DNA from: Pseudomonas purpurea | GTDB taxonomy: Bacteria > Pseudomonadota > Gammaproteobacteria > Pseudomonadales > Pseudomonadaceae | NCBI RefSeq assembly: GCF_039908635.1 | Contig: NZ_CP150918.1 | Location: 3,922,001-3,986,000 of the forward strand | Length of the DNA: 64,000 nucleotides | Direction: 5' to 3' | Shown here: piece by piece, positions 1-64,000 of the stretch | Position numbering within the stretch: the stretch's first letter is position 1 | How the letters are laid out: every line of letters begins with the position of its first letter | The notes under the pieces: model-generated | What the model was told of the DNA's origin: nothing | The model's database searches: none | Seen by the model: only the letters and a program-made list of their open reading frames with translations | Program-made: the position numbers and the translations under genes

Positions 1-138
1 TGCCAGGTTATGGCCAGCAGCGCTCAAGCGGTCAACGAACACCTGCCCCGAGGTATCGGTTTCCAGCGTGCGCGTGTCGCTGACCGTCAGAACCGCAATG
101 TTGAGCGGTGCGAAAGGTACATCAGCCTTGGCTTTCAT
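1..138 (-). CDS. moaB: MoaB, molybdenum cofactor biosynthesis protein B (N-terminal part)
   Basis: Only the first 46 codons are in the window; the gene runs off the left edge. The visible N-terminus (MKAKADVPFAPLNIAVLTVS, then DTRTLETDTSGQ) is the MoaB/MogA-type start, with the TVSDTR segment that begins the molybdopterin-binding fold. MoaB/MogA proteins adenylylate molybdopterin before metal insertion. It is divergent from mobA, which acts later in the same pathway, and the 81 bp between the start codons probably hold both promoters. The ATG is at 138. The active-site residues lie outside the window, so the assignment rests on the N-terminus and the context. Confidence 0.85.
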   Translation of the reverse strand, partial: MKAKADVPFAPLNIAVLTVSDTRTLETDTSGQVFVDRLSAAGHNLA

Positions 139-219
139 AGGCTCGTCCAGTTGTAGGGGAAACAGCCCGGTGTTATATCACAGCGCCCCCTTTTTTAGCC
201 GCCCTCCGGGAGAAGCCCA

Positions 220-822
220 ATGACCTGTGACACCGTTCTTGCACCGTGCTCCATTCTGCTTCTGGCTGGCGGGCGCGGCCAACGCATGGGCGGTCAGGAT
301 AAAGGCCTGCTGGAGTGGCAAGGCCAGCCGCTGATTGCACACCTGCATCGGCTGACTCGCGGCTTGACCAACGACCTGATCATCTCCTGCAACCGCAATC
401 CGGAACGCTATGCGCCCTATGCCGACCAGTTGGTCCACGATGATGACGGTGACTTCCCGGGCCCTTTGGCCGGTATCCGCGCTGGCCTGGCAGCCGCCCG
501 GCATGGGCATCTGCTGGTACTCCCCTGCGACGTGCCACGCATAGATGCCGATCTGCTCAGCGCCATGCGCGAGACCGCTGACCGGCAACCGGAAAAACCC
601 CTGATGCTGCGTCACGGCGAACACTGGGAGCCTTTGCTCTGTGTCATCCCTGTTGCACTGGCCAGTGCCTTTGAGAAAGCCTGGGCCGAGGGCGAGCGCA
701 GCCCTGGGCGGGTCATGCGAAACCTTGGAGCTAGTGCCCTGCAATGCCCCGAAAATGATCCCCGACTGGCCAATCTGAACACCCCGGAGCTGTTACACCT
801 GCATAACAGCGTGTCAGATTGA
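220..822 (+). CDS. mobA: MobA, molybdenum cofactor guanylyltransferase
   Basis: This protein links GMP to molybdopterin to make the MGD cofactor used by DMSO-reductase-family enzymes. At 200 aa it has the usual length. The nucleotide-binding N-terminus [13 protein letters not shown] (residues 13-25), followed by Asp27 and Lys28, is diagnostic, and [14 protein letters not shown] near residue 77 is the second family motif. The ATG at 220 follows a GGGAGAA ribosome-binding site. It is divergent from moaB, so the two cofactor genes form one locus. Nothing looks anomalous. Confidence 0.95.
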
Positions 823-899
823 CACTAGCCAAGGAACTTGCACGCGATGTATACGTCTCAAGGTCAGTAACCAAAAGTAATCATTTTCGGAGACACACC

Positions 900-1121
900 A
901 TGACTCAACGGACCCTCGCCACTTTCATGCTTGCCCTGGGCCTCGCCACCCTCGCCGGTTGCGCTTCGCCAACGGTGATCACTCTGAATGACGGTCGCGA
1001 AATCCAGTCTGTCGACACCCCAAAATTCGATTCCGAGTCGGGTTTCTATGAATTCGAACAGTTGGATGGCAAGCAAACCCGCATCAACAAAGATCAGGTT
1101 CGCACCGTTAAAGATATGTAA
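900..1121 (+). CDS. YgdI/YgdR-type small lipoprotein
   Basis: A 73-aa lipoprotein. Residues 1-20 form a signal peptide ending in the lipobox LAGC, with Cys21 as the lipidated residue. The mature part (TVITLNDGREIQSVDTPKFD, then ESGFYEFEQLDG) is the small beta-barrel DUF903 fold of YgdI/YgdR lipoproteins. I chose the ATG at 900, preceded by TCGGAGACACACC, because an upstream in-frame ATG at 819 would put 27 non-signal residues before the signal peptide. Function in the family is unknown. A strong hairpin terminator follows directly. Confidence 0.88.
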   Translation: MTQRTLATFMLALGLATLAGCASPTVITLNDGREIQSVDTPKFDSESGFYEFEQLDGKQTRINKDQVRTVKDM

Positions 1122-1138
1122 GCCTGGGCTACACACAT

Positions 1139-1161
1139 AAAGCCCGCCTCGTGCGGGCTTT
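1139..1161. terminator. Bidirectional intrinsic terminator
   Basis: A 9-bp perfect stem, AAAGCCCGC and GCGGGCTTT, with a 5-nt loop lies between the convergent lipoprotein and pseudouridine synthase genes. It has A/T-rich flanks on both sides and can serve both. Confidence 0.85.
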
Positions 1162-1171
1162 ATCGTTTACA

Positions 1172-2063
1172 TCACCACTGCAAAGTGATTTCACTCTCGA
1201 ATTCGCGTTCCTGCCCGGTGACCGGGTCAACAAAACGCAGACCCTGAGCCAGTAGTTTCAGGGGATTGGCGTAATCATCCTCGGCATCCTTCACAACCTC
1301 GGGATAAAACGGGTCATTGCAGATACTCGCTCCCAATGCCGTCATGTGCACCCGCAACTGATGCTTCTTCCCGGTCACGGGGTACAACCCGTAGCGCCAC
1401 AAGTCGCCGCTCTTCTCCCTGACCTCGACAGCCGTCTCGGTATTGCTGACACCAGGACCTTCCTGCATGCGAAAAAACGGTTCGCCATCGATCAATCGGC
1501 TTTTGTGCACCAGAGGAAAGGACAACTGCGGCAAGGCGCGGGCGATGGCTTCATAGCGCTTTTCGATTTGTCGGGTCGGGAACAGTGACTGATAGGCCCG
1601 AACGGCTTTGCGGGTTGGCGGAGAACAACACAAGCCCTGCCGTGTGCCGGTCAATACGGTGCAAAGGCACCAGATGCGGGTTGTCCAGGCGCCGGATCAG
1701 GCGACGCAGTAACGTCTGCTCCACGTACTCACCGGCAGGTGTGACGGGCAGAAAATGGGGTTTGTCCGCCACCACCAGATGCTCATCGGCGTACAGGATC
1801 GTCTCGAGCACGGGAATGGCTTTTTCGTCGGGCACTTCACGAAAGTAGTGAATGCGCAGCCCTTCCTTGTAAGGCAGATCAACCGCTATGGCATGGCCTT
1901 GACCATCAAGAACGCGTCCCCTGGCGATACGGTCCAGCCATTGCGCACGGCTGATGGCACTGAAGTGTGCGCACAGGCAATCGAGCACGGTCGACCACGC
2001 CCCGGGCGGTAGGTAAAGCGTACTGGCCTGGTTCTGTGCGGCAGAAAAAGGGGAAGAAGACAT
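1172..2063 (-). pseudogene. RluA-family RNA pseudouridine synthase, frameshifted
   Basis: The two halves are in different frames but together make one complete RluA-type synthase of about 296 aa. The N-terminal half (ATG at 2063, upstream alternative at 2096) carries the catalytic HRIDR motif, with Asp near residue 138. The C-terminal half continues with YQSLFPTRQIEKRYEAIA and the GKKHQLRVHM motif. The frame breaks at the C run 1597-1599 (coding strand TCGGGCCTATC). Removing one base there gives the continuous SANPQSRSAYQSLFPTRQ. No other defect is visible. The enzyme would isomerise uridine in rRNA or tRNA; the exact target cannot be told. I think the shift is more likely a sequence error than true decay, because six other genes here break at the same motif. 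Confidence 0.85.
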
Positions 2064-2140
2064 TCGAAAACTCTGACGAAAAAAGCAGGCCCGCATTATC
2101 CCGCATGGGGCGAAGTGAACCTAGGAGAGATTCTCCCGAG

Positions 2141-2461
2141 TCATGCCGTCACCAATGCCCGTTGCGAGGCCGCCTCGGTAAATTCCTTCAGCCAGCGCAG
2201 CACATCGACAGCCTCCCAGCGGCCCGGATCATAAAGCGCGTAGAGCAAGCCCTGATAACCCACCACGTCCAGTTGCCGGTGATAGCCTGCGCGCTGGAAC
2301 AACGCTTCGATTTCGGCAAAGCAGGTATTGAAATGCACTTTGTTGAAGGGCGTTTTCCCCTCCGTGACCAGACCATCGAGACGTAATTCGAGGACCGCCT
2401 CACGCACCACCTCGATAGACATCCGGTTCACACTATTTTTCAGTTGTTCGACATTGACCAT
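2141..2461 (-). CDS. Conserved hypothetical protein
   Basis: A 106-aa soluble acidic protein starting MVNVEQLKNSVNRMSIEVVR. It is probably all helical: a leucine-rich N-terminal helix (VVREAVLELRLDGL) is followed by a loop (TEGKTPFNKVHFNTC) and a helix ending in QGLLYALYDPGRWEAVDV. I recall similar conserved Pseudomonas proteins but no assigned function. The composition matches its neighbours. I chose the ATG at 2461 because upstream in-frame codons read through a low-complexity stretch with no ribosome-binding site. It may share a transcript with the glutaredoxin-like gene upstream (250 bp gap). Confidence 0.75.
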   Translation of the reverse strand: MVNVEQLKNSVNRMSIEVVREAVLELRLDGLVTEGKTPFNKVHFNTCFAEIEALFQRAGYHRQLDVVGYQGLLYALYDPGRWEAVDVLRWLKEFTEAASQRALVTA

Positions 2462-2711
2462 GCTGCATCCCTCTCGTTTTATCGTCCGTTTGATGCCTTT
2501 CAGCTGTACCCGCCTTGTCCGACGTCCAGATCGCCTCGACTCACGCCCATTGTCGGCATGAGTAAAGCAGATGGACATCCAGCCCTGAAAAGCAGCCCTC
2601 CGTTCAGGGCCAGGCAAACGCACGCAATCGCTGTATATGCGTACAGTAAACGAATAATCGAAATCACGCCAACGCAGAACGAGGGAAACACGACGGGCGG
2701 GACGGCAGCCC

Positions 2712-2949
2712 TCAGCGCAAGAACGCCACGACCTGCTCGGTATCGAACGGCCAGCCCAGCTCCGCCCCGGTATCGACACGGCGCAAGACCGGAATGCGCA
2801 GGCCATAGGCCTCAAACATAGCTTCACTGTCCGCAATGTCGACCAGTTCCACCAACAAACCATGCTCGACCAGCGGCATGACTTCCGCTTCGGCAAGTTC
2901 ACAGAGGTGGCAACCAAGGGTGCCGAACAATTGGCATTCAGGAGGCATG
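2712..2949 (-). CDS. Glutaredoxin-family (DUF836) thiol protein
   Basis: A small thioredoxin-fold protein of 78 aa. The redox motif is C13-H-L-C16 in TLGCHLCELAEAE, and the cis-Pro segment RIPVLRR lies about 40 residues later, as in the glutaredoxin-like DUF836 family. The C-terminus is WPFDTEQVVAFLR. The ATG at 2949 is preferred; a TTG at 2957 would add three residues. It probably acts as a cytoplasmic thiol-disulfide reductase, but no substrate is known. Confidence 0.82.
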
Positions 2950-3160
2950 ACAATCAAACCAGTAAAGAGAGGGTGATTATTCTAGGCCCGTCATGAAAAG
3001 CCGTCGAGCCAAAGGCCCTGAGGCCCTGGGCAAAGGACGATTCCAACCCGATACGCAAAACCCTGACGTACATCATTCTGCACCCGAGCCATTTGAGCGA
3101 TGCTCGCGGCTTTTTTTGCCTCTACGCTTGCGTGTCTCAAACCCCGAAATGGAGTGTTCC

Positions 3161-5121
3161 GTGTTTGCCAATCTGTTGATCATCCTTGCCTCATCCCTGG
3201 TGGTGATTGCGCTGTTTCGGCGCCTCAAGTTACCCCCTGTGCTGGGCTACCTGTGTGTCGGCCTGCTGGTGGGGCCGACCGCGTTCGATTGGGTGAACGA
3301 CAGCGAAGGCTTGCCGGACCTCGCCGAACTGGGCGTGGTGTTCCTGCTGTTTTCACTGGGCCTGGAATTCTCCCTGTCGAAGATGCTCGCGTTACGCCGT
3401 GTCGTGTTCGGTCTCGGCAGCCTGCAAGTGCTGTGCTCCAGTGTGTTGCTGGGCGGCCTGCTGATGGCGTTTGGCATGCCGATCACAGCAGCGTTGCTGC
3501 TCGGGGCGGGGTTGGCGTTGTCGTCCACGGCGATTGTCAGCAAGGAGTTGACCAGCCTTGGCGAGATTTTCAGCAGCCACGGTCAGAACGCGATTGGCGT
3601 GTTGCTGTTCCAGGACGTCATTGCCGTGTTGCTGCTGACCCTGGTGCCGGTGTTCGCCGGTAACAGCGACCAGGGCCCTGGTACTGGGCATTGCCGATTA
3701 CCCTGGCCAAAACCCTGGTGCTGTTCGCCGGTTTGCTGCTGGCCAGTCGCTGGTTGTTGCCGCGACTGTTCCATGAAGTCGCCGCCTCCCACTCCGCCGA
3801 GTTGTTTGTCCTGCTGGCGCTGGTGATTGTCCTGCTGACCGCGTGGCTGACCCACCTGCTCGGGCTCTCCCCTGCCCTCGGCGCGTTCCTGGCGGGCATG
3901 TTGTTGGGAGAAAGCCATTACCGGCATCAGATCGAAGCCGATATCCGCCCGTTTCGCGACATTCTGCTCGGGCTGTTCTTCGTCAGCATCGGCATGTTGA
4001 TCGACCTGCAATTGTTTGCCAGCCACGGCCTGCTGATCCTCGGCCTGACGCTGACACTGCTGCTGATCAAGGGCTGCGTGGTGGCGGCGCTGGTCAAATG
4101 GCGGGGCAGCGATGGCGAAACCGCCTGGCGCAGCGGCCTCGCACTGGCCCAGGGCGGGGAATTCTGCTTCGCGCTGATGGCCCAGATGCAGCAGAGCCAG
4201 TTGATGCCCACCGAATTGAGCGGCCTGCTGCTGGCCGCAACGTTCTGCTCGATGCTGGTGACGCCGTTGTTGCTGCGCGCTGCGCCACGCATTGCCGCCC
4301 ACCTGCATCGCAAACCCAACGAAGAGGCGAAACTCGACGAAATCACTGCACAAAATGCCGAGTTGCAGGGGCATGTGGTGATCTGTGGCTATGGCCGGGT
4401 GGGTCAGTCCATCGGGCGTTTTCTGCGCCGCGAAGCACAAGGTTTCATTGCGCTGGACGACGACCCGGTGCGGGTCCAGGAGGCGGCCGCGGGCGAAAGC
4501 TGCGTGCACTATGGTGATTCCCGGCGCGGTGAACTGCTCGCGGCCGTGGGCCTTGAGCGCGCGCGGCTGCTGGTCATCGCCGTGGACAAGACCGACATCG
4601 CCATGATCGTGCTCAAGGAGGCGCGGCGGATCAATCCCCACGTGCCGATTCTGGTGCGCACCCGCGACGACAGCCAATTGGCCGAACTCAAAGCGGCCGG
4701 GGCCAATGAAGTGGTGCCCGAGTTGCTGGAGTCGAGCCTGATGCTCGCCTCCCATGCGCTGATCATGCTTGGCCTGCCTGAACCGCAGGTTCAGGAGCGC
4801 GTCAACGAAGTCCGGCACAATCGCTATCGCCTGCTGCATGGTTTTTATCACGGAGCTCAAGCCAATTTGCTGGACAACCGGGGGCAGCCAAAAGTGCTGA
4901 TGCACGCCGTCAACCTGGCGGCAGACGCCCATGCTTGTGGCCTGCACCTCAGTGAGCTGGGACTGGAACAACTGGGTGGCGACGTCCAGTCGATTCAACG
5001 CAACGGCACCGACCTGCCGATGGACAAGCCCGGCCTGTTGCAAGTCGGCGACAAGGTACTGATGTCCGGCACCCTGTCCGCCATCGAGGCCTGCGAGGCA
5101 CGGCTGCTGGCCGGGCAATAA
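3161..5121 (+). pseudogene. KefB/KefC-like cation:proton antiporter (CPA2), frameshifted
   Basis: A glutathione-gated-type K+/H+ antiporter of about 650 aa, split into two frames. The N-terminal half has the first six or so membrane segments of the Na_H_Exchanger fold (FRRLKLPPVLGYLCVGLLVG, then LALSSTAIVSKEL). The second half has the remaining segments, then a TrkA-N (RCK) Rossmann domain with GYGRVGQSIGRFL and a TrkA-C domain. The frame breaks at GGGCCC 3673-3678, where the net change is +2 or -1. The likely start is the GTG at 3161, six bases after GGAG; the ATG at 3149 is an alternative. The family exports K+ during electrophile stress. The rest of the gene is intact, so I suspect a sequence error. 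Confidence 0.87.
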
Positions 5122-5179
5122 CCCCATCGCGACCGCCGGCCCCATGGCGATATCTCTTGGGGGCTGCGGTCGCCGATCA

Positions 5180-6388
5180 TCAATCCTGACTGACCGCTCC
5201 GATCTTGTGAATGGACAAGTCGGCACCGTAATACTCCTCTTCCTGGCTCAGCCGCAGGCCATGGAGGTGCTTGATCGCGCCATACACCCCGAATCCGCCA
5301 GCCAGGGCCACGACGACACCCAGCGCCGTGCCAATCAACTGGCTGATCAGGCTGACGCCACCGAGCCCGCCCAATGCACTCTGGCCGAAAATCCCGCAGG
5401 CAATTCCGCCCCACACACCGCAAATGCCGTGCAACGGCCAGACACCCAGCACGTCGTCGATCTTCCATTGGCTCTGGGCGGCAATAAAACACCACACGAA
5501 CAAGGCACCGGCAATCGCCCCCGTCACCAGCGCGCCGACCGGATGCATCAGATCGGAACCCGCGCAGATCGCCACCAACCCGGCCAGCGGCCCGTTATGC
5601 AGAAAACCCGGATCGTTGCGACCGACAATCAACGCCGCCACCGTGCCACCCACCATCGCCATCAACGAGTTGACCGCCACCAATCCGCTGACGCCTTGCA
5701 GCGTTTGCGCGCTCATCACGTTGAAGCCGAACCAGCCGACGATCAGGATCCATGAACCCAGCGCCAGAAACGGAATGCTCGAAGGCGCGAACGCCACCAG
5801 CCGCCCCTCGCGATAACGACCATTGCGCGGGCCGAGCAACAGCACCGCCGCCAACGCCAGCCAACCGCCCATGGCATGCACCACCACAGAACCCGCAAAA
5901 TCATGGAACCCGGCGCCAAAACGCGCTTGCAGCCAGGCTTGCAAGCCGAAGTTGCCGTTCCAGATCATGCCTTCGAAAAACGGGTAGATGAACGCCACGA
6001 TCAACACCGTTGCGCACAACTGAGGCACAAAGCGGGCGCGCTCGGCGATGCCACCGGAAATGATGGCCGGAATGGCCGCGGCAAAGGTCAGCAGGAAGAA
6101 GAACTTGACCAGCCCATAACCATGGTCCGCGCTGATGACCGCCGCCGGTTGCAGAAAGCTCACCCCATAGGAAATCCAATAGCCTATAAAGAAATAGGCC
6201 AGGGTCGAAACAGCGAAGTCGCTGAGGATTTTCGACAAGGCGTTGACCTGATTTTTTTGTCGGACGGTTCCCACCTCCAGAAAGGCAAAACCGGCATGCA
6301 TGGCCAACACCATGACGGCACCGATGAGGATGAACAGGGTGTTGGAACCATGAACCAGTGTGTCCACAGCACTTTGCAAATTTTCCAT
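5180..6388 (-). CDS. Ammonium transporter (Amt family)
   Basis: A polytopic inner-membrane ammonium channel of about 402 aa. The Amt signature is clear: MHAGFAFLEVGTVRQKN in the first third, NFGLQAW and FHDFAGSVVVHAMGGWLAL in the middle (the Asp and His of the conduction site), and HGICGVWGGIACGIFG late. The usual N-terminal start is MENLQSAVDTLVHG (ATG at 6388), although no good ribosome-binding site precedes it; an in-frame GTG at 6421 and TTG at 6424 are alternatives. No glnK lies beside it, so this is probably a secondary Amt rather than the amtB of the glnK operon. It converges with the antiporter gene. Confidence 0.92.
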   Translation of the reverse strand: MENLQSAVDTLVHGSNTLFILIGAVMVLAMHAGFAFLEVGTVRQKNQVNALSKILSDFAVSTLAYFFIGYWISYGVSFLQPAAVISADHGYGLVKFFFLLTFAAAIPAIISGGIAERARFVPQLCATVLIVAFIYPFFEGMIWNGNFGLQAWLQARFGAGFHDFAGSVVVHAMGGWLALAAVLLLGPRNGRYREGRLVAFAPSSIPFLALGSWILIVGWFGFNVMSAQTLQGVSGLVAVNSLMAMVGGTVAALIVGRNDPGFLHNGPLAGLVAICAGSDLMHPVGALVTGAIAGALFVWCFIAAQSQWKIDDVLGVWPLHGICGVWGGIACGIFGQSALGGLGGVSLISQLIGTALGVVVALAGGFGVYGAIKHLHGLRLSQEEEYYGADLSIHKIGAVSQD

Positions 6389-6711
6389 GGAGAGGGCAGC
6401 CCTTATGGCAATAAAAAGCACCAAAGCAGTTCGCAGGCCTTATGGGCGCACCAGCTTGGCGCCCGCCGCATCAACGGCATGCCTGTCGATGAACCGCTTT
6501 GGCGCAGAACCCGTTGCGAGGCAAATAACCGCACGCAGAATTCCGCAGGTTTGAGGGTTTTGGGTTAAGGTTTCGCGCTACACGCCCGACTTCAGCGCAA
6601 CCACATTCACTGGCGCACCACGGCGTAGCAAAAGCTGTACCAGTCATTTCCACTGAACCTTCGCGCAAGGCTCATACTCGAACGTTTCACCCAGCCAATA
6701 CGGAGATCACC
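6389..6711. other. Divergent intergenic region amt / YqjD-like operon
   Basis: These 323 bp separate two divergent genes. Apart from the sigma-22-like promoter near the right end I see no conserved structure, repeat or small gene. Confidence 0.5.
6655..6682 (+). promoter_or_regulatory. Putative AlgU (sigma-22, RpoE-like) promoter
   Basis: GAACCT at 6655-6660, a 17-bp spacer and TCGAA at 6678-6682 fit the envelope-stress sigma-22 pattern (GAACTT, 16-17 bp, TCnAA). It lies about 30 bp before the YqjD-like start codon. That fits the operon's membrane-stress content, but short matches of this kind occur by chance. Confidence 0.4.
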
Positions 6712-7026
6712 ATGGCCAGCAAAACGGCAAAGACTGCTCAAGAAATCCTGATGGAAGATTTTCAGACACTGGTCAGTGACACCGAACGGCTGTTGGAACA
6801 CACCGCCACACTGGCGGGTGATCAGGCCGATGAACTGCGCAGCCAGATCCACGAAAGCCTGGTGCGTGCCCGCGAAACCCTGCAACTGACCGAAGACTCC
6901 TTGCGTGAACGCGGCAAGGCGGCCGTCACCGCCACCGAAGACTATGTACAGGCCAATCCTTGGCAGTCTGTCGGGATCGCGGCCGGTGTCGGCTTCCTGA
7001 TCGGCCTGCTGGCGACGCGGCGCTGA
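6712..7026 (+). CDS. YqjD/ElaB-family (DUF883) membrane-anchored protein
   Basis: A 104-aa protein with a long amphipathic coiled-coil region (residues about 10-80, rich in Glu, Arg and Leu) and a C-terminal glycine-rich membrane anchor, SVGIAAGVGFLIGLLATRR. This is the DUF883 plan. In E. coli the related YqjD and ElaB are tail-anchored, bind ribosomes and are induced in stationary phase. The start follows GGAGATCACC. It is first in a tight three-gene operon (1-bp gap, then a 4-bp overlap), equivalent to yqjD-yqjE-yqjK. Confidence 0.88.
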   Translation: MASKTAKTAQEILMEDFQTLVSDTERLLEHTATLAGDQADELRSQIHESLVRARETLQLTEDSLRERGKAAVTATEDYVQANPWQSVGIAAGVGFLIGLLATRR

Positions 7027-7027
7027 T

Positions 7028-7411
7028 ATGGCAATCGGTGAATCCGGAACCGGCGGCTCAAGCGAATCGGCGCGGCGCCTGGGTGCTGCGTTCCTGGGCT
7101 TGCTGCACAGCCATGTGGAATTGTTCGGCATCGAGCTGCAAGAACAAAAGGCCCGCACCGTAAGCCTGCTGCTGTTTGCAGGCCTGGCGCTGGTGTTTGC
7201 CCTGCTGTTGCTGGTGGGTTTGTCGGCACTGGTGTTGATTCTGCTGTGGGACACCTATCGACTGACGGGCATTATCGGCTTGTGCGTCTTCTATGCCCTG
7301 GCCGCGTTGTTCTGCGCCCTGCGCTTGAAAGCGGCGATCTTCGATGAGTCATCGCCCTTCCATGGCACCCTGGAAGAGCTGGCCAACGATCGGGAGCGCC
7401 TGCTGCCATGA
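7028..7411 (+). CDS. YqjE-like (DUF1469, phage-holin superfamily) membrane protein
   Basis: 127 aa with two adjacent hydrophobic segments, VSLLLFAGLALVFALLLLVG and the following ALVLILLWDTY/GLCVFYALAALFCAL, typical of YqjE/Actinobacterial holin-X-like proteins. The N-terminus is Ser/Gly rich and cytosolic, followed by a short amphipathic HSHVELFGIELQEQK region. It overlaps the next gene by 4 bp. The molecular function is unknown; co-occurrence with YqjD suggests a role at the inner membrane under stress. It should not be taken as a prophage holin, since no phage genes are near. Confidence 0.82.
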   Translation: MAIGESGTGGSSESARRLGAAFLGLLHSHVELFGIELQEQKARTVSLLLFAGLALVFALLLLVGLSALVLILLWDTYRLTGIIGLCVFYALAALFCALRLKAAIFDESSPFHGTLEELANDRERLLP

Positions 7412-7752
7412 ACCTGCCCGAGATCCCCCAAAACAGCTCCCGACGGGACATGCGCAAGGCTCTGATTCGCTTGCGCATGGAGATGCACCGTCAGGAAATC
7501 CGTCATGAATCCCGGCAATTGCTGCAACCGCTGGAACGCCTGCGCGGCCTTGGCCAAAGTTGGCAGGAAGGTTTCGGCATCAAGCACGCTCCGCTCTGGG
7601 GTGTCGCCGCAGTGACCTTGCTGGGTTTTCTCACCGGCAAGGGCACCAAGGGTGGCGGCATCAGCGGTCTTGCTCGCCTGATTCGCCTGGGCACCAGCCT
7701 GTTGCCGCTGATCAAACTGGCGATGCAAGGTGCGTCACGCAAAAAAGACTAG
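7408..7752 (+). CDS. Hypothetical YqjK-like protein, third gene of the yqjDE-type operon
   Basis: A 114-aa basic protein. The N-terminal half is a charged helix (RRDMRKALIRLRMEMHRQEI), and the second half has two short hydrophobic stretches around GVAAVTLLGFLTGKG and LIRLGTSLLPLIKLAM. It overlaps YqjE by ATGA, so the two are almost certainly translated together. The position matches yqjK in enterobacteria, but sequence similarity is not obvious by eye. Function unknown. Confidence 0.75.
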   Translation: MNLPEIPQNSSRRDMRKALIRLRMEMHRQEIRHESRQLLQPLERLRGLGQSWQEGFGIKHAPLWGVAAVTLLGFLTGKGTKGGGISGLARLIRLGTSLLPLIKLAMQGASRKKD

Positions 7753-7974
7753 CCGACGTCGGTCTGGCTACAGGCTTGCGAAACCCCAAGGTACGAACCT
7801 CTTTGATCGAGGGGTTCGCTCCTGTCCGCCACCCTCAACCCGTATTGCCTGACGGTCGGGCAGTTGAACCTGCTGCCGATCGATATTGATGCGCCAGGGT
7901 CGTGGTGAAGCTTGCAGCCGGTGGCGCGAACCGGGAAGCTAGGGCATCAGTCACCTGACGGAGAGGAACCAGCC

Positions 7975-9303
7975 TTGGATTGGCAAACCCTGCTTACTCG
8001 CGAACGCCTTGGAAAAGCGCTGCACAGCCCACAAGAACTTGGCCGCAGCCCTTTCCACAAAGATCATGACCGCATCATTTTTTCCGGTGCCTTCCGCCGC
8101 CTGGGGCGTAAAACCCAAGTGCATCCGGTCACCAGCAACGACCATATCCACACCCGGCTGACTCACTCGCTGGAAGTCAGCTGCGTGGGCCGCTCGCTGG
8201 GCATGCGCGTGGGCGAAACCATTCGCAACGCCCTGCCCGACTGGTGCGAACCGAGCGATCTGGGCATGGTCGTGCAATCGGCCTGCCTGGCCCACGACAT
8301 CGGTAACCCGCCGTTTGGCCACTCGGGTGAAGACGCCATTCGCCATTGGTTCCAGCAAGCTGCCGGGCGCGGCTGGCTGGACGGGATGAGTGATGTCGAG
8401 CGTCACGATTTTCTGAACTTCGAAGGTAACGCGCAGGGTTTCCGAGTCCTCACGCAACTGGAATATCACCAGTTCGACGGCGGCACCCGCCTGACCTACG
8501 CGACCCTCGGCACGTATTTGAAGTACCCGTGGACAGCACGCCACGCGGACTCGCTGGGTTACAAAAAGCACAAGTTCGGCTGCTATCAAAGCGAGCTGCC
8601 GCTGCTGGAGCAGATCGCTCACAAACTGGGTCTTCCCCAGCTTGAGGAACAGCGCTGGGCGCGTCATCCGCTGGTCTATCTGATGGAAGCCGCCGACGAC
8701 ATCTGCTACGCGCTGATCGACCTCGAAGATGGCCTGGAAATGGACCTGCTCGACTACGCCGAAGTGGAATCGTTGTTGCTCGGGCTGGTGGGCGATGACC
8801 TCCCGGAAACCTACCGCTTGCTGGGCCCAGGTGATTCGCGGCGACGCAAACTGGCGATCCTGCGGGGTAAAGCCATCGAGCATCTGACCAACGCCGCGGC
8901 CCGTGCCTTCGTCGAACAGCAGGACGCACTGCTGGCCGGAACCCTGCAAGGCGACTTGGTCGAGCATATGCACGGTCCGGCCAAGCGCTGCGTGCTGAAC
9001 GCCAAGGACATTGCCCGCAAGAAAATCTTTCAGGACAAGCGCAAGACGCTGCATGAAATCGGCGCCTATACCACCCTGGAAATCCTGCTGAATGCCTTCT
9101 GCGGCGCGGCACTGGAGCAACACGGCGGTGCAACGCCATCGTTCAAGAACCGACGTATCCTGGACCTGTTGGGCAACAACGCACCCGACCCACAAGGTTC
9201 GTTACACAACTCGTTTCTACGGATGATCGACTTCATCGCCGGCATGACCGACAGCTATGCCAGTGAAATGGCGCTGGAATTGACCGGGCGCTCCAGCCGA
9301 TAG
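7975..9303 (+). CDS. dgt: Deoxyguanosinetriphosphate triphosphohydrolase-like protein (Dgt family)
   Basis: An HD-domain dNTPase of 442 aa. The metal-binding HD signature is [18 protein letters not shown] (His of THSLE), then the pair in [19 protein letters not shown], and a third Asp in [19 protein letters not shown]. This is the dNTP triphosphohydrolase type 2 subfamily. The enzymes cleave dNTPs to the nucleoside and triphosphate, tuning the pools. A TTG start at 7975 ([13 protein letters not shown]) is preferred because GAGAGGAACC stands 8 bases upstream; an in-frame ATG would lie 21 codons before it without a good site. A strong terminator follows. Confidence 0.9.
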
Positions 9304-9313
9304 CAAAAACAGA

Positions 9314-9345
9314 CCCGCCACAGCAATGTGTTCTGCTGTGGCGGG
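9314..9345 (+). terminator. Hairpin terminator after dgt
   Basis: A perfect 12-bp stem (CCCGCCACAGCA with TGCTGTGGCGGG) has an 8-nt loop, 10 bp after the dgt stop. It is followed by CCGAAAAAACC rather than a long T run, so it may instead stabilise the 3' end. Confidence 0.65.
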
Positions 9346-9541
9346 CCGAAAAAACCTCTAGGCTTGGGGCTGTTTAACGCTTGGAGAATCCCCCTACATC
9401 CCTCACAGAGCAGACTGATCGCCAGCACTGCAATCACACGAAATAATCCAGGGCTGGACACCCGCGCTCGTTAACAGCATGTGGGTACAACGTCGTTAAA
9501 CCAACACCTGCTTTTACTTTCCGTGGAGGCGAGCGTTTTGC

Positions 9542-9967
9542 ATGGAAGGCCCTATGCTCGAACACGATCTACGCATTTTATTGGTGGAGGACCACCCTTT
9601 CCAGTTGATAGCCACGCAATACCTGCTTGAGAGCTTTGGGTTCGGCCAACTGACAACCACAAACAATGCTGAAAACGCGCTGCAGCTGATGATTCAGGCG
9701 CGGCGACCTTTCGATATTTTATTGTGTGATCAATGCCTGCCTGATCTACGCGGCCTTGAGTTGATCGGGCTCGCCGCCCAGCGCGGGCTCATCAAGCAAG
9801 CCATTATATTGAGTAGCCTGACAACGGTCGAACTGGACACTTTGAAAGTGGCTGCAAGCAAACTTCGATTACCCCTACTGGGTTATCTGGCCAAGCCCCT
9901 GAAACAACCGGAACTTAAAAACCTGTTGACCACTTATCAAAAAGCCACTCTCCAGACGGACCAGTAG
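9542..9967 (+). CDS. Stand-alone response-regulator receiver protein
   Basis: A 141-aa protein that is one CheY-like receiver domain with no output. The acidic pair is in ILLVEDHPFQ, the phospho-acceptor Asp is in ILLCDQCLPDLRG, the Ser switch is in IILSSL, and the conserved Lys is in YLAKPLKQPE. All active-site residues are present. The start is ATG 9542 (12 bases after GGAGG) or ATG 9554 (4 bases after GGAAGG). It precedes a BvgA/EvgA-like regulator and a BvgS-like hybrid kinase on the same strand, so it may compete for or shuttle phosphate from that kinase's HPt domain (inference). Confidence 0.85.
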   Translation: MEGPMLEHDLRILLVEDHPFQLIATQYLLESFGFGQLTTTNNAENALQLMIQARRPFDILLCDQCLPDLRGLELIGLAAQRGLIKQAIILSSLTTVELDTLKVAASKLRLPLLGYLAKPLKQPELKNLLTTYQKATLQTDQ

Positions 9968-10229
9968 CACGCATACAACAAAATATTTTAAACAGTCACC
10001 CACCTAGAAACCCCAACGACAAACAAACAGAAAAACATAAACTTCCCACCCGAAAATTACGCCCCCAACCCACTAACTTTCTTTACACAAACCTGATTCA
10101 AACGTAATCCACTGCCTTTTTAATTGTAGGAACAATCCTATATTGCAGCTATCGCCCGGTCAGTCCATGCCCACCTCACTTAACTGAGCTAAGGTGCGCG
10201 CTTTATTTGCGCTCGTATGGGATTTGATT
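9968..10229 (+). other. AT-rich leader before the BvgA-like regulator
   Basis: 262 bp, clearly richer in A/T than the surroundings. It holds the inverted repeat TAGGA/TCCTA at 10127-10140 and probably the promoter of the regulator-kinase operon. No small gene seen. Confidence 0.5.
10127..10140 (+). promoter_or_regulatory. RcsB/BvgA-type inverted repeat, candidate autoregulatory operator
   Basis: TAGGAACAATCCTA is a perfect 5-bp inverted repeat with a 4-bp centre. It resembles the E. coli RcsB box (TAAGAATATTCCTA) and other sites of NarL/FixJ-type regulators. It lies 90 bp before the ATG of a regulator of that class, so autoregulation is plausible. Confidence 0.45.
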
Positions 10230-10856
10230 ATGAACTCAGTTTTTATTGTCGACGATCACCCCGTCATCCGCCTGGCAGTCCGCATGTTGTTAGAGCATGA
10301 AGGGTATAAAGTTGTTGGCGAAACCGATAACGGGGTCGATGCAATGCAGATGGTCCGTGAATGCATGCCCGACCTGATCATCCTCGACATCAGCATTCCC
10401 AAACTGGACGGCCTGGAAGTTCTCGCCCGTTTCAACGCCATGAACGTCCCGCTCAAAACACTGGTATTAACCGCTCAGTGCCCGACACTGTTTGGTATTC
10501 GCTGCATGCAGTCCGGCGCCTCGGGGTATGTCTGCAAACAGGAAGACCTCAGCGAGTTGATCAGCGCCATTAAAGCCGTACTGTCTGGTTACAACTATTT
10601 CCCGAGCGAAGCATTGAACCCGGTACGCGGTGACGATGAACGCTCTATTGAACTGGACCTGTTCAAGTCGGTCAATGACCGAGAACTGATGGTACTGCAA
10701 CTATTTGCCCAGGGCCGCACCAATAAGGAAATTGCCAAAGGCATGTTTCTGAGCAACAAGACCGTGAGCACCTACAAAAAAAGACTCATGCAGAAACTCA
10801 AGGCCCAATCCCTGGTAGAACTTATCGAGATGGCCAAACGCAACGCGCTAGTGTGA
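10230..10856 (+). CDS. BvgA/EvgA-like two-component response regulator (NarL/FixJ family)
   Basis: A 208-aa DNA-binding regulator. Residues 1-120 are a receiver (SVFIVDDHPVIR, phospho-Asp in LIILDISIPKLDG, Lys in YVCKQED). Residues about 145-205 are a LuxR-type helix-turn-helix (DRELMVLQLFAQGRTNKEIA, then LSNKTVSTYKKRLMQKL). The ATG at 10230 gives the standard start MNSVFIVDDHP; an upstream in-frame start would add 12 hydrophobic residues. The stop overlaps a possible GTG start of the kinase by 3 bp, so they form one operon. The pairing with a BvgS/EvgS-like kinase is also seen in the Roc/Cup fimbria systems of P. aeruginosa, but targets here are unknown. Confidence 0.9.
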   Translation: MNSVFIVDDHPVIRLAVRMLLEHEGYKVVGETDNGVDAMQMVRECMPDLIILDISIPKLDGLEVLARFNAMNVPLKTLVLTAQCPTLFGIRCMQSGASGYVCKQEDLSELISAIKAVLSGYNYFPSEALNPVRGDDERSIELDLFKSVNDRELMVLQLFAQGRTNKEIAKGMFLSNKTVSTYKKRLMQKLKAQSLVELIEMAKRNALV

Positions 10857-10864
10857 GAGACAGG

Positions 10865-13800
10865 ATGCCCAGGCGTTTAAAGGACTATCTGATTATTTTG
10901 AGCGCAGGTTTATGCCTGAGCACCGCCCTGAACGCAGCAGAATCCGGAATCGAGAACTACTCCCTGCTTAGCCGTTCCGCCCCAGGCCCCATGGACACTC
11001 ACCTGGACCCGAGTCAGCAACAATGGGTGGATACCCAACAGGTGTTGAAACTGGGCACCTCCGCCCCCGACTATCCACCGTTCGACTTGACCCTCAGCGG
11101 TCGGGACTACGAAGGGTTGACCGCTGATTACGCAGGCATCCTCGCGCGAATGGTCGGCCTGCCGATCAAGGTCCAGCGCTTTGCGAACCGTGATGCAGCC
11201 ATTCAGGCGCTGGAAAACGGCGATGTGGACCTGCTGGGGACCGCCAACGGTTTTGAAGCACGCAACCCGCACATTCTGCTTTCCACGCCTTATGCGGTAG
11301 ACCAGCCGGTTCTGGTCACGCGTGAAGGAGAAACCCGGTCCCTGAGCGACGGGCTCGCGGGGCTGCGCCTGAGCATGGTGTATCACTACTTGCCGCTGGA
11401 TGAAGTCAAGACGCTTTACCCCAAGGCAATCATCACGTCCTACCCGTCCTATCAAAACGCGCTCAACGCGGTGGCCTTCGATCAGGCCGATGTGTTCCTC
11501 GGCGATACCATTTCCACCCACTACATGATCAACAAGGGTTACCTGAACAACGTGCGCATGGCCAACTTTGGCAAGCATGAAGCCTACGGATTCAGCTTCG
11601 CGGTCAACAAGAACAACCCGCAGTTGCTGGACATCATCAATGCCACCCTGAAACGGGTGACCAGCCTCGAAAAGGAAAAGATTGCCAAGCGCTGGAGTGC
11701 CGGCAGCGACATCCTGCTCACCGATCACAAACTGCAATTGAGCACGCGCGAAGAACGCTGGCTGGCACAACACCCCGTGGTACGCGTGATCGTCAACGAA
11801 GCCTATGCACCACTGACATTTTTCGATGCCGATGACAACTTCCGAGGCATTACTGCCGATTTGCTGGAGCTGATCCGTCTGCGCACGGGCTTGCGCTTCG
11901 AGATCCAGCGCAGCCGCAGCGACAGCAAGATGATTGATCAGGTAACGCAACACCAGGCCGATATCATCGCCGCGATGCTGCCCAGTACGGAGCGTGAAGC
12001 TCAACTGAACTTCAGTCGCCCCTACCTTGAGAACTCCTACGTCCTGCTGACGCGCAAATCCCCGGCCAGCGCGACCAGCCTTGAACAGCTTAAGGACCAA
12101 CGCCTCGCGATAGCCCAAGGCAATCCGCTGGTGCCGTTCTTGCGCACCGAGTTTCCAGGGATTCGCCTGATTGAAACCGCCGATACATTCAGTGCGGTGG
12201 AACTCCTGGCCCAAGGCGAAGCAGAAGGGGCGGTCAACTCACTGGTGATCGCCAACTACTTCACGGCCTCTCAAGTGTTCCGGGACAAGTTGCAGATCAG
12301 CGCGACCATCGGCACCCGCCAGGCCGCGTTTTCCCTGGCCACCTCCCGCAGTGCCACGGAGTTGAACTCGATCCTCGACAAGGCGCTGTTAAGCATTGCG
12401 CCGGACGAACTGGGCATTATCAATAGCCGCTGGCGAGGCTACAGCGCCGTTTCCGACAGCCCGTGGCGCAACTACCGCCGCCTGATTTACCAGATCGTGA
12501 TCGGCGCGACGCTCATATTGGCGGTGTTGCTGAGCTGGAACACCTACATGCGTCGGCAGATCAAGCAGCGCCAGATGGCCGAACGTGCGCTGAACGATCA
12601 GTTCGAATTCATGCGTGCGCTGGTCAATGGCACCCCTCACCCCATTTACGTGCGAAACCGTGCGGGGTTGCTGCAAAGCTGCAACGACAGCTACCTGCAA
12701 GCCTTCTCGGCCAAACGCGAAGAAGTCATTGGCAAGACTGTCGTGCAAGGCGCCATGAACAATGCATCCGAGGCCCTGGATTATCAGGCCGATTATCAAC
12801 GCGTGATGGCAGAAGGTACGCCACTGATTGTGGATCGGCCGCTGCACATTGCCGGCAAGGCACTGACGATCTACCACTGGATCCTCCCCTACCGGGACTC
12901 CACCGGCGAGGTGCAAGGCATCATCGGCGGGTGGATCGATATCAGCGAACGACGACGACTGTTCGATGACCTGCGAACGGCCAAGGAACGGGCCGACGAT
13001 GCCAACCGCGCCAAGAGTACGTTCCTGGCCACCATGAGCCATGAAATCCGCACGCCCATGAACGCGGTGATCGGCATGCTTGAGCTGTCGCTCATCGGTG
13101 CCGACCAGGGGCTTCTGGATCGCCCTGCCATCGAAGTCGCGTATCACTCGGCCAAGGACATGCTGGGGCTGATTGGTGACATCCTAGACATTGCCCGGAT
13201 CGAGTCCGGCCACATGAGCCTGGCCCCTGAGCGCGTCAATCTGCGCGAAACCTTGCAGACCGTGGTTCGCGTCTTCGAGGGGCTGGCCCGGCAAAAAAAC
13301 CTCGACCTGACGCTCGAGTTCAGCCCTGACAGCCCGCACACCGACGTACTGACGGACCCGCTGCGCTTCAAACAGATCTTCTCGAACCTGATCAGCAATG
13401 CCATCAAGTTCACCGAGCATGGCCAAATCTGCATCAAGGCCCGCCTGACCCCGATGGACGAACCCAACAAGTTGCGGATGGAAGTCCAGGTCCATGACAG
13501 CGGGGTCGGCATCAGTGAGGTGGATTTGCAACGGCTGTTCCAGCCCTTTGCGCAAGCCGACAACTCAGGGCAACTGGCCAGAAGTGGCGCAGGGCTGGGG
13601 CTGGTCATCAGCCGCAACCTGTGTGAAATGATGGGCGGCACGCTCACGCTCAGCAGCACGCCTGGGGTCGGCACTCAGGTCAACGTGTCCTTATCGATCC
13701 CCTCCCTCCCGCAGGCCCCGACCACCGGCAACGCAGAGACCACGCCGCCCGTGGCATCGGTGCGTTTGAATGTATTGATCGTCGACGATCACCCCGCCAA

Positions 13801-14506
13801 CCGCATGCTGATGTGCCAACAACTGAGTTATCTCGGGCACCAGTTTGTCACCGCCAACCACGGCGAAGAAGGCTTGAAGGTCTGGAAAAGCAATCCGTTC
13901 GACGTGGTGCTCGCCGACTGCAACATGCCGGTCATGAATGGCTACGAACTGACCCGTGCGATCCGCGACCATGAGCAACTGGCACAACTGGCGCCCTGCA
14001 CGATCATCGGGTTTACCGCCAATGCTCAACCCGAAGAGAAGACGCGGTGCAAACAGGCAGGCATGGACGATTGCCTGTTCAAACCCCTCAGCCTCGGTGC
14101 GTTGAATCAACGCCTGGAGGCCTTGGTGCCCACACCTCGCAATGCGGCCTTCAACCTGGAGGGCCTGGAGTTGTTGACAGGCGGCGACCCGCTGTTGATC
14201 CAGCGCTTGTACACGCAGTTGCTGAGCAGCAATCGGCTGGACCGCCAGGAACTGCTCGCCCTGTCCCACGCCCACGGACGCCAGGCGTTTATCGACGTTG
14301 CACACAAGATCAAGGGCGCGGCCCGAATCGCTCAGGCATCCCGGCTGATTGAAGGTTGTGAAGCCCTTGAGCGCGCGAGTCACGAAGGCTTTGCCAAGGA
14401 AGACATCGAGGCCTGTTGCCTGGAAATCGAGAGCGCCCTGCTCGAACTGGAACAGGCGCTGAGCCAATACGTGATCGATCCGCAGCTCACGACCTCGGGG
14501 GCATGA
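10865..14506 (+). CDS. BvgS/EvgS-like hybrid sensor histidine kinase
   Basis: A 1213-aa unorthodox kinase. Order: signal peptide or signal anchor (about 1-26), two tandem periplasmic solute-binding (Venus flytrap) domains (about 45-270 and 285-520), one membrane span (about 538-560, LIYQIVIGATLILAVLLSWN), PAS (about 575-690), HisKA with phospho-His in TMSHEIRTPMNAVIGM (about 723), HATPase with GAGLGLVISRNL, a receiver with Asp in VLADCNMPVMNGYE (about 1017), and a C-terminal HPt with His in IDVAHKIKGAARIA (about 1145). This is the full BvgS phosphorelay. ATG 10865 is chosen; GTG 10853 overlaps the regulator stop. It senses a periplasmic signal, and all relay residues are present. Confidence 0.93.
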   Translation: MPRRLKDYLIILSAGLCLSTALNAAESGIENYSLLSRSAPGPMDTHLDPSQQQWVDTQQVLKLGTSAPDYPPFDLTLSGRDYEGLTADYAGILARMVGLPIKVQRFANRDAAIQALENGDVDLLGTANGFEARNPHILLSTPYAVDQPVLVTREGETRSLSDGLAGLRLSMVYHYLPLDEVKTLYPKAIITSYPSYQNALNAVAFDQADVFLGDTISTHYMINKGYLNNVRMANFGKHEAYGFSFAVNKNNPQLLDIINATLKRVTSLEKEKIAKRWSAGSDILLTDHKLQLSTREERWLAQHPVVRVIVNEAYAPLTFFDADDNFRGITADLLELIRLRTGLRFEIQRSRSDSKMIDQVTQHQADIIAAMLPSTEREAQLNFSRPYLENSYVLLTRKSPASATSLEQLKDQRLAIAQGNPLVPFLRTEFPGIRLIETADTFSAVELLAQGEAEGAVNSLVIANYFTASQVFRDKLQISATIGTRQAAFSLATSRSATELNSILDKALLSIAPDELGIINSRWRGYSAVSDSPWRNYRRLIYQIVIGATLILAVLLSWNTYMRRQIKQRQMAERALNDQFEFMRALVNGTPHPIYVRNRAGLLQSCNDSYLQAFSAKREEVIGKTVVQGAMNNASEALDYQADYQRVMAEGTPLIVDRPLHIAGKALTIYHWILPYRDSTGEVQGIIGGWIDISERRRLFDDLRTAKERADDANRAKSTFLATMSHEIRTPMNAVIGMLELSLIGADQGLLDRPAIEVAYHSAKDMLGLIGDILDIARIESGHMSLAPERVNLRETLQTVVRVFEGLARQKNLDLTLEFSPDSPHTDVLTDPLRFKQIFSNLISNAIKFTEHGQICIKARLTPMDEPNKLRMEVQVHDSGVGISEVDLQRLFQPFAQADNSGQLARSGAGLGLVISRNLCEMMGGTLTLSSTPGVGTQVNVSLSIPSLPQAPTTGNAETTPPVASVRLNVLIVDDHPANRMLMCQQLSYLGHQFVTANHGEEGLKVWKSNPFDVVLADCNMPVMNGYELTRAIRDHEQLAQLAPCTIIGFTANAQPEEKTRCKQAGMDDCLFKPLSLGALNQRLEALVPTPRNAAFNLEGLELLTGGDPLLIQRLYTQLLSSNRLDRQELLALSHAHGRQAFIDVAHKIKGAARIAQASRLIEGCEALERASHEGFAKEDIEACCLEIESALLELEQALSQYVIDPQLTTSGA

Positions 14507-14682
14507 CACGACCGACAGATAACATTCACATAAACCTGGCTGACACCTTCACATCAAAGGGCCATCATTGGCCAACACAAAAACAATGCGACCCCTTTGA
14601 AGGTCAATCCGCACGTCGCCCGATCACGCCTTGACTATGCTTGATCGCCGAGCAGTGCGTAGCAACCAAGGAGTGACCTGCC

Positions 14683-16470
14683 ATGCCCAGCCCACTGCGC
14701 CAGGACAAACGCCGGTTTGCGCTGCACGTCCATATCAGCGTGGTGTTTACCTTTTTGCTGCTGCTGACTGGCGTGGTGCTGGGCATTTTCAATTATCGGC
14801 AAACCACTCAGATCATTATCTCCAGCAGCGAAAAACTGTTCGAACGGGTCGATCAGGACGTACGGCTCGACTTGCACACCACCTATGAACCGATACGACA
14901 CCTACTTAACCTGTTGGTGGACAACCCGGCCACCCAGGCACCTGACCTTGAACATCGACTGGCGTTGCTCAAACCCTTCAGCCAGTCGCTTCAAGACAAC
15001 CCCGACCTCGCCTCGCTGTACCTGGGCTACCCCGACGGTGATTTCTTCATGGTCCGGCCGTTGCGCACCGCGGCCCTGAAACACGCCCTCGGTGCCCCTG
15101 ACAACGCGGCCTATCAGGTCTGGAGCATTGAACGCGACAGCAACACCCTGCAAGCGCATGCCCAATCACTGTTTTATGACCCGACCCTGACGCTCATCGG
15201 CCACGCGGACATCACCAGCGAGGCCTACGATCCACGCACGCGCCCCTGGTACCAAGCCGCTCGCAACGATGCGGACCCGATCACCACAGAACCCTACATC
15301 TTCTTCTCCACCCACAACGTCGGCACCACACTGGCGCGACGCAGCAGCCATGACGCCATCATCGGAGCCGACCTGACCTTGGCCGAGTTGTCCGCAACCC
15401 TGGCCAAACACCTTGTTACGCCCAGCACCGAAATTGCACTGGTGGATGGCGACGGCAATGCGGTGGCCTACCCTGACAGCAGCCGGCTGATCGTCGACGA
15501 CCAGACCGCCCGCCTGATCAAGGCCAGGGACTTGAGCCCCGCCCTCGATGCCCTGCTCAAACGCCCCTCGGGTGGCAATCGCCTGCAAGTCGGCAACCGC
15601 CAGTGGATCGTCGCCCAGAGCACTATTCAGGAAGGTGGCCCACGGGGTTTGCAGTTGGCGCTGCTGGTGCCTGAAGACGAGTTGTTGGTGGATGCCTATC
15701 GAATGCGCTGGCAGGGCGCGCTGATCACCTTGACTACACTGTTGCTGTGCTTGCCCCTTGGCTGGCTGACCTCGCGCATGCTGGTCAGGCCTTTGCGCGC
15801 GCTGGTGCAGGAAGCCGATGCGATACGCAGCTTCGACTTCAACCACCCGGTGACGCGCCGCTCCCCGGTGCTGGAAGTCGACCAGTTAAGCGTCTCCATG
15901 GCACGCATGAAAGACACCCTGGCAAGCTTTTTCAAGATCACCGCCAGCCTCTCTGCCGAGACCCGATTCGAACCCTTGCTGCAGCGTGTGCTGTTCGAAA
16001 CCGTAAAAATCGGCCAGGCCGAGGCCGGGCTGATTTACCTGCGAGACACCGACAGCAGCCCCCTCAAACCCCACGGACTGATCATCAACGGTCAATCGCA
16101 AACCCTGTCGTCCTTCCACGTTCAGACCCATGACCCCAAAGACGCCCAAAGCCCGCCATGGCTTCAACAACTGGCAAACAGCGACAGCGTCGTAACCACC
16201 TTGGGTTTCGAACAAACGGCAGACCTGCAAAGCGTGTTGCTGGCGCTGAAATGCCCCAGCGTGCACCTGATCGGCATTCGCCTGCGCAATCGCCACAACG
16301 AAACCGTCGGCATCCTCGCCCTGCTGCTGGCCGACAGTGGCCACCTGGCCGACCTTGAAAAACTGCGGCCCGACCGGGTCGCCTTCATCCAGGCTATTTG
16401 CGACGCGGCGGTGCCGGGCATCGAAAGCCAGCGCCCGCAAGCCAGGCAAAAACACCTGATGGGCCCATGA
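14683..16470 (+). CDS. dCache-HAMP-GAF membrane sensor lacking an output domain
   Basis: A 595-aa inner-membrane sensor. A first span (about 19-42, VVFTFLLLLTGVVLGIFNY) is followed by a periplasmic dCache domain (about 50-330, with the DPRTRPWYQAA motif), a second span (about 345-365), HAMP (about 366-420) and a GAF domain (about 430-580). Related proteins usually carry HD-GYP or another output after the GAF. Here the protein stops at ARQKHLMGP, and I find no HD-GYP continuation in any frame downstream. It may be truncated or may signal by interaction. It lies 176 bp after the BvgS-like kinase, but a link is only inferred from position. Confidence 0.8.
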   Translation: MPSPLRQDKRRFALHVHISVVFTFLLLLTGVVLGIFNYRQTTQIIISSSEKLFERVDQDVRLDLHTTYEPIRHLLNLLVDNPATQAPDLEHRLALLKPFSQSLQDNPDLASLYLGYPDGDFFMVRPLRTAALKHALGAPDNAAYQVWSIERDSNTLQAHAQSLFYDPTLTLIGHADITSEAYDPRTRPWYQAARNDADPITTEPYIFFSTHNVGTTLARRSSHDAIIGADLTLAELSATLAKHLVTPSTEIALVDGDGNAVAYPDSSRLIVDDQTARLIKARDLSPALDALLKRPSGGNRLQVGNRQWIVAQSTIQEGGPRGLQLALLVPEDELLVDAYRMRWQGALITLTTLLLCLPLGWLTSRMLVRPLRALVQEADAIRSFDFNHPVTRRSPVLEVDQLSVSMARMKDTLASFFKITASLSAETRFEPLLQRVLFETVKIGQAEAGLIYLRDTDSSPLKPHGLIINGQSQTLSSFHVQTHDPKDAQSPPWLQQLANSDSVVTTLGFEQTADLQSVLLALKCPSVHLIGIRLRNRHNETVGILALLLADSGHLADLEKLRPDRVAFIQAICDAAVPGIESQRPQARQKHLMGP

Positions 16471-16609
16471 CCGGCCGCAGACACGAAATCCGTCCCTGCT
16501 TCGAAGTGCTCAAACGCTTATGCAGCATTGTCCAGCGAACCTCGACCCGGCGCAGATCAACGCAATGGGCCCTGACACCCGACTTGAAACATCCGGATTG
16601 TGGGACTGA

Positions 16610-17092
16610 TCAGCACGCGGTCAAACGCAGGAAAATCGCCGCCAACTGTTCGATCCCTGCCTGGTCCTCAGCGCTAAAACGCGCCAGCGACGGGCTGTCC
16701 AGGTCCAGCACGCCAATCAATCGGCCGTCCTTGATCAAGGGCACCACCAGTTCACTGTTGGAAGCACTGTCGCAGGCGATATGCCCGGCGAACGCATGCA
16801 CGTCCTCGACCCGTTGGGTTTGCCGGCTCGCCGCCGCCGCACCGCACACGCCGCGCCCGAACGGAATTCGCACACAGGCGATCTGCCCCTGGAACGGCCC
16901 AAGGACCAGCTCCTCATTACGATTGAGGTAAAAACCCGCCCAGTTCAGGTCGTCCAACTGGTTGAACAGAAAGGCTGAAAACTGCGCCGCGTTGGCGATG
17001 AAGTCACGCTCATCGGCCAGCAGCGACTCCAGTTGCGCACAGAGCAAACCGTAACCGTCCAGCCCTGCACCGCTGATTTTCAAATCGATCAT
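16610..17092 (-). CDS. msrC: Free methionine-(R)-sulfoxide reductase (fRMsr, YebR/MsrC)
   Basis: A 160-aa GAF-fold enzyme that reduces free L-methionine-(R)-sulfoxide. The three family cysteines are present at 73 (IACVR), 83 (GRGVCG) and 107 (HIACDS), with the same spacing as Cys84, Cys94 and Cys118 of the E. coli enzyme. The motifs WAGFYLN and the C-terminal LIKDGRLIGVLDLDSP are also typical. The start overlaps the stop of the ATPase gene upstream by 4 bp, so the two are co-transcribed. A thioredoxin would recycle it. Confidence 0.92.
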   Translation of the reverse strand: MIDLKISGAGLDGYGLLCAQLESLLADERDFIANAAQFSAFLFNQLDDLNWAGFYLNRNEELVLGPFQGQIACVRIPFGRGVCGAAAASRQTQRVEDVHAFAGHIACDSASNSELVVPLIKDGRLIGVLDLDSPSLARFSAEDQAGIEQLAAIFLRLTAC

Positions 17093-17979
17093 GCCTTGTG
17101 CTCCAGCAATTTAAGCCCTACCCAATAGCGGGCGAATTGATACGCGCAACGGCCGTTGCGGTTCCCGCGTCCGGTGGCCCAGCGTACTGCCTGGATCTCC
17201 AGCGCTTCGTCACGCTGCCATGCCAAACCGGCCTTGCCTGCGAGCTCGCCCACCCAATGCTCGACCACATCGAGAAAATGCTCCTGGGTGAACGGATAGA
17301 ACGACAGCCACAACCCGAAGCGGTCCGACAGCGCGATCTTGTCTTCCACCGCCTCGCTGGGATGAAGTTCGCCGTCGACCCGTTTCCAGTTTTCGTTGTC
17401 GCTCTCTTTTTCCGGGACCAGATGACGCCGGTTGGAGGTCGCGTACAGCAGCACGTTGTCCGGTGCCTGTTCCAGCGAGCCGTCGAGCACGCTTTTGAGC
17501 ACCCGGTAATCGCCCTCGCCCGCCTCGAACGACAGGTCATCGCAGAACAGCACAAAGCGCTGCGGCAACTTCGCGATCTGTTCGACGACGCGTGGCAGGT
17601 CCGCGAGGTGATCGCGCTCGATCTCGATCAGTCGCAAGCCATGACTGGCATGCTCGGCCAGCAACGCCCGCACCAGCGATGACTTGCCGGTACCGCGCGA
17701 ACCCCAGAGCAAGGCATGGTTGGCCGGCATGCCGTCCAGAAACTGCCGGGTGTTGCGGCCCAGTTGCTCAAGCTGCCGGTCGACCCCGATCAGGTCGCTC
17801 AGGCGCATGCCGAGGTTGACCTCCAGCGGCAGGAGAAAACCGCTGCGCCCCTCACGCTGCCAGCGTGCCGCCAGGCATTGCGTCCAGTCGATAACCTGGC
17901 GCGGGGCCGGCAACAGCGGCTCGATACGCGCCAGAACAGCATCGGCACGTTCAAGAAAAGCATTCAATCGAGAATCCAC
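17089..17979 (-). CDS. AAA+ ATP-binding protein (DUF815 family)
   Basis: A 296-aa cytoplasmic ATPase. Walker A is LLWGSRGTGKSSLVRALL, with the GTGKS loop near residue 95; Walker B is in RFVLFCDDLSFE; and a sensor-like segment is LYATSNRRHLVPE. This is the COG2607/DUF815 family, whose function is not established. It is translationally coupled (4-bp overlap) to msrC downstream, an arrangement I recall in other pseudomonads. The start ATG at 17979 follows GAGGAGAAG. Confidence 0.85.
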   Translation of the reverse strand: MDSRLNAFLERADAVLARIEPLLPAPRQVIDWTQCLAARWQREGRSGFLLPLEVNLGMRLSDLIGVDRQLEQLGRNTRQFLDGMPANHALLWGSRGTGKSSLVRALLAEHASHGLRLIEIERDHLADLPRVVEQIAKLPQRFVLFCDDLSFEAGEGDYRVLKSVLDGSLEQAPDNVLLYATSNRRHLVPEKESDNENWKRVDGELHPSEAVEDKIALSDRFGLWLSFYPFTQEHFLDVVEHWVGELAGKAGLAWQRDEALEIQAVRWATGRGNRNGRCAYQFARYWVGLKLLEHKA

Positions 17980-18130
17980 GACTTCTCCTCAGGCAGGTTC
18001 ACGGTAATGATGGGAGGGTAAACGACAAAACGCAGGACGCTACACTCGGTGATCCCACCCCGGGACGGCCACCAGAGCGTGCCGAAATCCACTCATGTTC
18101 AGCTATGCTTCGCCGGGAAGGGAAACGGAA

Positions 18131-20467
18131 GTGGTTCAGCACCTCATGGATATCAAGTTCACCAATCGCCTGTCTTACAAACAAGCCAGGCTTACTGTGC
18201 TGGTCGGTTTCATTCTGGGAACCCTGCTCAGCCTCCTGCAAATCGGCATCGATTATGCCAGCGAAGACGCCTCCATCAACCGGGAAATACTCTCGCTGCT
18301 GGAAATCAGCCACAACCCGGCTTCACGCATCGCCTATAACATCGATGCCGAACTCGCCCAGGAACTGACGCTCGGCCTGCTGCGTTCACCCGTCGTGATC
18401 AGCGCCCAACTGATCGACAACAACAATACGGTCCTGGCCAGCGTCAAGCGCCCGGAGCTGCAAAGCGGTTACCGGGTCATCAGCGACTTCCTGTTTGGCT
18501 CCAACCGCCAGTTCAAGGACCGGCTCTACCTCGACCACCTGCCCGAAGAGTCCCTCGGGACCCTGATACTGGATGTCGACACCTATGCGTTCGGCAGCCG
18601 TTTCCTGCGCCGGTCCGAAGTCACGCTGCTCAACGGCTTCGCTCGCAGCCTGATTCTGACCGGGATTCTGCTGGCACTGTTTTACGTGATGCTGACCAAG
18701 CCGCTGGTGCGGGTGATCCGCGAACTCAGCAGCCGCGACCCACGCAGCGCTGAGCAGGCGCCCCTGGAGTTTCCTGCCGGGCATGAACACGACGAAATCG
18801 GCGTACTGGTGAAGGTCGCCAACCAGCAATTCGAAAACATGGCCACCGAAATCCAGCAGCGACGCAATGCCGAAAACCGCCTGACCGACTACCTCGAACA
18901 ACTGGAAAACATCGTTTCGGCCCGCACCGCCGAACTCAAGGCGATCAACAACCGCCTGACCCAATCCAACGAAGAGCTGGAAGTTGCCCGTCAGACCGCC
19001 CTCGACATGGCCCAGGCGCGGTCGGTGTTCCTGGCCAACATGAGCCATGAGATCCGCACCCCGCTCAACGGCTTGCTGGGGATGATCGCGCTGTCGCTGG
19101 ACGGCCCGCTGAACGCCGAACAGCAGCAACAACTGTCGATCGCCCATGACTCGGGCAAGGTGCTGGTGGAACTGCTCAACGATATTCTCGACCTGTCGAA
19201 GTTCGACGCCGGCCAGTTGGAGCTCGAACGCATTCCCTTTGATCTCGGTTCACTGATCGAAGACACCGCCAACCTGCTGTCGCAGAACGCCGCGCCGAGC
19301 GTTGAACTGGCCTGCCTGATCGATCCCAAGTTCCCGGCACTGGTGCTGGGCGATCCGACACGGGTCCGGCAGATTGTCAGCAACTTGCTGTCCAACGCGC
19401 TCAAATTCACCCGTTTCGGGCGTGTCGACGTTCGCCTGCGCACCCACGAGGACGGAGTCAGAATCGAAGTCTGCGACACCGGCATCGGCATCGCTCAGGA
19501 CGCCCAGGTCAAGATCTTCCAGCCATTCACCCAGGCAGGGGCCGGTATTACCCGTCAGTTCGGTGGCACCGGGCTGGGCCTGGCCTTGACCTACAACCTC
19601 TGCGAAGCCATGCAAGGGCGCCTGACCATCAGCTCCGAGGCCGGTTTTGGCAGCCAGTTCTGCGCCGATCTGCCGCTGCCGTGTCACACGCCCGCCATTA
19701 CCCCGGCACCGCTGCGCGGCAAGGTCCTGGCGATCACCGGTGCCAGCAGCGGTCTGGCCGAACTCTTGAGCGGCGTATTGCCTGGCTGGGGGCTGGATTA
19801 TCAACAGCGAAGCGTCGATGAGTCGTTGCTCGGCCTCAATCCCGATGTGCTGATCACTGACTGTCCGGAGTGCCTGTTTGCTCTGCGCCCGACGCTGGAC
19901 GCACCGATTCTGCTGGTCACCGCTTACGGCAGCTTCATGCCCAGCGAGCAAGCCAGCGCCCTGGCACCGTTGCAGCAACAGGCACGCCCGCTGGCCCGCA
20001 ACGCGCTGTACCAGACCTTGCGCCGCGCCTTGCAGGCGGAAGTCACCACGATCAACAACGCCCAACTGGAAAGCATCGCGCCAGTGCGTCGCGGGCGGAT
20101 CCTGCTGGTCGAGGACAATCCGGTCAACCAACTGGTGGCCAAAGGCATGCTCGGTAAACTGGGGTGTGACGTGCGGGTGGCGTCTCATGGTGGCGAGGCG
20201 CTGGATCAGCTGGAACACAGCACCTTCGACCTGGTGTTGATGGACTGCAACATGCCGGTCATGGATGGCTACGAAGCGAGCCGGCAAATCCGCCGCAGCG
20301 GCCGTTGGCCAGACTTGCCCATCGTCGCCCTGACCGCTAATGCCATGCCCGAAGAGCGCGAACGTTGCCGTGCCGCGGGCATGAGCGATTACCTGGCCAA
20401 GCCGTTTCGCCGCGAAGAGCTGGCCGCCCTGCTGGACCAGTGGGTGCCGACTACAACTGCGCTTTGA
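18131..20467 (+). CDS. sagS: SagS-like hybrid sensor kinase
   Basis: A hybrid kinase of about 778 aa with an N-terminal membrane span (LTVLVGFILGTLLSLLQIGI), a periplasmic HmsP-like sensor region (about 45-170), a second span (LILTGILLALFYVML), a HAMP-like segment and coiled coil, HisKA with phospho-His in NMSHEIRTPLNGLLGM, HATPase (GTGLGLALTYNL), a degenerate receiver and a canonical receiver (LVEDNPVNQ, Asp in VLMDCNMPVMDGYEAS). Its position next to ospR-gpx is that of PA2824 SagS, the surface-attachment sensor that signals to HptB and BfiSR. The GTG at 18131 has the best ribosome-binding site (AAGGGAAAC); ATG at 18146 or 18095 are alternatives. It runs 17 bp into ospR tail to tail. Confidence 0.85.
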   Translation: MVQHLMDIKFTNRLSYKQARLTVLVGFILGTLLSLLQIGIDYASEDASINREILSLLEISHNPASRIAYNIDAELAQELTLGLLRSPVVISAQLIDNNNTVLASVKRPELQSGYRVISDFLFGSNRQFKDRLYLDHLPEESLGTLILDVDTYAFGSRFLRRSEVTLLNGFARSLILTGILLALFYVMLTKPLVRVIRELSSRDPRSAEQAPLEFPAGHEHDEIGVLVKVANQQFENMATEIQQRRNAENRLTDYLEQLENIVSARTAELKAINNRLTQSNEELEVARQTALDMAQARSVFLANMSHEIRTPLNGLLGMIALSLDGPLNAEQQQQLSIAHDSGKVLVELLNDILDLSKFDAGQLELERIPFDLGSLIEDTANLLSQNAAPSVELACLIDPKFPALVLGDPTRVRQIVSNLLSNALKFTRFGRVDVRLRTHEDGVRIEVCDTGIGIAQDAQVKIFQPFTQAGAGITRQFGGTGLGLALTYNLCEAMQGRLTISSEAGFGSQFCADLPLPCHTPAITPAPLRGKVLAITGASSGLAELLSGVLPGWGLDYQQRSVDESLLGLNPDVLITDCPECLFALRPTLDAPILLVTAYGSFMPSEQASALAPLQQQARPLARNALYQTLRRALQAEVTTINNAQLESIAPVRRGRILLVEDNPVNQLVAKGMLGKLGCDVRVASHGGEALDQLEHSTFDLVLMDCNMPVMDGYEASRQIRRSGRWPDLPIVALTANAMPEERERCRAAGMSDYLAKPFRREELAALLDQWVPTTTAL

Positions 20468-20908
20468 TCTGTCCGAGCAATTGATCAAGCCCCTGACGCA
20501 GGACATCCAGGCGATCCAGATCGACACCGCTGTCGCATAACAGGCTCGCCTTGAGCGGCACCACGCGTTCGCGCAGTGCCAACCCGGCCGGAGAAACGCA
20601 CAGGTGCACCTCTCGCTCGTCACGTATCGAGCGTTGGCGCTGCACCAACTGCATCTGCTCCAGACGCTTGAGCAGCGGCGTAAGCGTCCCGGAGTCCAGC
20701 GACAACCGTTCACCCAGCGCTTTGACGGTGGGCTGCTCAGGCAAGCAGTCCTGCCACTCCCACAACACCAGCATGGCCAAGTATTGCGGGTAAGTCAGGC
20801 CCAACTGATCGAGCATCGGCTTGTAGGCGCGGATCACCGCCCGGGAGGTGGCGTACAGCTTGAAGCAGAGCTGACTGTCGAGCCTCAGGGAATCGGCTGA
20901 CAGCAACG

Positions 20909-20912
<4 letters not shown>
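20451..20912 (-). CDS. ospR: OspR-like peroxide-sensing MarR regulator
   Basis: A 153-aa MarR/OhrR-family repressor. The reactive Cys is Cys16 (DSQLCFKLYATSR), and a second Cys lies at 126 (SLLCDSGVD). Their spacing matches Cys24 and Cys134 of P. aeruginosa OspR. The winged helix is at about 60-100, with [15 protein letters not shown] and the wing RSIRDEREVHL. OspR represses the adjacent glutathione peroxidase and responds to oxidation of Cys24. The ATG overlaps the gpx stop by 4 bp, so repressor and peroxidase are one operon. Confidence 0.9.
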
Positions 20913-21394
<482 letters not shown>

Positions 21395-21429
21395 GGGACG
21401 AACTCCATTCGAAGGATCGGGAATGACTA

Positions 21430-21571
21430 GGCTCTGTACGAAAACTGCCTGCGTGTCGATCATGCTGCGTTAAAAACAGGCTCGGAATGCTCATTTACAA
21501 CCCGTAAACTCCGCTTCCTCGCCTGTTTTTGCCTTGCCTGATCGCCACTCGGCGACTTTTCGTACAGACCC
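21430..21571 (-). mobile_element. 142-bp MITE-like element, copy 1 (leader of gpx-ospR)
   Basis: A non-coding element with terminal inverted repeats (outer 15 bp GGnTCTGTACGAAAA), flanked by TA on both sides. Its reverse complement matches the copy at 36167-36308 at 140 of 142 positions by eye. An inner inverted pair (AAAAACAGGC with GCCTGTTTTT) adds a second stem. The TA duplication suggests mobilisation by an IS630/Tc1-like transposase, though IS5-type (YTAR) targets also fit. No transposase is nearby. It ends 35 bp before the gpx ATG. Confidence 0.85.
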
Positions 21572-21573
21572 TA

Positions 21574-21602
21574 AACATAGTGCGCAATTGAATTGCACGC
21601 AA
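21574..21602 (-). promoter_or_regulatory. Putative gpx-ospR promoter with overlapping palindromic operator
   Basis: On the minus strand TTGCGT (-35, 21602-21597), a 17-bp spacer and TATGTT (-10, 21579-21574) form a plausible sigma-70 promoter. The spacer holds the palindrome GCAATT-G-AATTGC (21584-21596), a good OspR/OhrR-type operator candidate. Transcription would begin at the outer edge of the MITE, so the whole element would be in the 5' UTR. Confidence 0.5.
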
Positions 21603-21613
21603 TTTAACAACCT

Positions 21614-21642
21614 CAAAAAAAGCGACCTGTCAGCAGGTCGCT
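21614..21642 (-). terminator. msrB terminator
   Basis: A perfect 9-bp stem AGCGACCTG/CAGGTCGCT with a 4-nt loop lies 10 bp after the msrB stop. It is followed on the minus strand by a run of seven T. A textbook intrinsic terminator, it separates msrB from the gpx promoter. Confidence 0.88.
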
Positions 21643-21652
21643 CATTCGTTGT

Positions 21653-22048
21653 TCAGCCGCGCGGCACCAGGTCCAGGCACACCGAGTTGATGCAATAACG
21701 CAAGCCAGTGGGTGGCGGACCGTCCGGGAACACGTGGCCCAGGTGCGCGTCGCACTTGGCGCAAACCACTTCGGTGCGAATCATGCCGTGGCTGACATCG
21801 CGGATCTCGACCATCGCGCTCTCGCCAATCGGCGCGTAGAAGCTCGGCCAGCCGCAACCGGAATCAAATTTGGCCCTGGAGTCGAACAACGGCTCGTTGC
21901 AGCAGATGCAGTGATAGACGCCATCGGTCTTGGTGCCGTTGTACTTGCCCGAGAACGGCCGCTCGGTGCCCTTCAGACGGCAAACGTTGTACTGCTCCGG
22001 GTCGAGCATGGCCCGCCATTCTTCCAGGGTTTTTTCCAACTTTTCCAT
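21653..22048 (-). CDS. msrB: Peptide methionine-(R)-sulfoxide reductase MsrB
   Basis: A 131-aa cytoplasmic repair enzyme for protein methionine-(R)-sulfoxide. Two zinc CxxC pairs are present (CICCNEPL and [13 protein letters not shown]), as is the catalytic Cys in [11 protein letters not shown] near the C-terminus. The conserved [11 protein letters not shown] and RTEV segments are intact. ATG 22048 is chosen because AGAGG lies 9 bases upstream; ATG 22054 is too close to it. Oriented like gpx-ospR but separated from them by a terminator, it forms part of an oxidative-damage cluster. Confidence 0.96.
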
Positions 22049-22272
22049 CGTCATACCTCTGCAACTGAAAAAGCCCGATCTGTACCTTTTCCACGGATCA
22101 GGCGGCACGTATGATTGCGCCTCGTTAGACGCCAGTCTGGCAGCCGCGTTACACGCATTCAAACGGATTTTCAGCGCTGTAACCCAGGTTTCAGGCCGAC
22201 GCGAGGACGCAGGATTCCCAGTACGGTAGTTCATGCGCCGTCTGGATCGTTCATTTTCGGGAACACATCGCC

Positions 22273-23484
22273 ATGCAGGTCAGCAAATCGAACAAGCTCG
22301 CCAACGTCTGCTACGACATTCGCGGCCCAGTGCTCAAGCACGCCAAACGCCTGGAAGAGGAAGGTCATCGCATCCTCAAGCTGAACATCGGCAACCCGGC
22401 ACCGTTTGGTTTCGAGGCACCCGATGAAATCCTCCAGGACGTCATCCGCAACCTGCCGACCGCGCAAGGTTACAGCGACTCCAAAGGCCTGTTCAGCGCC
22501 CGCAAGGCCGTGATGCAGTACTACCAGCAGAAACAGGTCGAAGGCGTCGGCATCGAGGACATCTACCTGGGCAACGGCGTCTCCGAGCTGATCGTGATGT
22601 CGATGCAGGCCCTGCTCAACAATAACGATGAAGTGCTGGTCCCGGCCCCTGACTATCCGCTGTGGACCGCCGCCGTCAGCCTGGCCGGCGGCAATCCGGT
22701 GCATTACCTGTGCGACGAGCAAGCCAACTGGTTCCCGGACCTGGCCGACATCAAGGCCAAGATCACCCCGAACACCAAGGCCCTGGTGATCATCAACCCG
22801 AACAACCCGACCGGTGCGGTGTATTCGCGTGAAGTGCTGCTGGGCATGCTCGAACTGGCGCGCCAGCACAACCTGGTGGTGTTCTCCGACGAGATCTACG
22901 ACAAGATTCTGTACGACGATGCCGTGCACATTTGCACCGCCTCGCTGGCGCCGGACCTGCTGTGCCTGACCTTCAACGGCCTGTCCAAGTCCTACCGCGT
23001 GGCGGGTTTCCGTTCCGGCTGGATCGCCATTTCCGGTCCCAAGCATCACGCCCAGAGCTACATCGAAGGCATCGACATGCTGGCCAACATGCGCCTGTGC
23101 GCCAACGTGCCAAGCCAGCACGCGATCCAGACCGCACTCGGTGGCTACCAGAGCATCAATGACCTGGTGCTGCCGCAAGGTCGCCTGCTGGAACAGCGCA
23201 ACCGCACCTGGGAACTGCTCAACGACATCCCCGGCGTCAGCTGCGTCAAACCGATGGGCGCGCTGTACGCCTTCCCGAAGATCGACCCGAAAGTCTGCCC
23301 GATCCACAACGATGAGAAGTTCGTGCTCGACCTGCTGCTCTCGGAAAAACTGCTGGTGGTACAAGGCACAGCCTTCAACTGGCCATGGCCTGACCATTTC
23401 CGTGTCGTGACGCTGCCGCGTGTCGACGAACTGGACATGGCAATCGGCCGCATCGGTAACTTCCTGAAATCCTATCGGCAGTAA
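22273..23484 (+). CDS. alaA: AlaA-type pyridoxal-phosphate aminotransferase
   Basis: A 403-aa class I/II aminotransferase, most like glutamate-pyruvate transaminase AlaA (YfbQ). Landmarks: [29 protein letters not shown], the PLP-binding [12 protein letters not shown] and [11 protein letters not shown], the Schiff-base Lys in [17 protein letters not shown], and the substrate Arg in FRVVTLPR near the end. It would make alanine from pyruvate and glutamate. Its start is divergent from msrB with a 224-bp gap; the leader sequence TTTTCGGGAACACATCGCC contains a weak ribosome-binding site. Confidence 0.92.
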
Positions 23485-23798
23485 GCCCCAAGCCCTGTGG
23501 GATTCGCAAAGAATCCCACAGCGATCAATTCAGCAACACATCTTCTCCCCTCACCTGCACTGATGCGCTCCGCGCTCATTTCCATGGGGCATTGGTCGGT
23601 TCAGCCCATGTTCGCGGGACCCGCATGCTGCCGAGCCTGTCCAGAATCAGCCTGACGGTTGTCGGAAACCCCCTGCAAGCACCTGAAAACCCGCTGTAGG
23701 ACACAGTTTGAAATAGTCACCCGGTTGAATAGCCCGGTGCCGCACCTTATATACCCCGCAGTACGCTACATATTTAGCTTGAGGAGACTTCTACCACC
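23485..23798. other. Intergenic region alaA-htpX
   Basis: 314 bp. It contains a perfect 11-bp hairpin at 23495-23521 right after alaA. Near the right end, ACCTTATATACC about 55 bp before htpX could be a -10 region. Otherwise I see nothing. Confidence 0.5.
23495..23521 (+). terminator. Stem-loop after alaA
   Basis: CTGTGGGATTC pairs perfectly with GAATCCCACAG around a 5-nt loop, 11 bp after the alaA stop. No T run follows, so it is either a weak terminator or a mRNA 3'-end stabiliser. Confidence 0.55.
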
Positions 23799-24689
23799 AT
23801 GATGCGCATCCTGCTGTTTTTGGCCACTAACCTGGCGGTCGTGCTGATTGCCAGCATCACCCTGAGCCTTTTTGGCGTCGACGGGTTCATGGCGGCCAAC
23901 GGGGTTGACCTTGACCTCCAGCAGCTGCTGATCTTCTGTGCGGTGTTCGGTTTCGTCGGCTCGCTGTTCTCGCTGTTCATCTCCAAGTGGATGGCGAAGA
24001 TGAGCACCGGCACCCAGATCATCAGCCAGCCACGCACTCGCCATGAACAATGGTTGATGCAGACCGTCGAGCAACTGTCCCGCGAAGCCGGGATCAAAAT
24101 GCCTGAAGTCGGGATCTTCCCGGCGTACGAGGCCAACGCGTTTGCCACCGGCTGGAACAAGAACGACGCATTGGTTGCGGTCAGCCAGGGCTTGCTCGAA
24201 CGCTTTTCGCCCGATGAAGTCAAAGCCGTGCTCGCTCACGAAATCGGCCACGTGGCCAATGGCGACATGGTCACCCTGGCCCTGGTACAGGGCGTGGTGA
24301 ACACCTTCGTGATGTTCTTTGCACGGATCATCGGCAACTTCGTCGACAAGGTGATCTTCAAGAACGAAGAAGGCCGGGGCATCGCCTACTACGTGGCGAC
24401 CATTTTCGCGGAACTGGTACTGGGCTTCCTGGCCAGCGCGATCGTCATGTGGTTCTCGCGCAAACGCGAATTCCGTGCCGACGAGGCCGGCGCACGCCTG
24501 GCGGGCAGCAGCGCAATGATTGGCGCCCTGCAACGCCTGCGCTCGGAGCAGGGCTTGCCGGTGCACATGCCGAGCACGCTGAGCGCCTTCGGCATCAACG
24601 GTGGCATGAAACAAGGGCTGGCTCGCCTGTTCATGAGCCACCCACCGCTGGAAGAACGTATCGATGCACTGCGCCGCCTCGGCCAGTAA
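23799..24689 (+). CDS. htpX: Protease HtpX
   Basis: A zinc-dependent inner-membrane protease (M48) of 296 aa that degrades misfolded membrane proteins together with FtsH. Two N-terminal spans (about 4-24 and 41-62) precede the catalytic HEIGH (residues 147-151) in [16 protein letters not shown]. Further spans follow, and the third zinc ligand is the Glu of [12 protein letters not shown]. The start is the ATG pair at 23799, about 12 bases after GAGGAG. In E. coli it is under CpxR control, but no such site is obvious here. A strong terminator follows. Confidence 0.96.
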
Positions 24690-24706
24690 CACTCGATGAA
24701 ACACCC

Positions 24707-24734
24707 AAAAAGGGCGACGCAAGTCGCCCTTTTT
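24707..24734. terminator. Bidirectional terminator between htpX and tpm
   Basis: AAAAAGGGCGAC and GTCGCCCTTTTT form a 12-bp perfect stem with a 4-nt loop between convergent genes. Confidence 0.9.
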
Positions 24735-24753
24735 GCATCCGCAAGAAAATCGA

Positions 24754-25410
24754 TCAGTGCTTGCGCAGACGGTACACACGCTCATCAAGCCGCGTGACGC
24801 CGCCCTGAAGAAACTTCCAGCTTTCACCCAGGATATCCCGCGCCTCCTGGACTTCCAGCTGCCAGCGAGCCCCCAGTAGCGCCTGGACTTGATCGTCCGG
24901 CACGGCAAACGGTGGCCCCGGCAACTGCGACTGATCGTAGTCCATGGTAATCAGCAATCCCTCACACGGCTCGGGCAGGATCTGAAGCAGGTGTGCGGCA
25001 TACTGCTCGCGCATCGAGGGCGGCAAGGCAATCAACGCTGCTCGATCATAGAGCGCCACGCAATCGACGACGTCCGCGGTGCTCAAGGCAAAGAAATCAC
25101 CGCACCACAACTCGATCGGGCCTGCCTGATAGACCTTGAAGGCCCCTCGCACGCTGATGTGCGGCGTAAGTTGTTGCTCATGGAAAAAGTCCTCCACGGC
25201 TTTCTCGGACAGCTCAACGCCCAGCACCCGATGCCCCTGCCCGGCCAGCCATACGAGGTCCAGGCTTTTGCCGCACAACGGCACCAGCACCCGCGAGCCT
25301 TGCGCAAAGCCCAGTGCGGGCCAGTATCGCAGCAGATAAGGGTTCACCTGCGGCTGATGAAACCCGATCTGGTTAAGCGCCCAACGTTTTTCCCAAAATT
25401 CCGGCTGCAT
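24754..25410 (-). CDS. tpm: Thiopurine S-methyltransferase
   Basis: A 218-aa SAM-dependent methyltransferase of the TPMT family. The N-terminus [19 protein letters not shown] is the bacterial TPMT signature. The SAM loop is [20 protein letters not shown], followed by [15 protein letters not shown] and the acidic motif [18 protein letters not shown]. In pseudomonads it methylates selenium and tellurium oxyanions and thiopurines. Position next to htpX is conserved in Pseudomonas as I recall. ATG 25410. Confidence 0.95.
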
Positions 25411-25513
25411 GATTCACCCTGAAAATTCGATCAATATGGGCTAAAACTTATATTAGATTTAGATCATTGATCTGACTGAAGATGGGGCCATCTTAACGCT
25501 CAGGACCTTCCTC

Positions 25514-26281
25514 ATGCTCCCTAGCCTGTTCATTTCTCACGGTTCACCCATGCTCGCGCTGGAACCCGGTGCCAGTGGACCGGCGCTGGCGCGCCTGGCC
25601 TCCGAACTGCCAACACCCAAAGCCATTGTCGTGGTGTCGGCGCACTGGGAAAACCAGGAACTACTGGTCACCGGCAACGCCCACCCCGAAACCTGGCATG
25701 ACTTCGGCGGCTTCCCGAAGGCACTGTTCGCCGTGCAATACCCGGCCCCCGGTGATCCCCAGTTGGCGGCCAAGGTCGTCGGGTTACTGCAAGCCGATGA
25801 CCTGACCGCACGCATCGATGACCAACGGCCATTCGATCACGGCGTCTGGGTGCCCTTGTCGTTGATGTACCCGCAAGCCAACATTCCGGTGGTTCAGGTT
25901 TCGCTGCCCAGCCGCTTCGGCCCGGCGCTGCAAACCCGTGTCGGCCAGGCCTTGAGCAGCCTGCGTGAACAAGGTGTGTTGCTGATCGGTTCCGGCAGCA
26001 TCACCCACAACCTGCGCGAACTGGACTGGCATGCCGGCCCGGAAAGCGTCGAGCCCTGGGCCAAGGCGTTTCGCGACTGGATGATCGAGAAACTCGCCGC
26101 AAACGACGAAGCCGCCCTGCACGACTACCGCCAGCAAGCGCCGAACGCCGTGCGCAGCCATCCCAGCGATGAGCATTTGCTGCCGTTGTACTTTGCGCGT
26201 GGTGCCGGGGGTGAGTTCAGCATCGCCCATCAGGGCTTCACCATGGGCGCGCTGGGGATGGACATCTATCGGTTTGGCTGA
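25514..26281 (+). CDS. ygiD: DODA-type extradiol dioxygenase (YgiD-like)
   Basis: A 255-aa class III extradiol dioxygenase fold. Zinc-site candidates are His9 (FISHGSPMLAL), His44 (VVSAHWEN), a His in LIGSGSITHNL and one in VRSHPSDEHLLP. The YgiD family is annotated as 4,5-DOPA dioxygenase; its natural substrate is unclear. The start at 25514 has the usual MLPSLFISHG. The gene is divergent from tpm with a 103-bp AT-rich gap, and downstream lie a REPIN and a shared terminator. Confidence 0.88.
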   Translation: MLPSLFISHGSPMLALEPGASGPALARLASELPTPKAIVVVSAHWENQELLVTGNAHPETWHDFGGFPKALFAVQYPAPGDPQLAAKVVGLLQADDLTARIDDQRPFDHGVWVPLSLMYPQANIPVVQVSLPSRFGPALQTRVGQALSSLREQGVLLIGSGSITHNLRELDWHAGPESVEPWAKAFRDWMIEKLAANDEAALHDYRQQAPNAVRSHPSDEHLLPLYFARGAGGEFSIAHQGFTMGALGMDIYRFG

Positions 26282-26302
26282 CAGATAGACCGAGTTGCCC
26301 CC

Positions 26303-26369
26303 ATCGCGAGCAAGCTCGCTCCCACAGGGGAAACGCATTCCAGTGCGGGAGCGGGCTTGCTCGCGAAGG
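26303..26369. repeat. REP pair (REPIN), GCGAGCAAG family
   Basis: Two inverted REP sequences typical of P. fluorescens: CGCGAGCAAGCTCGCTCCCA at 26305 and its counterpart GCGGGAGCGGGCTTGCTCGC ending near 26364, about 20 bp apart. The same family recurs at 31769-31851. Confidence 0.88.
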
Positions 26370-26410
26370 GCGCGACACCGATCTCCAGCCAGACACAAAA
26401 CAGCAGGCCA

Positions 26411-26441
26411 AAAAAATCCCCGAACCAGTCGGGGATTTTTT
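26411..26441. terminator. Bidirectional terminator between ygiD and the helicase gene
   Basis: AATCCCCGA and TCGGGGATT form a 9-bp stem with 5-nt loop, an A run before it and a T run after it. Confidence 0.9.
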
Positions 26442-26469
26442 ATGTGCGATCAATCAGCCCAAGGGCGGA

Positions 26470-28143
26470 TCAATCTTCGCGATAGCGACGCAGTTTCAAC
26501 TGCTTACCGGCAACGCGAGTGTCCTTCAGTTTGGTCAGCAGTTTCTCAAGACCATCTTCCGGCAACTCGACCAGGCTGAAGCTGTCACGCACCTGGATGC
26601 GACCGATGGCTTCACGCGCCAGGCCACCCTCATTGAGGATAGCGCCCAGCAGGTTCTTGGCAGCGATACCATCACGCGCACCCAGCGCGGTACGGCAACG
26701 AGCACGACCTTCGGCCAATGGGATCGGCGCACGACGCTCACGATCACCACGGTCCGGACGATCACCGGAACGCTCTGGACGATCACCGCGCGGAGCGTTG
26801 TTCGGTACCAGTGGACGTTCTTTCTCGATCGCAGCCAGGGTCAGTGCTTGAGCGTTGGTTGCTTTGCGCAGCAGCGCAGCAGCCAGTGCACGCGGGGTGC
26901 AACCGATGTCGGCAGTCAGGCGGTCCAGCAGATCACCGTGAGTCGACTCGGCATCAGCCACCAGCGGCGACAGGCTGTTGGTCAGTTTCTTGATGCGCGC
27001 ATCGAGAACGGCTTGAGCGTCCGGCAGGCGAACTTCAGCCACTTTCTGACCGGTTACACGCTCGATCACTTGCAGCATGCGGCGCTCACGCGGAGTCACC
27101 AGCAGCAGTGCACGACCTTCGCGACCGGCACGGCCAGTACGGCCGATACGGTGAACGTAGGATTCCGGATCGTACGGCATGTCAACGTTGAACACGTGAG
27201 TGATGCGCGGAACGTCCAGGCCACGAGCAGCAACGTCGGTCGCCACAACGATGTCCAGACGGCCATCCTTGAGGGAGTCGATCACGCGCTCACGTTGGTT
27301 CTGGGCAATGTCACCGTTCAGCGCAGCAGCTTTGTAGCCTTTGGCTTCCAGGGCACTGGCCAGGTCCAGGGTCGCTTGCTTGGTGCGCACGAACATGATC
27401 AGGGCGTCGAAATCTTCAACTTCCAGCAGGCTCAATACAGCCGAGGTCTTCTGGTCAGCGTGAACCAACAGGTGAGCCTGTTCGATCGCGGTAACGGTCT
27501 GAGTCTTGGTCTGGATCTTCACGTGTTGCGGATCGCGCAGATGGCGCTCGGCAATGGCACGGATCGACTGCGGCAGGGTCGCCGAGAACAATACGGTCTG
27601 ACGGGTTGCTGGCAAGGCCTTGAAGATAACTTCCAGGTCGTCCATGAAGCCCAGCTTGAGCATTTCGTCAGCTTCGTCGAGAACCAGGTGGTTCACGGTC
27701 GCCAGTACTTTTTCGTCACGACGCAGGTGGTCGCACAGACGGCCCGGAGTGGCAACAACGATCTGTGCGCCATTACGGATTGCTTTCAGTTGTGGGCCCA
27801 TAGGCGCGCCGCCGTAAACGGCCACAACGGTAACGCCCGGCATTTGCTTGGCGTAGGTTTCGAAAGCGGTTGCTACTTGCAGCGCCAACTCACGGGTTGG
27901 CGCCAGGATCAGGGCTTGCGGCTCGCGCTTAGCAGGATCGATGCGATGCAGGATCGGCAGGGCGAACGCAGCGGTTTTACCCGTACCGGTTTGCGCCTGA
28001 CCAATCATGTCGTGACCGGCCATAATGATCGGGATCGATTGCTGCTGAATAGCCGAAGGCTCTTCGTAGCCAGTCGCGATGACGGCTGCAAGAATATTCG
28101 GATTAAGATTAAAAGCGGCGAAGCCGCCGGTTTCCTGGGTCAT
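26470..28143 (-). CDS. deaD: DEAD-box RNA helicase (DeaD/CsdA type)
   Basis: A 557-aa ATP-dependent RNA helicase. Conserved motifs in order: Q motif (GYEEPSAIQQQSIP), Walker A AQTGTGKT, PTRELALQ, TPGRL, DEAD box in LVLDEADEMLKLG, SAT in VLFSATLPQ, then the second RecA domain with DVAARGLDVPRI and HRIGRTGRAGREG. A C-terminal DbpA-like RNA-binding domain (about 480-550) follows an Arg/Asp-rich linker. CsdA-type helicases act in ribosome assembly and cold adaptation. ATG 28143 is chosen, 8 bases after AGAGGCAG. The 420-bp upstream region contains a strong hairpin, compatible with a long cold-shock leader. Confidence 0.94.
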   Translation of the reverse strand: MTQETGGFAAFNLNPNILAAVIATGYEEPSAIQQQSIPIIMAGHDMIGQAQTGTGKTAAFALPILHRIDPAKREPQALILAPTRELALQVATAFETYAKQMPGVTVVAVYGGAPMGPQLKAIRNGAQIVVATPGRLCDHLRRDEKVLATVNHLVLDEADEMLKLGFMDDLEVIFKALPATRQTVLFSATLPQSIRAIAERHLRDPQHVKIQTKTQTVTAIEQAHLLVHADQKTSAVLSLLEVEDFDALIMFVRTKQATLDLASALEAKGYKAAALNGDIAQNQRERVIDSLKDGRLDIVVATDVAARGLDVPRITHVFNVDMPYDPESYVHRIGRTGRAGREGRALLLVTPRERRMLQVIERVTGQKVAEVRLPDAQAVLDARIKKLTNSLSPLVADAESTHGDLLDRLTADIGCTPRALAAALLRKATNAQALTLAAIEKERPLVPNNAPRGDRPERSGDRPDRGDRERRAPIPLAEGRARCRTALGARDGIAAKNLLGAILNEGGLAREAIGRIQVRDSFSLVELPEDGLEKLLTKLKDTRVAGKQLKLRRYRED

Positions 28144-28563
28144 GGGTCTGCCTCTAAGTGCATCCGCAAAGACCCATGCTCCAAAGCTGCGCATGCCGTG
28201 TAAGACTCAAGAGTCGCCCTGGCTGCTTTGTCGGCGGGGATTTGCGAAAACGAATGAATGAAAAGAATCGTCTAGGAAGAGCCCGCTGTGCGGACGTGCA
28301 GCCGAAGCTGACTTCGGGGAATTGCGCTACCTGAACGCGGCCTGGCTAAAGACCGGCGCGCACTATACCGGAATTCGCCAAAAAAGGGAGCTTTTTTTAT
28401 CTAAGAAAGCCTGTGTACACCGGAGTGTCACAGGCTTTGCGGATAATCGTGCAGCCGTCTATTTTTTAAAAGCCCGGCCCTGTTGGTCATCAGGCTTAAA
28501 CGGTTCACCTTTCAGGCGCCGACCTTCGGTCCGAGACTTCCTTTACCCACGAGGAAATGCCCC
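28144..28563. other. Divergent 420-bp region between the helicase and crotonase genes
   Basis: Holds both promoters and probably a long leader for the helicase. Contains the near-perfect 14-bp hairpin at 28406-28438 and, at 28379-28398, an A/T-rich inverted repeat (AAAAAAG / CTTTTTT). No convincing ORF. Confidence 0.55.
28406..28438 (-). promoter_or_regulatory. Strong stem-loop in the helicase leader
   Basis: AAAGCCTGTG pairs with CACAGGCTTT, and the inner ACAC with GTGT, leaving one bulged base and a 4-nt loop. As part of a helicase mRNA leader it would be about 265 nt before the ATG. It could be a leader control element or a terminator of an upstream short transcript. Confidence 0.45.
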
Positions 28564-29355
28564 ATGAATCAGCCAGATTCAAGCCGTGTCAGCCGCGAAC
28601 GGCGCGGGCACATCCTGTTGATAGGCCTTGATCGGGTGGCCAAGCGCAACGCATTCGACCTCGACCTGCTCGATCAACTGAGCCTGGCGTATGGCGAATT
28701 CGAAGCCGACAGCGAAGCTCGTGTGGCCGTGGTATTCGGTCACGGTGAGCATTTCACCGCTGGGCTGGACCTGATGAACGTGAGTGCCGCACTGGCCAAG
28801 GGCTGGAAAGCTCCGATTGGCGGTTGCGATCCGTGGGGCGTTTTCGCCGGCCCCAGGGTCAGTAAACCGGTGATCGTCGCGGTTCAGGGCTACTGCCTGA
28901 CCATTGGCATCGAACTGATGCTCGCCGCCGACATTAACCTGTGTGCCAGCAACACCCGCTTCGCCCAGATGGAAGTCCAGCGTGGGATCTTTCCTTTCGG
29001 CGGCGCCACCCTGCGTCTGCATCAGATTGCCGGCTGGGGCAATGCCATGCGCTGGTTGCTGACCGGTGACGAGTTCGACGCCCATGAAGCCTTGCACCTG
29101 GGGCTGGTGCAGGAAGTGATGGCCAGCGAAGACCTGCTGCCGCGAGCGATTGAGCTGGCCGAGCGAATCGCCCGGCAAGCGCCACTGGGGGTTCAGGCAA
29201 CGTTACAGTCCGCACGCCAGGCGCGCCTTGAAGGTGAGACGGTGGCGGCGCAGGGGTTACCGCCGTTGGTGAAGAAGCTTTTGGCCAGTGAAGATGCCAA
29301 GGAAGGCGTGCGGTCGATGATCGAAAAACGCCCCGGAATCTTCAAAGGCTGCTGA
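28564..29355 (+). CDS. Enoyl-CoA hydratase/isomerase-family protein (crotonase fold)
   Basis: A 263-aa crotonase. The oxyanion-hole segments are present (AKRNAFDLDLLDQL and FTAGLDLMNV; then GYCLTIGIELMLAADINLCA). The catalytic Glu positions of true hydratases are hard to place: the second region reads EVQRGIFPFGGATLRLHQ, so the exact reaction is unclear. ATG 28564 follows GAGGAA. It is divergent from the helicase gene, the same arrangement as I recall for PA2841 beside PA2840. Substrate unknown. Confidence 0.85.
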   Translation: MNQPDSSRVSRERRGHILLIGLDRVAKRNAFDLDLLDQLSLAYGEFEADSEARVAVVFGHGEHFTAGLDLMNVSAALAKGWKAPIGGCDPWGVFAGPRVSKPVIVAVQGYCLTIGIELMLAADINLCASNTRFAQMEVQRGIFPFGGATLRLHQIAGWGNAMRWLLTGDEFDAHEALHLGLVQEVMASEDLLPRAIELAERIARQAPLGVQATLQSARQARLEGETVAAQGLPPLVKKLLASEDAKEGVRSMIEKRPGIFKGC

Positions 29356-29364
29356 CATTACCTT

Positions 29365-29478
29365 TGTGGCGAGGGCGCTTGCTCCCGCAGGGCTGCGCAG
29401 CGGCCCCCAAAATCCAGGCAATCCATGCAGATTTTGTGAGTGTTGCGCACTCAAGCGGGAGCAAGCGCTCCTCGCCAC
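29365..29478. repeat. REP pair of a second family (GTGGCGAGGG type)
   Basis: GTGGCGAGGGCGCTTGCTCC near 29365 and its inverted partner GGAGCAAGCGCTCCTCGCCA near 29458 flank a 66-bp spacer containing GCGCAGC/GTTGCGC stems. This differs from the REP family at 26303 and 31769. Confidence 0.82.
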
Positions 29479-29494
29479 AGAAGCTCGCCAGACT

Positions 29495-30250
29495 TCAAGT
29501 CGCCGGGCGAATCGCCTTGATCAACGCTTGCAACGAATAGCCCAGGCGCGGCGCCAATGCTTCGGCTCGTTCGGTCAACGCCTGCATGTCCAGTTCCTGG
29601 TCGAGTTCGCAGGGCACGATCAGAATCACGTTGCCCTCCTTCACCGGCAGTTCCCAATAATGCCTATGAAAAAGCCCCCGCAACAATGCTGCGCCCAGTG
29701 GCTTGCCGTCATCGGTCGCCCACTGGTTGATCACCAGCCAGCCACCCGAATTCAGGCGCTTCTGACAGTTTTCCAGGAACCCCCAGGCCAGATGCCCGAC
29801 ACCCGGCCCCACATCGGTATAGAGGTCGACAAAAATCAGGTCCGCGGGCTCGGCCGTCTCCAGTAACTCCAGGGCATCGCCGACGCGGATGTACAAACGC
29901 GGATCATCGTCCAGCCCCAGGTACTCGATGGCCAGGCGCGGAACGTCCGGGCGCAGCTCGATGGCTTCGACGTCTTCCAGTGGCAGGAACTTGAGGCACG
30001 CCTGGGTCAGGGTGCCGGCACCCAGCCCGAGGAACAGCGCACTTTCGGGCTGCTCATGGCACAACGCGCCAATCAGCATGGCCCGGGTGTAGTCGTACTC
30101 CAGCCAGCTCGGGTCGGCGGTGAACACGCAACTTTGCTCGATAGCGTCACCAAATTCGAGAAAGCGGTAATCCGCCACTTCAAACACCCGAATCATGCCG
30201 AATTCATCGTGCACCTCGGCGAGCAGATGCTCGACGCGCTCCTCAGTCAT
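29495..30250 (-). CDS. Spermidine-synthase-like methyltransferase-fold protein
   Basis: A 251-aa class I Rossmann protein. The SAM/dcSAM-type loop is ALFLGLGAGTLTQACLKFLP, followed by VEAIELRPDVPRLAIEYLGL and the acidic DLIFVDLYTDVGPG, resembling SpeE-fold proteins. The N-terminal region (VFEVADYRFLEFGD) is the short beta domain. True spermidine synthase residues are not clearly conserved, so catalysis is uncertain. ATG 30250 follows CAGGAGACGAA. Its neighbour, a DAHP synthase, is divergent. Confidence 0.8.
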   Translation of the reverse strand: MTEERVEHLLAEVHDEFGMIRVFEVADYRFLEFGDAIEQSCVFTADPSWLEYDYTRAMLIGALCHEQPESALFLGLGAGTLTQACLKFLPLEDVEAIELRPDVPRLAIEYLGLDDDPRLYIRVGDALELLETAEPADLIFVDLYTDVGPGVGHLAWGFLENCQKRLNSGGWLVINQWATDDGKPLGAALLRGLFHRHYWELPVKEGNVILIVPCELDQELDMQALTERAEALAPRLGYSLQALIKAIRPAT

Positions 30251-30403
30251 TTCGTCTCCTGGTCGTTGCCGGGACGATCCCCGACAACGCAATCATTCGT
30301 TGCGCTCAGTGCAGCAAAGGCGCGATTGTCCGCGAAGCGACGGGAACAGGTCACGCATTAATTACTGCTAACATGCCTACCCGACCGTTAAACACTAGAG
30401 TCC

Positions 30404-31754
30404 ATGATGAGCCAACCCTGGAGCCCTGACAGCTGGCGCGCCCTGCCGATCCAGCAACAACCCCACTACCCTGACGCGGCGCATCTGCACGCCGTCGAGC
30501 AAAGCCTGGCCAGTTATCCGCCACTGGTGTTTGCCGGCGAAGCCCGGGAGTTGCGTCGTCAGTTTTCCGAGGTGACTCAGGGCCGGGCGTTTTTGCTTCA
30601 GGGCGGCGATTGCGCAGAAAGCTTCGCCGAGTTCTCGGCAGCGAAAATCCGCGACACCTTCAAGGTGCTGCTGCAAATGGCAATCGTGATGACCTTCGCC
30701 GCCGCCTGCCCGGTGGTCAAAGTCGGGCGCATGGCCGGGCAATTCGCCAAGCCGCGCTCGTCCAATGACGAAACCATCAACGGTGTGACGCTGCCGGCCC
30801 TACCGTGGCGACATCGTCAACGGCATCGGCTTCGACGAAAAGAGCCGCGTACCGGACCCGGAACGCCTGCTCCAGTCCTATCACCAGTCCACCGCCACCC
30901 TGAACCTGTTACGCGCCTTTGCCCAGGGCGGTTTTGCCGACCTGCACCAAGTGCACAAGTGGAACCTGGACTTCATCGCCAACTCGGCCCTGGCCGAGAA
31001 ATACAGCCACCTGGCCAACCGTATCGATGAAACCCTGGCGTTCATGCGTGCCTGCGGCATGGACAGTTCGCCGCAATTGCGCGAAACCACCTTCTTTACC
31101 GCCCACGAAGCACTGTTGCTCAATTACGAAGAAGCCTTCGTGCGCCGCGACAGCCTGACCAACGATTACTACGATTGCTCGGCCCACATGCTGTGGATCG
31201 GCGACCGCACCCGTCAGTTGGACGGGGCTCACGTCGAATTCCTGCGCGGGGTGAACAACCCGATCGGGGTCAAGGTCGGCCCGACCATGAACCCCGACGA
31301 CCTGATCCGCCTGATCGATGTGCTCAACCCGGACAACGACCCGGGCCGCCTGAACCTGATCGCGCGCATGGGCGCCAACAAGGTCGGCGACCATTTGCCG
31401 CAACTGATCCGCGCCGTGGAGCGCGAGGGCAAGAAGGTGCTCTGGAGTTCCGACCCGATGCACGGCAACACCATCAAGGCCAGCAGCGGTTACAAGACCC
31501 GCGACTTTGCACAGATCCTCGGCGAGGTGAAGCAGTTCTTCCAGGTCCACGAAGCCGAAGGCACGTATGCCGGCGGTATCCACATCGAGATGACCGGGCA
31601 GAACGTCACCGAATGCATCGGCGGTGCACGGCCGATTACCGAAGACGGTTTGTCGGATCGTTATCACACCCATTGCGACCCACGGATGAATGCCGATCAG
31701 TCCCTGGAATTGGCGTTTTTGATCGCTGAAACCCTGAAGCAAGTCCGCCGTTAA
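30404..31754 (+). pseudogene. Class II DAHP synthase (AroG/PhzC type), frameshifted
   Basis: A 3-deoxy-D-arabino-heptulosonate-7-phosphate synthase of the plant-like class II, about 449 aa once repaired. It would condense PEP and erythrose-4-phosphate, the first step to aromatic amino acids. The N-terminal frame gives [20 protein letters not shown] and [15 protein letters not shown]; the second frame gives [12 protein letters not shown], then [15 protein letters not shown] and [18 protein letters not shown]. The break is at GGCCC 30796-30800: deleting one C joins LPA to YRGDI. The ATG is at 30404 or 30407. All catalytic motifs survive, so this may be a sequencing artefact. A class I DAHP synthase lies at 44905. 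Confidence 0.88.
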
Positions 31755-31768
31755 ATCGCGGCGCTCCC

Positions 31769-31851
31769 TTCGCGAGCAAGCCCGCTTCCACATTAGACCG
31801 CGTCCGTTTGGACAGCTCGGTCAACTGTGGGAGCGGGCTTGCTCGCGAAGG
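31769..31851. repeat. REP pair (REPIN), GCGAGCAAG family
   Basis: Inverted REPs TTCGCGAGCAAGCCCGCTTC (31769) and GGAGCGGGCTTGCTCGCGAA (ending 31849), with a 38-bp spacer that also has an inverted GTCCG/CGGAC-like centre. Located in the 104-bp gap between convergent genes. Confidence 0.88.
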
Positions 31852-31858
31852 CGCCAGC

Positions 31859-33088
31859 TCAATCACTATCAATCTGAGTCAATGCCACCCGCAACCGCGC
31901 CGCACTGGCCCTTGGGCAATTGAGCTGAATCTGTTCCAGCCCCAGCCAGTCCGCCATCTGCCGTAAATTGACCGCCAACGCCATCATTCCCCCATCATCC
32001 AGCCCCGACTCCTCTTCGTGCACCGCATGCACCGCCAACCGCCCCAACGCCCGCTCCGCCCGCAGATCGACCCGTGCGGCAATCCGCTCATGGTGCAAAA
32101 ACGGCAGCACGTAATAGCCGTACACCCGCTTGTCCGGCGGCGTGTAGATTTCCAGCCGATAGCGAAAATCAAACAAGCGCTCGGTCCGACTGCGTTCCCA
32201 GATCAACGAATCGAATGGTGACAGCAACGCACTGGCCTCGACCTTGCGCGGCACCTTCGGGTCCGGCAGGCAGTAAGCAAGCGACTTCCAGCCCTGCACC
32301 TCACATGTCAGCAACTGGCCATTTTCTACCAGCTCGGCCAGTCCGTTACGGCACTCGGTCAGGCTCAAACGAAAGTAGTCGCGCAGGTCCTTTTCGGTAG
32401 CAACGCCCAGCGCACCGGCCGCATGCAACAGCAAACCGCGTTGCGCCTCAGCTTCGCCGAGCAGCGGTTGCTGGAGAATCGACTCGGGAATCACCCGTTC
32501 CGGCAAGTCATACAGACGCTCGAAACCGCGCCGCCCCGCCACTGTCACTTCACCCGCGGCGAACAACCATTCCAACGCATGCTTTTCCGCGCTCCAGTCC
32601 CACCAAGGGCCGGCACGCTCCTGGCGAGTCGACAAACTACCGGCGCCCAGCGCACCCAGTTCCTCGACCGATGACAATACGCGGCGGATCGTGTCCTGCT
32701 GCTCACGACCGAAGCGTGCCTGTTGCTGATAAATCCCGTTGCCCTGCGCCGCTTGCTGCATGCGCCAGCGCATCAACGGGTACATCGACAACGGCAACAG
32801 CGACGCCTCATGCCCCCAGTATTCGAACAACGTACGCCGCCGCCCCGAACTCCAGGCAGCCTGGTCGAGCAGCTCAGCAGAGTAATGACCCAGGCGAGAG
32901 AACAGCGGAAGGTAGTGCGAACGCACCAGAGCGTTGACCGAGTCGATTTGCAGAATGCCCAGGCGCTCAATCAAGCGGTTGAGCTGAGCGGGCTTGATCG
33001 TCCCTGGCGGCTGGCGCCCGGAAAAACCCTGGGCTGCCAGCGCCAGACGCCGAGCCTGTTTGAGGGATAAGGACAGTTGTGCGGGCAT
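31859..33088 (-). CDS. YcaQ-like DNA glycosylase (winged-helix HTH_42 family)
   Basis: A 409-aa protein of the AlkZ/YcaQ family, which unhooks DNA crosslinks and removes bulky alkylated bases. The family QxD/E-type catalytic motif is in LGILQIDSVNALVRSHYLPL. The winged-helix core is spread over the central and C-terminal regions, with GWKSLAYCLPDP and LLSPFDSLIWERSRTERLFD followed by YEIYTPPDKRVYGYYVLPFL-type sequence (here RLEIYTPPDKRVYGYYV). ATG 33088 follows AAGGAGAAGCCC. No azinomycin-like resistance cluster is present, so a general repair role (as YcaQ/AlkX) is more likely than AlkZ. Confidence 0.87.
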   Translation of the reverse strand: MPAQLSLSLKQARRLALAAQGFSGRQPPGTIKPAQLNRLIERLGILQIDSVNALVRSHYLPLFSRLGHYSAELLDQAAWSSGRRRTLFEYWGHEASLLPLSMYPLMRWRMQQAAQGNGIYQQQARFGREQQDTIRRVLSSVEELGALGAGSLSTRQERAGPWWDWSAEKHALEWLFAAGEVTVAGRRGFERLYDLPERVIPESILQQPLLGEAEAQRGLLLHAAGALGVATEKDLRDYFRLSLTECRNGLAELVENGQLLTCEVQGWKSLAYCLPDPKVPRKVEASALLSPFDSLIWERSRTERLFDFRYRLEIYTPPDKRVYGYYVLPFLHHERIAARVDLRAERALGRLAVHAVHEEESGLDDGGMMALAVNLRQMADWLGLEQIQLNCPRASAARLRVALTQIDSD

Positions 33089-33152
33089 GGGCTTCTCCTT
33101 GTCTGCTCGCAAACTACCTCAATGTGAAGCGTCTTGTGTAGCGGCTCGGTAC

Positions 33153-33374
33153 TCATTTGTGCATCGGGTCATCCCAGAAGGGGCGCACGACTTCATGCTC
33201 GACATCGGCACGGCTCAGCCCCATATCCTTCAGGGCTTCGTCGCTCAGACTGGCCAGCAGCTCACGTTCGCGATGGACCTCGTACCAGCCGCTGACTTTC
33301 TCCCACACGTGACGCAGCGAGAAACCATGGAACGAGAACCGGTGCGCCAATACATAACCTGTTTGACCTTTCAT
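33153..33374 (-). CDS. DUF1127 small protein
   Basis: A 73-aa protein. The C-terminal DUF1127 motif WYEVHRERELLASLSDEALK, then DMGLSRADVEHEV, is clear. Small DUF1127 proteins are often RNA-binding or affect phosphate and carbon metabolism in alphaproteobacteria; in Pseudomonas the role is not known. ATG 33374 follows GGAGGGCAAGACG. It is divergent from the LysR gene, with 97 bp between the starts. Confidence 0.85.
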   Translation of the reverse strand: MKGQTGYVLAHRFSFHGFSLRHVWEKVSGWYEVHRERELLASLSDEALKDMGLSRADVEHEVVRPFWDDPMHK

Positions 33375-33471
33375 CGTCTTGCCCTCCGTTGTGGATGGCT
33401 CAAGTCTCGCGTCGAGGCTAAGATCAATCCAACGAATGTTTCTTATGCAACACATCTCGGAGATTGATGAA

Positions 33472-34327
33472 TTGAGCAGCTACCCGAGTATCGATACCGA
33501 AGTGCTGCGTACCTTCGTCGCTATCGCAGACCAGGGCGGGTTCACCCGCGCAGGCGAACTGGTGAACCGCACACAGTCGGCGGTGAGCATGCAGATGAAG
33601 CGGCTGGAAGAAGACGTGCTGCAACGCCAGCTGTTTCAGCGAGACGGTCGCCAGGTTCGGTTGACCGCCGAGGGCCAGGTGCTGCTCGGTTACGCCCGGC
33701 GAATCCTGAAACTGCACAGCGAGGTGTTCAACACCCTGCGCGAGCCACACATGGTCGGCATCGTGCGCATCGGCACGCCGGATGATTACGTGATGCGCTT
33801 CCTGCCGGGCATCCTCTCGCGCTTCGCCCAGGCTTATCCGCTGATCCAGATCGAGGTGCATTGCGAGCCATCAAAACAACTGCTGCTGCGCCGTGACCTG
33901 GACCTGTCCATCGTCACCCGGGAACCCGGCAGCGAGGTCGGCCAGTTGTTGCGCAAGGAACGTTTTGTCTGGGGCCCAGGCCCAGTGCTTCAACCCGGTT
34001 GAACAATCGCCGGTGCCTCTGGCGATGTTCAACGGCGATTGTTTCTGCCGGATCTGGGCCTGCAACGCCTTGGACACCTTGGGCCGCGATTACCGCATTG
34101 CCTACAACAGTTCGAGCCTGTCGGCACTGATGGCCGTGGTCAGCGCCGGGCTGGCCGTCACCGCACAGCTGGAAAGCCTGATCCCGGCGGACATGCGTAT
34201 TCTGGGCGAGGCCGAGGGCCTGCCACTGCTGCCCGAAGCCAGCATCATGCTGGTGCGTAACCTGAACAACCCTTCGCCGATCACCGAATGCCTGGCCGAG
34301 CACATCGTCGACGGCTTCAAACTTTAA
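33472..34327 (+). pseudogene. LysR-family transcriptional regulator, frameshifted
   Basis: About 285 aa once joined. Residues 1-65 form the LysR helix-turn-helix (LRTFVAIADQGGFTRAGELV, then NRTQSAVSMQMKRLEEDV). The substrate-binding domain begins VGIVRIGTPDDYVMRFLPGI and continues in another frame with NPVEQSPVPLAMFNGDC and SLSALMAVVSAGLAVTAQLE. The break is at GGGGCCC 33971-33977; removing one base gives VWAQAQCFNPVEQ. The start is probably TTG 33472 (nine bases after GGAG); ATG 33436 or 33445 are alternatives. Its 3' end overlaps the TauE gene by 11 bp, tail to tail. Confidence 0.85.
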
Positions 34328-35072
34328 ACGCGAGCATTACCGCGCACAGCACCAGAAAACCACAGAACAACCCGCGCAGCACACGCTCCGGCAGGGCATG
34401 GGCAACCTTCACACCCCAACTGATACTCAGCAGCCCACCCAGTGCCATGGGCAGTGCAATGCCCCAGCTCACTTGCTGGTGCACTGCGTAAGTCACCAGG
34501 GTGACGCCAGTACTTGGCAGCGCCAGCGCCAGCGACAACCCTTGGGCGACCACCTGCGTGGTGCCGAACAGGCTGGTCAGCACCGGTGTTGCGACCACCG
34601 CGCCGCCGACACCAAACAGTCCACCCATGGCGCCCGACGCCGCGCCGAGCACGCCCAGCCAAGGCCATGAGTAACGCATCTGCGCTGAAGCAGGCGCACT
34701 GGCCATGAACATCCGCACCAGATTGTAGGCCGACAGGGCGATCAAAAATGCCACGAAGCCGATGCGCATCACCTGTGCATCAATGCCCACCGCCCAGATC
34801 GAACCGATCCACGCAAAACAGAACCCCATCGACGCCAGCGGCAATGCGTGTCGCAGCTCGATGCGGTTGCGCTGGTGATAACGCCACAGCGCCAGCATCA
34901 CGTTCGGCACCACCATCACCAACGCAGTGCCTTGGGCGATTTGCTGATCCAGACCGAACAACACGCCGAGCACGGGAATGGCGACCAAGCCGCCGCCGAT
35001 TCCGAACAACCCACCAACGGTGCCTAACGCGGCGCCCAGCGCCAGATACATGACTAACTCAATCACAGACAT
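34317..35072 (-). CDS. TauE/SafE-family sulfite/organosulfonate exporter-like permease
   Basis: A 251-aa membrane protein with about eight spans in two repeats. Each repeat opens with a glycine-rich loop, GTVGGLFGIGGGLVAIPVL and GAMGGLFGVGGAVVATPVL, the hallmark of the TauE/SafE family. Members export sulfite, sulfoacetate or related anions. ATG 35072 follows TGAGGAA. The adjacent divergent LysR gene at 35173 (100 bp gap) is a plausible regulator. Substrate not known. Confidence 0.9.
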   Translation of the reverse strand: MSVIELVMYLALGAALGTVGGLFGIGGGLVAIPVLGVLFGLDQQIAQGTALVMVVPNVMLALWRYHQRNRIELRHALPLASMGFCFAWIGSIWAVGIDAQVMRIGFVAFLIALSAYNLVRMFMASAPASAQMRYSWPWLGVLGAASGAMGGLFGVGGAVVATPVLTSLFGTTQVVAQGLSLALALPSTGVTLVTYAVHQQVSWGIALPMALGGLLSISWGVKVAHALPERVLRGLFCGFLVLCAVMLAFKV

Positions 35073-35172
35073 TTCCTCATCAGCCAAGCCCCGTATCCTA
35101 CGCAGTCGACGCTGGCGGGGAAACGCACAGCACCGCACAATGGCTGTGCGTTTTTCGCATAAGCAGACACTC

Positions 35173-36129
35173 ATGAATCCAAACGTACTCACTGATCAGT
35201 TGGGGCTGTTCCTCGATGTCCTGGAAACCGGCAGTTTCTCGGCGGCCTCCCGCCGCCATCCACTGACGCCCTCAGCCGTTGCCCGGCGCATCGACAGCCT
35301 GGAAGGTGCCGTCGGCAGCCAGTTGTTCATCCGCAGCACTCACGCGGTGCGCGCCACGCCGGCCGGTCTGGCATTTGCCGAACGGGCGCAGCGCATCGTC
35401 GCCGAGTTGCGTCTGGCCCGTGCCGAAGCGGTGTCCTTGAGCAGCGCCCCGGAAGGTCTGATCCGCATCGACGCCCCCGCCGCGTTTGGCCGACGGCATC
35501 TGGCGCCGGTGATTGCCGATTTCCTGGTGGCCTATCCGGGGCTGGACGTGCAATTGCACCTGATCGACAGTTTTGTCGACATGCAGGGGTCGAACCTGGG
35601 CAAGGTCGACCTGGTACTGCGCGCCGGGCAAATGGCCGACACCCGGCTGGTGGCCACGCCGCTGGCCAGCATGGTGCGCATTGCGTGTGCCAGCCCCGCG
35701 TACCTCAAGCACCGAGGCGTGCCGAGCCAGCCGAGCGAACTGAGCCAACACGACGGCCTCGACTGGGATGGCCTGGCGCCGCCCTTCGCCTGGCGTTTCG
35801 AGCTGGACGGCCAGATGCAGTTGCATCGCCCCCAACGGATCCGCCTCAGCGCCAACAATGCCGAAGCCTTGCTCTACGGCGCCCTCGCCGGCCTGGGCAT
35901 CGCCCACCTGCCGACCTGGCTGTGCAGCGAATACTTGCTGCGCGGCGAGTTGCTGCCATTGTTTTGCGACAACGGCCTGCCCCAACCGGAAACCACCGGC
36001 ATCTACGCCCTGCGCCTCGAACAACAGATCAACTCGCGCAGCCGTTTGCTGCTGGAATACCTCAAGAGCCGCTTCAGCCCGATACCGCCCTGGGACCTGG
36101 CGCTGCAAAGCGACCTGGGCCGGCAATAA
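35173..36129 (+). CDS. LysR-family transcriptional regulator
   Basis: A 318-aa LysR regulator of the CrgA/DmlR-like subfamily. The helix-turn-helix is LGLFLDVLETGSFSAASRRH, then LTPSAVARRIDSLEGAVG, at residues about 9-50. The effector domain starts EGLIRIDAPAAFGRRHLAPV. It is divergent from the TauE-type permease and likely controls it. ATG 35173 is the preferred start; upstream codons in the same frame run through the promoter region. Downstream is the MITE-like element. Confidence 0.9.
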   Translation: MNPNVLTDQLGLFLDVLETGSFSAASRRHPLTPSAVARRIDSLEGAVGSQLFIRSTHAVRATPAGLAFAERAQRIVAELRLARAEAVSLSSAPEGLIRIDAPAAFGRRHLAPVIADFLVAYPGLDVQLHLIDSFVDMQGSNLGKVDLVLRAGQMADTRLVATPLASMVRIACASPAYLKHRGVPSQPSELSQHDGLDWDGLAPPFAWRFELDGQMQLHRPQRIRLSANNAEALLYGALAGLGIAHLPTWLCSEYLLRGELLPLFCDNGLPQPETTGIYALRLEQQINSRSRLLLEYLKSRFSPIPPWDLALQSDLGRQ

Positions 36130-36166
36130 CCGAAAATTATCTGGCGCATTAAACACTCGCCCGCTA

Positions 36167-36308
36167 GGGTCTGTACGAAAAGTCGCCGAGTGGCGATCAG
36201 GCAAGGCAAAAACAGGCGAGGAAACGGAGTTTACGGGTTGTAAATGAGCATTCCGAGCCTGTTTTTAACGCAGCATGATCGACACGCAGGCAGTTTTCGT
36301 ACAGAACC
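36167..36308 (+). mobile_element. 142-bp MITE-like element, copy 2 (leader of ohrR)
   Basis: Nearly identical to the reverse complement of 21430-21571 (two differences by eye: A/G at 36222 and near the right end). The ends GGGTCTGTACGAAAA and TTTTCGTACAGAACC are flanked by TA on each side. It lies 37 bp after a LysR stop and 34 bp before the ohrR ATG, in the same orientation relative to the gene as copy 1 has to gpx. No transposase gene. Confidence 0.85.
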
Positions 36309-36342
36309 TAGATTCATGACGATCACCGTTCAAGGCCCGAAT

Positions 36343-36804
36343 ATGACCACCGAAAGCACTACCCCGGACACCTGCGACCACCTGCTGCTGGACAATCAGG
36401 TGTGCTTTGCCCTGCACTCCACCTCGCTGCTGATGACCAAGGTCTATAAACCGCTGTTGCAAGCGCTGGGCCTGACATATCCGCAGTACCTGGCGATGAT
36501 GGTGTTGTGGGAGCGGGACGGGTTGACCGTCGGTGAAATCAGCACGCGCCTGCTGACCGATCCCGGCTCTCTGACGCCGCTGCTCAAACGCCTGGAAGCC
36601 GAAGGCCTGCTAAGTCGCACCCGCAGCCGTGAAGACGAACGCGTGGTCATCGTCGAACTCACCGAACAGGGCCGCGCCCTGCGTGACCAGGCCCGCGACA
36701 TTCCGCAGTGCATCCTTGGCGCCAGCGGTCAGACCCTGGAGCAACTGCAAAAGCTGCAAGCCGATCTGCTGGTGTTGCGCAGCCACCTGCAAGACAGCCT
36801 CTGA
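36343..36804 (+). CDS. ohrR: OhrR, organic-hydroperoxide-sensing MarR repressor
   Basis: A 153-aa MarR-family sensor. The peroxidatic Cys21 lies in [16 protein letters not shown], and a second Cys123 is in [11 protein letters not shown], the 2-Cys OhrR arrangement of Xanthomonas (Cys22/Cys127). The winged helix includes [20 protein letters not shown] and the wing [16 protein letters not shown] 36343 (AAGG 7 bases upstream, usual N-terminus [16 protein letters not shown]) is chosen; ATG 36316 and 36244 are in frame, the latter inside the MITE. It would repress ohr, which follows after 329 bp. Confidence 0.92.
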
Positions 36805-37133
36805 TCTTCCAACCCGCAGAAATCCCCTGCAGGAAGGGCCGGGCGACGTTCACTTGCTCGCGAACGTCAGCTCCAACATCCATGTTGACTGACACACCGC
36901 CTTCGTCGGATCGCCGCCCAGCGCAGCCCGCTTCCACACCGGTTGCTGATGAACCCACCGCGACAGCGCCAGATCAACATTTACAGCCACATGCATTCGC
37001 CTGCCAACAGGCCTTCGGCATACCCTTTTCAAAATTTATATTGCGCACAATATATTAGCGAGCTACATTTATTTCGCAGCTACTTAGCGCGCAAGCTTTT
37101 AGCGCAAAACAAATCGCGAATGAGGCTCACACC
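36805..37133 (+). other. ohrR-ohr intergenic region
   Basis: 329 bp, GC-rich on the left, AT-rich for the last 110 bp before ohr. The right part has the OhrR box and further TTAGCG-type half sites near 37055 and 37085. The left part contains no feature I recognise. Confidence 0.55.
37037..37054 (+). promoter_or_regulatory. OhrR box (operator) upstream of ohr
   Basis: TATATTG-CGCA-CAATATA is an 18-bp palindrome, 80 bp before the ohr ATG. It fits known OhrR/OspR-type operators (AT-rich inverted repeat around TTGCGCGCAA-like centre). Confidence 0.7.
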
Positions 37134-37554
37134 ATGCAAACTCTCTACACCGCTGTTGCAACCGCCACCGGTGGCCGTGATGGTCGCGCCGTTTCCAGCG
37201 ACAACATCCTCGATGTCAAACTCGCCACCCCCAAAGAACTGGGCGGTGCGGGCGGCGCAGCGACCAATCCCGAGCAATTGTTCGCAGCCGGTTATTCGGC
37301 CTGCTTCATCGGCGCACTGAAATTCGTCGCCAGCCAGACCAAGCGCAAAATTCCGGATGACGCCGCGATCACCGCCCATGTCGGCATCGGTCAGATTCCT
37401 GGCGGTTTCGGTCTGGACATCGACCTGCACGTCAGCCTGCCAGGGCCTGGAGCAGGTCGATGCACAAACCCTGGTCGACGCCGCGCACCAGGTCTGCCCG
37501 TACTCCAACGCCACACGCGGCAATGTGGACGTGCGCCTGCACGTCACCGTCTGA
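37134..37554 (+). pseudogene. ohr: Organic hydroperoxide resistance protein Ohr, frameshifted
   Basis: A thiol peroxidase of the Ohr/OsmC family, about 139 aa when joined. The peroxidatic Cys lies in AAGYSACFIGALKFVAS and the resolving Cys in AAHQVCPYSNATRGNVDV, the latter in a second frame. The break is at GGGCC 37443-37447: removing one G yields VSLPGLEQVDAQTLVDAA. Ohr reduces fatty-acid hydroperoxides and peroxynitrite with lipoylated proteins. It is controlled by OhrR from the palindrome at 37037. The repaired protein has normal length, so decay is not obvious. Confidence 0.9.
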
Positions 37555-37580
37555 GCACCCGCACTTTCCAGACGCGCATA

Positions 37581-37610
37581 AAAAAGCCCGACTCAAAGGT
37601 CGGGCTTTTT
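37581..37610. terminator. Bidirectional terminator between ohr and efp
   Basis: AAAAAGCCCGAC and GTCGGGCTTTTT form a 12-bp stem with a 6-nt loop between convergent genes. Confidence 0.9.
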
Positions 37611-37630
37611 CTTTCCTGCAAAAACTGCGC

Positions 37631-38200
37631 TTATTTAGCACGGCCTTTGTAAGAACCGCCTTCGCGGGTATCGATCTCGATCATGTCGCCGATTTCGATG
37701 AAGTCAGCAACCGACAGCTCGGTACCGTTCTTCAGTTTGGCAGGCTTCATCACCTTGCCGGAAGTGTCACCGCGAGCGGAACCTTCGGTGTAGTCAACCT
37801 GACGCACGATAGTGGTCGGCAGCTCTACGGAAACCAGACGCTCTTCGAAGAAGATCGCTTCGCAAACATCGGTCATGCCTTCTTCAACGAAAGGCAGAAC
37901 AGACTCGATGTCTTCAGCGTTCAGCTCGTACATGGTGTAGTCAGTGGTGTCCATGAACGTGTAGGTGTCGCCGCTGATGAAGGACAGGGTCGCTTCTTTG
38001 CGGTCGAGGATTACGTCGTCCAGTTTGTCGTCGGCGCTGTAAACGATCTCGGTCTTGTAACCGGTCAGCAGGTTTTTCAGCTTGGTCTTCATGATCGCGC
38101 TGTTACGACCGGACTTGGTGAATTCAGCTTTCTGAACCAGCCAAGGGTCGTTTTCGAGACGGATCACCGTACCGGGTTTCAGTTCTTTACCAGTTTTCAT
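37631..38200 (-). CDS. efp: Elongation factor P
   Basis: The 189-aa EF-P relieves ribosome stalling at proline runs. The three beta-barrel domains are complete. The modified tip residue is Arg32 ([11 protein letters not shown]), not Lys, so this is the Pseudomonas/Neisseria type that is rhamnosylated by EarP, whose gene lies just upstream on the same strand. ATG 38200, preceded by AAATTCGGATATTCGCA, lacks a strong ribosome-binding site. A terminator shared with ohr follows. Confidence 0.98.
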
Positions 38201-38248
38201 TGCGAATATCCGAATTTGGATGGGATTTACAAAAATCTAGGCCGCGTA

Positions 38249-39382
38249 TCATATCCAATTTAGGTAAAACTGCACCAGCGCTGCGGCAAGATCCGCCTGC
38301 AAGGCTTGTTCCAGACACCATGCCTGGGCGTGTTTTTGCAGTTCCGGCCAGTGTTCCTGCGCCGCCAGCCAGTGTTCGGCCATCTCGCCGCCGGTATTCC
38401 ACGCTCGCGACAGACCGCACAACGCCTCGCTGGCCGCCGCTGAAAGCCCTTGGGTGTAGAGCGCGAGAAAGGCGTCGAGCTTCTCCAGATGGACGTCATC
38501 GTCCTGCTGATAAATATGCCACAGCAAGGGCCGAGCGGCCCATTGCGCCCGGACGAACGAGTCTTCGCCGCGTACCGCGTTGAAATCGCAGCACCACAAC
38601 AAGCGGTCGTACTGGTCTTGCCGGACGAATGGCAGCACTTGCACGGTCAGATTGTTACGCACATGCACAGTGCCGACGGTCAAGGGTCCGGACCCGAGCC
38701 AGGCCTGGACATCGCCCAGCACCCTGCCCTCCGGCACCAGCAAATGCGTGGGCCGCACGTCAGCGGCCAGCACCTCCAGCCAACTGGCCAGCCCGGCATT
38801 CTCGTAGGCAAACAGCGAGATCAGCCGCGCACCCGCAGCCGGGATAATCCCCAACCCTTGCAGGAACGCCTGCTGCTGCTTCGCGCTGCGCTGAAATGCC
38901 TCACGCTGTTCCAGCAATCCGCCCTCACGCAACAAACCGCCGGTGCCGGCCTGAAAGCCCGGGAAGAAGAAGTACTTCTGGACCTGCTTGTACTTCACCG
39001 AGGGCAAGCCATGACAGCCGACGATCCAGTCTTCGGCGCTCAGGTAGTCAAGGTTCAGCCACAGCGGAACGCTTGGGCGTTCGGCCATGGCCTCCATGTA
39101 GGCGGCGGGCAATTGGCAGGCGAACGCTGCAATCACCACATCGGCCGCAGGCGTTGGCTGCCAGTCGGCCGGCCATTGACGCACTTCGACGTCCTGCTGC
39201 CATTGCTGGCTGGCCGCGATGTCGATTTCCGGGCACATACGTTCGAACGCCCGCAAATCGTCGACCCACAACCGAACCGCGTACGGGTGCTCGGCCACCA
39301 ATTGCCGGGCCAGGCGCCACGTCACGCCGATGTCGCCATAGTTATCGACAACCGTGCAGAAAATATCCCAGGTGACTTTCAT
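38249..39382 (-). CDS. earP: EarP, EF-P arginine-32 rhamnosyltransferase
   Basis: A 377-aa GT104 glycosyltransferase that transfers rhamnose from dTDP-rhamnose to Arg32 of EF-P. Diagnostic segments are the N-terminal FCTVVDNYGDIGVTWRLARQ (active-site Asp and the nucleotide loop) and the C-terminal LPFVRQDQYDRLLWCCDFN, then VRGEDSFVRAQWAARPLLWH. ATG 39382 (GGAG 8 bases upstream) is preferred over ATG 39394. It is upstream of efp with a 48-bp gap, consistent with co-transcription of modifier and substrate. Confidence 0.95.
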   Translation of the reverse strand: MKVTWDIFCTVVDNYGDIGVTWRLARQLVAEHPYAVRLWVDDLRAFERMCPEIDIAASQQWQQDVEVRQWPADWQPTPAADVVIAAFACQLPAAYMEAMAERPSVPLWLNLDYLSAEDWIVGCHGLPSVKYKQVQKYFFFPGFQAGTGGLLREGGLLEQREAFQRSAKQQQAFLQGLGIIPAAGARLISLFAYENAGLASWLEVLAADVRPTHLLVPEGRVLGDVQAWLGSGPLTVGTVHVRNNLTVQVLPFVRQDQYDRLLWCCDFNAVRGEDSFVRAQWAARPLLWHIYQQDDDVHLEKLDAFLALYTQGLSAAASEALCGLSRAWNTGGEMAEHWLAAQEHWPELQKHAQAWCLEQALQADLAAALVQFYLNWI

Positions 39383-39503
39383 TCCGGGCTCCATGAGACA
39401 AAGGCTGCAATTGTCCGCATAAATCGTTGCGTGCAGAAGGGCCGACGCCGATTAATCTTCATGCGACAATCGCCGCTTGCCCACATTCCAGCAGGATGCC
39501 GCC

Positions 39504-39899
39504 ATGCCGTACCGCTCGACTCCCCGCCGCCCGTTGCGTATCAACGTCAATGCCATCCAGTTGACCGTCAGCATTGCCTTGGGTTTATGGTTGGGTTTCC
39601 TGGCCATCGCCCTGACCTGCTGGCTGGCTGCCCGCTTTGTGTTCGCCCCGCAACTGGCGCCCGTGGCCGAAGCCGTTCAGCAGTTGGCCAAGCCACCGGT
39701 CGTGGAGCCCGTCGCGCCCAACCCGATGTTCGAGCAGTACCAGGAAAACCTGCGCAAGAACGAACAGCAGCAAACCCTCGATCAGGCTCGTAGCAACCCA
39801 CGCAATCTGTCCAATGCCAAGTGCCAGTTCTGGCTGCAACAGGACCAGACCGCCCCCAGCGAAAAATCCCGCGCCAACGTCCTGCAATTTTGCGATTGA
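39504..39899 (+). CDS. Small membrane protein of unknown function
   Basis: A 131-aa protein with one membrane span (about residues 18-45, LTVSIALGLWLGFLAIALTC) and a C-terminal periplasmic or cytosolic helix with QYQENLRKNEQQQTLDQARS, ending in AKCQFWLQQDQTAP. I do not recognise a family. ATG 39504 follows CAGGATGCCGCC. It ends 2 bp before the next gene, so the two are likely an operon. Confidence 0.75.
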   Translation: MPYRSTPRRPLRINVNAIQLTVSIALGLWLGFLAIALTCWLAARFVFAPQLAPVAEAVQQLAKPPVVEPVAPNPMFEQYQENLRKNEQQQTLDQARSNPRNLSNAKCQFWLQQDQTAPSEKSRANVLQFCD

Positions 39900-39901
39900 T
39901 C

Positions 39902-41364
<1,463 letters not shown>

Positions 41365-41468
41365 TCAAAGCAGATAGACGCCACGGGCATCAGCGACGGT
41401 ATATAACTATATTAATGGTTTGAATAATAAATCTAGAACTTTTTTGTCAAAAGGCCAGTATTCATGCA

Positions 41469-41969
41469 TCAACTGTCTCCGTAACGCCGACGCTGCACCA
41501 ACGGCACCAGATAGACCGGCACCTGGGCCAATTGCAGCACCCGCGATGCGGTACGCCCCAACGGGGTTTCCCCACCCGCCCCATGGCTGTGACTCCCTAC
41601 GATCAACAAATCCACCGAGAGTTTCTGCGCCTGTTCAAGAATCACTTGCGACGGATCGCCCTGGAACACCCTCACCGACTGGATCAGCGCCAGGTCCTGC
41701 TGCCCCTCCCCCAACTCTTCACGAAAACTGTCGAGCACCCGCTGCTCGATATTGGCCATCACGGTGTTCAGCCCCTCGCTGTGAAACTCGCTCAAGGCTT
41801 GTTCGTCGAGGTAGCTTTGCAGCACCGACTCGGCAAACAACCCCATGGGTTCGACGGCGTGCACCACATACAAATCGGCTTTGAATGTTCGCGCCAATGC
41901 CAAGGCATGCTGCATCACATAAGGCGCGTACAGGCCGAGGTCAGTGGCGTACAACATCGAACGAATCAT
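41469..41969 (-). CDS. Universal stress protein (UspA family)
   Basis: A 166-aa single-domain Usp. The N-terminal strand MIRSMLYATDLG is typical. The ATP-binding motif lies in DLLIVGSHSHGAGGETPLGRTASRVL, of the G-x2-G-x9-G-(S/T) type, suggesting the ATP-binding subfamily. VHAVEPMG and VPVYLVPL fit the fold. ATG 41969. Downstream is cysB after 113 bp. Physiological trigger unknown. Confidence 0.92.
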   Translation of the reverse strand: MIRSMLYATDLGLYAPYVMQHALALARTFKADLYVVHAVEPMGLFAESVLQSYLDEQALSEFHSEGLNTVMANIEQRVLDSFREELGEGQQDLALIQSVRVFQGDPSQVILEQAQKLSVDLLIVGSHSHGAGGETPLGRTASRVLQLAQVPVYLVPLVQRRRYGDS

Positions 41970-42052
41970 GTGACCTCCTCGGGTGCCAAGATGGCGGAGA
42001 TTGATTCAGCTTAGCAGTGCCGCGACGAGTTCGGCGTCCCGTGCCACGGGGC

Positions 42053-42958
42053 TTAAACCTTCAGTTCATTGCTGATGCCATGAGGAACGTGACCGGTCGC
42101 GACCACCTCGCGAGCGAGCTCGCAGTGCCCGGTCTGATCGTCGAAAAACACGTCCGCCGCGAAGGCTTCGAGGAACGCCGACTTCTGCAGGCCGCCCAGG
42201 AACAGAGACTCGTCAAGACGAATATCCCACTCGCGCAATGTGCGAATGACCCGCTCATGCGCTGGCGCCGAACGGGCCGTCACCAAGGCCGTGCGGATGG
42301 GGCAGGCATCCTCGGGGAACTCGCGCTGCAACAAATTGAGCGCTTCCAGAAAGCCCCTGAACGGCCCGCCGCGCAACGGCTCGCGGGCCGACTCACGTTC
42401 GCTGGCCTGAAAAGCCTCAAGGCCTCCCGACTGATAAATGCGCTCCGATTCATCGGAGAACAGCACCGCGTCACCGTCGAACGCAATGCGCAATTCTTCA
42501 CTGGCCGCACGGCTCGCGCCCCCCGACAAAATGGTCGCGGCTGCAAACCCAGCGTCCAGTGCACTGCGCACATCGTCGGCGTGGGTGGAGAGAAACAGGT
42601 CGCAATCGAAGGCTTTCAAATACGGATACGGACTGCGCCCACCGACAAATGCCGCGCGGGAAATGGCCAGCCCGTAAGAGTGAATCGAGTTGAAAACCCG
42701 CAGGCCGGTGTCGGCGCTGTTGCGCGAAACCAGCACCACTTCGACCCTCGCTCGTCCGAGGCTGGCGTTCAAGTTCAAGAGTTTTTGCACCAAAGGAAAC
42801 GCGTCCCCCGGCGCAAGAACCTCGTCCTCGTGTTCGATCTGATACTGCCGATAGGCTTCGACACCGCTCGCCAGATACACCTTGTGGCTCTCGCTCAAGT
42901 CAAACAGAGCCCGCGAAGAAATCGCCAGCACCAGTTTGTCAGTCAACGCCTTTGCCAT
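42053..42958 (-). CDS. 5'-nucleotidase (PF06189 family)
   Basis: A 301-aa cytosolic 5'-nucleotidase-like protein of the family related to vertebrate cN-I. Visible HAD-like signatures include LVLAISSRALFDLSES and the C-terminal FFDDQTGHCELAREVV; SRNSADTGLRVFNSI also fits. The gene is complete; ATG 42958. It probably dephosphorylates (deoxy)nucleoside monophosphates; which one is unknown. It is 25 bp from the panE stop on the same strand, so it may be in the thioredoxin-panE operon. Confidence 0.85.
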   Translation of the reverse strand: MAKALTDKLVLAISSRALFDLSESHKVYLASGVEAYRQYQIEHEDEVLAPGDAFPLVQKLLNLNASLGRARVEVVLVSRNSADTGLRVFNSIHSYGLAISRAAFVGGRSPYPYLKAFDCDLFLSTHADDVRSALDAGFAAATILSGGASRAASEELRIAFDGDAVLFSDESERIYQSGGLEAFQASERESAREPLRGGPFRGFLEALNLLQREFPEDACPIRTALVTARSAPAHERVIRTLREWDIRLDESLFLGGLQKSAFLEAFAADVFFDDQTGHCELAREVVATGHVPHGISNELKV

Positions 42959-42982
42959 TTCATTCTCCCTCGACAGATCGAC

Positions 42983-43947
42983 TCAGGCGTTGCGCCGATC
43001 AATAAAGCGCAACGCCTGATACAACGCTTCAATTCTTGGTAACTCGCAACCGTGGGCCTTGGCCGCGGCCAAGGGGCGGGCGTAGATCGCCGCCAGTTCC
43101 AACGGTCGCTTGTGCACGAAATCGTGGTACATGCTCGGCCAGTAATCGGGCATGCGTTCAGTCACCTTGAACAGGTGCTCGGCGTACCCGACGGGCAACT
43201 CATAACCACAGGCCTGAGCGCCCTGTACCACTTCAGCCATCAGCGCCTGAATCAACGCGCGGCTGTCGGTATCGGCCATCAACGGCGTGGTGCTCGCACC
43301 GAGCAACACCGACAACCCGTTGTAGGGAACATTCCAGACCAGTTTTTGCCAACGCGCCTGTTGCAGGTTGGCCATGGCCTGGGACTCCAGACCAGCGGTG
43401 CGAAACAACTGCGCACCCTCCTCGACAATCGCCTGACGCGCCGCCTCGTCAAGCTGAGCCGGACCGCTGTGATAACCGATGTTCACCGCCCCCAGTGCTT
43501 GATGCTCGATCACGCCGGGACCGGCGCGATGCACGCAGATAAAACACAAGCCGCCCAGCAGATGCAGCGAGTCGGGGAGCAAGGTACGCAGGCTGTCTTC
43601 GACGTCCAGGCCGTTTTGCAGCACCAGCACTTTGGCGCCCGAGGCTGCGGCCTGAATGATGGCTGGGGCCAGTTCGGTGTTGCTGGTGGTTTTGGCGCCC
43701 ACCAGCAGCCAATCGCAGGGCGGCATGTCCTGGGCCGACGCATAGGCCCCTGCACCGGGTTCAGATTCAACGAGCCGTGCACGGCACTTTCGAGTTTCAG
43801 GCCGCGCTCGGCGACCGCAGAAAACTCGCTGCGCAACAGAAAGTGCACATCGAACCCGGCACGCGCCAACATCACACCGTAGAAACCACCAATGGCTCCG
43901 GTGCCGATCATGCCAATAGTGGGTCTGGAAACAGCGGCATCCTTCAT
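42983..43947 (-). pseudogene. panE: Ketopantoate reductase-family (PanE) protein, frameshifted
   Basis: 2-dehydropantoate 2-reductase-like enzyme, about 320 aa when joined. The NADP(H) loop is IGMIGTGAIGGFYGVMLAR near residue 13. The C-terminal domain (in the second frame) has LVWNVPYNGLSVLLG, with the family Asn and Ser, and KRPLELAAIYARPLAAAKAHG. The break is at GGCCCC 43745-43750 (coding GGGGCC), where the net change is +2 or -1. Removing two bases gives NLNPVQAYASAQDMPPCDW. It overlaps the thioredoxin gene by 4 bp. This may be a paralogue rather than the essential pantothenate gene. Confidence 0.85.
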
Positions 43948-44270
43948 GGCAATTCCTCTGCGGGTCGGGCAAGCGCCTGCGCGACGGCTTCATTGAGTCG
44001 GGATTGAGTCAGGCGTGTTTGCAAGGCACCATAAAACTCACCGTCGCGTACCACGAACAGCGCCGGCAAGTGGAACACTTCATAACGCGCAACCACGCCA
44101 CCGTTGTGCCCGACATCGATCCAGCACAAACGATCGACTGCCAGGGCCAGCCCCGGCAAGTGCCGGTGCGCCCAACGACAACTGGCGCAACCATCGCCGG
44201 TGAAAATCACCAGTGACACACCGCTCATCGCCAGCAGCCGTTGATCGGCGTCGAAATCGGTCAGTTGCAT
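43944..44270 (-). CDS. Thioredoxin-family protein
   Basis: A 108-aa thioredoxin-fold protein. The redox site is C28-A-S-C31 in GDGCASCRWAHRHLPG, and the cis-Pro is in YEVFHLPALFVVRDGEF. CASC differs from canonical CGPC, suggesting a different redox potential. ATG 44270 is chosen; an in-frame GTG at 44279 is possible. It overlaps panE by 4 bp. Partner unknown. Confidence 0.85.
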   Translation of the reverse strand: MQLTDFDADQRLLAMSGVSLVIFTGDGCASCRWAHRHLPGLALAVDRLCWIDVGHNGGVVARYEVFHLPALFVVRDGEFYGALQTRLTQSRLNEAVAQALARPAEELP

Positions 44271-44295
44271 TTCGGCCACTATACTGGGGGAAACA

Positions 44296-44772
44296 ATGTC
44301 GATTGACCGACACCCGGAGTCCGCATTCATGGGACGTTTTCTTCCTCATCCTGACGATGTGCCTGTCGAGTTAACGCTGCTCAAGCATCAATGCATTTCT
44401 CGACAGCGGCTGCACACTATCAGCCTCGGCGGCGTGGCATGCAATTACCACCGCGCCTGGCGAAAAGGCACGGCACTGGAAGTGCGCATACCGACCCTCA
44501 GCGAAACGGTGTGTTATCTAGGCTATGTGGCCTGGTGCCTGCGACGAAAGCACAGCTATCTGGTCGGCATCGCATTCATCGATGAGCAGACCCTGTTCAG
44601 CGCCCGGATGGGCGAGCAAGTCTGCCAGATCGAACGTTACTGCCGCCTGCACGAGCCCCAGGCTGAACAGCAGAATGCCCAGGTCCTGGCCCTTGAATGG
44701 GTGCAGCAACACGCCGACGAGTTCTCCCACGACACGCTTCGCAAGGCGTTTACGCAGCCGGCGCTGGATTAA
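44296..44772 (+). CDS. PilZ-domain protein (probable c-di-GMP receptor)
   Basis: A 158-aa single-domain PilZ-like protein. The RxxxR motif is represented by SRQRLHTISLGGVACNYHRA, with the following (D/N)xSxxG element as TISLGG. The remaining beta-barrel strands are VRIPTLSETVCYLGYVAWCL and YLVGIAFIDEQ. The first Arg segment appears intact, but the Asp/Asn of DxSxxG is replaced by Thr, so affinity is uncertain. Start at ATG 44296 (GGGGGAAACA upstream) or ATG 44329. It is divergent from the thioredoxin gene with only about 25 bp between starts. Confidence 0.8.
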   Translation: MSIDRHPESAFMGRFLPHPDDVPVELTLLKHQCISRQRLHTISLGGVACNYHRAWRKGTALEVRIPTLSETVCYLGYVAWCLRRKHSYLVGIAFIDEQTLFSARMGEQVCQIERYCRLHEPQAEQQNAQVLALEWVQQHADEFSHDTLRKAFTQPALD

Positions 44773-44904
44773 ACCCGCGCCTGCCCATTGTCGAGCAACC
44801 GGTTAACGCGCTAAGGTTCGGCTCCCCGCTGCGCTTAAATCATGCTGTGCTCCGCCGCGCGGGGATCGCTGGCGGCCGGCACCCGTGACCTGACGAGTAA
44901 CACG

Positions 44905-45981
44905 ATGGCTGATTTACCGATCAATGACCTAAACGTCGCCTCCAACGAAACCCTGATCACTCCCGATCAGCTCAAGCGTGATATTCCCCTGAGCGATGCC
45001 GCCCTGCGCACCGTGACCAAGGGTCGCGAAGTGATTCGCAATATTCTGGACGGCACCGACCACCGCCTGTTCGTCGTCATCGGGCCCTGCTCGATCCACG
45101 ACATCAAGGCTGCACACGAATATGCCGAGCGCCTCAAGGCCCTCGCCGCAGAAGTGTCCGACACCTTGTACCTGGTCATGCGGGTGTATTTCGAGAAGCC
45201 GCGTACCACCGTCGGCTGGAAAGGCCTGATCAACGACCCGTACCTGGACGACTCGTTCAAGATCCAGGACGGTCTGCACATCGGTCGTCAGTTGCTGCTG
45301 GACCTGGCTGAAATGGGCCTGCCGACCGCCACCGAAGCGCTCGATCCGATCTCCCCGCAATACCTGCAGGACCTGATCAGCTGGTCGGCCATTGGCGCCC
45401 GCACCACCGAATCCCAGACGCACCGTGAAATGGCTTCGGGCCTGTCCTCGGCCGTCGGCTTCAAGAACGGCACCGACGGTGGCCTGACCGTTGCCATCAA
45501 CGCCCTGCAATCGGTCTCCAGCCCTCACCGCTTCCTGGGCATCAACCAGGAAGGTGGCGTCTCGATCGTCACCACCAAGGGCAACGCCTACGGTCACGTG
45601 GTGCTGCGCGGCGGCAACGGCAAGCCGAACTACGATTCGGTCAGCGTCGCGCTGTGCGAACAAGCGCTGAACAAGGCCAAGATCAAGCCCAACATCATGG
45701 TCGATTGCAGCCACGCCAACTCCAACAAAGACCCGGCACTGCAACCGCTGGTGATGGAGAACGTGGCCAACCAGATCCTCGAAGGCAACCAGTCGATCAT
45801 CGGCCTGATGGTCGAGAGTCATCTGAACTGGGGCTGCCAGGCCATCCCCAAAGACCTCACCGAATTGCAATACGGCGTGTCGATCACCGACGCCTGCATT
45901 GACTGGTCGGCCACTGAAAACACCTTGCGCAGCATGCATGCCAAGCTCAAGGATGTGCTGCCTAAGCGTGATCGCACCTGA
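44905..45981 (+). CDS. Class I DAHP synthase
   Basis: 3-deoxy-7-phosphoheptulonate synthase of the AroFGH type, 358 aa, catalysing the first shikimate step. Conserved segments are VVIGPCSIHDIKAAHEYAERL, with the metal-binding Cys; MRVYFEKPRTTVGWKGLIND; GARTTESQTHREMASGLS; GKPNYDS; and the metal ligands in DCSHANSNKDP and DACIDW. The feedback-site residues cannot be assigned by eye. ATG 44905 is the usual start (MADLPINDLNVAS). A strong terminator follows. The class II copy at 30404 duplicates the activity. Confidence 0.94.
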   Translation: MADLPINDLNVASNETLITPDQLKRDIPLSDAALRTVTKGREVIRNILDGTDHRLFVVIGPCSIHDIKAAHEYAERLKALAAEVSDTLYLVMRVYFEKPRTTVGWKGLINDPYLDDSFKIQDGLHIGRQLLLDLAEMGLPTATEALDPISPQYLQDLISWSAIGARTTESQTHREMASGLSSAVGFKNGTDGGLTVAINALQSVSSPHRFLGINQEGGVSIVTTKGNAYGHVVLRGGNGKPNYDSVSVALCEQALNKAKIKPNIMVDCSHANSNKDPALQPLVMENVANQILEGNQSIIGLMVESHLNWGCQAIPKDLTELQYGVSITDACIDWSATENTLRSMHAKLKDVLPKRDRT

Positions 45982-46001
45982 TCGCATTCAGCGCACACAA
46001 A

Positions 46002-46029
46002 AACGCCGGGCTTAGCCCGGCGTTTTTTT
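46002..46029. terminator. Terminator after the class I DAHP synthase
   Basis: AACGCCGGGC and GCCCGGCGTT form a 10-bp stem with a 3-nt loop and a run of T. It also serves the convergent acetyltransferase gene. Confidence 0.92.
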
Positions 46030-46049
46030 ATTGTGTTCGGTGACCCTGA

Positions 46050-46334
46050 TCAGAGCTTGGCAGCGTGGCGCTGATGGCGCTCCATGTAACGCTCCACGTA
46101 GGAACACGAAGGGATGACGGTGTAACCCATCTGTTCCGCGTACTCGAGCGCCTGCTCGGTCAACGCAGCGGCGATGCCTCGGCCACGCAACGCGTTGGGC
46201 ACGAACGTGCGATAGATGTCCAGGGTTTGCTTACCCAGGTCCATATAGGTCAGGTAGGCACGATGACCGTCCACATTGGTCTCGAACTGATGACCAGCCT
46301 GGTCATGGTGGATGGACAACGCCTCGCTCATCAC
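46050..46334 (-). CDS. GNAT-type N-acetyltransferase (YjdJ/PF14542)
   Basis: A 94-aa short GNAT protein of the N-acetyltransferase-2 family. The acetyl-CoA loop is in FVPNALRGRGIAAALTEQAL, and the end reads VIPSCSYVERYMERH. Small acetyltransferases of this class (human GTLF3B-like) have no defined bacterial substrate. ATG 46334 or 46331. The gene ends 20 bp before the terminator of the DAHP synthase. Confidence 0.88.
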   Translation of the reverse strand: MMSEALSIHHDQAGHQFETNVDGHRAYLTYMDLGKQTLDIYRTFVPNALRGRGIAAALTEQALEYAEQMGYTVIPSCSYVERYMERHQRHAAKL

Positions 46335-46942
46335 TACTCCTCGCGGGTCTTGAATTGACCCCTACCTTACCGATGTTTTTCCGGCGAAGGAACCTCTACG
46401 CCACCCCGTGCCTGACTGGACACCGAGAAGAGCCGTACTGATCTCGCGTTACCCGAGCACGTATCAAATAGTAGGCGCCATTGGCGCAAATGCTCAAGAC
46501 GCGCTCGTCATGCCGATGCAGCCCGGGGTCACACAGAAGCGGCCCGACCGGACTTTCCCCTCGGTCGATTGCCTGAACATTGCCGGATGTTGAGACTTAA
46601 GACGAGCGCCCTTTGTTAAAGTCACCTCTACATCGACAAAGATACGTGAAGCGCTACGCAGAATCTGAACAAAAGTGTAGACGAATCAATATAGATCGAC
46701 TTCAGGCACTACCAGCAACTAGCCTCGGGTATCCGGCAGCCTGCTCAGGACGGGGTTCACAACTGAATATTTTTTATACAGCGCACTGAAAAGTTGCCCG
46801 AAAAAGATTCAACGCCTACAATTTTTTTTGCATCTTGCGCTACGTCAGTTTACTTACTACAAGTAATGGGTAGTATGTACGCCGGCTATTTCCTCACTCT
46901 GAAGAGATAGCTATTAATAGAAAGTCCTTGAAGGGGAACACG
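46335..46942. other. 608-bp non-coding region before oprI
   Basis: No convincing ORF. The left half has normal GC content; the last 200 bp before oprI are AT-rich and presumably contain the strong lipoprotein promoter and a long leader. ORFs of about 60 codons across 46408-46593 lack a ribosome-binding site and normal codon bias. No repeat or RNA family recognised. Confidence 0.55.
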
Positions 46943-47194
46943 ATGAACAACGTTCTGAAATTCTCTGCTCTGGCCTTGGCCGCAGTTCTGGCTACCGGTT
47001 GCAGCAGCGCCTCCAAAGAAACCGAAGCTCGTCTGACTGCAACTGAAGACGCAGCAGCTCGCTCCCAGGCTCGTGCAGACGAAGCGTATCGTAAAGCTGA
47101 TGAAGCTCTGGCTGCTGCTCAAAAAGCACAACAGACTGCTGACGAAGCTAACGAGCGTGCTCTGCGCATGCTGGAAAAAGCTAGCCGCAAGTAA
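46943..47194 (+). CDS. oprI: OprI, major outer-membrane lipoprotein
   Basis: An 83-aa Lpp/Braun-type lipoprotein, one of the most abundant Pseudomonas proteins. Signal peptide 1-19 ends in the lipobox LATGCSS with Cys20. The mature protein is a coiled coil with Ala/Glu/Asp heptads ([20 protein letters not shown]) and a C-terminal Lys (ASRK) that can be linked to peptidoglycan. The ATG at 46943 follows AAGGGGAACACG. The codon usage is strongly biased, as expected of a highly expressed gene. A strong terminator follows. Confidence 0.98.
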
Positions 47195-47215
47195 TAGTCC
47201 CTCGGGATTGTTATC

Positions 47216-47248
47216 AAGCCGACCCATTACTTGGGTCGGCTTTTTTTT
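47216..47248 (+). terminator. oprI terminator
   Basis: AAGCCGACCCA and TGGGTCGGCTT form an 11-bp stem with a 5-nt loop, followed by a run of T. Confidence 0.93.
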
Positions 47249-47270
47249 GCCCGGGGTTTCTGTCGGTCAT

Positions 47271-47306
47271 AAAAAAACCCGCCGAAGCAGTCATGCCTCG
47301 GCGGGT
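47271..47306 (-). terminator. Terminator for the L,D-transpeptidase gene
   Basis: On the minus strand ACCCGCCGA pairs with TCGGCGGGT around a 12-nt loop, followed by seven T. It lies just after the transpeptidase stop. Confidence 0.85.
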
Positions 47307-47322
47307 CGCTTTTGACGGCTTA

Positions 47323-48289
47323 CTACTGCAGCTCTATTGGCGCCGCCGAGACCACTGGCGCCGTACCCGGCACGGCGATTTCTACCGGCAGGCCATCTTC
47401 TGCGGCGACCACGTCGCGCACCACATCCCAGTTCATGCGCAAGTTGTTGGTGATGTCTTCGCGCTTGAGCATGGCGTTGATGACAGCGGTGTGTTTGTCG
47501 ACCACCGACGGGTTGCCCTTGTCGTCCAGCGGTGTATGCGCCTCGAGGTAAACCTTGCCACCGCTGACGCCGAATTTGTACGGGTCGTTGAGAATGCGCA
47601 CCGACGTGCCCACCGGCACCATGCCCGCCATTTCCAGCACGTTGTTATTGAACATACGGAAGCAGCCATGGCTGGTGCGCATGCCGATGCCGAACTTCTT
47701 GTTCGAACCGTGGATCAGGTAACCCGGCGTCCCCAGGGTGAACTTGAACGGCCCCAACGGATTGTCCGGGCCTGCCGGCACAACGTTCGGCAACGGGTCG
47801 CCATCGGCGGCGTGCTCGGCCTTGATCGAGGCCGGAGGCGTCCACGTCGGGTTCGGGGTCTTGGCGACGATGCTGGTGTGCGCGATGGGCGACCCCCACC
47901 CCTCACGACCGATACCCAGCGGGAAGGTGTACACCACATTCCGGCCCTTGGGGTAGTAATACAAACGATACTCGGCCAGGTTGATCACGATGCCTTCGCG
48001 CGGGCCCCGGCGGCAGAATGAAGCGGGTCGGCAACACCACTTCGGTGCCTGCGCCCGGCAGCCACGGATCGATACCGGGGTTGGCCGCGACCATTTCCAG
48101 ATAACCCAGATCGTAAGTGGTACCCAGGTCAGCGAAGGTGTCTTCGTACTTGGCTTTGATCACTTGCACCTGACCGACAATGTCTTCGCCCGGTGGCGGT
48201 AGAGGCAACTCCAGTGCGGCAACGGGACCTGCCACGCACAGGGCGGCAAGAGACAGGCAGCGGGTGACGGCAGGAAAACGCGGCAACAT
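47323..48289 (-). pseudogene. LysM-containing L,D-transpeptidase (ErfK/YbiS type), frameshifted
   Basis: A periplasmic transpeptidase that would cross-link peptidoglycan or attach lipoprotein such as OprI. ATG 48289 (GAAGGA upstream) starts a signal peptide (CLSLAALCVAGPVAA). A LysM-like segment (TFADLGTTYDLGYLEMVAAN) and the YkuD domain follow, with the active-site Cys in MRTSHGCFRMFN. The frame breaks at GGGCCCC 48002-48008: removing one base gives ILPPGPREGIVINLAEYRLY. The genes oprI and this enzyme are adjacent and convergent, which fits a functional link. ATG 48307 is a weaker start. Confidence 0.86.
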
Positions 48290-48386
48290 CCGGAAAATCC
48301 TTCGCATGATTAACGGGTAAAAAACGCGATTGTACACCGCCGCCTGTGGAATCGGGGAGGCAGCGGATGGACGCGCGCGCCCGCAG

Positions 48387-48680
48387 TCAAAGCTCGAAGC
48401 GCAGTTCCGGCCAGATCGGCGAGGTGCCGCGCTTTTGCGATTCAAGGATCGCCCGACACAGCGAGCACAGGCGCTGGTCCTGAAAGATCGTCCGGTCAAC
48501 GCTCGACCAGCGCGGCTGAGCCGGCAGCAAGGTGCCACACAACGTACGGTCGGCCGAACCGCCGAGCTCCAGTTGACGCGTCACCAGATGCACCCGGACT
48601 TCCTGGCAGGCGAACAGATCCAACTGCTCGTCAGGCTCGATCAGTTGATAGGCAAACAGGGACCAGGCAGAACGCGGCAT
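48387..48680 (-). CDS. Conserved hypothetical protein
   Basis: A 97-aa soluble protein. It has four cysteines, including the CSLCRAILES motif, and begins MPRSAWSLFAYQLIEPDEQL. A metal-binding role is possible from the Cys pattern but nothing else supports it. ATG 48680 is preceded by GGAGCCCCCG. It is upstream of the transpeptidase gene (98 bp gap, same strand). Confidence 0.65.
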   Translation of the reverse strand: MPRSAWSLFAYQLIEPDEQLDLFACQEVRVHLVTRQLELGGSADRTLCGTLLPAQPRWSSVDRTIFQDQRLCSLCRAILESQKRGTSPIWPELRFEL

Positions 48681-48738
48681 CGGGGGCTCCAAATCGGGGG
48701 GGCGCCACCTTAGCCGAAAGACTGCCGCTAGAAAAGCG

Positions 48739-49344
48739 TCAAAGCAGCGGTTTTAGTGTCGGCCAGACATTTTCCAGCAACTGGCCCTGAGCGGCGGCGG
48801 TCGGGTGCAGCCCGTCGGCCTGCATCAACTCGGGATGACCACCGATGCCCTCAAGAAAAAACGGCACCAACGACACGTTTTTCTGCTCGGCCAGGTTGCT
48901 GTAAACCTCGGCAAACGCCTTGGTGTAACGAACCCCGTAGTTGGGCGGCAACTGCATGCCCAGCAACAGCACCTTCGCTCCACTGGCGCGGGAGTTGTCG
49001 ATCATCGATGCAAGATTTTGTTGCAATTGCGTTGGCAGTTGACCACGCAACCCGTCATTGCCTCCCAGCTCGAGGATAACCAGCGCAGGCTTATGCTCCA
49101 CGAGCAGCGCCGGCAGCCGCGCCTGACCGCCTGCGCTGGTGTCGCCACTGATGGACGCGTTGACCACCTGATCGGTGAATCCCTCGTGCTTGAGCCGTTG
49201 CTCAAGCAGCGACACCCACCCCAACCGGGTATCCAGGCCGAAACCCGCGCTGATACTATCGCCAACGATCAGGACTGTACCCGCCGCTGCGCTCTGGGCC
49301 ATGCACATCAAGGCCAGGCCAGCACTCAAAAACCACACACGCAT
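48739..49344 (-). CDS. tesA: TesA, multifunctional lysophospholipase/thioesterase
   Basis: A 201-aa periplasmic SGNH hydrolase. The signal peptide ends near residue 21. The catalytic Ser30 lies in the GDSISAGFG block, the oxyanion Asn in ELGGNDGLRG, and the Asp/His pair in ADGLHPTAAAQ. TesA cleaves lysophospholipids, long-chain acyl-CoA and some esters. ATG 49344 lies only 10 bp from the divergent ABC ATPase start, so their promoters must overlap the coding regions. 201 aa is normal. Confidence 0.94.
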   Translation of the reverse strand: MRVWFLSAGLALMCMAQSAAAGTVLIVGDSISAGFGLDTRLGWVSLLEQRLKHEGFTDQVVNASISGDTSAGGQARLPALLVEHKPALVILELGGNDGLRGQLPTQLQQNLASMIDNSRASGAKVLLLGMQLPPNYGVRYTKAFAEVYSNLAEQKNVSLVPFFLEGIGGHPELMQADGLHPTAAAQGQLLENVWPTLKPLL

Positions 49345-49354
49345 CGGACTCTCC

Positions 49355-50038
49355 ATGGGCGCAAGCATTCTCACTGCGCGGAACCTTAGCAAAGTGGTTC
49401 CCAGCGCGGAAGGTGAACTGACCATCCTGCACGAACTCAGCCTGGAACTGAACAAGGGCGACAGCCTGGCCATTATTGGCGCGTCCGGTTCCGGAAAATC
49501 CACCCTGCTGGGCCTGTTGGCCGGCCTCGACCTGCCGAGCAGCGGCGAAGTCGTCCTCGCGGGCCAGGCCCTGAGCACACTGGATGAAGACCAGCGGGCG
49601 CGCATCCGCGCCGAGCATGTCGGCTTTGTCTTTCAGTCTTTTCAATTGCTGGACAGCCTCAATGCGCTGGAAAACGTCATGCTGCCGCTGGAACTCGATG
49701 GCCGCAAAGACGCCCGCGAACGTGCCACCGAGTTACTGCGCCGCGTCGGCCTGGGCCAGCGCCTGAGCCATTCACCGCGCCAGCTCTCCGGCGGTGAACA
49801 ACAGCGGGTCGCAATTGCCCGGGCCTTTGCCGCCGAACCCGATGTGCTGTTTGCCGATGAACCCACCGGCAACCTCGACACCCATACCGGCGAGCACATC
49901 AGCGACCTGCTGTTCGAACTCAACCAGGAAAGCGGCACGACCCTGGTGCTGGTCACTCACGATGAACGCCTGGCGCATCGCTGCCGGCGCCTGATCCGCC
50001 TTGAAGCCGGCCTGTTGGTCGCCCCCCTGGAGCCTTGA
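49355..50038 (+). CDS. ybbA: ABC transporter ATP-binding protein (YbbA type)
   Basis: A 227-aa LolD/MacB-type ATPase. Walker A is [20 protein letters not shown], the Q-loop [11 protein letters not shown], the signature [14 protein letters not shown], Walker [11 protein letters not shown], and H-loop [11 protein letters not shown]. Start ATG 49355 gives [14 protein letters not shown]. It overlaps the permease start by 1 bp. Homologous tesA-ybbA-ybbP neighbourhoods are widespread in gammaproteobacteria; its substrate is unknown but probably a lipid or lipoprotein. Confidence 0.93.
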
Positions 50039-52542
50039 TGGCACGGTTGCCGCTGTTGCGTCTTTTCAGTCTTTCCCTGCGCCAATTACTGCGCGACGCC
50101 CGCGCCGGTGAGTTGCGAGTGTTGTTCTTCGCCTTGCTGGTGGCGGTAGCGGCAAGCACCGCCATCGGCTACTTCGGCGCCCGCCTCAATGGCGCCATGC
50201 TGTTGCGCGCCACCGAGTTCCTGGGCGCCGACCTGCAACTCGAAGGCAGCTCACCCGCGCGCCCGGAACAGATCAGAAGCGGCACCGAGCTGGGGCTTGA
50301 ACATGCCCGGGTCGTCGAGTTCTCCAGCGTCATTGCCACCGACAACGGTATCCAGTTGTCGAGCATCAAGGCTGCGGACGAGGTGTATCCACTGCGCGGC
50401 GAACTGAAAAGCGCCGCTGCACCCTTTGCGCCAGAAGAGTCCGGCGGCGGCCCTCAATCCGGCGAAGCCTGGGCCGAGGCGCGCCTGCTGACGGCGCTGA
50501 ACCTGAAGATCGGCGACAGCATCGACGTCGGCATGAAAACCCTGAAGCTCTCGCGGGTGCTGACCTATGAACCGGATCGCGCCGGCAACTTCTACAGCCT
50601 CACACCCCGCGTACTGATCAACCTGTCAGACCTTTCGGCGACTGGCGTGGTGCAGCCCGGCAGCCGGGTCAGTTATCGCGATCTGTGGCGCGGTGCAGCA
50701 CCGGCGCTGGAAACCTATCGAGAGCTGATCAAGCCAGGCCTCGCGGCGAACCAGCGGTTGCAGGACTCTCGTGACGGCAACCGGCAGATCGGTGGAGCAC
50801 TGGGCAAGGCCGAGCGCTACCTGAACATGGCCAGCCTGGTCGCCGTCCTGCTGAGCGGCGTGGCAGTGGCGCTCTCGGCCAACCGCTTTGCAACGCGACG
50901 CTTCGACGCCAGTGCCTTGCTGCGCTGCCTGGGTTTGTCCCGCCGCGAAACCATGCTGCTGTTCAGCCTGCAACTGACCGTGCTGGGCCTGATGGCGAGC
51001 CTGAGCGGCGCCCTCCTCGGCTGGCTGGCGCAGTTGGGACTGTTTGCCCTGCTCCACGACCTGTTGCCGACGGCCGTGCCACCCGGTGGCCTGTTGCCCG
51101 CCATTGCCGGGATCGGCACCGGGCTGGTCGCACTGGCAGGTTTCGCCCTGCCGCCGCTGGCCGCTCTGGGGCGAGTTCCGCCACTGCGGGTTTTGCGCCG
51201 TGACATGCTGCCCATCCCGTCCAGCAGTTGGATGATCTATGGCGCCGCATTGGCCGCACTCGGGCTGATCATGTGGCGTTTGAGCCTGGACCTGGTGCTG
51301 ACCTTCGCCCTGCTCGGCGGTGGCGTGATTGCCGCAGTGGTGCTTGGCGGCCTGTTGCTGCTGGCGCTGCAAAGCCTGCGCCGATTGCTGGCCCGTGCCT
51401 CGTTGCCGTGGCGCCTGGGCCTGGGCCAACTGCTGCGCCATCCATTGGCGGCAGCCGGTCAATCGTTGGCGTTCGGTTTGATTCTGTTGTCGATGGCCCT
51501 GATTGCCTTGCTGCGCGGCGAGCTGCTCGACACCTGGAAAAACCAGTTACCGAAGGATGCTCCCAATTATTTCGCGCTCAACATCCTGCCGGCCGACAAA
51601 CAAGCCTTCACCGATCACCTGATCAGCCTCTCCGCCCAATCGGCGCCGTTGTACCCGGTCGTACCGGGACGGCTGGTGAGCGTCAATGGCGAACCGGTGC
51701 AAGGTATCGTCAGCAAGGATTCCAGCGGTGATCGCGCGGTCCAGCGCGACTTGAGCCTGACCTGGGCCGCCGACTTGCCGTCCGGCAATACACTCACGGC
51801 GGGCTCATGGTGGACGCAACAGCCAAACGGCGACATTCCGGGGGTTTCGGTTGAAGCCAAGGTTGCGCAAAGCCTGAAACTCAAGCTCGGCGATCATCTG
51901 GTCTTCACCGTCGGCGGTGCCAACCGTGAAGCACAAGTCACCAGCCTGCGGGACATCAACTGGGACAACTTCCAGCCGAACTTCTTCATGATTTTCCAGC
52001 CTGGCACCCTGAAGGACCTGCCGGCGACGTACCTGACCAGCTTCTATCTGGCGGCCGGTCATGACCAACAGATTGTCGAGTTGTCCCGGGCATTCCCGGC
52101 GGTGACCATCCTGCAGATCGACGCCTTGCTGGAACAACTGCGCAGCATCCTCGCCCAAGTCACCCTGGCCGTGGAGTACGTGTTGTTGTTTGTTTTGGCG
52201 GCCGGCATGGCGGTGTTGTTTTCCGGCTTGCAGGCCACCCTGGACGAGCGGATTCGTCAGGGTGCGCTGCTGCGGGCCCTGGGCGCGGAACGGCGATTGC
52301 TGGTGAAAGCACGAAGGATCGAATTCGGTTTGCTGGGCGCCGTCAGCGGCCTGCTCGCGGCCCTGGGAACGGAGCTGATCAGCCTGGTGCTTTACCGCTA
52401 CGCATTCGACCTGACCTGGCACCCGCACCCATGGTTATTGGTGTTGCCGCTCATCGGTGCGTTGCTGATCGGTGGCGCCGGTGTGTTCGGCACTCGCCGG
52501 GCGCTGAATGCCAGCCCACTGACAGTGTTGCGCGAGGGTTGA
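50038..52542 (+). CDS. ybbP: ABC transporter permease, FtsX-like (YbbP type)
   Basis: An 834-aa permease with about ten membrane segments: an N-terminal span (about 20-40), a large periplasmic domain, three spans around 270-400, a second periplasmic domain, and C-terminal FtsX domain spans ([20 protein letters not shown], then [20 protein letters not shown]). Cytosolic segments after the spans read [16 protein letters not shown] and [15 protein letters not shown], typical coupling helices. It forms a type VII exporter with YbbA. The ATG at 50038 overlaps the ybbA stop. A TTG at 50035 is also in frame. Confidence 0.92.
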
Positions 52543-52576
52543 TAGACTCGCGCTCTCTCAACCAGAAGAAGCAGCA

Positions 52577-53074
52577 ATGAGCCGCTATCGCCCTCCCCGC
52601 ACCGCTGGCACCGCCCTCATCACGCCTGAAGGCGAAGCGCGGATGCGTGCCGAGTTCCATGAACTCTGGCACGTGCGCCGCCCGCAAGTCACACAGTCGG
52701 TCAGCGAAGCTGCGGCGCAGGGCGACCGCTCGGAAAACGCCGAGTACACCTATGGCAAAAAGATGCTGCGCGAGATCGACAGCCGCGTGCGGTTCCTGAC
52801 CAAACGGCTGGAAGCCTTGAAGGTCGTCAGCGAAAAGCCCAGCGACCCGAACAAGGTCTACTTCGGCGCCTGGGTGACGATTGAAGACGAGGATGGCAAA
52901 GAGTCACGCTATCGCATCGTCGGCCCGGATGAACTGGACCTCAAGCTGGGCCTGATCAGCATCGACTCACCGCTCGCCCGCGCCCTGATCGGCAAGACGC
53001 TGGACGCCGAAGTTCGGGTCCAGACGCCCACCGGCGAACAGTTCGTGTACATCGTCGCGATCGACTATCCCTGA
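52577..53074 (+). CDS. greB: Transcription elongation factor GreB
   Basis: A 165-aa RNA polymerase cleavage factor. The N-terminal coiled coil carries the tip motif [16 protein letters not shown] with the acidic Asp/Glu pair used for transcript cleavage. The C-terminal domain has [20 protein letters not shown] and [19 protein letters not shown]. It begins ATG 52577, 12 bases after a GAAGAAG-type site. It follows the permease by 34 bp. Complete. Confidence 0.94.
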
Positions 53075-53087
53075 ATCTCGCCGTACT

Positions 53088-53396
53088 TCAGCGGCGGGTA
53101 ATCAAGCCTTGGCGAGCCACGCGCGTCAGTTGTCGGATGACCTCGACCGCGTCCTCGGCGCTGGGCGCCTGAATGACCGCCAGATCGAAACTGTCGCTGG
53201 CAAAACGCGCCAGTGACTCGCCGTCTTCGACAAACTGAATCAGAAACGCTGCGGGGCCGCCGGTGCGGCGTGGCCAGCCATCGAGGTAACGCAAAAGCGT
53301 CGGCTGATGTTTACCGCCAAGCAGGATTTTTGGGTTGCGCTGGGTGAGGTGGGCCGTGATCGGCGCCGGGCGTACTGGGGGGCGTAGTGCATTCAT
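53088..53396 (-). CDS. Hypothetical protein
   Basis: A 102-aa protein beginning MNALRPPVRPAPITAHLTQR. The middle part (KILLGGKHQPTLLRYLDGWP) and C-terminal part (LARFASDSFDLAVIQAPSAE) look like a small alpha/beta fold, and the end is RQGLITRR. I do not recognise a family. It converges with greB. Codon use is ordinary. ATG 53396; an in-frame upstream start would add seven residues. No function can be given. Confidence 0.6.
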   Translation of the reverse strand: MNALRPPVRPAPITAHLTQRNPKILLGGKHQPTLLRYLDGWPRRTGGPAAFLIQFVEDGESLARFASDSFDLAVIQAPSAEDAVEVIRQLTRVARQGLITRR

Positions 53397-53601
53397 TGTG
53401 TCGTGTCTCTGCCTCAAAAGTCTGCATGGCAGGTGAGAGGCAACACCGAACCAGCGCTTTAGCGGTATTTCGAAGCCTGTTTCAAGCTTCTATCGGCAAC
53501 TCAATGAGTCACCTGGCGCCCCGCAAGTAGCTGTTTAAATCGGCGCATGAGCAGCATCCTAGAGAAGCCGGCAGGGCAGTGTCAAGAATCTCGCGCAACG
53601 A

Positions 53602-53627
53602 AAAAGGCCCGCACATGCGGGCCTTTT
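53602..53627. terminator. DoxX-gene terminator
   Basis: AAAAGGCCCGC and GCGGGCCTTTT form an 11-bp stem with a 4-nt loop, 17 bp after the DoxX stop on the minus strand. The 205 bp to the left hold no recognisable feature. Confidence 0.9.
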
Positions 53628-53643
53628 GCTTGATCCAGAGCGC

Positions 53644-54078
53644 TTATCCAGCGATGGCACGATCCGCCGACAGTTTGCCGGCACCTTCGATCAACACAGC
53701 CACCGTACCGCCGAGCAACGCCAGGGCGAATTCATAACCGTTGTTGGCCATGAACAGACCGTTGCCGATGTGCACCGAGAAGATCGCGACCAGGGAAAGG
53801 AAGGCCAAACCCAGCGCTGCAGGGCGCACCAGCAGGCCGATGATCAGGGCCAGGCCACCAAAGAACTCGGTGCCGCCCGCCAGGGCTGCCATCAGATAAC
53901 CCGGTGCCAGACCGATACTTTCCATGTATTGACCGGTGCCGGCCAACCCGTAACCACCGAACAGACCGAAGAGTTTCTGCGAACCATGGGCCGCGAAGAT
54001 CAGGCCGACAAAAATCCGCAGAACCGTCAGACCGTAACCTGCGCGAGTGAAAAGTACTTTGTTGATCAGTGTGTTCAT
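53644..54078 (-). CDS. DoxX-family membrane protein
   Basis: A 144-aa four-span membrane protein. The N-terminus LTVLRIFVGLIFAAHGSQKL, with FGLFGGYGLAGTGQYMESIG, is the DoxX/SURF4-type signature. Spans follow at about 65-85, 90-110 and 112-132. Family members are linked to thiosulfate oxidation or redox balance, but no sulfur genes are beside it. ATG 54078. A strong terminator follows. Confidence 0.88.
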   Translation of the reverse strand: MNTLINKVLFTRAGYGLTVLRIFVGLIFAAHGSQKLFGLFGGYGLAGTGQYMESIGLAPGYLMAALAGGTEFFGGLALIIGLLVRPAALGLAFLSLVAIFSVHIGNGLFMANNGYEFALALLGGTVAVLIEGAGKLSADRAIAG

Positions 54079-54181
54079 GCCGTGTCGTCCGTTGAATGTG
54101 TGTGAGGATTGGTCGCTATATTAATCAATAAATATCATGTTTAAAGCGCAAAAAACCCGCCATAACAATCAACTTAATCGA

Positions 54182-55603
54182 TCATTTACGTGAGACAACC
54201 TTCGGCGTCGATGGCTCCAACGACTCCCGTTCCCGGTCGAATGCCAAATAGTATTTGTTCACACTATTAACATAGCTGACGGCCCCCATCCCGACCTGCT
54301 CCATGGCAATTCGCTCGACCTGGAAGAACCATTGATTGGGGTTCAAGCCACGTCTCCTGGCCTCGGTGCGCATCCCCTGCACCCGTTCGGGCCCCATGTT
54401 GTACGCGGCCAGGACAAATGCCATGCGCTCGCGCTCGTTGAGCTTGGGGCTGGCGAAAAACTTGCGGCGGATCAGCGCCAGGTACTTGGCCCCGGCCTGC
54501 ACATTGCTGTCCAGCGACTGGATGTTGTTGACACCGACCCGTTGCGCCGCCGACGGCGTGATCTGCATCAAGCCACTGGGGCCGGTGCCGCTTCTGGCGG
54601 TGGGTTGCAGCGCCGACTCCTTGAACGCCAGCGCCGCCAGGTTCAGCCAGTCCATGCCCTGCTCACGCGCATGCTTTTGCAGGACCGGGCGCAGTTGTTC
54701 CAGACGCTGGCGGTCGGCGCGGGCCAAGGGATAGTGGACTTGATAGAGGCGCCGGTAGATGCGCTGGAATGCGACGTCCTGGTCAGACGGCGTCTTGTAG
54801 GTTTTCAGGAAGCGGTCGATGCTCGTTCGCAACATCGAGGCGTCGCGGCGAACAAACCAATACTCTTCGCCCGGCTCGCTGATGTTCAGCTGTCGGTCGA
54901 AACGCAACTTGGGCAGGATCTTGGCCCAGCGCTCGGCAATCGGTTGCTCGACGATGGTCAGGTGAAAAATCCCGCCCTGGACCATCTCCAGCACATCTTC
55001 GACGGCCAGGCTCGGATCGACCCACTCGACCTTGACCGGCGCCAGTTTGTGCAGCGCGAGCTTTTGATTGATCTGATTGACCGCCTCCCCCGCCGCGCTG
55101 CCCGTGGCGAGCGCCAGGGTTTTGCCGGCCAGTTGTTCGACGCGGGTGTAACGCCGCTCGCCTTTAATGCCCACCAGCAGCAGCGGTACGTTGCTGGCAA
55201 TCGGGTCACTGGTGCTGATGGCATGGGCGGACTGCTGATCAAGCAGTTCCCCCGGCGCCACCAGGTCGCCTTCGCCGCGCGCCAGCGCACCGAGCAGTTG
55301 ATCCTTGGCCCTGGGAATGATCTTCAGGGTGATGGCCTTACCGTCACGGGCCTGGCCGTTGAGGTATTGCTCAAAGGCCCGCAAGCGGTGGTACTCGACG
55401 CCAATGGCCTGGCCCTGGACTTCACCGGAGCTGTTGCGACTCTGGTTGACCAACACCCGCAAGACCTGACTGCTGCGGATTTCCGCCAGGTCGCGGACCT
55501 TGCCCGACTGCACCGCTTCGACCGGGCCGGGCAAACGTGCAACGGCCGACGTTGGCAGCAGCCACGCCAAACACAGGAGGAGCAAAACCTGGGGTCGGGT
55601 CAT
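54182..55603 (-). CDS. MltF-like membrane-bound lytic transglycosylase
   Basis: A 473-aa two-domain peptidoglycan enzyme. After a signal peptide (1-22, LLLLCLAWLLPTSAVA) comes a solute-binding-protein-like regulatory domain (about 45-270, with TLALATGSAAGEAVNQINQK) and a C-terminal SLT lysozyme fold. The catalytic Glu lies in LAALAFKESALQPTARSGTG, followed by SGLMQITPSAAQRVGV and AFVLAAYNMGPERV. MltF-type enzymes make 1,6-anhydro muropeptides. ATG 55603. The next gene (tatD) is divergent. This is the second, shorter MltF-like protein of pseudomonads rather than MltF itself. Confidence 0.9.
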   Translation of the reverse strand: MTRPQVLLLLCLAWLLPTSAVARLPGPVEAVQSGKVRDLAEIRSSQVLRVLVNQSRNSSGEVQGQAIGVEYHRLRAFEQYLNGQARDGKAITLKIIPRAKDQLLGALARGEGDLVAPGELLDQQSAHAISTSDPIASNVPLLLVGIKGERRYTRVEQLAGKTLALATGSAAGEAVNQINQKLALHKLAPVKVEWVDPSLAVEDVLEMVQGGIFHLTIVEQPIAERWAKILPKLRFDRQLNISEPGEEYWFVRRDASMLRTSIDRFLKTYKTPSDQDVAFQRIYRRLYQVHYPLARADRQRLEQLRPVLQKHAREQGMDWLNLAALAFKESALQPTARSGTGPSGLMQITPSAAQRVGVNNIQSLDSNVQAGAKYLALIRRKFFASPKLNERERMAFVLAAYNMGPERVQGMRTEARRRGLNPNQWFFQVERIAMEQVGMGAVSYVNSVNKYYLAFDRERESLEPSTPKVVSRK

Positions 55604-55838
55604 CCGTTCTCCGGAAAGAATACTGTTGGGCTTCTCGAGTCATTTCGCGAAGCTGATCGACAGAAACAGAGCGCCTGGAGCGCTGAAAAAGTGCGAAAGA
55701 CTGGCACAGTGGCATGACGTCTGCCAACCGAACCTTTCTCGCGGCATCAAAAGACAGCGTTAACTCATTGTAGTTCTTGGTTTTTCTTATAAATCTACAG
55801 CTCTGATATGCTTTCCGGCCTTGGCCTGAGGTAGCACC

Positions 55839-56645
55839 ATGCAACTCATCGATATCGGCGTCAACCTGACAAACCCCAGTTTTGCCGACAAACATCAGGC
55901 GGTTCTCGACCGTGCCTATGCCGCCGGCGTTTGTCAGTTGGTGCTGACCGGCACCAGCGTCGAGGGCAGCGAACAGGCGCTGGAACTGTGCCGGCAACTG
56001 GACGAAAGTGGCCAGCGGCTGTTCTCCACCGCCGGTATTCACCCACACTCGGCCAGCGACTGGAATGCCGACAGCGCCCGGCGTTTACGTGCATTGCTCA
56101 ACGAACCGAACGTCTGCGCCGTCGGTGAATGCGGGCTGGATTTCAACCGGGATTTCTCGCCACGCCCCCAGCAGGAAAAAGTCCTCGAAGAGCACTTGGC
56201 GATGGCCGCCGAGCTGAAAATGCCGGTTTTTCTCCACGAACGCGATGCCAATCAGCGCTTGCTGGAGATCCTGCGTGACTACCGCGACCACTTGCCCGCC
56301 GCAGTGGTGCATTGCTTCACGGGTGAGCAACGCGCCCTGTTCAGTTACCTGGACCTGGACCTGCACATCGGCATCACGGGCTGGATCTGCGACGAACGCC
56401 GGGGCACTCACCTGCACCCGCTAGTGCGCGATATTCCCCGTGGCCGCTTGATGCTGGAAAGCGATGCGCCGTACCTGCTGCCTCGCACCCTGCGGCCCAA
56501 ACCGAAAAACGGCCGCAACGAACCAGCGTATCTGAGCGAAGTGTTGCGTGAAGTGGCCCTGCATCGCGAGGAAAGCCTCGAAGACCTCGCAGCCCACAGC
56601 ACCGCGTGCGCACGGGCGTTTTACAGCCTGCCCACGATTGCTTGA
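55839..56645 (+). CDS. tatD: TatD-family metal-dependent hydrolase / DNase
   Basis: A 268-aa TIM-barrel nuclease. The metal ligands are recognisable: [12 protein letters not shown] (start), [25 protein letters not shown] (Glu), [12 protein letters not shown] (His), [11 protein letters not shown] (His) and [13 protein letters not shown] (Asp). The family removes DNA from 3' ends and is tied to DNA quality control, not to Tat export itself. ATG 55839 follows TGAGGTAGCACC. Complete. Confidence 0.93.
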
Positions 56646-56728
56646 CCCACATCAAGATTCATCCTTCTGAGTAGCGGCACAATGCTGGCACCTTGCCGAA
56701 AATGTTTCCGCTATCAGAGAAGACCTCC

Positions 56729-58210
56729 ATGGGTGCCTGGCTTAGCAATATCTCGCTGAAATACAAGTTCTGGGCGGTCAATGCTGTCGCCTTTGTCACG
56801 ACCCTGCTGTTGGTGTTGTACGCCGTGCAACTCGAACAGCAGGCCCGCAGCCACGCGTCCCAGGAGTCGGCCCAGGCCCAGGGACGATTGCTCGCCGCCT
56901 GGCCGACCGGCCAAGCGCTGCCCCACGCCGATAACCTGCTGAGCTTCGGCCATGGCCAGACACCAACGCTGAACGACCGACCGTTGCCAGCATTGAGTGA
57001 CGCGACCGGTTGGGTTCCGTTCGACTACATGCCGCTGTTCGGCACCAACCCGTTGATGGGGGCCGAGGTCGTCTCCCGTGCCGACGGCCAACAGTTGGCC
57101 GTACTCGCATATGGCCCGAGCCTCACCCAGGTGTTCAGTGAGCGTTTTGCTAACTACGCGGTGGCGGTGTTTATCCTGATGCTGGCGATGCTGTGCGCTT
57201 CACAGCTGCTGATCCGCTTCCTGCTCAGCCAACTCAACACGCTCAAGGACGTGATGCTTCACGTCGAGAAAACCGGCGACCTCTCGGCCCGCGTGCCTCT
57301 GTCCTGCACTGATGAAGTCGGTCAGATGGCCACCGCGTTCAACGCCATGCAGGCCGGTTACCAGCGGGTGGTCAACACCGTGGCCAACACCGCGCGCCAG
57401 CTCGATGTCGGCGCAGCACGCCTGGCTTCCAGCATGAACGACGTGCGCCACGGCATGCTCGGCCAGCAAAGCGAAACCGATCAGGCCGCCACGGCCATTA
57501 ACGAAATGACCGCCACTGTCTATCACATCGCCCAGCATGCGGGCGCTACCCGAGACCTGTCGCAGACCGCCGACACCCTCGCCGGCAGCGGCCAGGAAGT
57601 GGTCAGCCGGGTGCAGAAATCGATTGCCGGGTTATCCACGGGCGTCCAGCAAACGGCCGAGATGATCCAGCGGCTGGCCGAAGACAGTCAGAAGATCAAC
57701 GGTGTGGTCAGCGTGATTCACAGCATTGCCGAGCAAACCAATCTGCTGGCGCTCAATGCCGCGATCGAGGCCGCACGGGCCGGGGAAATGGGGCGCGGGT
57801 TTGCCGTGGTCGCCGACGAAGTCCGCAACTTGGCCAAACGCGTGCAGGCCTCCACCGATGAAATCACCACCATGGTTTCGGCGTTGCAGGCCGGCACCCG
57901 GGACGCGGTGGACTTCATGCAGGAAAGCTCGTTCAAGGCGGACGATTGCGTGCAGCAGGCCCAGGAAGCCGGTGTCGCGCTGGCGGAGATCACCGGCGCC
58001 GTGGCGCAGATGCGTGAAAGCAACACCCAGATTGCCGTGGCAGCCGAGCAACAGAGCCAGGTGGCGGAAGAAATGAACCGCGCCGTGGTGAGCATCCGTG
58101 ACGTCACCGAAAACACCGTGCAACAAACGGTCGACTCGGCCACCACCAGCAATGAACTGGCCACGCTGGCCGGGGAACTGAGCAAGGCCATCGGGCAGCT
58201 CAAACTCTGA
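56729..58210 (+). CDS. Methyl-accepting chemotaxis protein
   Basis: A 493-aa chemoreceptor with an N-terminal span (about 14-34, [20 protein letters not shown]), a short periplasmic domain (about 35-135), a second span (about 146-170), a HAMP domain and a cytoplasmic signalling tip. The tip is [20 protein letters not shown], then [16 protein letters not shown]. The periplasmic part is shorter than in typical receptors. ATG 56729 ([14 protein letters not shown]) is preferred over ATG 56693. Ligand unknown. Confidence 0.92.
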
Positions 58211-58218
58211 TGCCGCCA

Positions 58219-58249
58219 TCGCGGGCAAGCCCTGGAGGTTTGCCCGCGA
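58219..58249. repeat. REP-like hairpin, GCGGGCAAG type
   Basis: TCGCGGGCAA-GCC and GG-TTTGCCCGCGA form a 13-bp imperfect stem with a short loop, 9 bp after the chemoreceptor stop. A related single half occurs near 62073. Confidence 0.75.
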
Positions 58250-58349
58250 CATCCTCCCTATCACATCGATAGCCAGCCTTGATTCGCTGCCGCGCACTGC
58301 CCGACCTATTCTTCGGTTATGTGTTTCATACGGATCGAGGATTACCAAC

Positions 58350-58712
58350 ATGGGCAAACGTCACCCTAACCTTCCTGCCTGGCAATGGCGGGCGTACCCA
58401 CAGAACCACAACAACCCGACCAATCTGGTGTTGCACCTGATCGCCGTGCCGCTGTTCATCATCGCGTTCTTGTTGATCGTTTCGGGTGTGTTCAGCCTGA
58501 GCATTGCCAGCGTCGCGATTGGCATCGTCGGCCTGCTGGCAGCCCTGGCCTTGCAACGTCACGGTCACACACTGGAGGCCCAAGCCGCCGAGCCGTTCAG
58601 TGATCGTAAAGATGCGGTGTCACGCTTGCTGGTCGAGCAGTTCCTGACCTTTCCGCGCTTTGTCCTCAGCGGCGGCTGGTGGCGCGCCTGGCGCCAGCGT
58701 CACCACCGCTGA
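58350..58712 (+). CDS. Mpo1-like / DUF962 family membrane protein
   Basis: A 120-aa membrane protein with two hydrophobic segments (LHLIAVPLFIIAFLLIVSGV and VAIGIVGLLAALALQ) and the histidine-bearing motifs WQWRAYPQNHNNPTNLVLH and HGHTLE. These fit the Mpo1/DUF962 family, whose yeast member is an iron-dependent dioxygenase in sphingolipid breakdown. ATG 58350; the weak upstream GAGGATTACCAAC contains a usable GAGGA site. Function in Pseudomonas is not known. Confidence 0.82.
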   Translation: MGKRHPNLPAWQWRAYPQNHNNPTNLVLHLIAVPLFIIAFLLIVSGVFSLSIASVAIGIVGLLAALALQRHGHTLEAQAAEPFSDRKDAVSRLLVEQFLTFPRFVLSGGWWRAWRQRHHR

Positions 58713-58717
58713 GGGCC

Positions 58718-59515
58718 TCAGGCGAAGATCGTCACGGTTTGCCGGCTCAGGGCCATCAACTGGCCGTCGGCATTCCACAGCGCGGCGGCCGCGTGACCAT
58801 AGCCATCGCGGGCATGTTCGATTTCCACGCGGTACTTGCACCAGTCCAGGGTGCTGACGTTCAGTAACGGCTGAACGAATTCGATGGTCCAGGTCAGGGT
58901 GCTCCCGGCCGCCGGTTTGCTCAAATGCGGCAACAGGGCCGGCGGCCAGGCGTCCACCAATGCCAGGAGGTGCGCTTCACTCAGCGGCTCGTCCTTGACG
59001 TCCCCCCGCAGACGGACCCAGCCGCCCATTTCCCGTGATTTATTACCGGTGAACGGCAACCCGCCAATGCTCCAGCGCATCGCCAGGTGGCGCATGAATT
59101 CGGGGGTGATGCCTTTGATATAAGGCAGCTCCTGACAGTCGTCCCAGTGTTTCATGTCGGGGGCCGACGTCGCCGTCACCACGACTTCCGAGCGCCGGGA
59201 TGCACCGAAGCTGCCCTGAACCAGCGTCACGACCTGACCCTTTTGCATCGCCCGCCCCAACACCTGGCTGACGGCTTTGCCTTCGCGCAGCACGTCGACT
59301 TCAAAACTGATCGGCACATCGGGTTCGACCGGGCCGACAAAGGTGATGGCCAGCGAACGCACCGGACGGTCTGCCGGCACTTGGGCGCGCATTGCTTCGT
59401 ACTGCAAAGCGGCGACCAGGCCACCAAAACTGGCGCGGCCCTGTGCCCACTCCGCCGGAATGGCCAGCTCATGCGGCGAACGGCGCACGGCGTCGAGCAA
59501 ATCGGAAAAGCGCAT
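58718..59515 (-). CDS. Acyl-CoA thioesterase-like double-hotdog protein
   Basis: A 265-aa protein of the TesB/thioesterase-like double hotdog type. The first half has RASFGGLVAALQYEAMRAQV and LAITFVGPVEP; the second half has DAWPPALLPHLSKPAAGSTL and the C-terminal GHAAAALWNADGQLMALSRQ, which is the catalytic Asp/Gln-type region of the fold. Substrate chain length is unknown. ATG 59515. It converges with the DUF962 gene (5 bp between the stops). Confidence 0.87.
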   Translation of the reverse strand: MRFSDLLDAVRRSPHELAIPAEWAQGRASFGGLVAALQYEAMRAQVPADRPVRSLAITFVGPVEPDVPISFEVDVLREGKAVSQVLGRAMQKGQVVTLVQGSFGASRRSEVVVTATSAPDMKHWDDCQELPYIKGITPEFMRHLAMRWSIGGLPFTGNKSREMGGWVRLRGDVKDEPLSEAHLLALVDAWPPALLPHLSKPAAGSTLTWTIEFVQPLLNVSTLDWCKYRVEIEHARDGYGHAAAALWNADGQLMALSRQTVTIFA

Positions 59516-59622
59516 GGCAACCTCAAGGCTGGAAAAAGATCGAGTGATCTTAACCAGCCCAAGGGCTCTGTACAGCGCTTATTCCGGCCAAAGAAGCTGA
59601 CAGATAGGCCGCCGCAGACGCA

Positions 59623-60390
59623 TCAGGATTTGAAGCAAGCGGCGCTGAGCTTGTCGAGAATCCGGTCGGCGCGCCCTTCGGCCTTGGCCATGGTCGTGTG
59701 CCACACCGCCACACAAGGCAGCAAATCCGGCTCGTGCTCGGCCCTGGCCAGCCATTGCCAGCAATCGTGCCAATCGCCCAGGGCACCTTGCGCAGCCTTC
59801 AACCGAGGCATGGCCGCTTCGGGCAAGCGGTCGAGTTCCGGATAGGACTCGATGGCGTAACGCACGCGCTTGATCAGCAGACGCAAGCGATGACGATCAT
59901 GGGCCGGGTCGTGCAAGGCTTGATCCAGCGCCTTCCACTGCTTGGCCAGGCGCTTTTCGATGCGCGCACGCAATCCCTTGAGCAACCGCTGACGTTCGGA
60001 GGCGCGCAGGAACCGTGGGAATGCATCGAGAATCAGCAGCAACTGCGCCAGTTGCGGGCTCTGCGCCACCGCAGGATAGGCTTCGGCCATTTGTGCGAGG
60101 CGACGCGCCGCCGCCTCTGGCTGACCATGCTGGAGCAGGTACGCGGCCAGCACTTCACGGTCACGCATCGGCGTGGTCAGTTGCCCGACCGCAGCGGCGG
60201 CCGCCTCCAGTTGCTCGACCCCGGGCAACCCGCGCAACGGTCGCAGCAGGCTGCGCAAGCGCCGGACCGTGGTACGCAGGTCATGCAACGCTTCAGGGTC
60301 GGTGTGCGCAATCAGGCGTGCCTGACAGGCCAACACACGAACTTCCAGGCCCAGCACCTGAGCCACCAACCGATCAACCAAGGCCGACAT
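59623..60390 (-). CDS. CHAD-domain protein
   Basis: A 255-aa helical protein of the CHAD family, rich in conserved His and Arg: EALHDLRTTVRRLRSLLRPL, DREVLAAYLLQHG, and RHRLRLLIKRVRYAIESYPE. CHAD domains bind inorganic polyphosphate and often localise to its granules. ATG 60390 is chosen (AGGGACAG upstream); ATG 60405 is an alternative. No CYTH or ppk gene is adjacent. Confidence 0.88.
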   Translation of the reverse strand: MSALVDRLVAQVLGLEVRVLACQARLIAHTDPEALHDLRTTVRRLRSLLRPLRGLPGVEQLEAAAAAVGQLTTPMRDREVLAAYLLQHGQPEAAARRLAQMAEAYPAVAQSPQLAQLLLILDAFPRFLRASERQRLLKGLRARIEKRLAKQWKALDQALHDPAHDRHRLRLLIKRVRYAIESYPELDRLPEAAMPRLKAAQGALGDWHDCWQWLARAEHEPDLLPCVAVWHTTMAKAEGRADRILDKLSAACFKS

Positions 60391-60491
60391 TCTGTCCCTC
60401 GCCATTGAATACCGCGTTGCCATGACCCTCACGTTTGCAGCCATGCTGCGGGCAAACCGGCCTGCATGCATTGCGCTGCATCAGCATAGGC

Positions 60492-60770
60492 TTAACGCCC
60501 GGCACGCGACTCACGAATGTAGAAACGCGCCTTCTGGGCCTTGTTGGTGCACCCTTCAAACGCTTCGAACTGCTGCTGGGTCTTGGCCCCGGTCAGCAAC
60601 GACAACGCCTTGGAGTAACTGACAGTACCCGCAAAACCTTCTGCCTTGGCCAGGTCCAGCTCATGCCAGGCAGCATCCAGCTGAGTACCACAGCTGTCGC
60701 GGTACGCGGTCTTTCCAGCACATCCAGCCAATGCCAACGCAATCAACGGCAGACAAATCCAGGCTTTCAT
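60492..60770 (-). CDS. Small lipoprotein of unknown function
   Basis: A 92-aa lipoprotein. Signal peptide 1-16 ends in ALAGCAGK with Cys17. The mature part is helical (TQLDAAWHELDLAKAEGFAG, then YSKALSLLTGAKTQQQFEAF) and contains Cys in RDSCGTQ and EGCTNK. ATG 60770 follows TGAGGTGTC. Conserved in pseudomonads by recollection; function unknown. Confidence 0.82.
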   Translation of the reverse strand: MKAWICLPLIALALAGCAGKTAYRDSCGTQLDAAWHELDLAKAEGFAGTVSYSKALSLLTGAKTQQQFEAFEGCTNKAQKARFYIRESRAGR

Positions 60771-60997
60771 TAATGACACCTCAAGGTAGGAAAACAGTCG
60801 TGCAGGGTATGACGGTCAAGGGCGCGAAAAGTGCCTTGTGCCCTCCTGAGAAACTATAGCGAGCGGCCGCGAGAATACCCGTGTGCCGTCATTGATTGTC
60901 GAAAAAACGACGCACTTTGTGCGCCATTCACCACGACGATTGAAGCCCGACCGGTGTTGGGTGCATTGTTGACCCTGGTTTGACGAAGGATCGAGTG

Positions 60998-62038
60998 ATG
61001 AAAAAGCGTGTCGCATTGGTGCTGGGCTCAGGTGGTGCAAGGGGCTACGCCCACATCGGGGTCATCGAGGAAATCGAGAGGCGCGGCTATGACATCGCCT
61101 GTATCGCCGGTTGTTCCATGGGCGCGGTGGTCGGCGGGATTTATGCCGCCGGCAAGCTCAACGACTACCGCGACTGGATCGAAAGCCTGGACTATCTGGA
61201 TGTATTGCGCCTGGTGGACGTGAGTTTTCGCCTTGGGGCGATTCGCGGGGAAAAAGTCTTCGGGCAGATCCGCAAGATCGTCGGCGAGATCAATATCGAA
61301 GACCTGCGCATTCCCTATACGGCGGTGGCCACTGACCTGACCAACCAGCAGGAAATCTGGTTTCAGGAAGGCTGCCTGCACCAGGCCATGCGTGCCTCGG
61401 CGGCCATCCCGAGCCTGTTCACCCCGGTGATGCAAGGCAATCGCATGCTGGTCGATGGCGGCCTGCTCAACCCGCTGCCCATCGTTCCGGTGGTCTCCAG
61501 CCATTGCGACCTGATCATTGCTGTCAACCTCAACTCCACCAATCAGCGCCACTATCAACTGCCGGTGATTCAGCGCCCGCCTGCATTCAAGAGCCGCTTC
61601 GACAGCCTGATCAACTCCCTGGGCTCGCACTTGCCGTTTCGCCGCAAACAGGCCGAGCAATTGTTGCTGCTGGAACAGGAAGCCCTGAAGGCCGACGCCG
61701 CCGAGATCAACCCGTGGATCGAGTCCGCCGAACCCGAAGCCCAGCAACCGGCCGCCGCCCCCGAATCCGATGGCGCCCCCAGGTCGGCAACCGGCTCGTT
61801 CATCATCGACAACGTAGGGCCGGCCTCGCTGCTGGATTTGATCAACCAGAGTTTCGAGGTGATGCAGACGTCACTGGCGCAGTACAAGATTGCGGGATAT
61901 CCGCCAGACATCCTGATCAACGTGCCCAAAAGGGTGTGCCGGTTCTTCGAGTTCTACAAAGCGCCGGAACTGATCGCGCTGGGACGGGAGATCGCCAGAG
62001 ATACGCTGGATCGGTATGAAAACGAGCGCGATTATTGA
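60998..62038 (+). CDS. Patatin-like phospholipase (RssA-like)
   Basis: A 346-aa patatin-fold serine hydrolase. The oxyanion loop is VLGSGGARGYAHIG (residues 8-21), the nucleophile Ser40 lies in IAGCSMGAVVGGIYAAG, and the dyad Asp is in LVDGGLLNPLPI. The C-terminal third (about 250-346) is extra and rich in Ala/Pro/Glu before RVCRFFEFYKAPEL. ATG 60998 follows GAAGGATCGAGTG. It would hydrolyse phospholipids or lysophospholipids, but its target is not known. Confidence 0.9.
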   Translation: MKKRVALVLGSGGARGYAHIGVIEEIERRGYDIACIAGCSMGAVVGGIYAAGKLNDYRDWIESLDYLDVLRLVDVSFRLGAIRGEKVFGQIRKIVGEINIEDLRIPYTAVATDLTNQQEIWFQEGCLHQAMRASAAIPSLFTPVMQGNRMLVDGGLLNPLPIVPVVSSHCDLIIAVNLNSTNQRHYQLPVIQRPPAFKSRFDSLINSLGSHLPFRRKQAEQLLLLEQEALKADAAEINPWIESAEPEAQQPAAAPESDGAPRSATGSFIIDNVGPASLLDLINQSFEVMQTSLAQYKIAGYPPDILINVPKRVCRFFEFYKAPELIALGREIARDTLDRYENERDY

Positions 62039-62106
62039 AGGTTCTGGACGCTCGGTGAATGGGCCACCGTCATCGCGGGCAAGTCGGATCGCCATACCGC
62101 TCGCAC

Positions 62107-62805
62107 CTACTGGCTCCCCTCACTCAGGAGTCGATACCCCACGCCCGCCTCGGTGAGAATGAACCGGGGGCGGGTCGGGTCGTCGGCCAGTTTCTGACGC
62201 AGGTGCCCGACCACGATTCGCAGGTAGTGGCTGTCTTCAACGTGGGTCGGCCCCCAGATGTCCTTGAGCAGTTGCTGCTGGGTGATCACCCGCCCGGCGT
62301 GCCGCGCGAGTTGCGCCAGCACCGCGTACTCCTTGCGGGTCAGCGCCACTTCGAGGCCGTCCAGCAGCACCCGACGGTAGGCCAGGTCGACGGTCAGCGG
62401 GCCGAATTTCAGCGCCGCTTCCTGGGCTTCCCCCACTGGCGCCTGACGTAGCAAGGCACGCACCCTGGCCAGAAACTCCTGAATACCGAACGGCTTGGTC
62501 ACGTAGTCGTTCGCGCCGCCGTCCAGGGCTTCGACTTTCTGCCCTTCGCTGGCCCGCACCGACAACACCAGCACCGGCACCGTCGACCACTCGCGAAATT
62601 CACGCAGCACTTGCTGGCCGTCCATGTCCGGCAAGCCGAGGTCGAGCACCAGCAGGTCGGGTTTGTTCAGCGCCGCGTGGGCCAGGCCTTCGGTGCCCGT
62701 GCCGGCTTCCAGTACTTTGTAGCCTTGGGAAGCGAGGCTGATACGCAGGAACTTGCGGATCTGCGGTTCGTCATCAATGACCAAAATGGTCGCGGTCTGG
62801 CTCAT
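62107..62805 (-). CDS. kdpE: KdpE, response regulator for potassium transport
   Basis: A 232-aa OmpR/PhoB-type regulator. The receiver has TILVIDDEPQIRKFL and phospho-Asp in LLVLDLGLPDMDG, and Lys in DYVTKPFGIQEFL. The winged-helix domain has LTRKEYAVLAQLARHAGRVI and VEDSHYLRIVVGHLRQKL. KdpE activates the kdpFABC K+ transporter when K+ is low. ATG 62805. It follows kdpD on the same strand with a 48-bp gap. Confidence 0.95.
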   Translation of the reverse strand: MSQTATILVIDDEPQIRKFLRISLASQGYKVLEAGTGTEGLAHAALNKPDLLVLDLGLPDMDGQQVLREFREWSTVPVLVLSVRASEGQKVEALDGGANDYVTKPFGIQEFLARVRALLRQAPVGEAQEAALKFGPLTVDLAYRRVLLDGLEVALTRKEYAVLAQLARHAGRVITQQQLLKDIWGPTHVEDSHYLRIVVGHLRQKLADDPTRPRFILTEAGVGYRLLSEGSQ

Positions 62806-62853
62806 GAGTTCCAATCAACAAAAAGAATGGGCAAGAGAGTAGCGCAGGCAGCG

Positions 62854-64000
62854 TCAGGCTTCACTTTCAAACCCCGGTTGCTCCTGCAATGGCAGGTGAA
62901 GAGTGATGCAGGTGCCACGCCCTTCGATGCCGTTTTCCACGCTGATCCGTCCACCGTGGGCGCCGACCATACCCTGGCAGATCGCCAACCCCAGCCCTGT
63001 ACCCTGCCCGCCCCGATCACCGCGAGCGGCGGTGTAGAACATGTCGAAAATCTTCGGCCGGTCTTCTTCGGGAATCCCGGGTCCCTCGTCACTCACCGAG
63101 AAAAACAGCTCGTTCTCTCGGACTCCGGCCCGCAGCTGCAAGCGCCCGTGCGGCGGTGAAAACCGTGCGGCGTTTTCCAGTACATTGACCAGCGCCTGCT
63201 CGATCAGCGCGGCATGCACGTAAAGCAGCGGCAACTCGCCCGGCACGTCGGTGCTGACCGCAAGCGGCGCCAGCACCGCGCGCAGGCGGTTGAGTGAACT
63301 GCCGACGATATCCGCCGGCGACACCCAGTCACGCGCCAGCTTCAAGGCGCCGTGGCCCAGGCGGGTCATGTCCAACAGGTTCTGAATGTAGCGATCGAGG
63401 CGCTCGGCTTCATCGCGAGTGCCTTCAAGCAACTCACGACGATCCGCCAGAGGAATCGCCTCGCCCAGCGCCAGCAAACTGTCGATGCTGCCGCGCATCG
63501 AGGTCAGCGGCGTGCGTAAATCATGGGACACCGAAGCCAGCAACGCGCTGCGCAACTGTTCGGTTTCGCCGTGCAAACGCGCCGCCTCAAGGTCCTCGGC
63601 CAACTGTGCACGGGCCAGGGCCTGGGCCAGCGGCTGACTCAACGCGGTCAACAAGCGACGTCGCTGGCCACTGAGTTGCCGGCCTTCTTTGGCACACACA
63701 CCGAGCAAGCCCAACGGCCCGTCTTCAACCGACAGCGGCCACCACCACCAACGCCCGAACGGCAGCGTGCCGGTGCCCATGCCCGCCGGTTGATCATGCT
63801 GCCAGGCCCAGTCGGCGGCGGCACGCTCGGCTTCGGAGAACTGCAACGGGCCACCGGTTTCGACTTTCCAGCCGCCCTGCCCGTCACGGTTCACCAGGCA
63901 CAATTGCAAATCGTTCCAACCGACCAGATGCTGCGCAGCGGCGCTGACCACAGCCTGGCGGTCGGTGGCGGCGGTCAGTTTGCGCGACAGATCGAGCAGT
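62854..64000 (-). CDS. kdpD: KdpD, sensor kinase for potassium (C-terminal part)
   Basis: The last roughly 382 residues of KdpD; the gene continues past the right edge. Visible are a GAF-like domain, a HisKA box with phospho-His in LLASVSHDLRTPLTSMRGSI, and an HATPase domain with VNVLENAARFSPPHGRL, VSDEGPGIPEEDRPKIF and GGQGTGLGLAICQGMVG. The N-terminal Usp and KdpD domains and the membrane segments lie outside. It phosphorylates KdpE, encoded directly downstream. Confidence 0.94.
   Translation of the reverse strand, partial: LLDLSRKLTAATDRQAVVSAAAQHLVGWNDLQLCLVNRDGQGGWKVETGGPLQFSEAERAAADWAWQHDQPAGMGTGTLPFGRWWWWPLSVEDGPLGLLGVCAKEGRQLSGQRRRLLTALSQPLAQALARAQLAEDLEAARLHGETEQLRSALLASVSHDLRTPLTSMRGSIDSLLALGEAIPLADRRELLEGTRDEAERLDRYIQNLLDMTRLGHGALKLARDWVSPADIVGSSLNRLRAVLAPLAVSTDVPGELPLLYVHAALIEQALVNVLENAARFSPPHGRLQLRAGVRENELFFSVSDEGPGIPEEDRPKIFDMFYTAARGDRGGQGTGLGLAICQGMVGAHGGRISVENGIEGRGTCITLHLPLQEQPGFESEA

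Follow-up and report, generated by a model that had tools for sequence, protein, structure and literature searches.

Introduction

The sequence specificity of DNA phosphorothioation has been tied to a loop of the DndC protein: Thr-Arg-Ser accompanies modification at GAAC/GTTC, Thr-Gln-Asn or Asn-Gln-Thr accompanies GATC, and Arg-X-Lys/Arg accompanies GGCC (PMC12193691). The last type of loop is reported for S. lividans and P. fluorescens Pf0-1, both of which carry GpsGCC (PMC12193691), and Pf0-1 is listed with GpsGCC in PMC11931770 as well. Phosphorothioation uses a reproducible subset of its target sites (PMC9521924), and phosphorothioates raise the nanopore error rate at and around the modified base (PMC9069010). 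Nanopore errors nearly all at GGCC, and at a small subset of those sites, have been described in two of ten P. aeruginosa isolates (PA068 and PA188), where no methylation consistently accounted for them (PMC12345217). We report here a finished Pseudomonas genome in which genes are interrupted by insertions at GGCC, and which carries a Dnd operon whose DndC loop is of the GGCC type.

Results

Seven genes of the window are interrupted at GGCC

The window, by which we mean the whole 64,000-nucleotide stretch of DNA that was analysed, lies in a genome recorded as a single contig of 5,931,563 bases. The host is a Pseudomonas, probably of the P. fluorescens group, and all of the 80 loci listed (80 of 384) for relatives of one window protein are from Pseudomonas, many of them, to judge by their names, from species of that group. 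The original prediction held that seven genes of the window are broken by indels at a GGCC core, and that five of the breaks can be repaired by one base and two by two bases. Both statements were borne out when the window was compared with the syntenic stretches of up to five relatives (G002, G005, G016, G094 and G310; 81–85% mean DNA identity): in local alignments with three to five relatives each, all seven sites have an insertion that lengthens a G-then-C run containing GGCC, and at each site the run is longer here than in every aligned relative. The genes were identified by a domain scan of the intact homologues in G005, which upholds all seven of the names first given to them. Relative to its relatives the host has one extra base at 1597 (run 1595..1599, in a pseudouridine synthase gene on the minus strand), 30798 (30796..30800, class II DAHP synthase, plus strand), 33973 (33971..33977, LysR regulator, plus strand), 37444 (37443..37447, OsmC-like protein, ohr, plus strand) and 48005 (48002..48008, YkuD L,D-transpeptidase, minus strand), and two extra bases at 3675 (3673..3678, Na+/H+ exchanger with a TrkA-N domain, plus strand) and 43747 (43745..43750, ketopantoate reductase PanE/ApbA, panE/apbA, minus strand). 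Five of the repaired sites had been said to read (A/C)GGCCT; the flanks of the runs give four (3675, 30798, 37444 and 43747), and the flanking bases are A..G at 1597, T..A at 33973 and C..G at 48005. There are 609 GGCC in the whole window, so most of them are unchanged, and the view that only a subset is affected was correct. A random 16-base stretch of this genome contains GGCC with a probability of 0.105, from which the chance that all seven breaks would fall at GGCC is about 1e-7.

Frameshifts were also called automatically. A first caller with loose filters was dropped because antisense frames swamped its output, and it was superseded by two later ones, each of which finds six of the seven window breaks; the break at 48005 is missed by both, yet is visible in the alignment. 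The earlier of the two makes four further weak calls in the window, and the stricter one, which demands protein conservation on both sides of the frame change, makes two further weak calls, neither at GGCC; each of these extra calls is supported by one relative. When each of the five relatives was used as the target of the earlier caller, four calls with at least two supporting relatives were obtained in 400 kb, and one half is 42 aa or shorter in each. We counted a call as solid when neither half was shorter than 70 aa or, given three relatives, when neither was shorter than 16 aa, and left calls with short halves and few relatives out of the solid count.

GGCC dominates frameshifts across the host genome

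Twenty-two further 20-kb stretches of the host genome were sampled; 19 of these were joined with the window into four blocks (444 kb) for comparison, and a stretch at 3.30–3.32 Mb and two stretches around dnd were left out of the frameshift count. The strict caller makes 24 calls in the four blocks, 19 of them at GGCC. Four weak calls away from GGCC (A 93949, A 95329, B 78718 and C 93477) were dropped, which leaves 20 solid frameshifts, 19 of them at GGCC; the conserved coding DNA compared amounts to 359,039 nt. Outside the window, in sequence that had no part in suggesting the idea, all 13 of the solid frameshifts are at GGCC, so that the k-mer count proposed in the original prediction, made here on the sampled stretches, does find GGCC enrichment; with the probability of 0.105 per stretch, the chance of 13 in 13 is about 2e-13 and that of 19 in 20 about 5e-18. 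Among the 256 4-mers GGCC ranks first at the solid calls with 19 sites, followed by GGGC with 12. The sole solid call elsewhere than GGCC (block C 68200, window position 28200) is supported by one relative and lies upstream of a conserved gene, and we read it as a non-coding leader.

The sampled blocks contain 3,749 GGCC sites, of which about 20 are altered, and the altered sites have non-random flanks. The bases 5' of the G run, counted on both strands of the 20 broken sites, include 20 A among 40 flanks, where 24% would be expected, and 4 T among 40, where 37% would be; A is over-represented and T under-represented, as would be expected if a modification had sequence preferences beyond GGCC itself. 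An excess of GGCC to GACC/GGTC substitutions was sought and not found, the counts being 70/1300 in the host, 71/1302 in G005 and 94/1372 in G094.

The host carries a dnd operon with a GGCC-type DndC loop

A Dnd system was predicted from the GGCC pattern before the profile search for it was made. In that search the host has a DndC at 676 bits (cut-off 290 bits), and six of its relatives have none; 10 of 398 sampled genomes of the genus, the host included, have DndC over the cut-off, and 23 of the 398 have a match at E ≤ 0.001. The genes dndB, C, D and E occupy consecutive intact open frames at genome positions 909537-914549, where dndB, dndD and dndE (TIGR03233, TIGR03185 and TIGR03184, all over their cut-offs) adjoin dndC. 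PADLOC agrees on dndB, C and E; for the third gene it ranks PbeC highest (1071 bits), with DndD in third place (435 bits), and NCBIfam names the same protein DndD (660 bits). None of the neighbouring ORFs scanned was named dndF, G or H. Genes for an Mrr endonuclease, a Methyltransf_35 protein and an ATPase adjoin dnd in the host genome, and the Methyltransf_35 protein is annotated as a putative O-methyltransferase.

The specificity loop of the host DndC is R-N-R (GYPAP-RNR-FRW). This fits the Arg-X-Lys/Arg pattern (PMC12193691), and GGCC specificity is therefore predicted for it. The host thus resembles the GpsGCC Dnd systems of S. lividans 1326 and P. fluorescens Pf0-1 in its dndBCDE genes, its Arg-X-Lys/Arg DndC loop, its GGCC core and its use of a subset of sites; it differs from them in that the case for sulfur here comes from errors in the deposited sequence.

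A second genome with the same loop, and control genomes

Two genomes with a GGCC-type DndC were examined, the host and G330. The DndC of G330 is the nearest to that of the host (668 bits, 90% identical), has the same R-N-R loop and is accompanied by a full dndBCDE set. In a comparison of 16 genomes, nine of which have DndC over the cut-off, the rpoB frame is 983 aa long in G330 and 1363 aa in the other 15, and in G330 one additional base at GGCC interrupts the gene. Beyond rpoB, both of the solid frameshifts of G330 are at GGCC (177,998 nt); a weaker call in an extension (29709) is also at GGCC and was dropped from the solid count, and the other weak calls dropped (A 37961, 62203, 65446 and 70110, and C 79743) are not at GGCC. 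The rpoB break, like that at window position 48005, is a clear one that the strict caller missed, and a call at block C 27880 of G330, also at GGCC, was made by a looser caller and is absent from the strict list, probably because of the gene-start rule. Despite the shared loop G330 has fewer such events than the host: about 270 kb of its conserved coding DNA yielded 4, and about 359 kb of the host's yielded 20.

Four control genomes either have DndC with another loop (T-K-A in G306, S-R-S in G120) or are without DndC (G005 and G094). Solid calls number 0 in 321,154 nt for G005, 1 in 325,290 nt for G094 (not at GGCC), 0 in 167,882 nt for G306 and 0 in 170,699 nt for G120, so that the four controls together have no solid GGCC frameshift and one solid call overall in 985,025 nt. 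About 255 kb more from G005 and G094, with some overlap, yielded no call. Control calls of any strength number 20, of which 19 are weak, and two of the weak ones (one in G094, one in G120) have GGCC near the gap. The looser caller has GGCC nearby in 4 of its 7 calls in G330 and in 5 of its 35 in the controls.

These comparisons bear on the idea that base-callers are simply weak at G/C runs and that no modification is needed. All of the broken sites are indeed short G-then-C runs lengthened by insertions, and the failure of methylation to account consistently for the P. aeruginosa errors (PMC12345217) is in keeping with such a weakness. In 985 kb of the single-contig relatives, with platforms not given, however, not one solid frameshift falls at GGCC; moreover, an uncommon dnd operon with a GGCC-type loop is common to both genomes that show the breaks, and the flanks of the broken sites are non-random. 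We therefore consider a plain base-caller weakness very unlikely.

A count of all gaps of one or two bases in the DNA alignments, coding or not, was also tried and was set aside; it gives a weaker contrast than the frameshift count because other indels dominate it. Insertions relative to at least two relatives are at GGCC in 12 of 44 cases in the host and 5 of 30 in G330, and in 1 of 28 in G005, 1 of 32 in G094, 0 of 19 in G306, 2 of 31 in G120, 1 of 18 in G016, 0 of 6 in G002 and 0 of 7 in G310.

Indispensable genes are among those interrupted

In the host genome gyrA turns up solely as a pair of fragments that lie at one place in different frames; the one other match is below the cut-off, and we take it to be parC. 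Enolase, DapC, ribulose-phosphate epimerase and RimO (named from the intact homologues in G005) are broken as well. A cell cannot live without gyrase A, so the break in gyrA must sit in the record and not in the cell, and the seven breaks of the window, being of the same kind, are almost certainly errors too. They are thus very probably reading or consensus errors of the deposited sequence and not mutations.

Real frameshifts might be imagined to arise by gene decay, or by end-joining where sulfur had made GGCC sites prone to break, and the breaks do share one motif that may be chemically fragile once it is sulfur-modified. Decay would confine the breaks to dispensable genes, whereas gyrA is broken here and rpoB, which no cell can lose, is broken in G330; protein conservation runs on past both sides of the breaks; and the completeness of the host genome is given as 100%. 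Real mutation consequently appears to us exceedingly improbable as the source of the breaks.

A cytosine methyltransferase is not apparent

The original prediction explained the breaks by systematic base-calling or consensus error at modified GGCC, and attributed the modification to a GGCC-specific methyltransferase of the host, for which it suggested a search for a HaeIII-like enzyme. The first part is strongly supported by the 19 of 20 solid calls at GGCC and by the broken gyrA and enolase genes. The second part finds no such backing: the cytosine-5 methylase profile PF00145 has no match at E ≤ 0.001 in the host genome, its best match at E ≤ 10 (E 0.335, 12.4 bits) covers profile positions 2-37 only, and 10 of 14 control genomes give a match over the cut-off in the same search. 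The sole N6_N4 methylase match in the host is a C-terminal fragment, around which no DPPY motif was seen in the three plus frames over 1 kb. In place of the postulated methyltransferase the host has the dnd operon with its GGCC-type DndC loop.

Cytosine methylation at GGCC might still produce the same artefact. As a rule, however, a methylase with a defined site modifies almost every copy of it, whereas few GGCC sites are altered here. The Methyltransf_35 protein does adjoin dnd, and the Mrr, Methyltransf_35 and ATPase genes there could modify DNA; in G330, however, no Methyltransf_35 was found among the seven non-dnd ORFs scanned near the dnd locus. Although methylation is documented as a cause of nanopore base-call errors (PMC12345217), the lack of a C5 methylase match at E ≤ 0.001 and the fragmentary N6_N4 match also speak against it, and we regard methylation as a very unlikely cause.

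Discussion

We think it highly probable that the breaks are consensus errors, that dndBCDE sulfurates a subset of the GGCC sites, and that base-calling of native DNA misreads the resulting GpsGCC. DndCDE would put sulfur in place of a backbone oxygen where the first G of GGCC joins the second, on both strands and at a subset of the sites. Native DNA would then have been read on a single-molecule platform, most likely nanopore (SMRT sequencing would also be possible), and the sulfur-altered backbone would disturb the ionic signal, as is reported for synthetic and Salmonella phosphorothioates (PMC9069010). The base-caller or the consensus step would thereupon lengthen the run, at some of the sites, by one or two G or C. 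We infer both the presence of sulfur at the broken sites and its role in the miscalls from the GGCC focus, the loop and the comparison of genomes described above.

Published nanopore data offer two partial parallels. The errors of P. aeruginosa PA068 and PA188 are like those found here in falling nearly all at GGCC and at a small subset of sites; they differ in being mainly G-to-A substitutions rather than insertions, and the words phosphorothio-, dnd and sulfur are absent from the main text of that study (PMC12345217). The work on phosphorothioate detection (PMC9069010) makes use of elevated error at modified sites of native DNA; it concerned a synthetic plasmid and Salmonella enterica with GAAC/GTTC, GGCC does not occur in its text, and it dealt with reads, whereas the insertions here stand in finished genomes. 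Judged by titles and the openings of abstracts, none of the papers listed on phosphorothioates or GGCC errors in nanopore sequencing describes such insertions in finished genomes.

What look like mutations are very probably the trace, visible in the sequence, of a DNA modification that is known but has been little mapped. We lean towards the more general view that phosphorothioate shows itself in finished long-read genomes as a motif-specific trail of insertions that break reading frames, that public assemblies can therefore reveal sulfur-bearing strains, their core motif and the sites themselves without raw reads, and that the GGCC errors of the P. aeruginosa outbreak come from Dnd-bearing strains. 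A Dnd system may thus also account for those errors, and this would give a checkable cause for what the clinical study of 2025 could not ascribe to methylation (PMC12345217). If our explanation is true, perhaps two to three hundred host genes stand in the record as broken when they are not, a figure extrapolated from the 20 found in about 359 kb; gyrase would be one of them, and RNA polymerase would be another such case in the second genome. The errors would at the same time mark phosphorothioated sites, and would permit a cheap survey of DNA sulfur modification across public genomes.

In G330, a second deposited Pseudomonas genome that has a full dndBCDE and the DndC nearest to that of Pseudomonas purpurea, rpoB is split at GGCC (contig position about 800300), and this break probably reflects the same GGCC error as in the Pseudomonas purpurea genome. 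An N6/N4 DNA methylase is represented at genome 3312544-3312786 (plus strand, in stretch L123) by a fragment from its C-terminal part; no DPPY motif was seen around this fragment in the three plus frames inspected.

Among the RNA genes, the window holds the Pseudomonas small RNA P14 (Rfam; 46763-46907, plus strand, 119.8 bits). About 61 kb before the window, 16S rRNA match no. 6 (genome 3859966-3860757, minus strand, in stretch L189) is just 792 bases long; it aligns to a full copy at 99% over the upstream region and about the first half of the gene, and is either a truncated copy or an assembly fault.

The predicted DNA phosphorothioation operon dndBCDE (genome 909537-914549) is adjoined by consecutive genes for an Mrr-type endonuclease, a Methyltransf_35 protein and a HATPase protein (genome 905607-908750; L191:10607-13750 in that stretch's own numbering). 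Integrase genes flank its opposite side, and these surroundings together look like a defence island.
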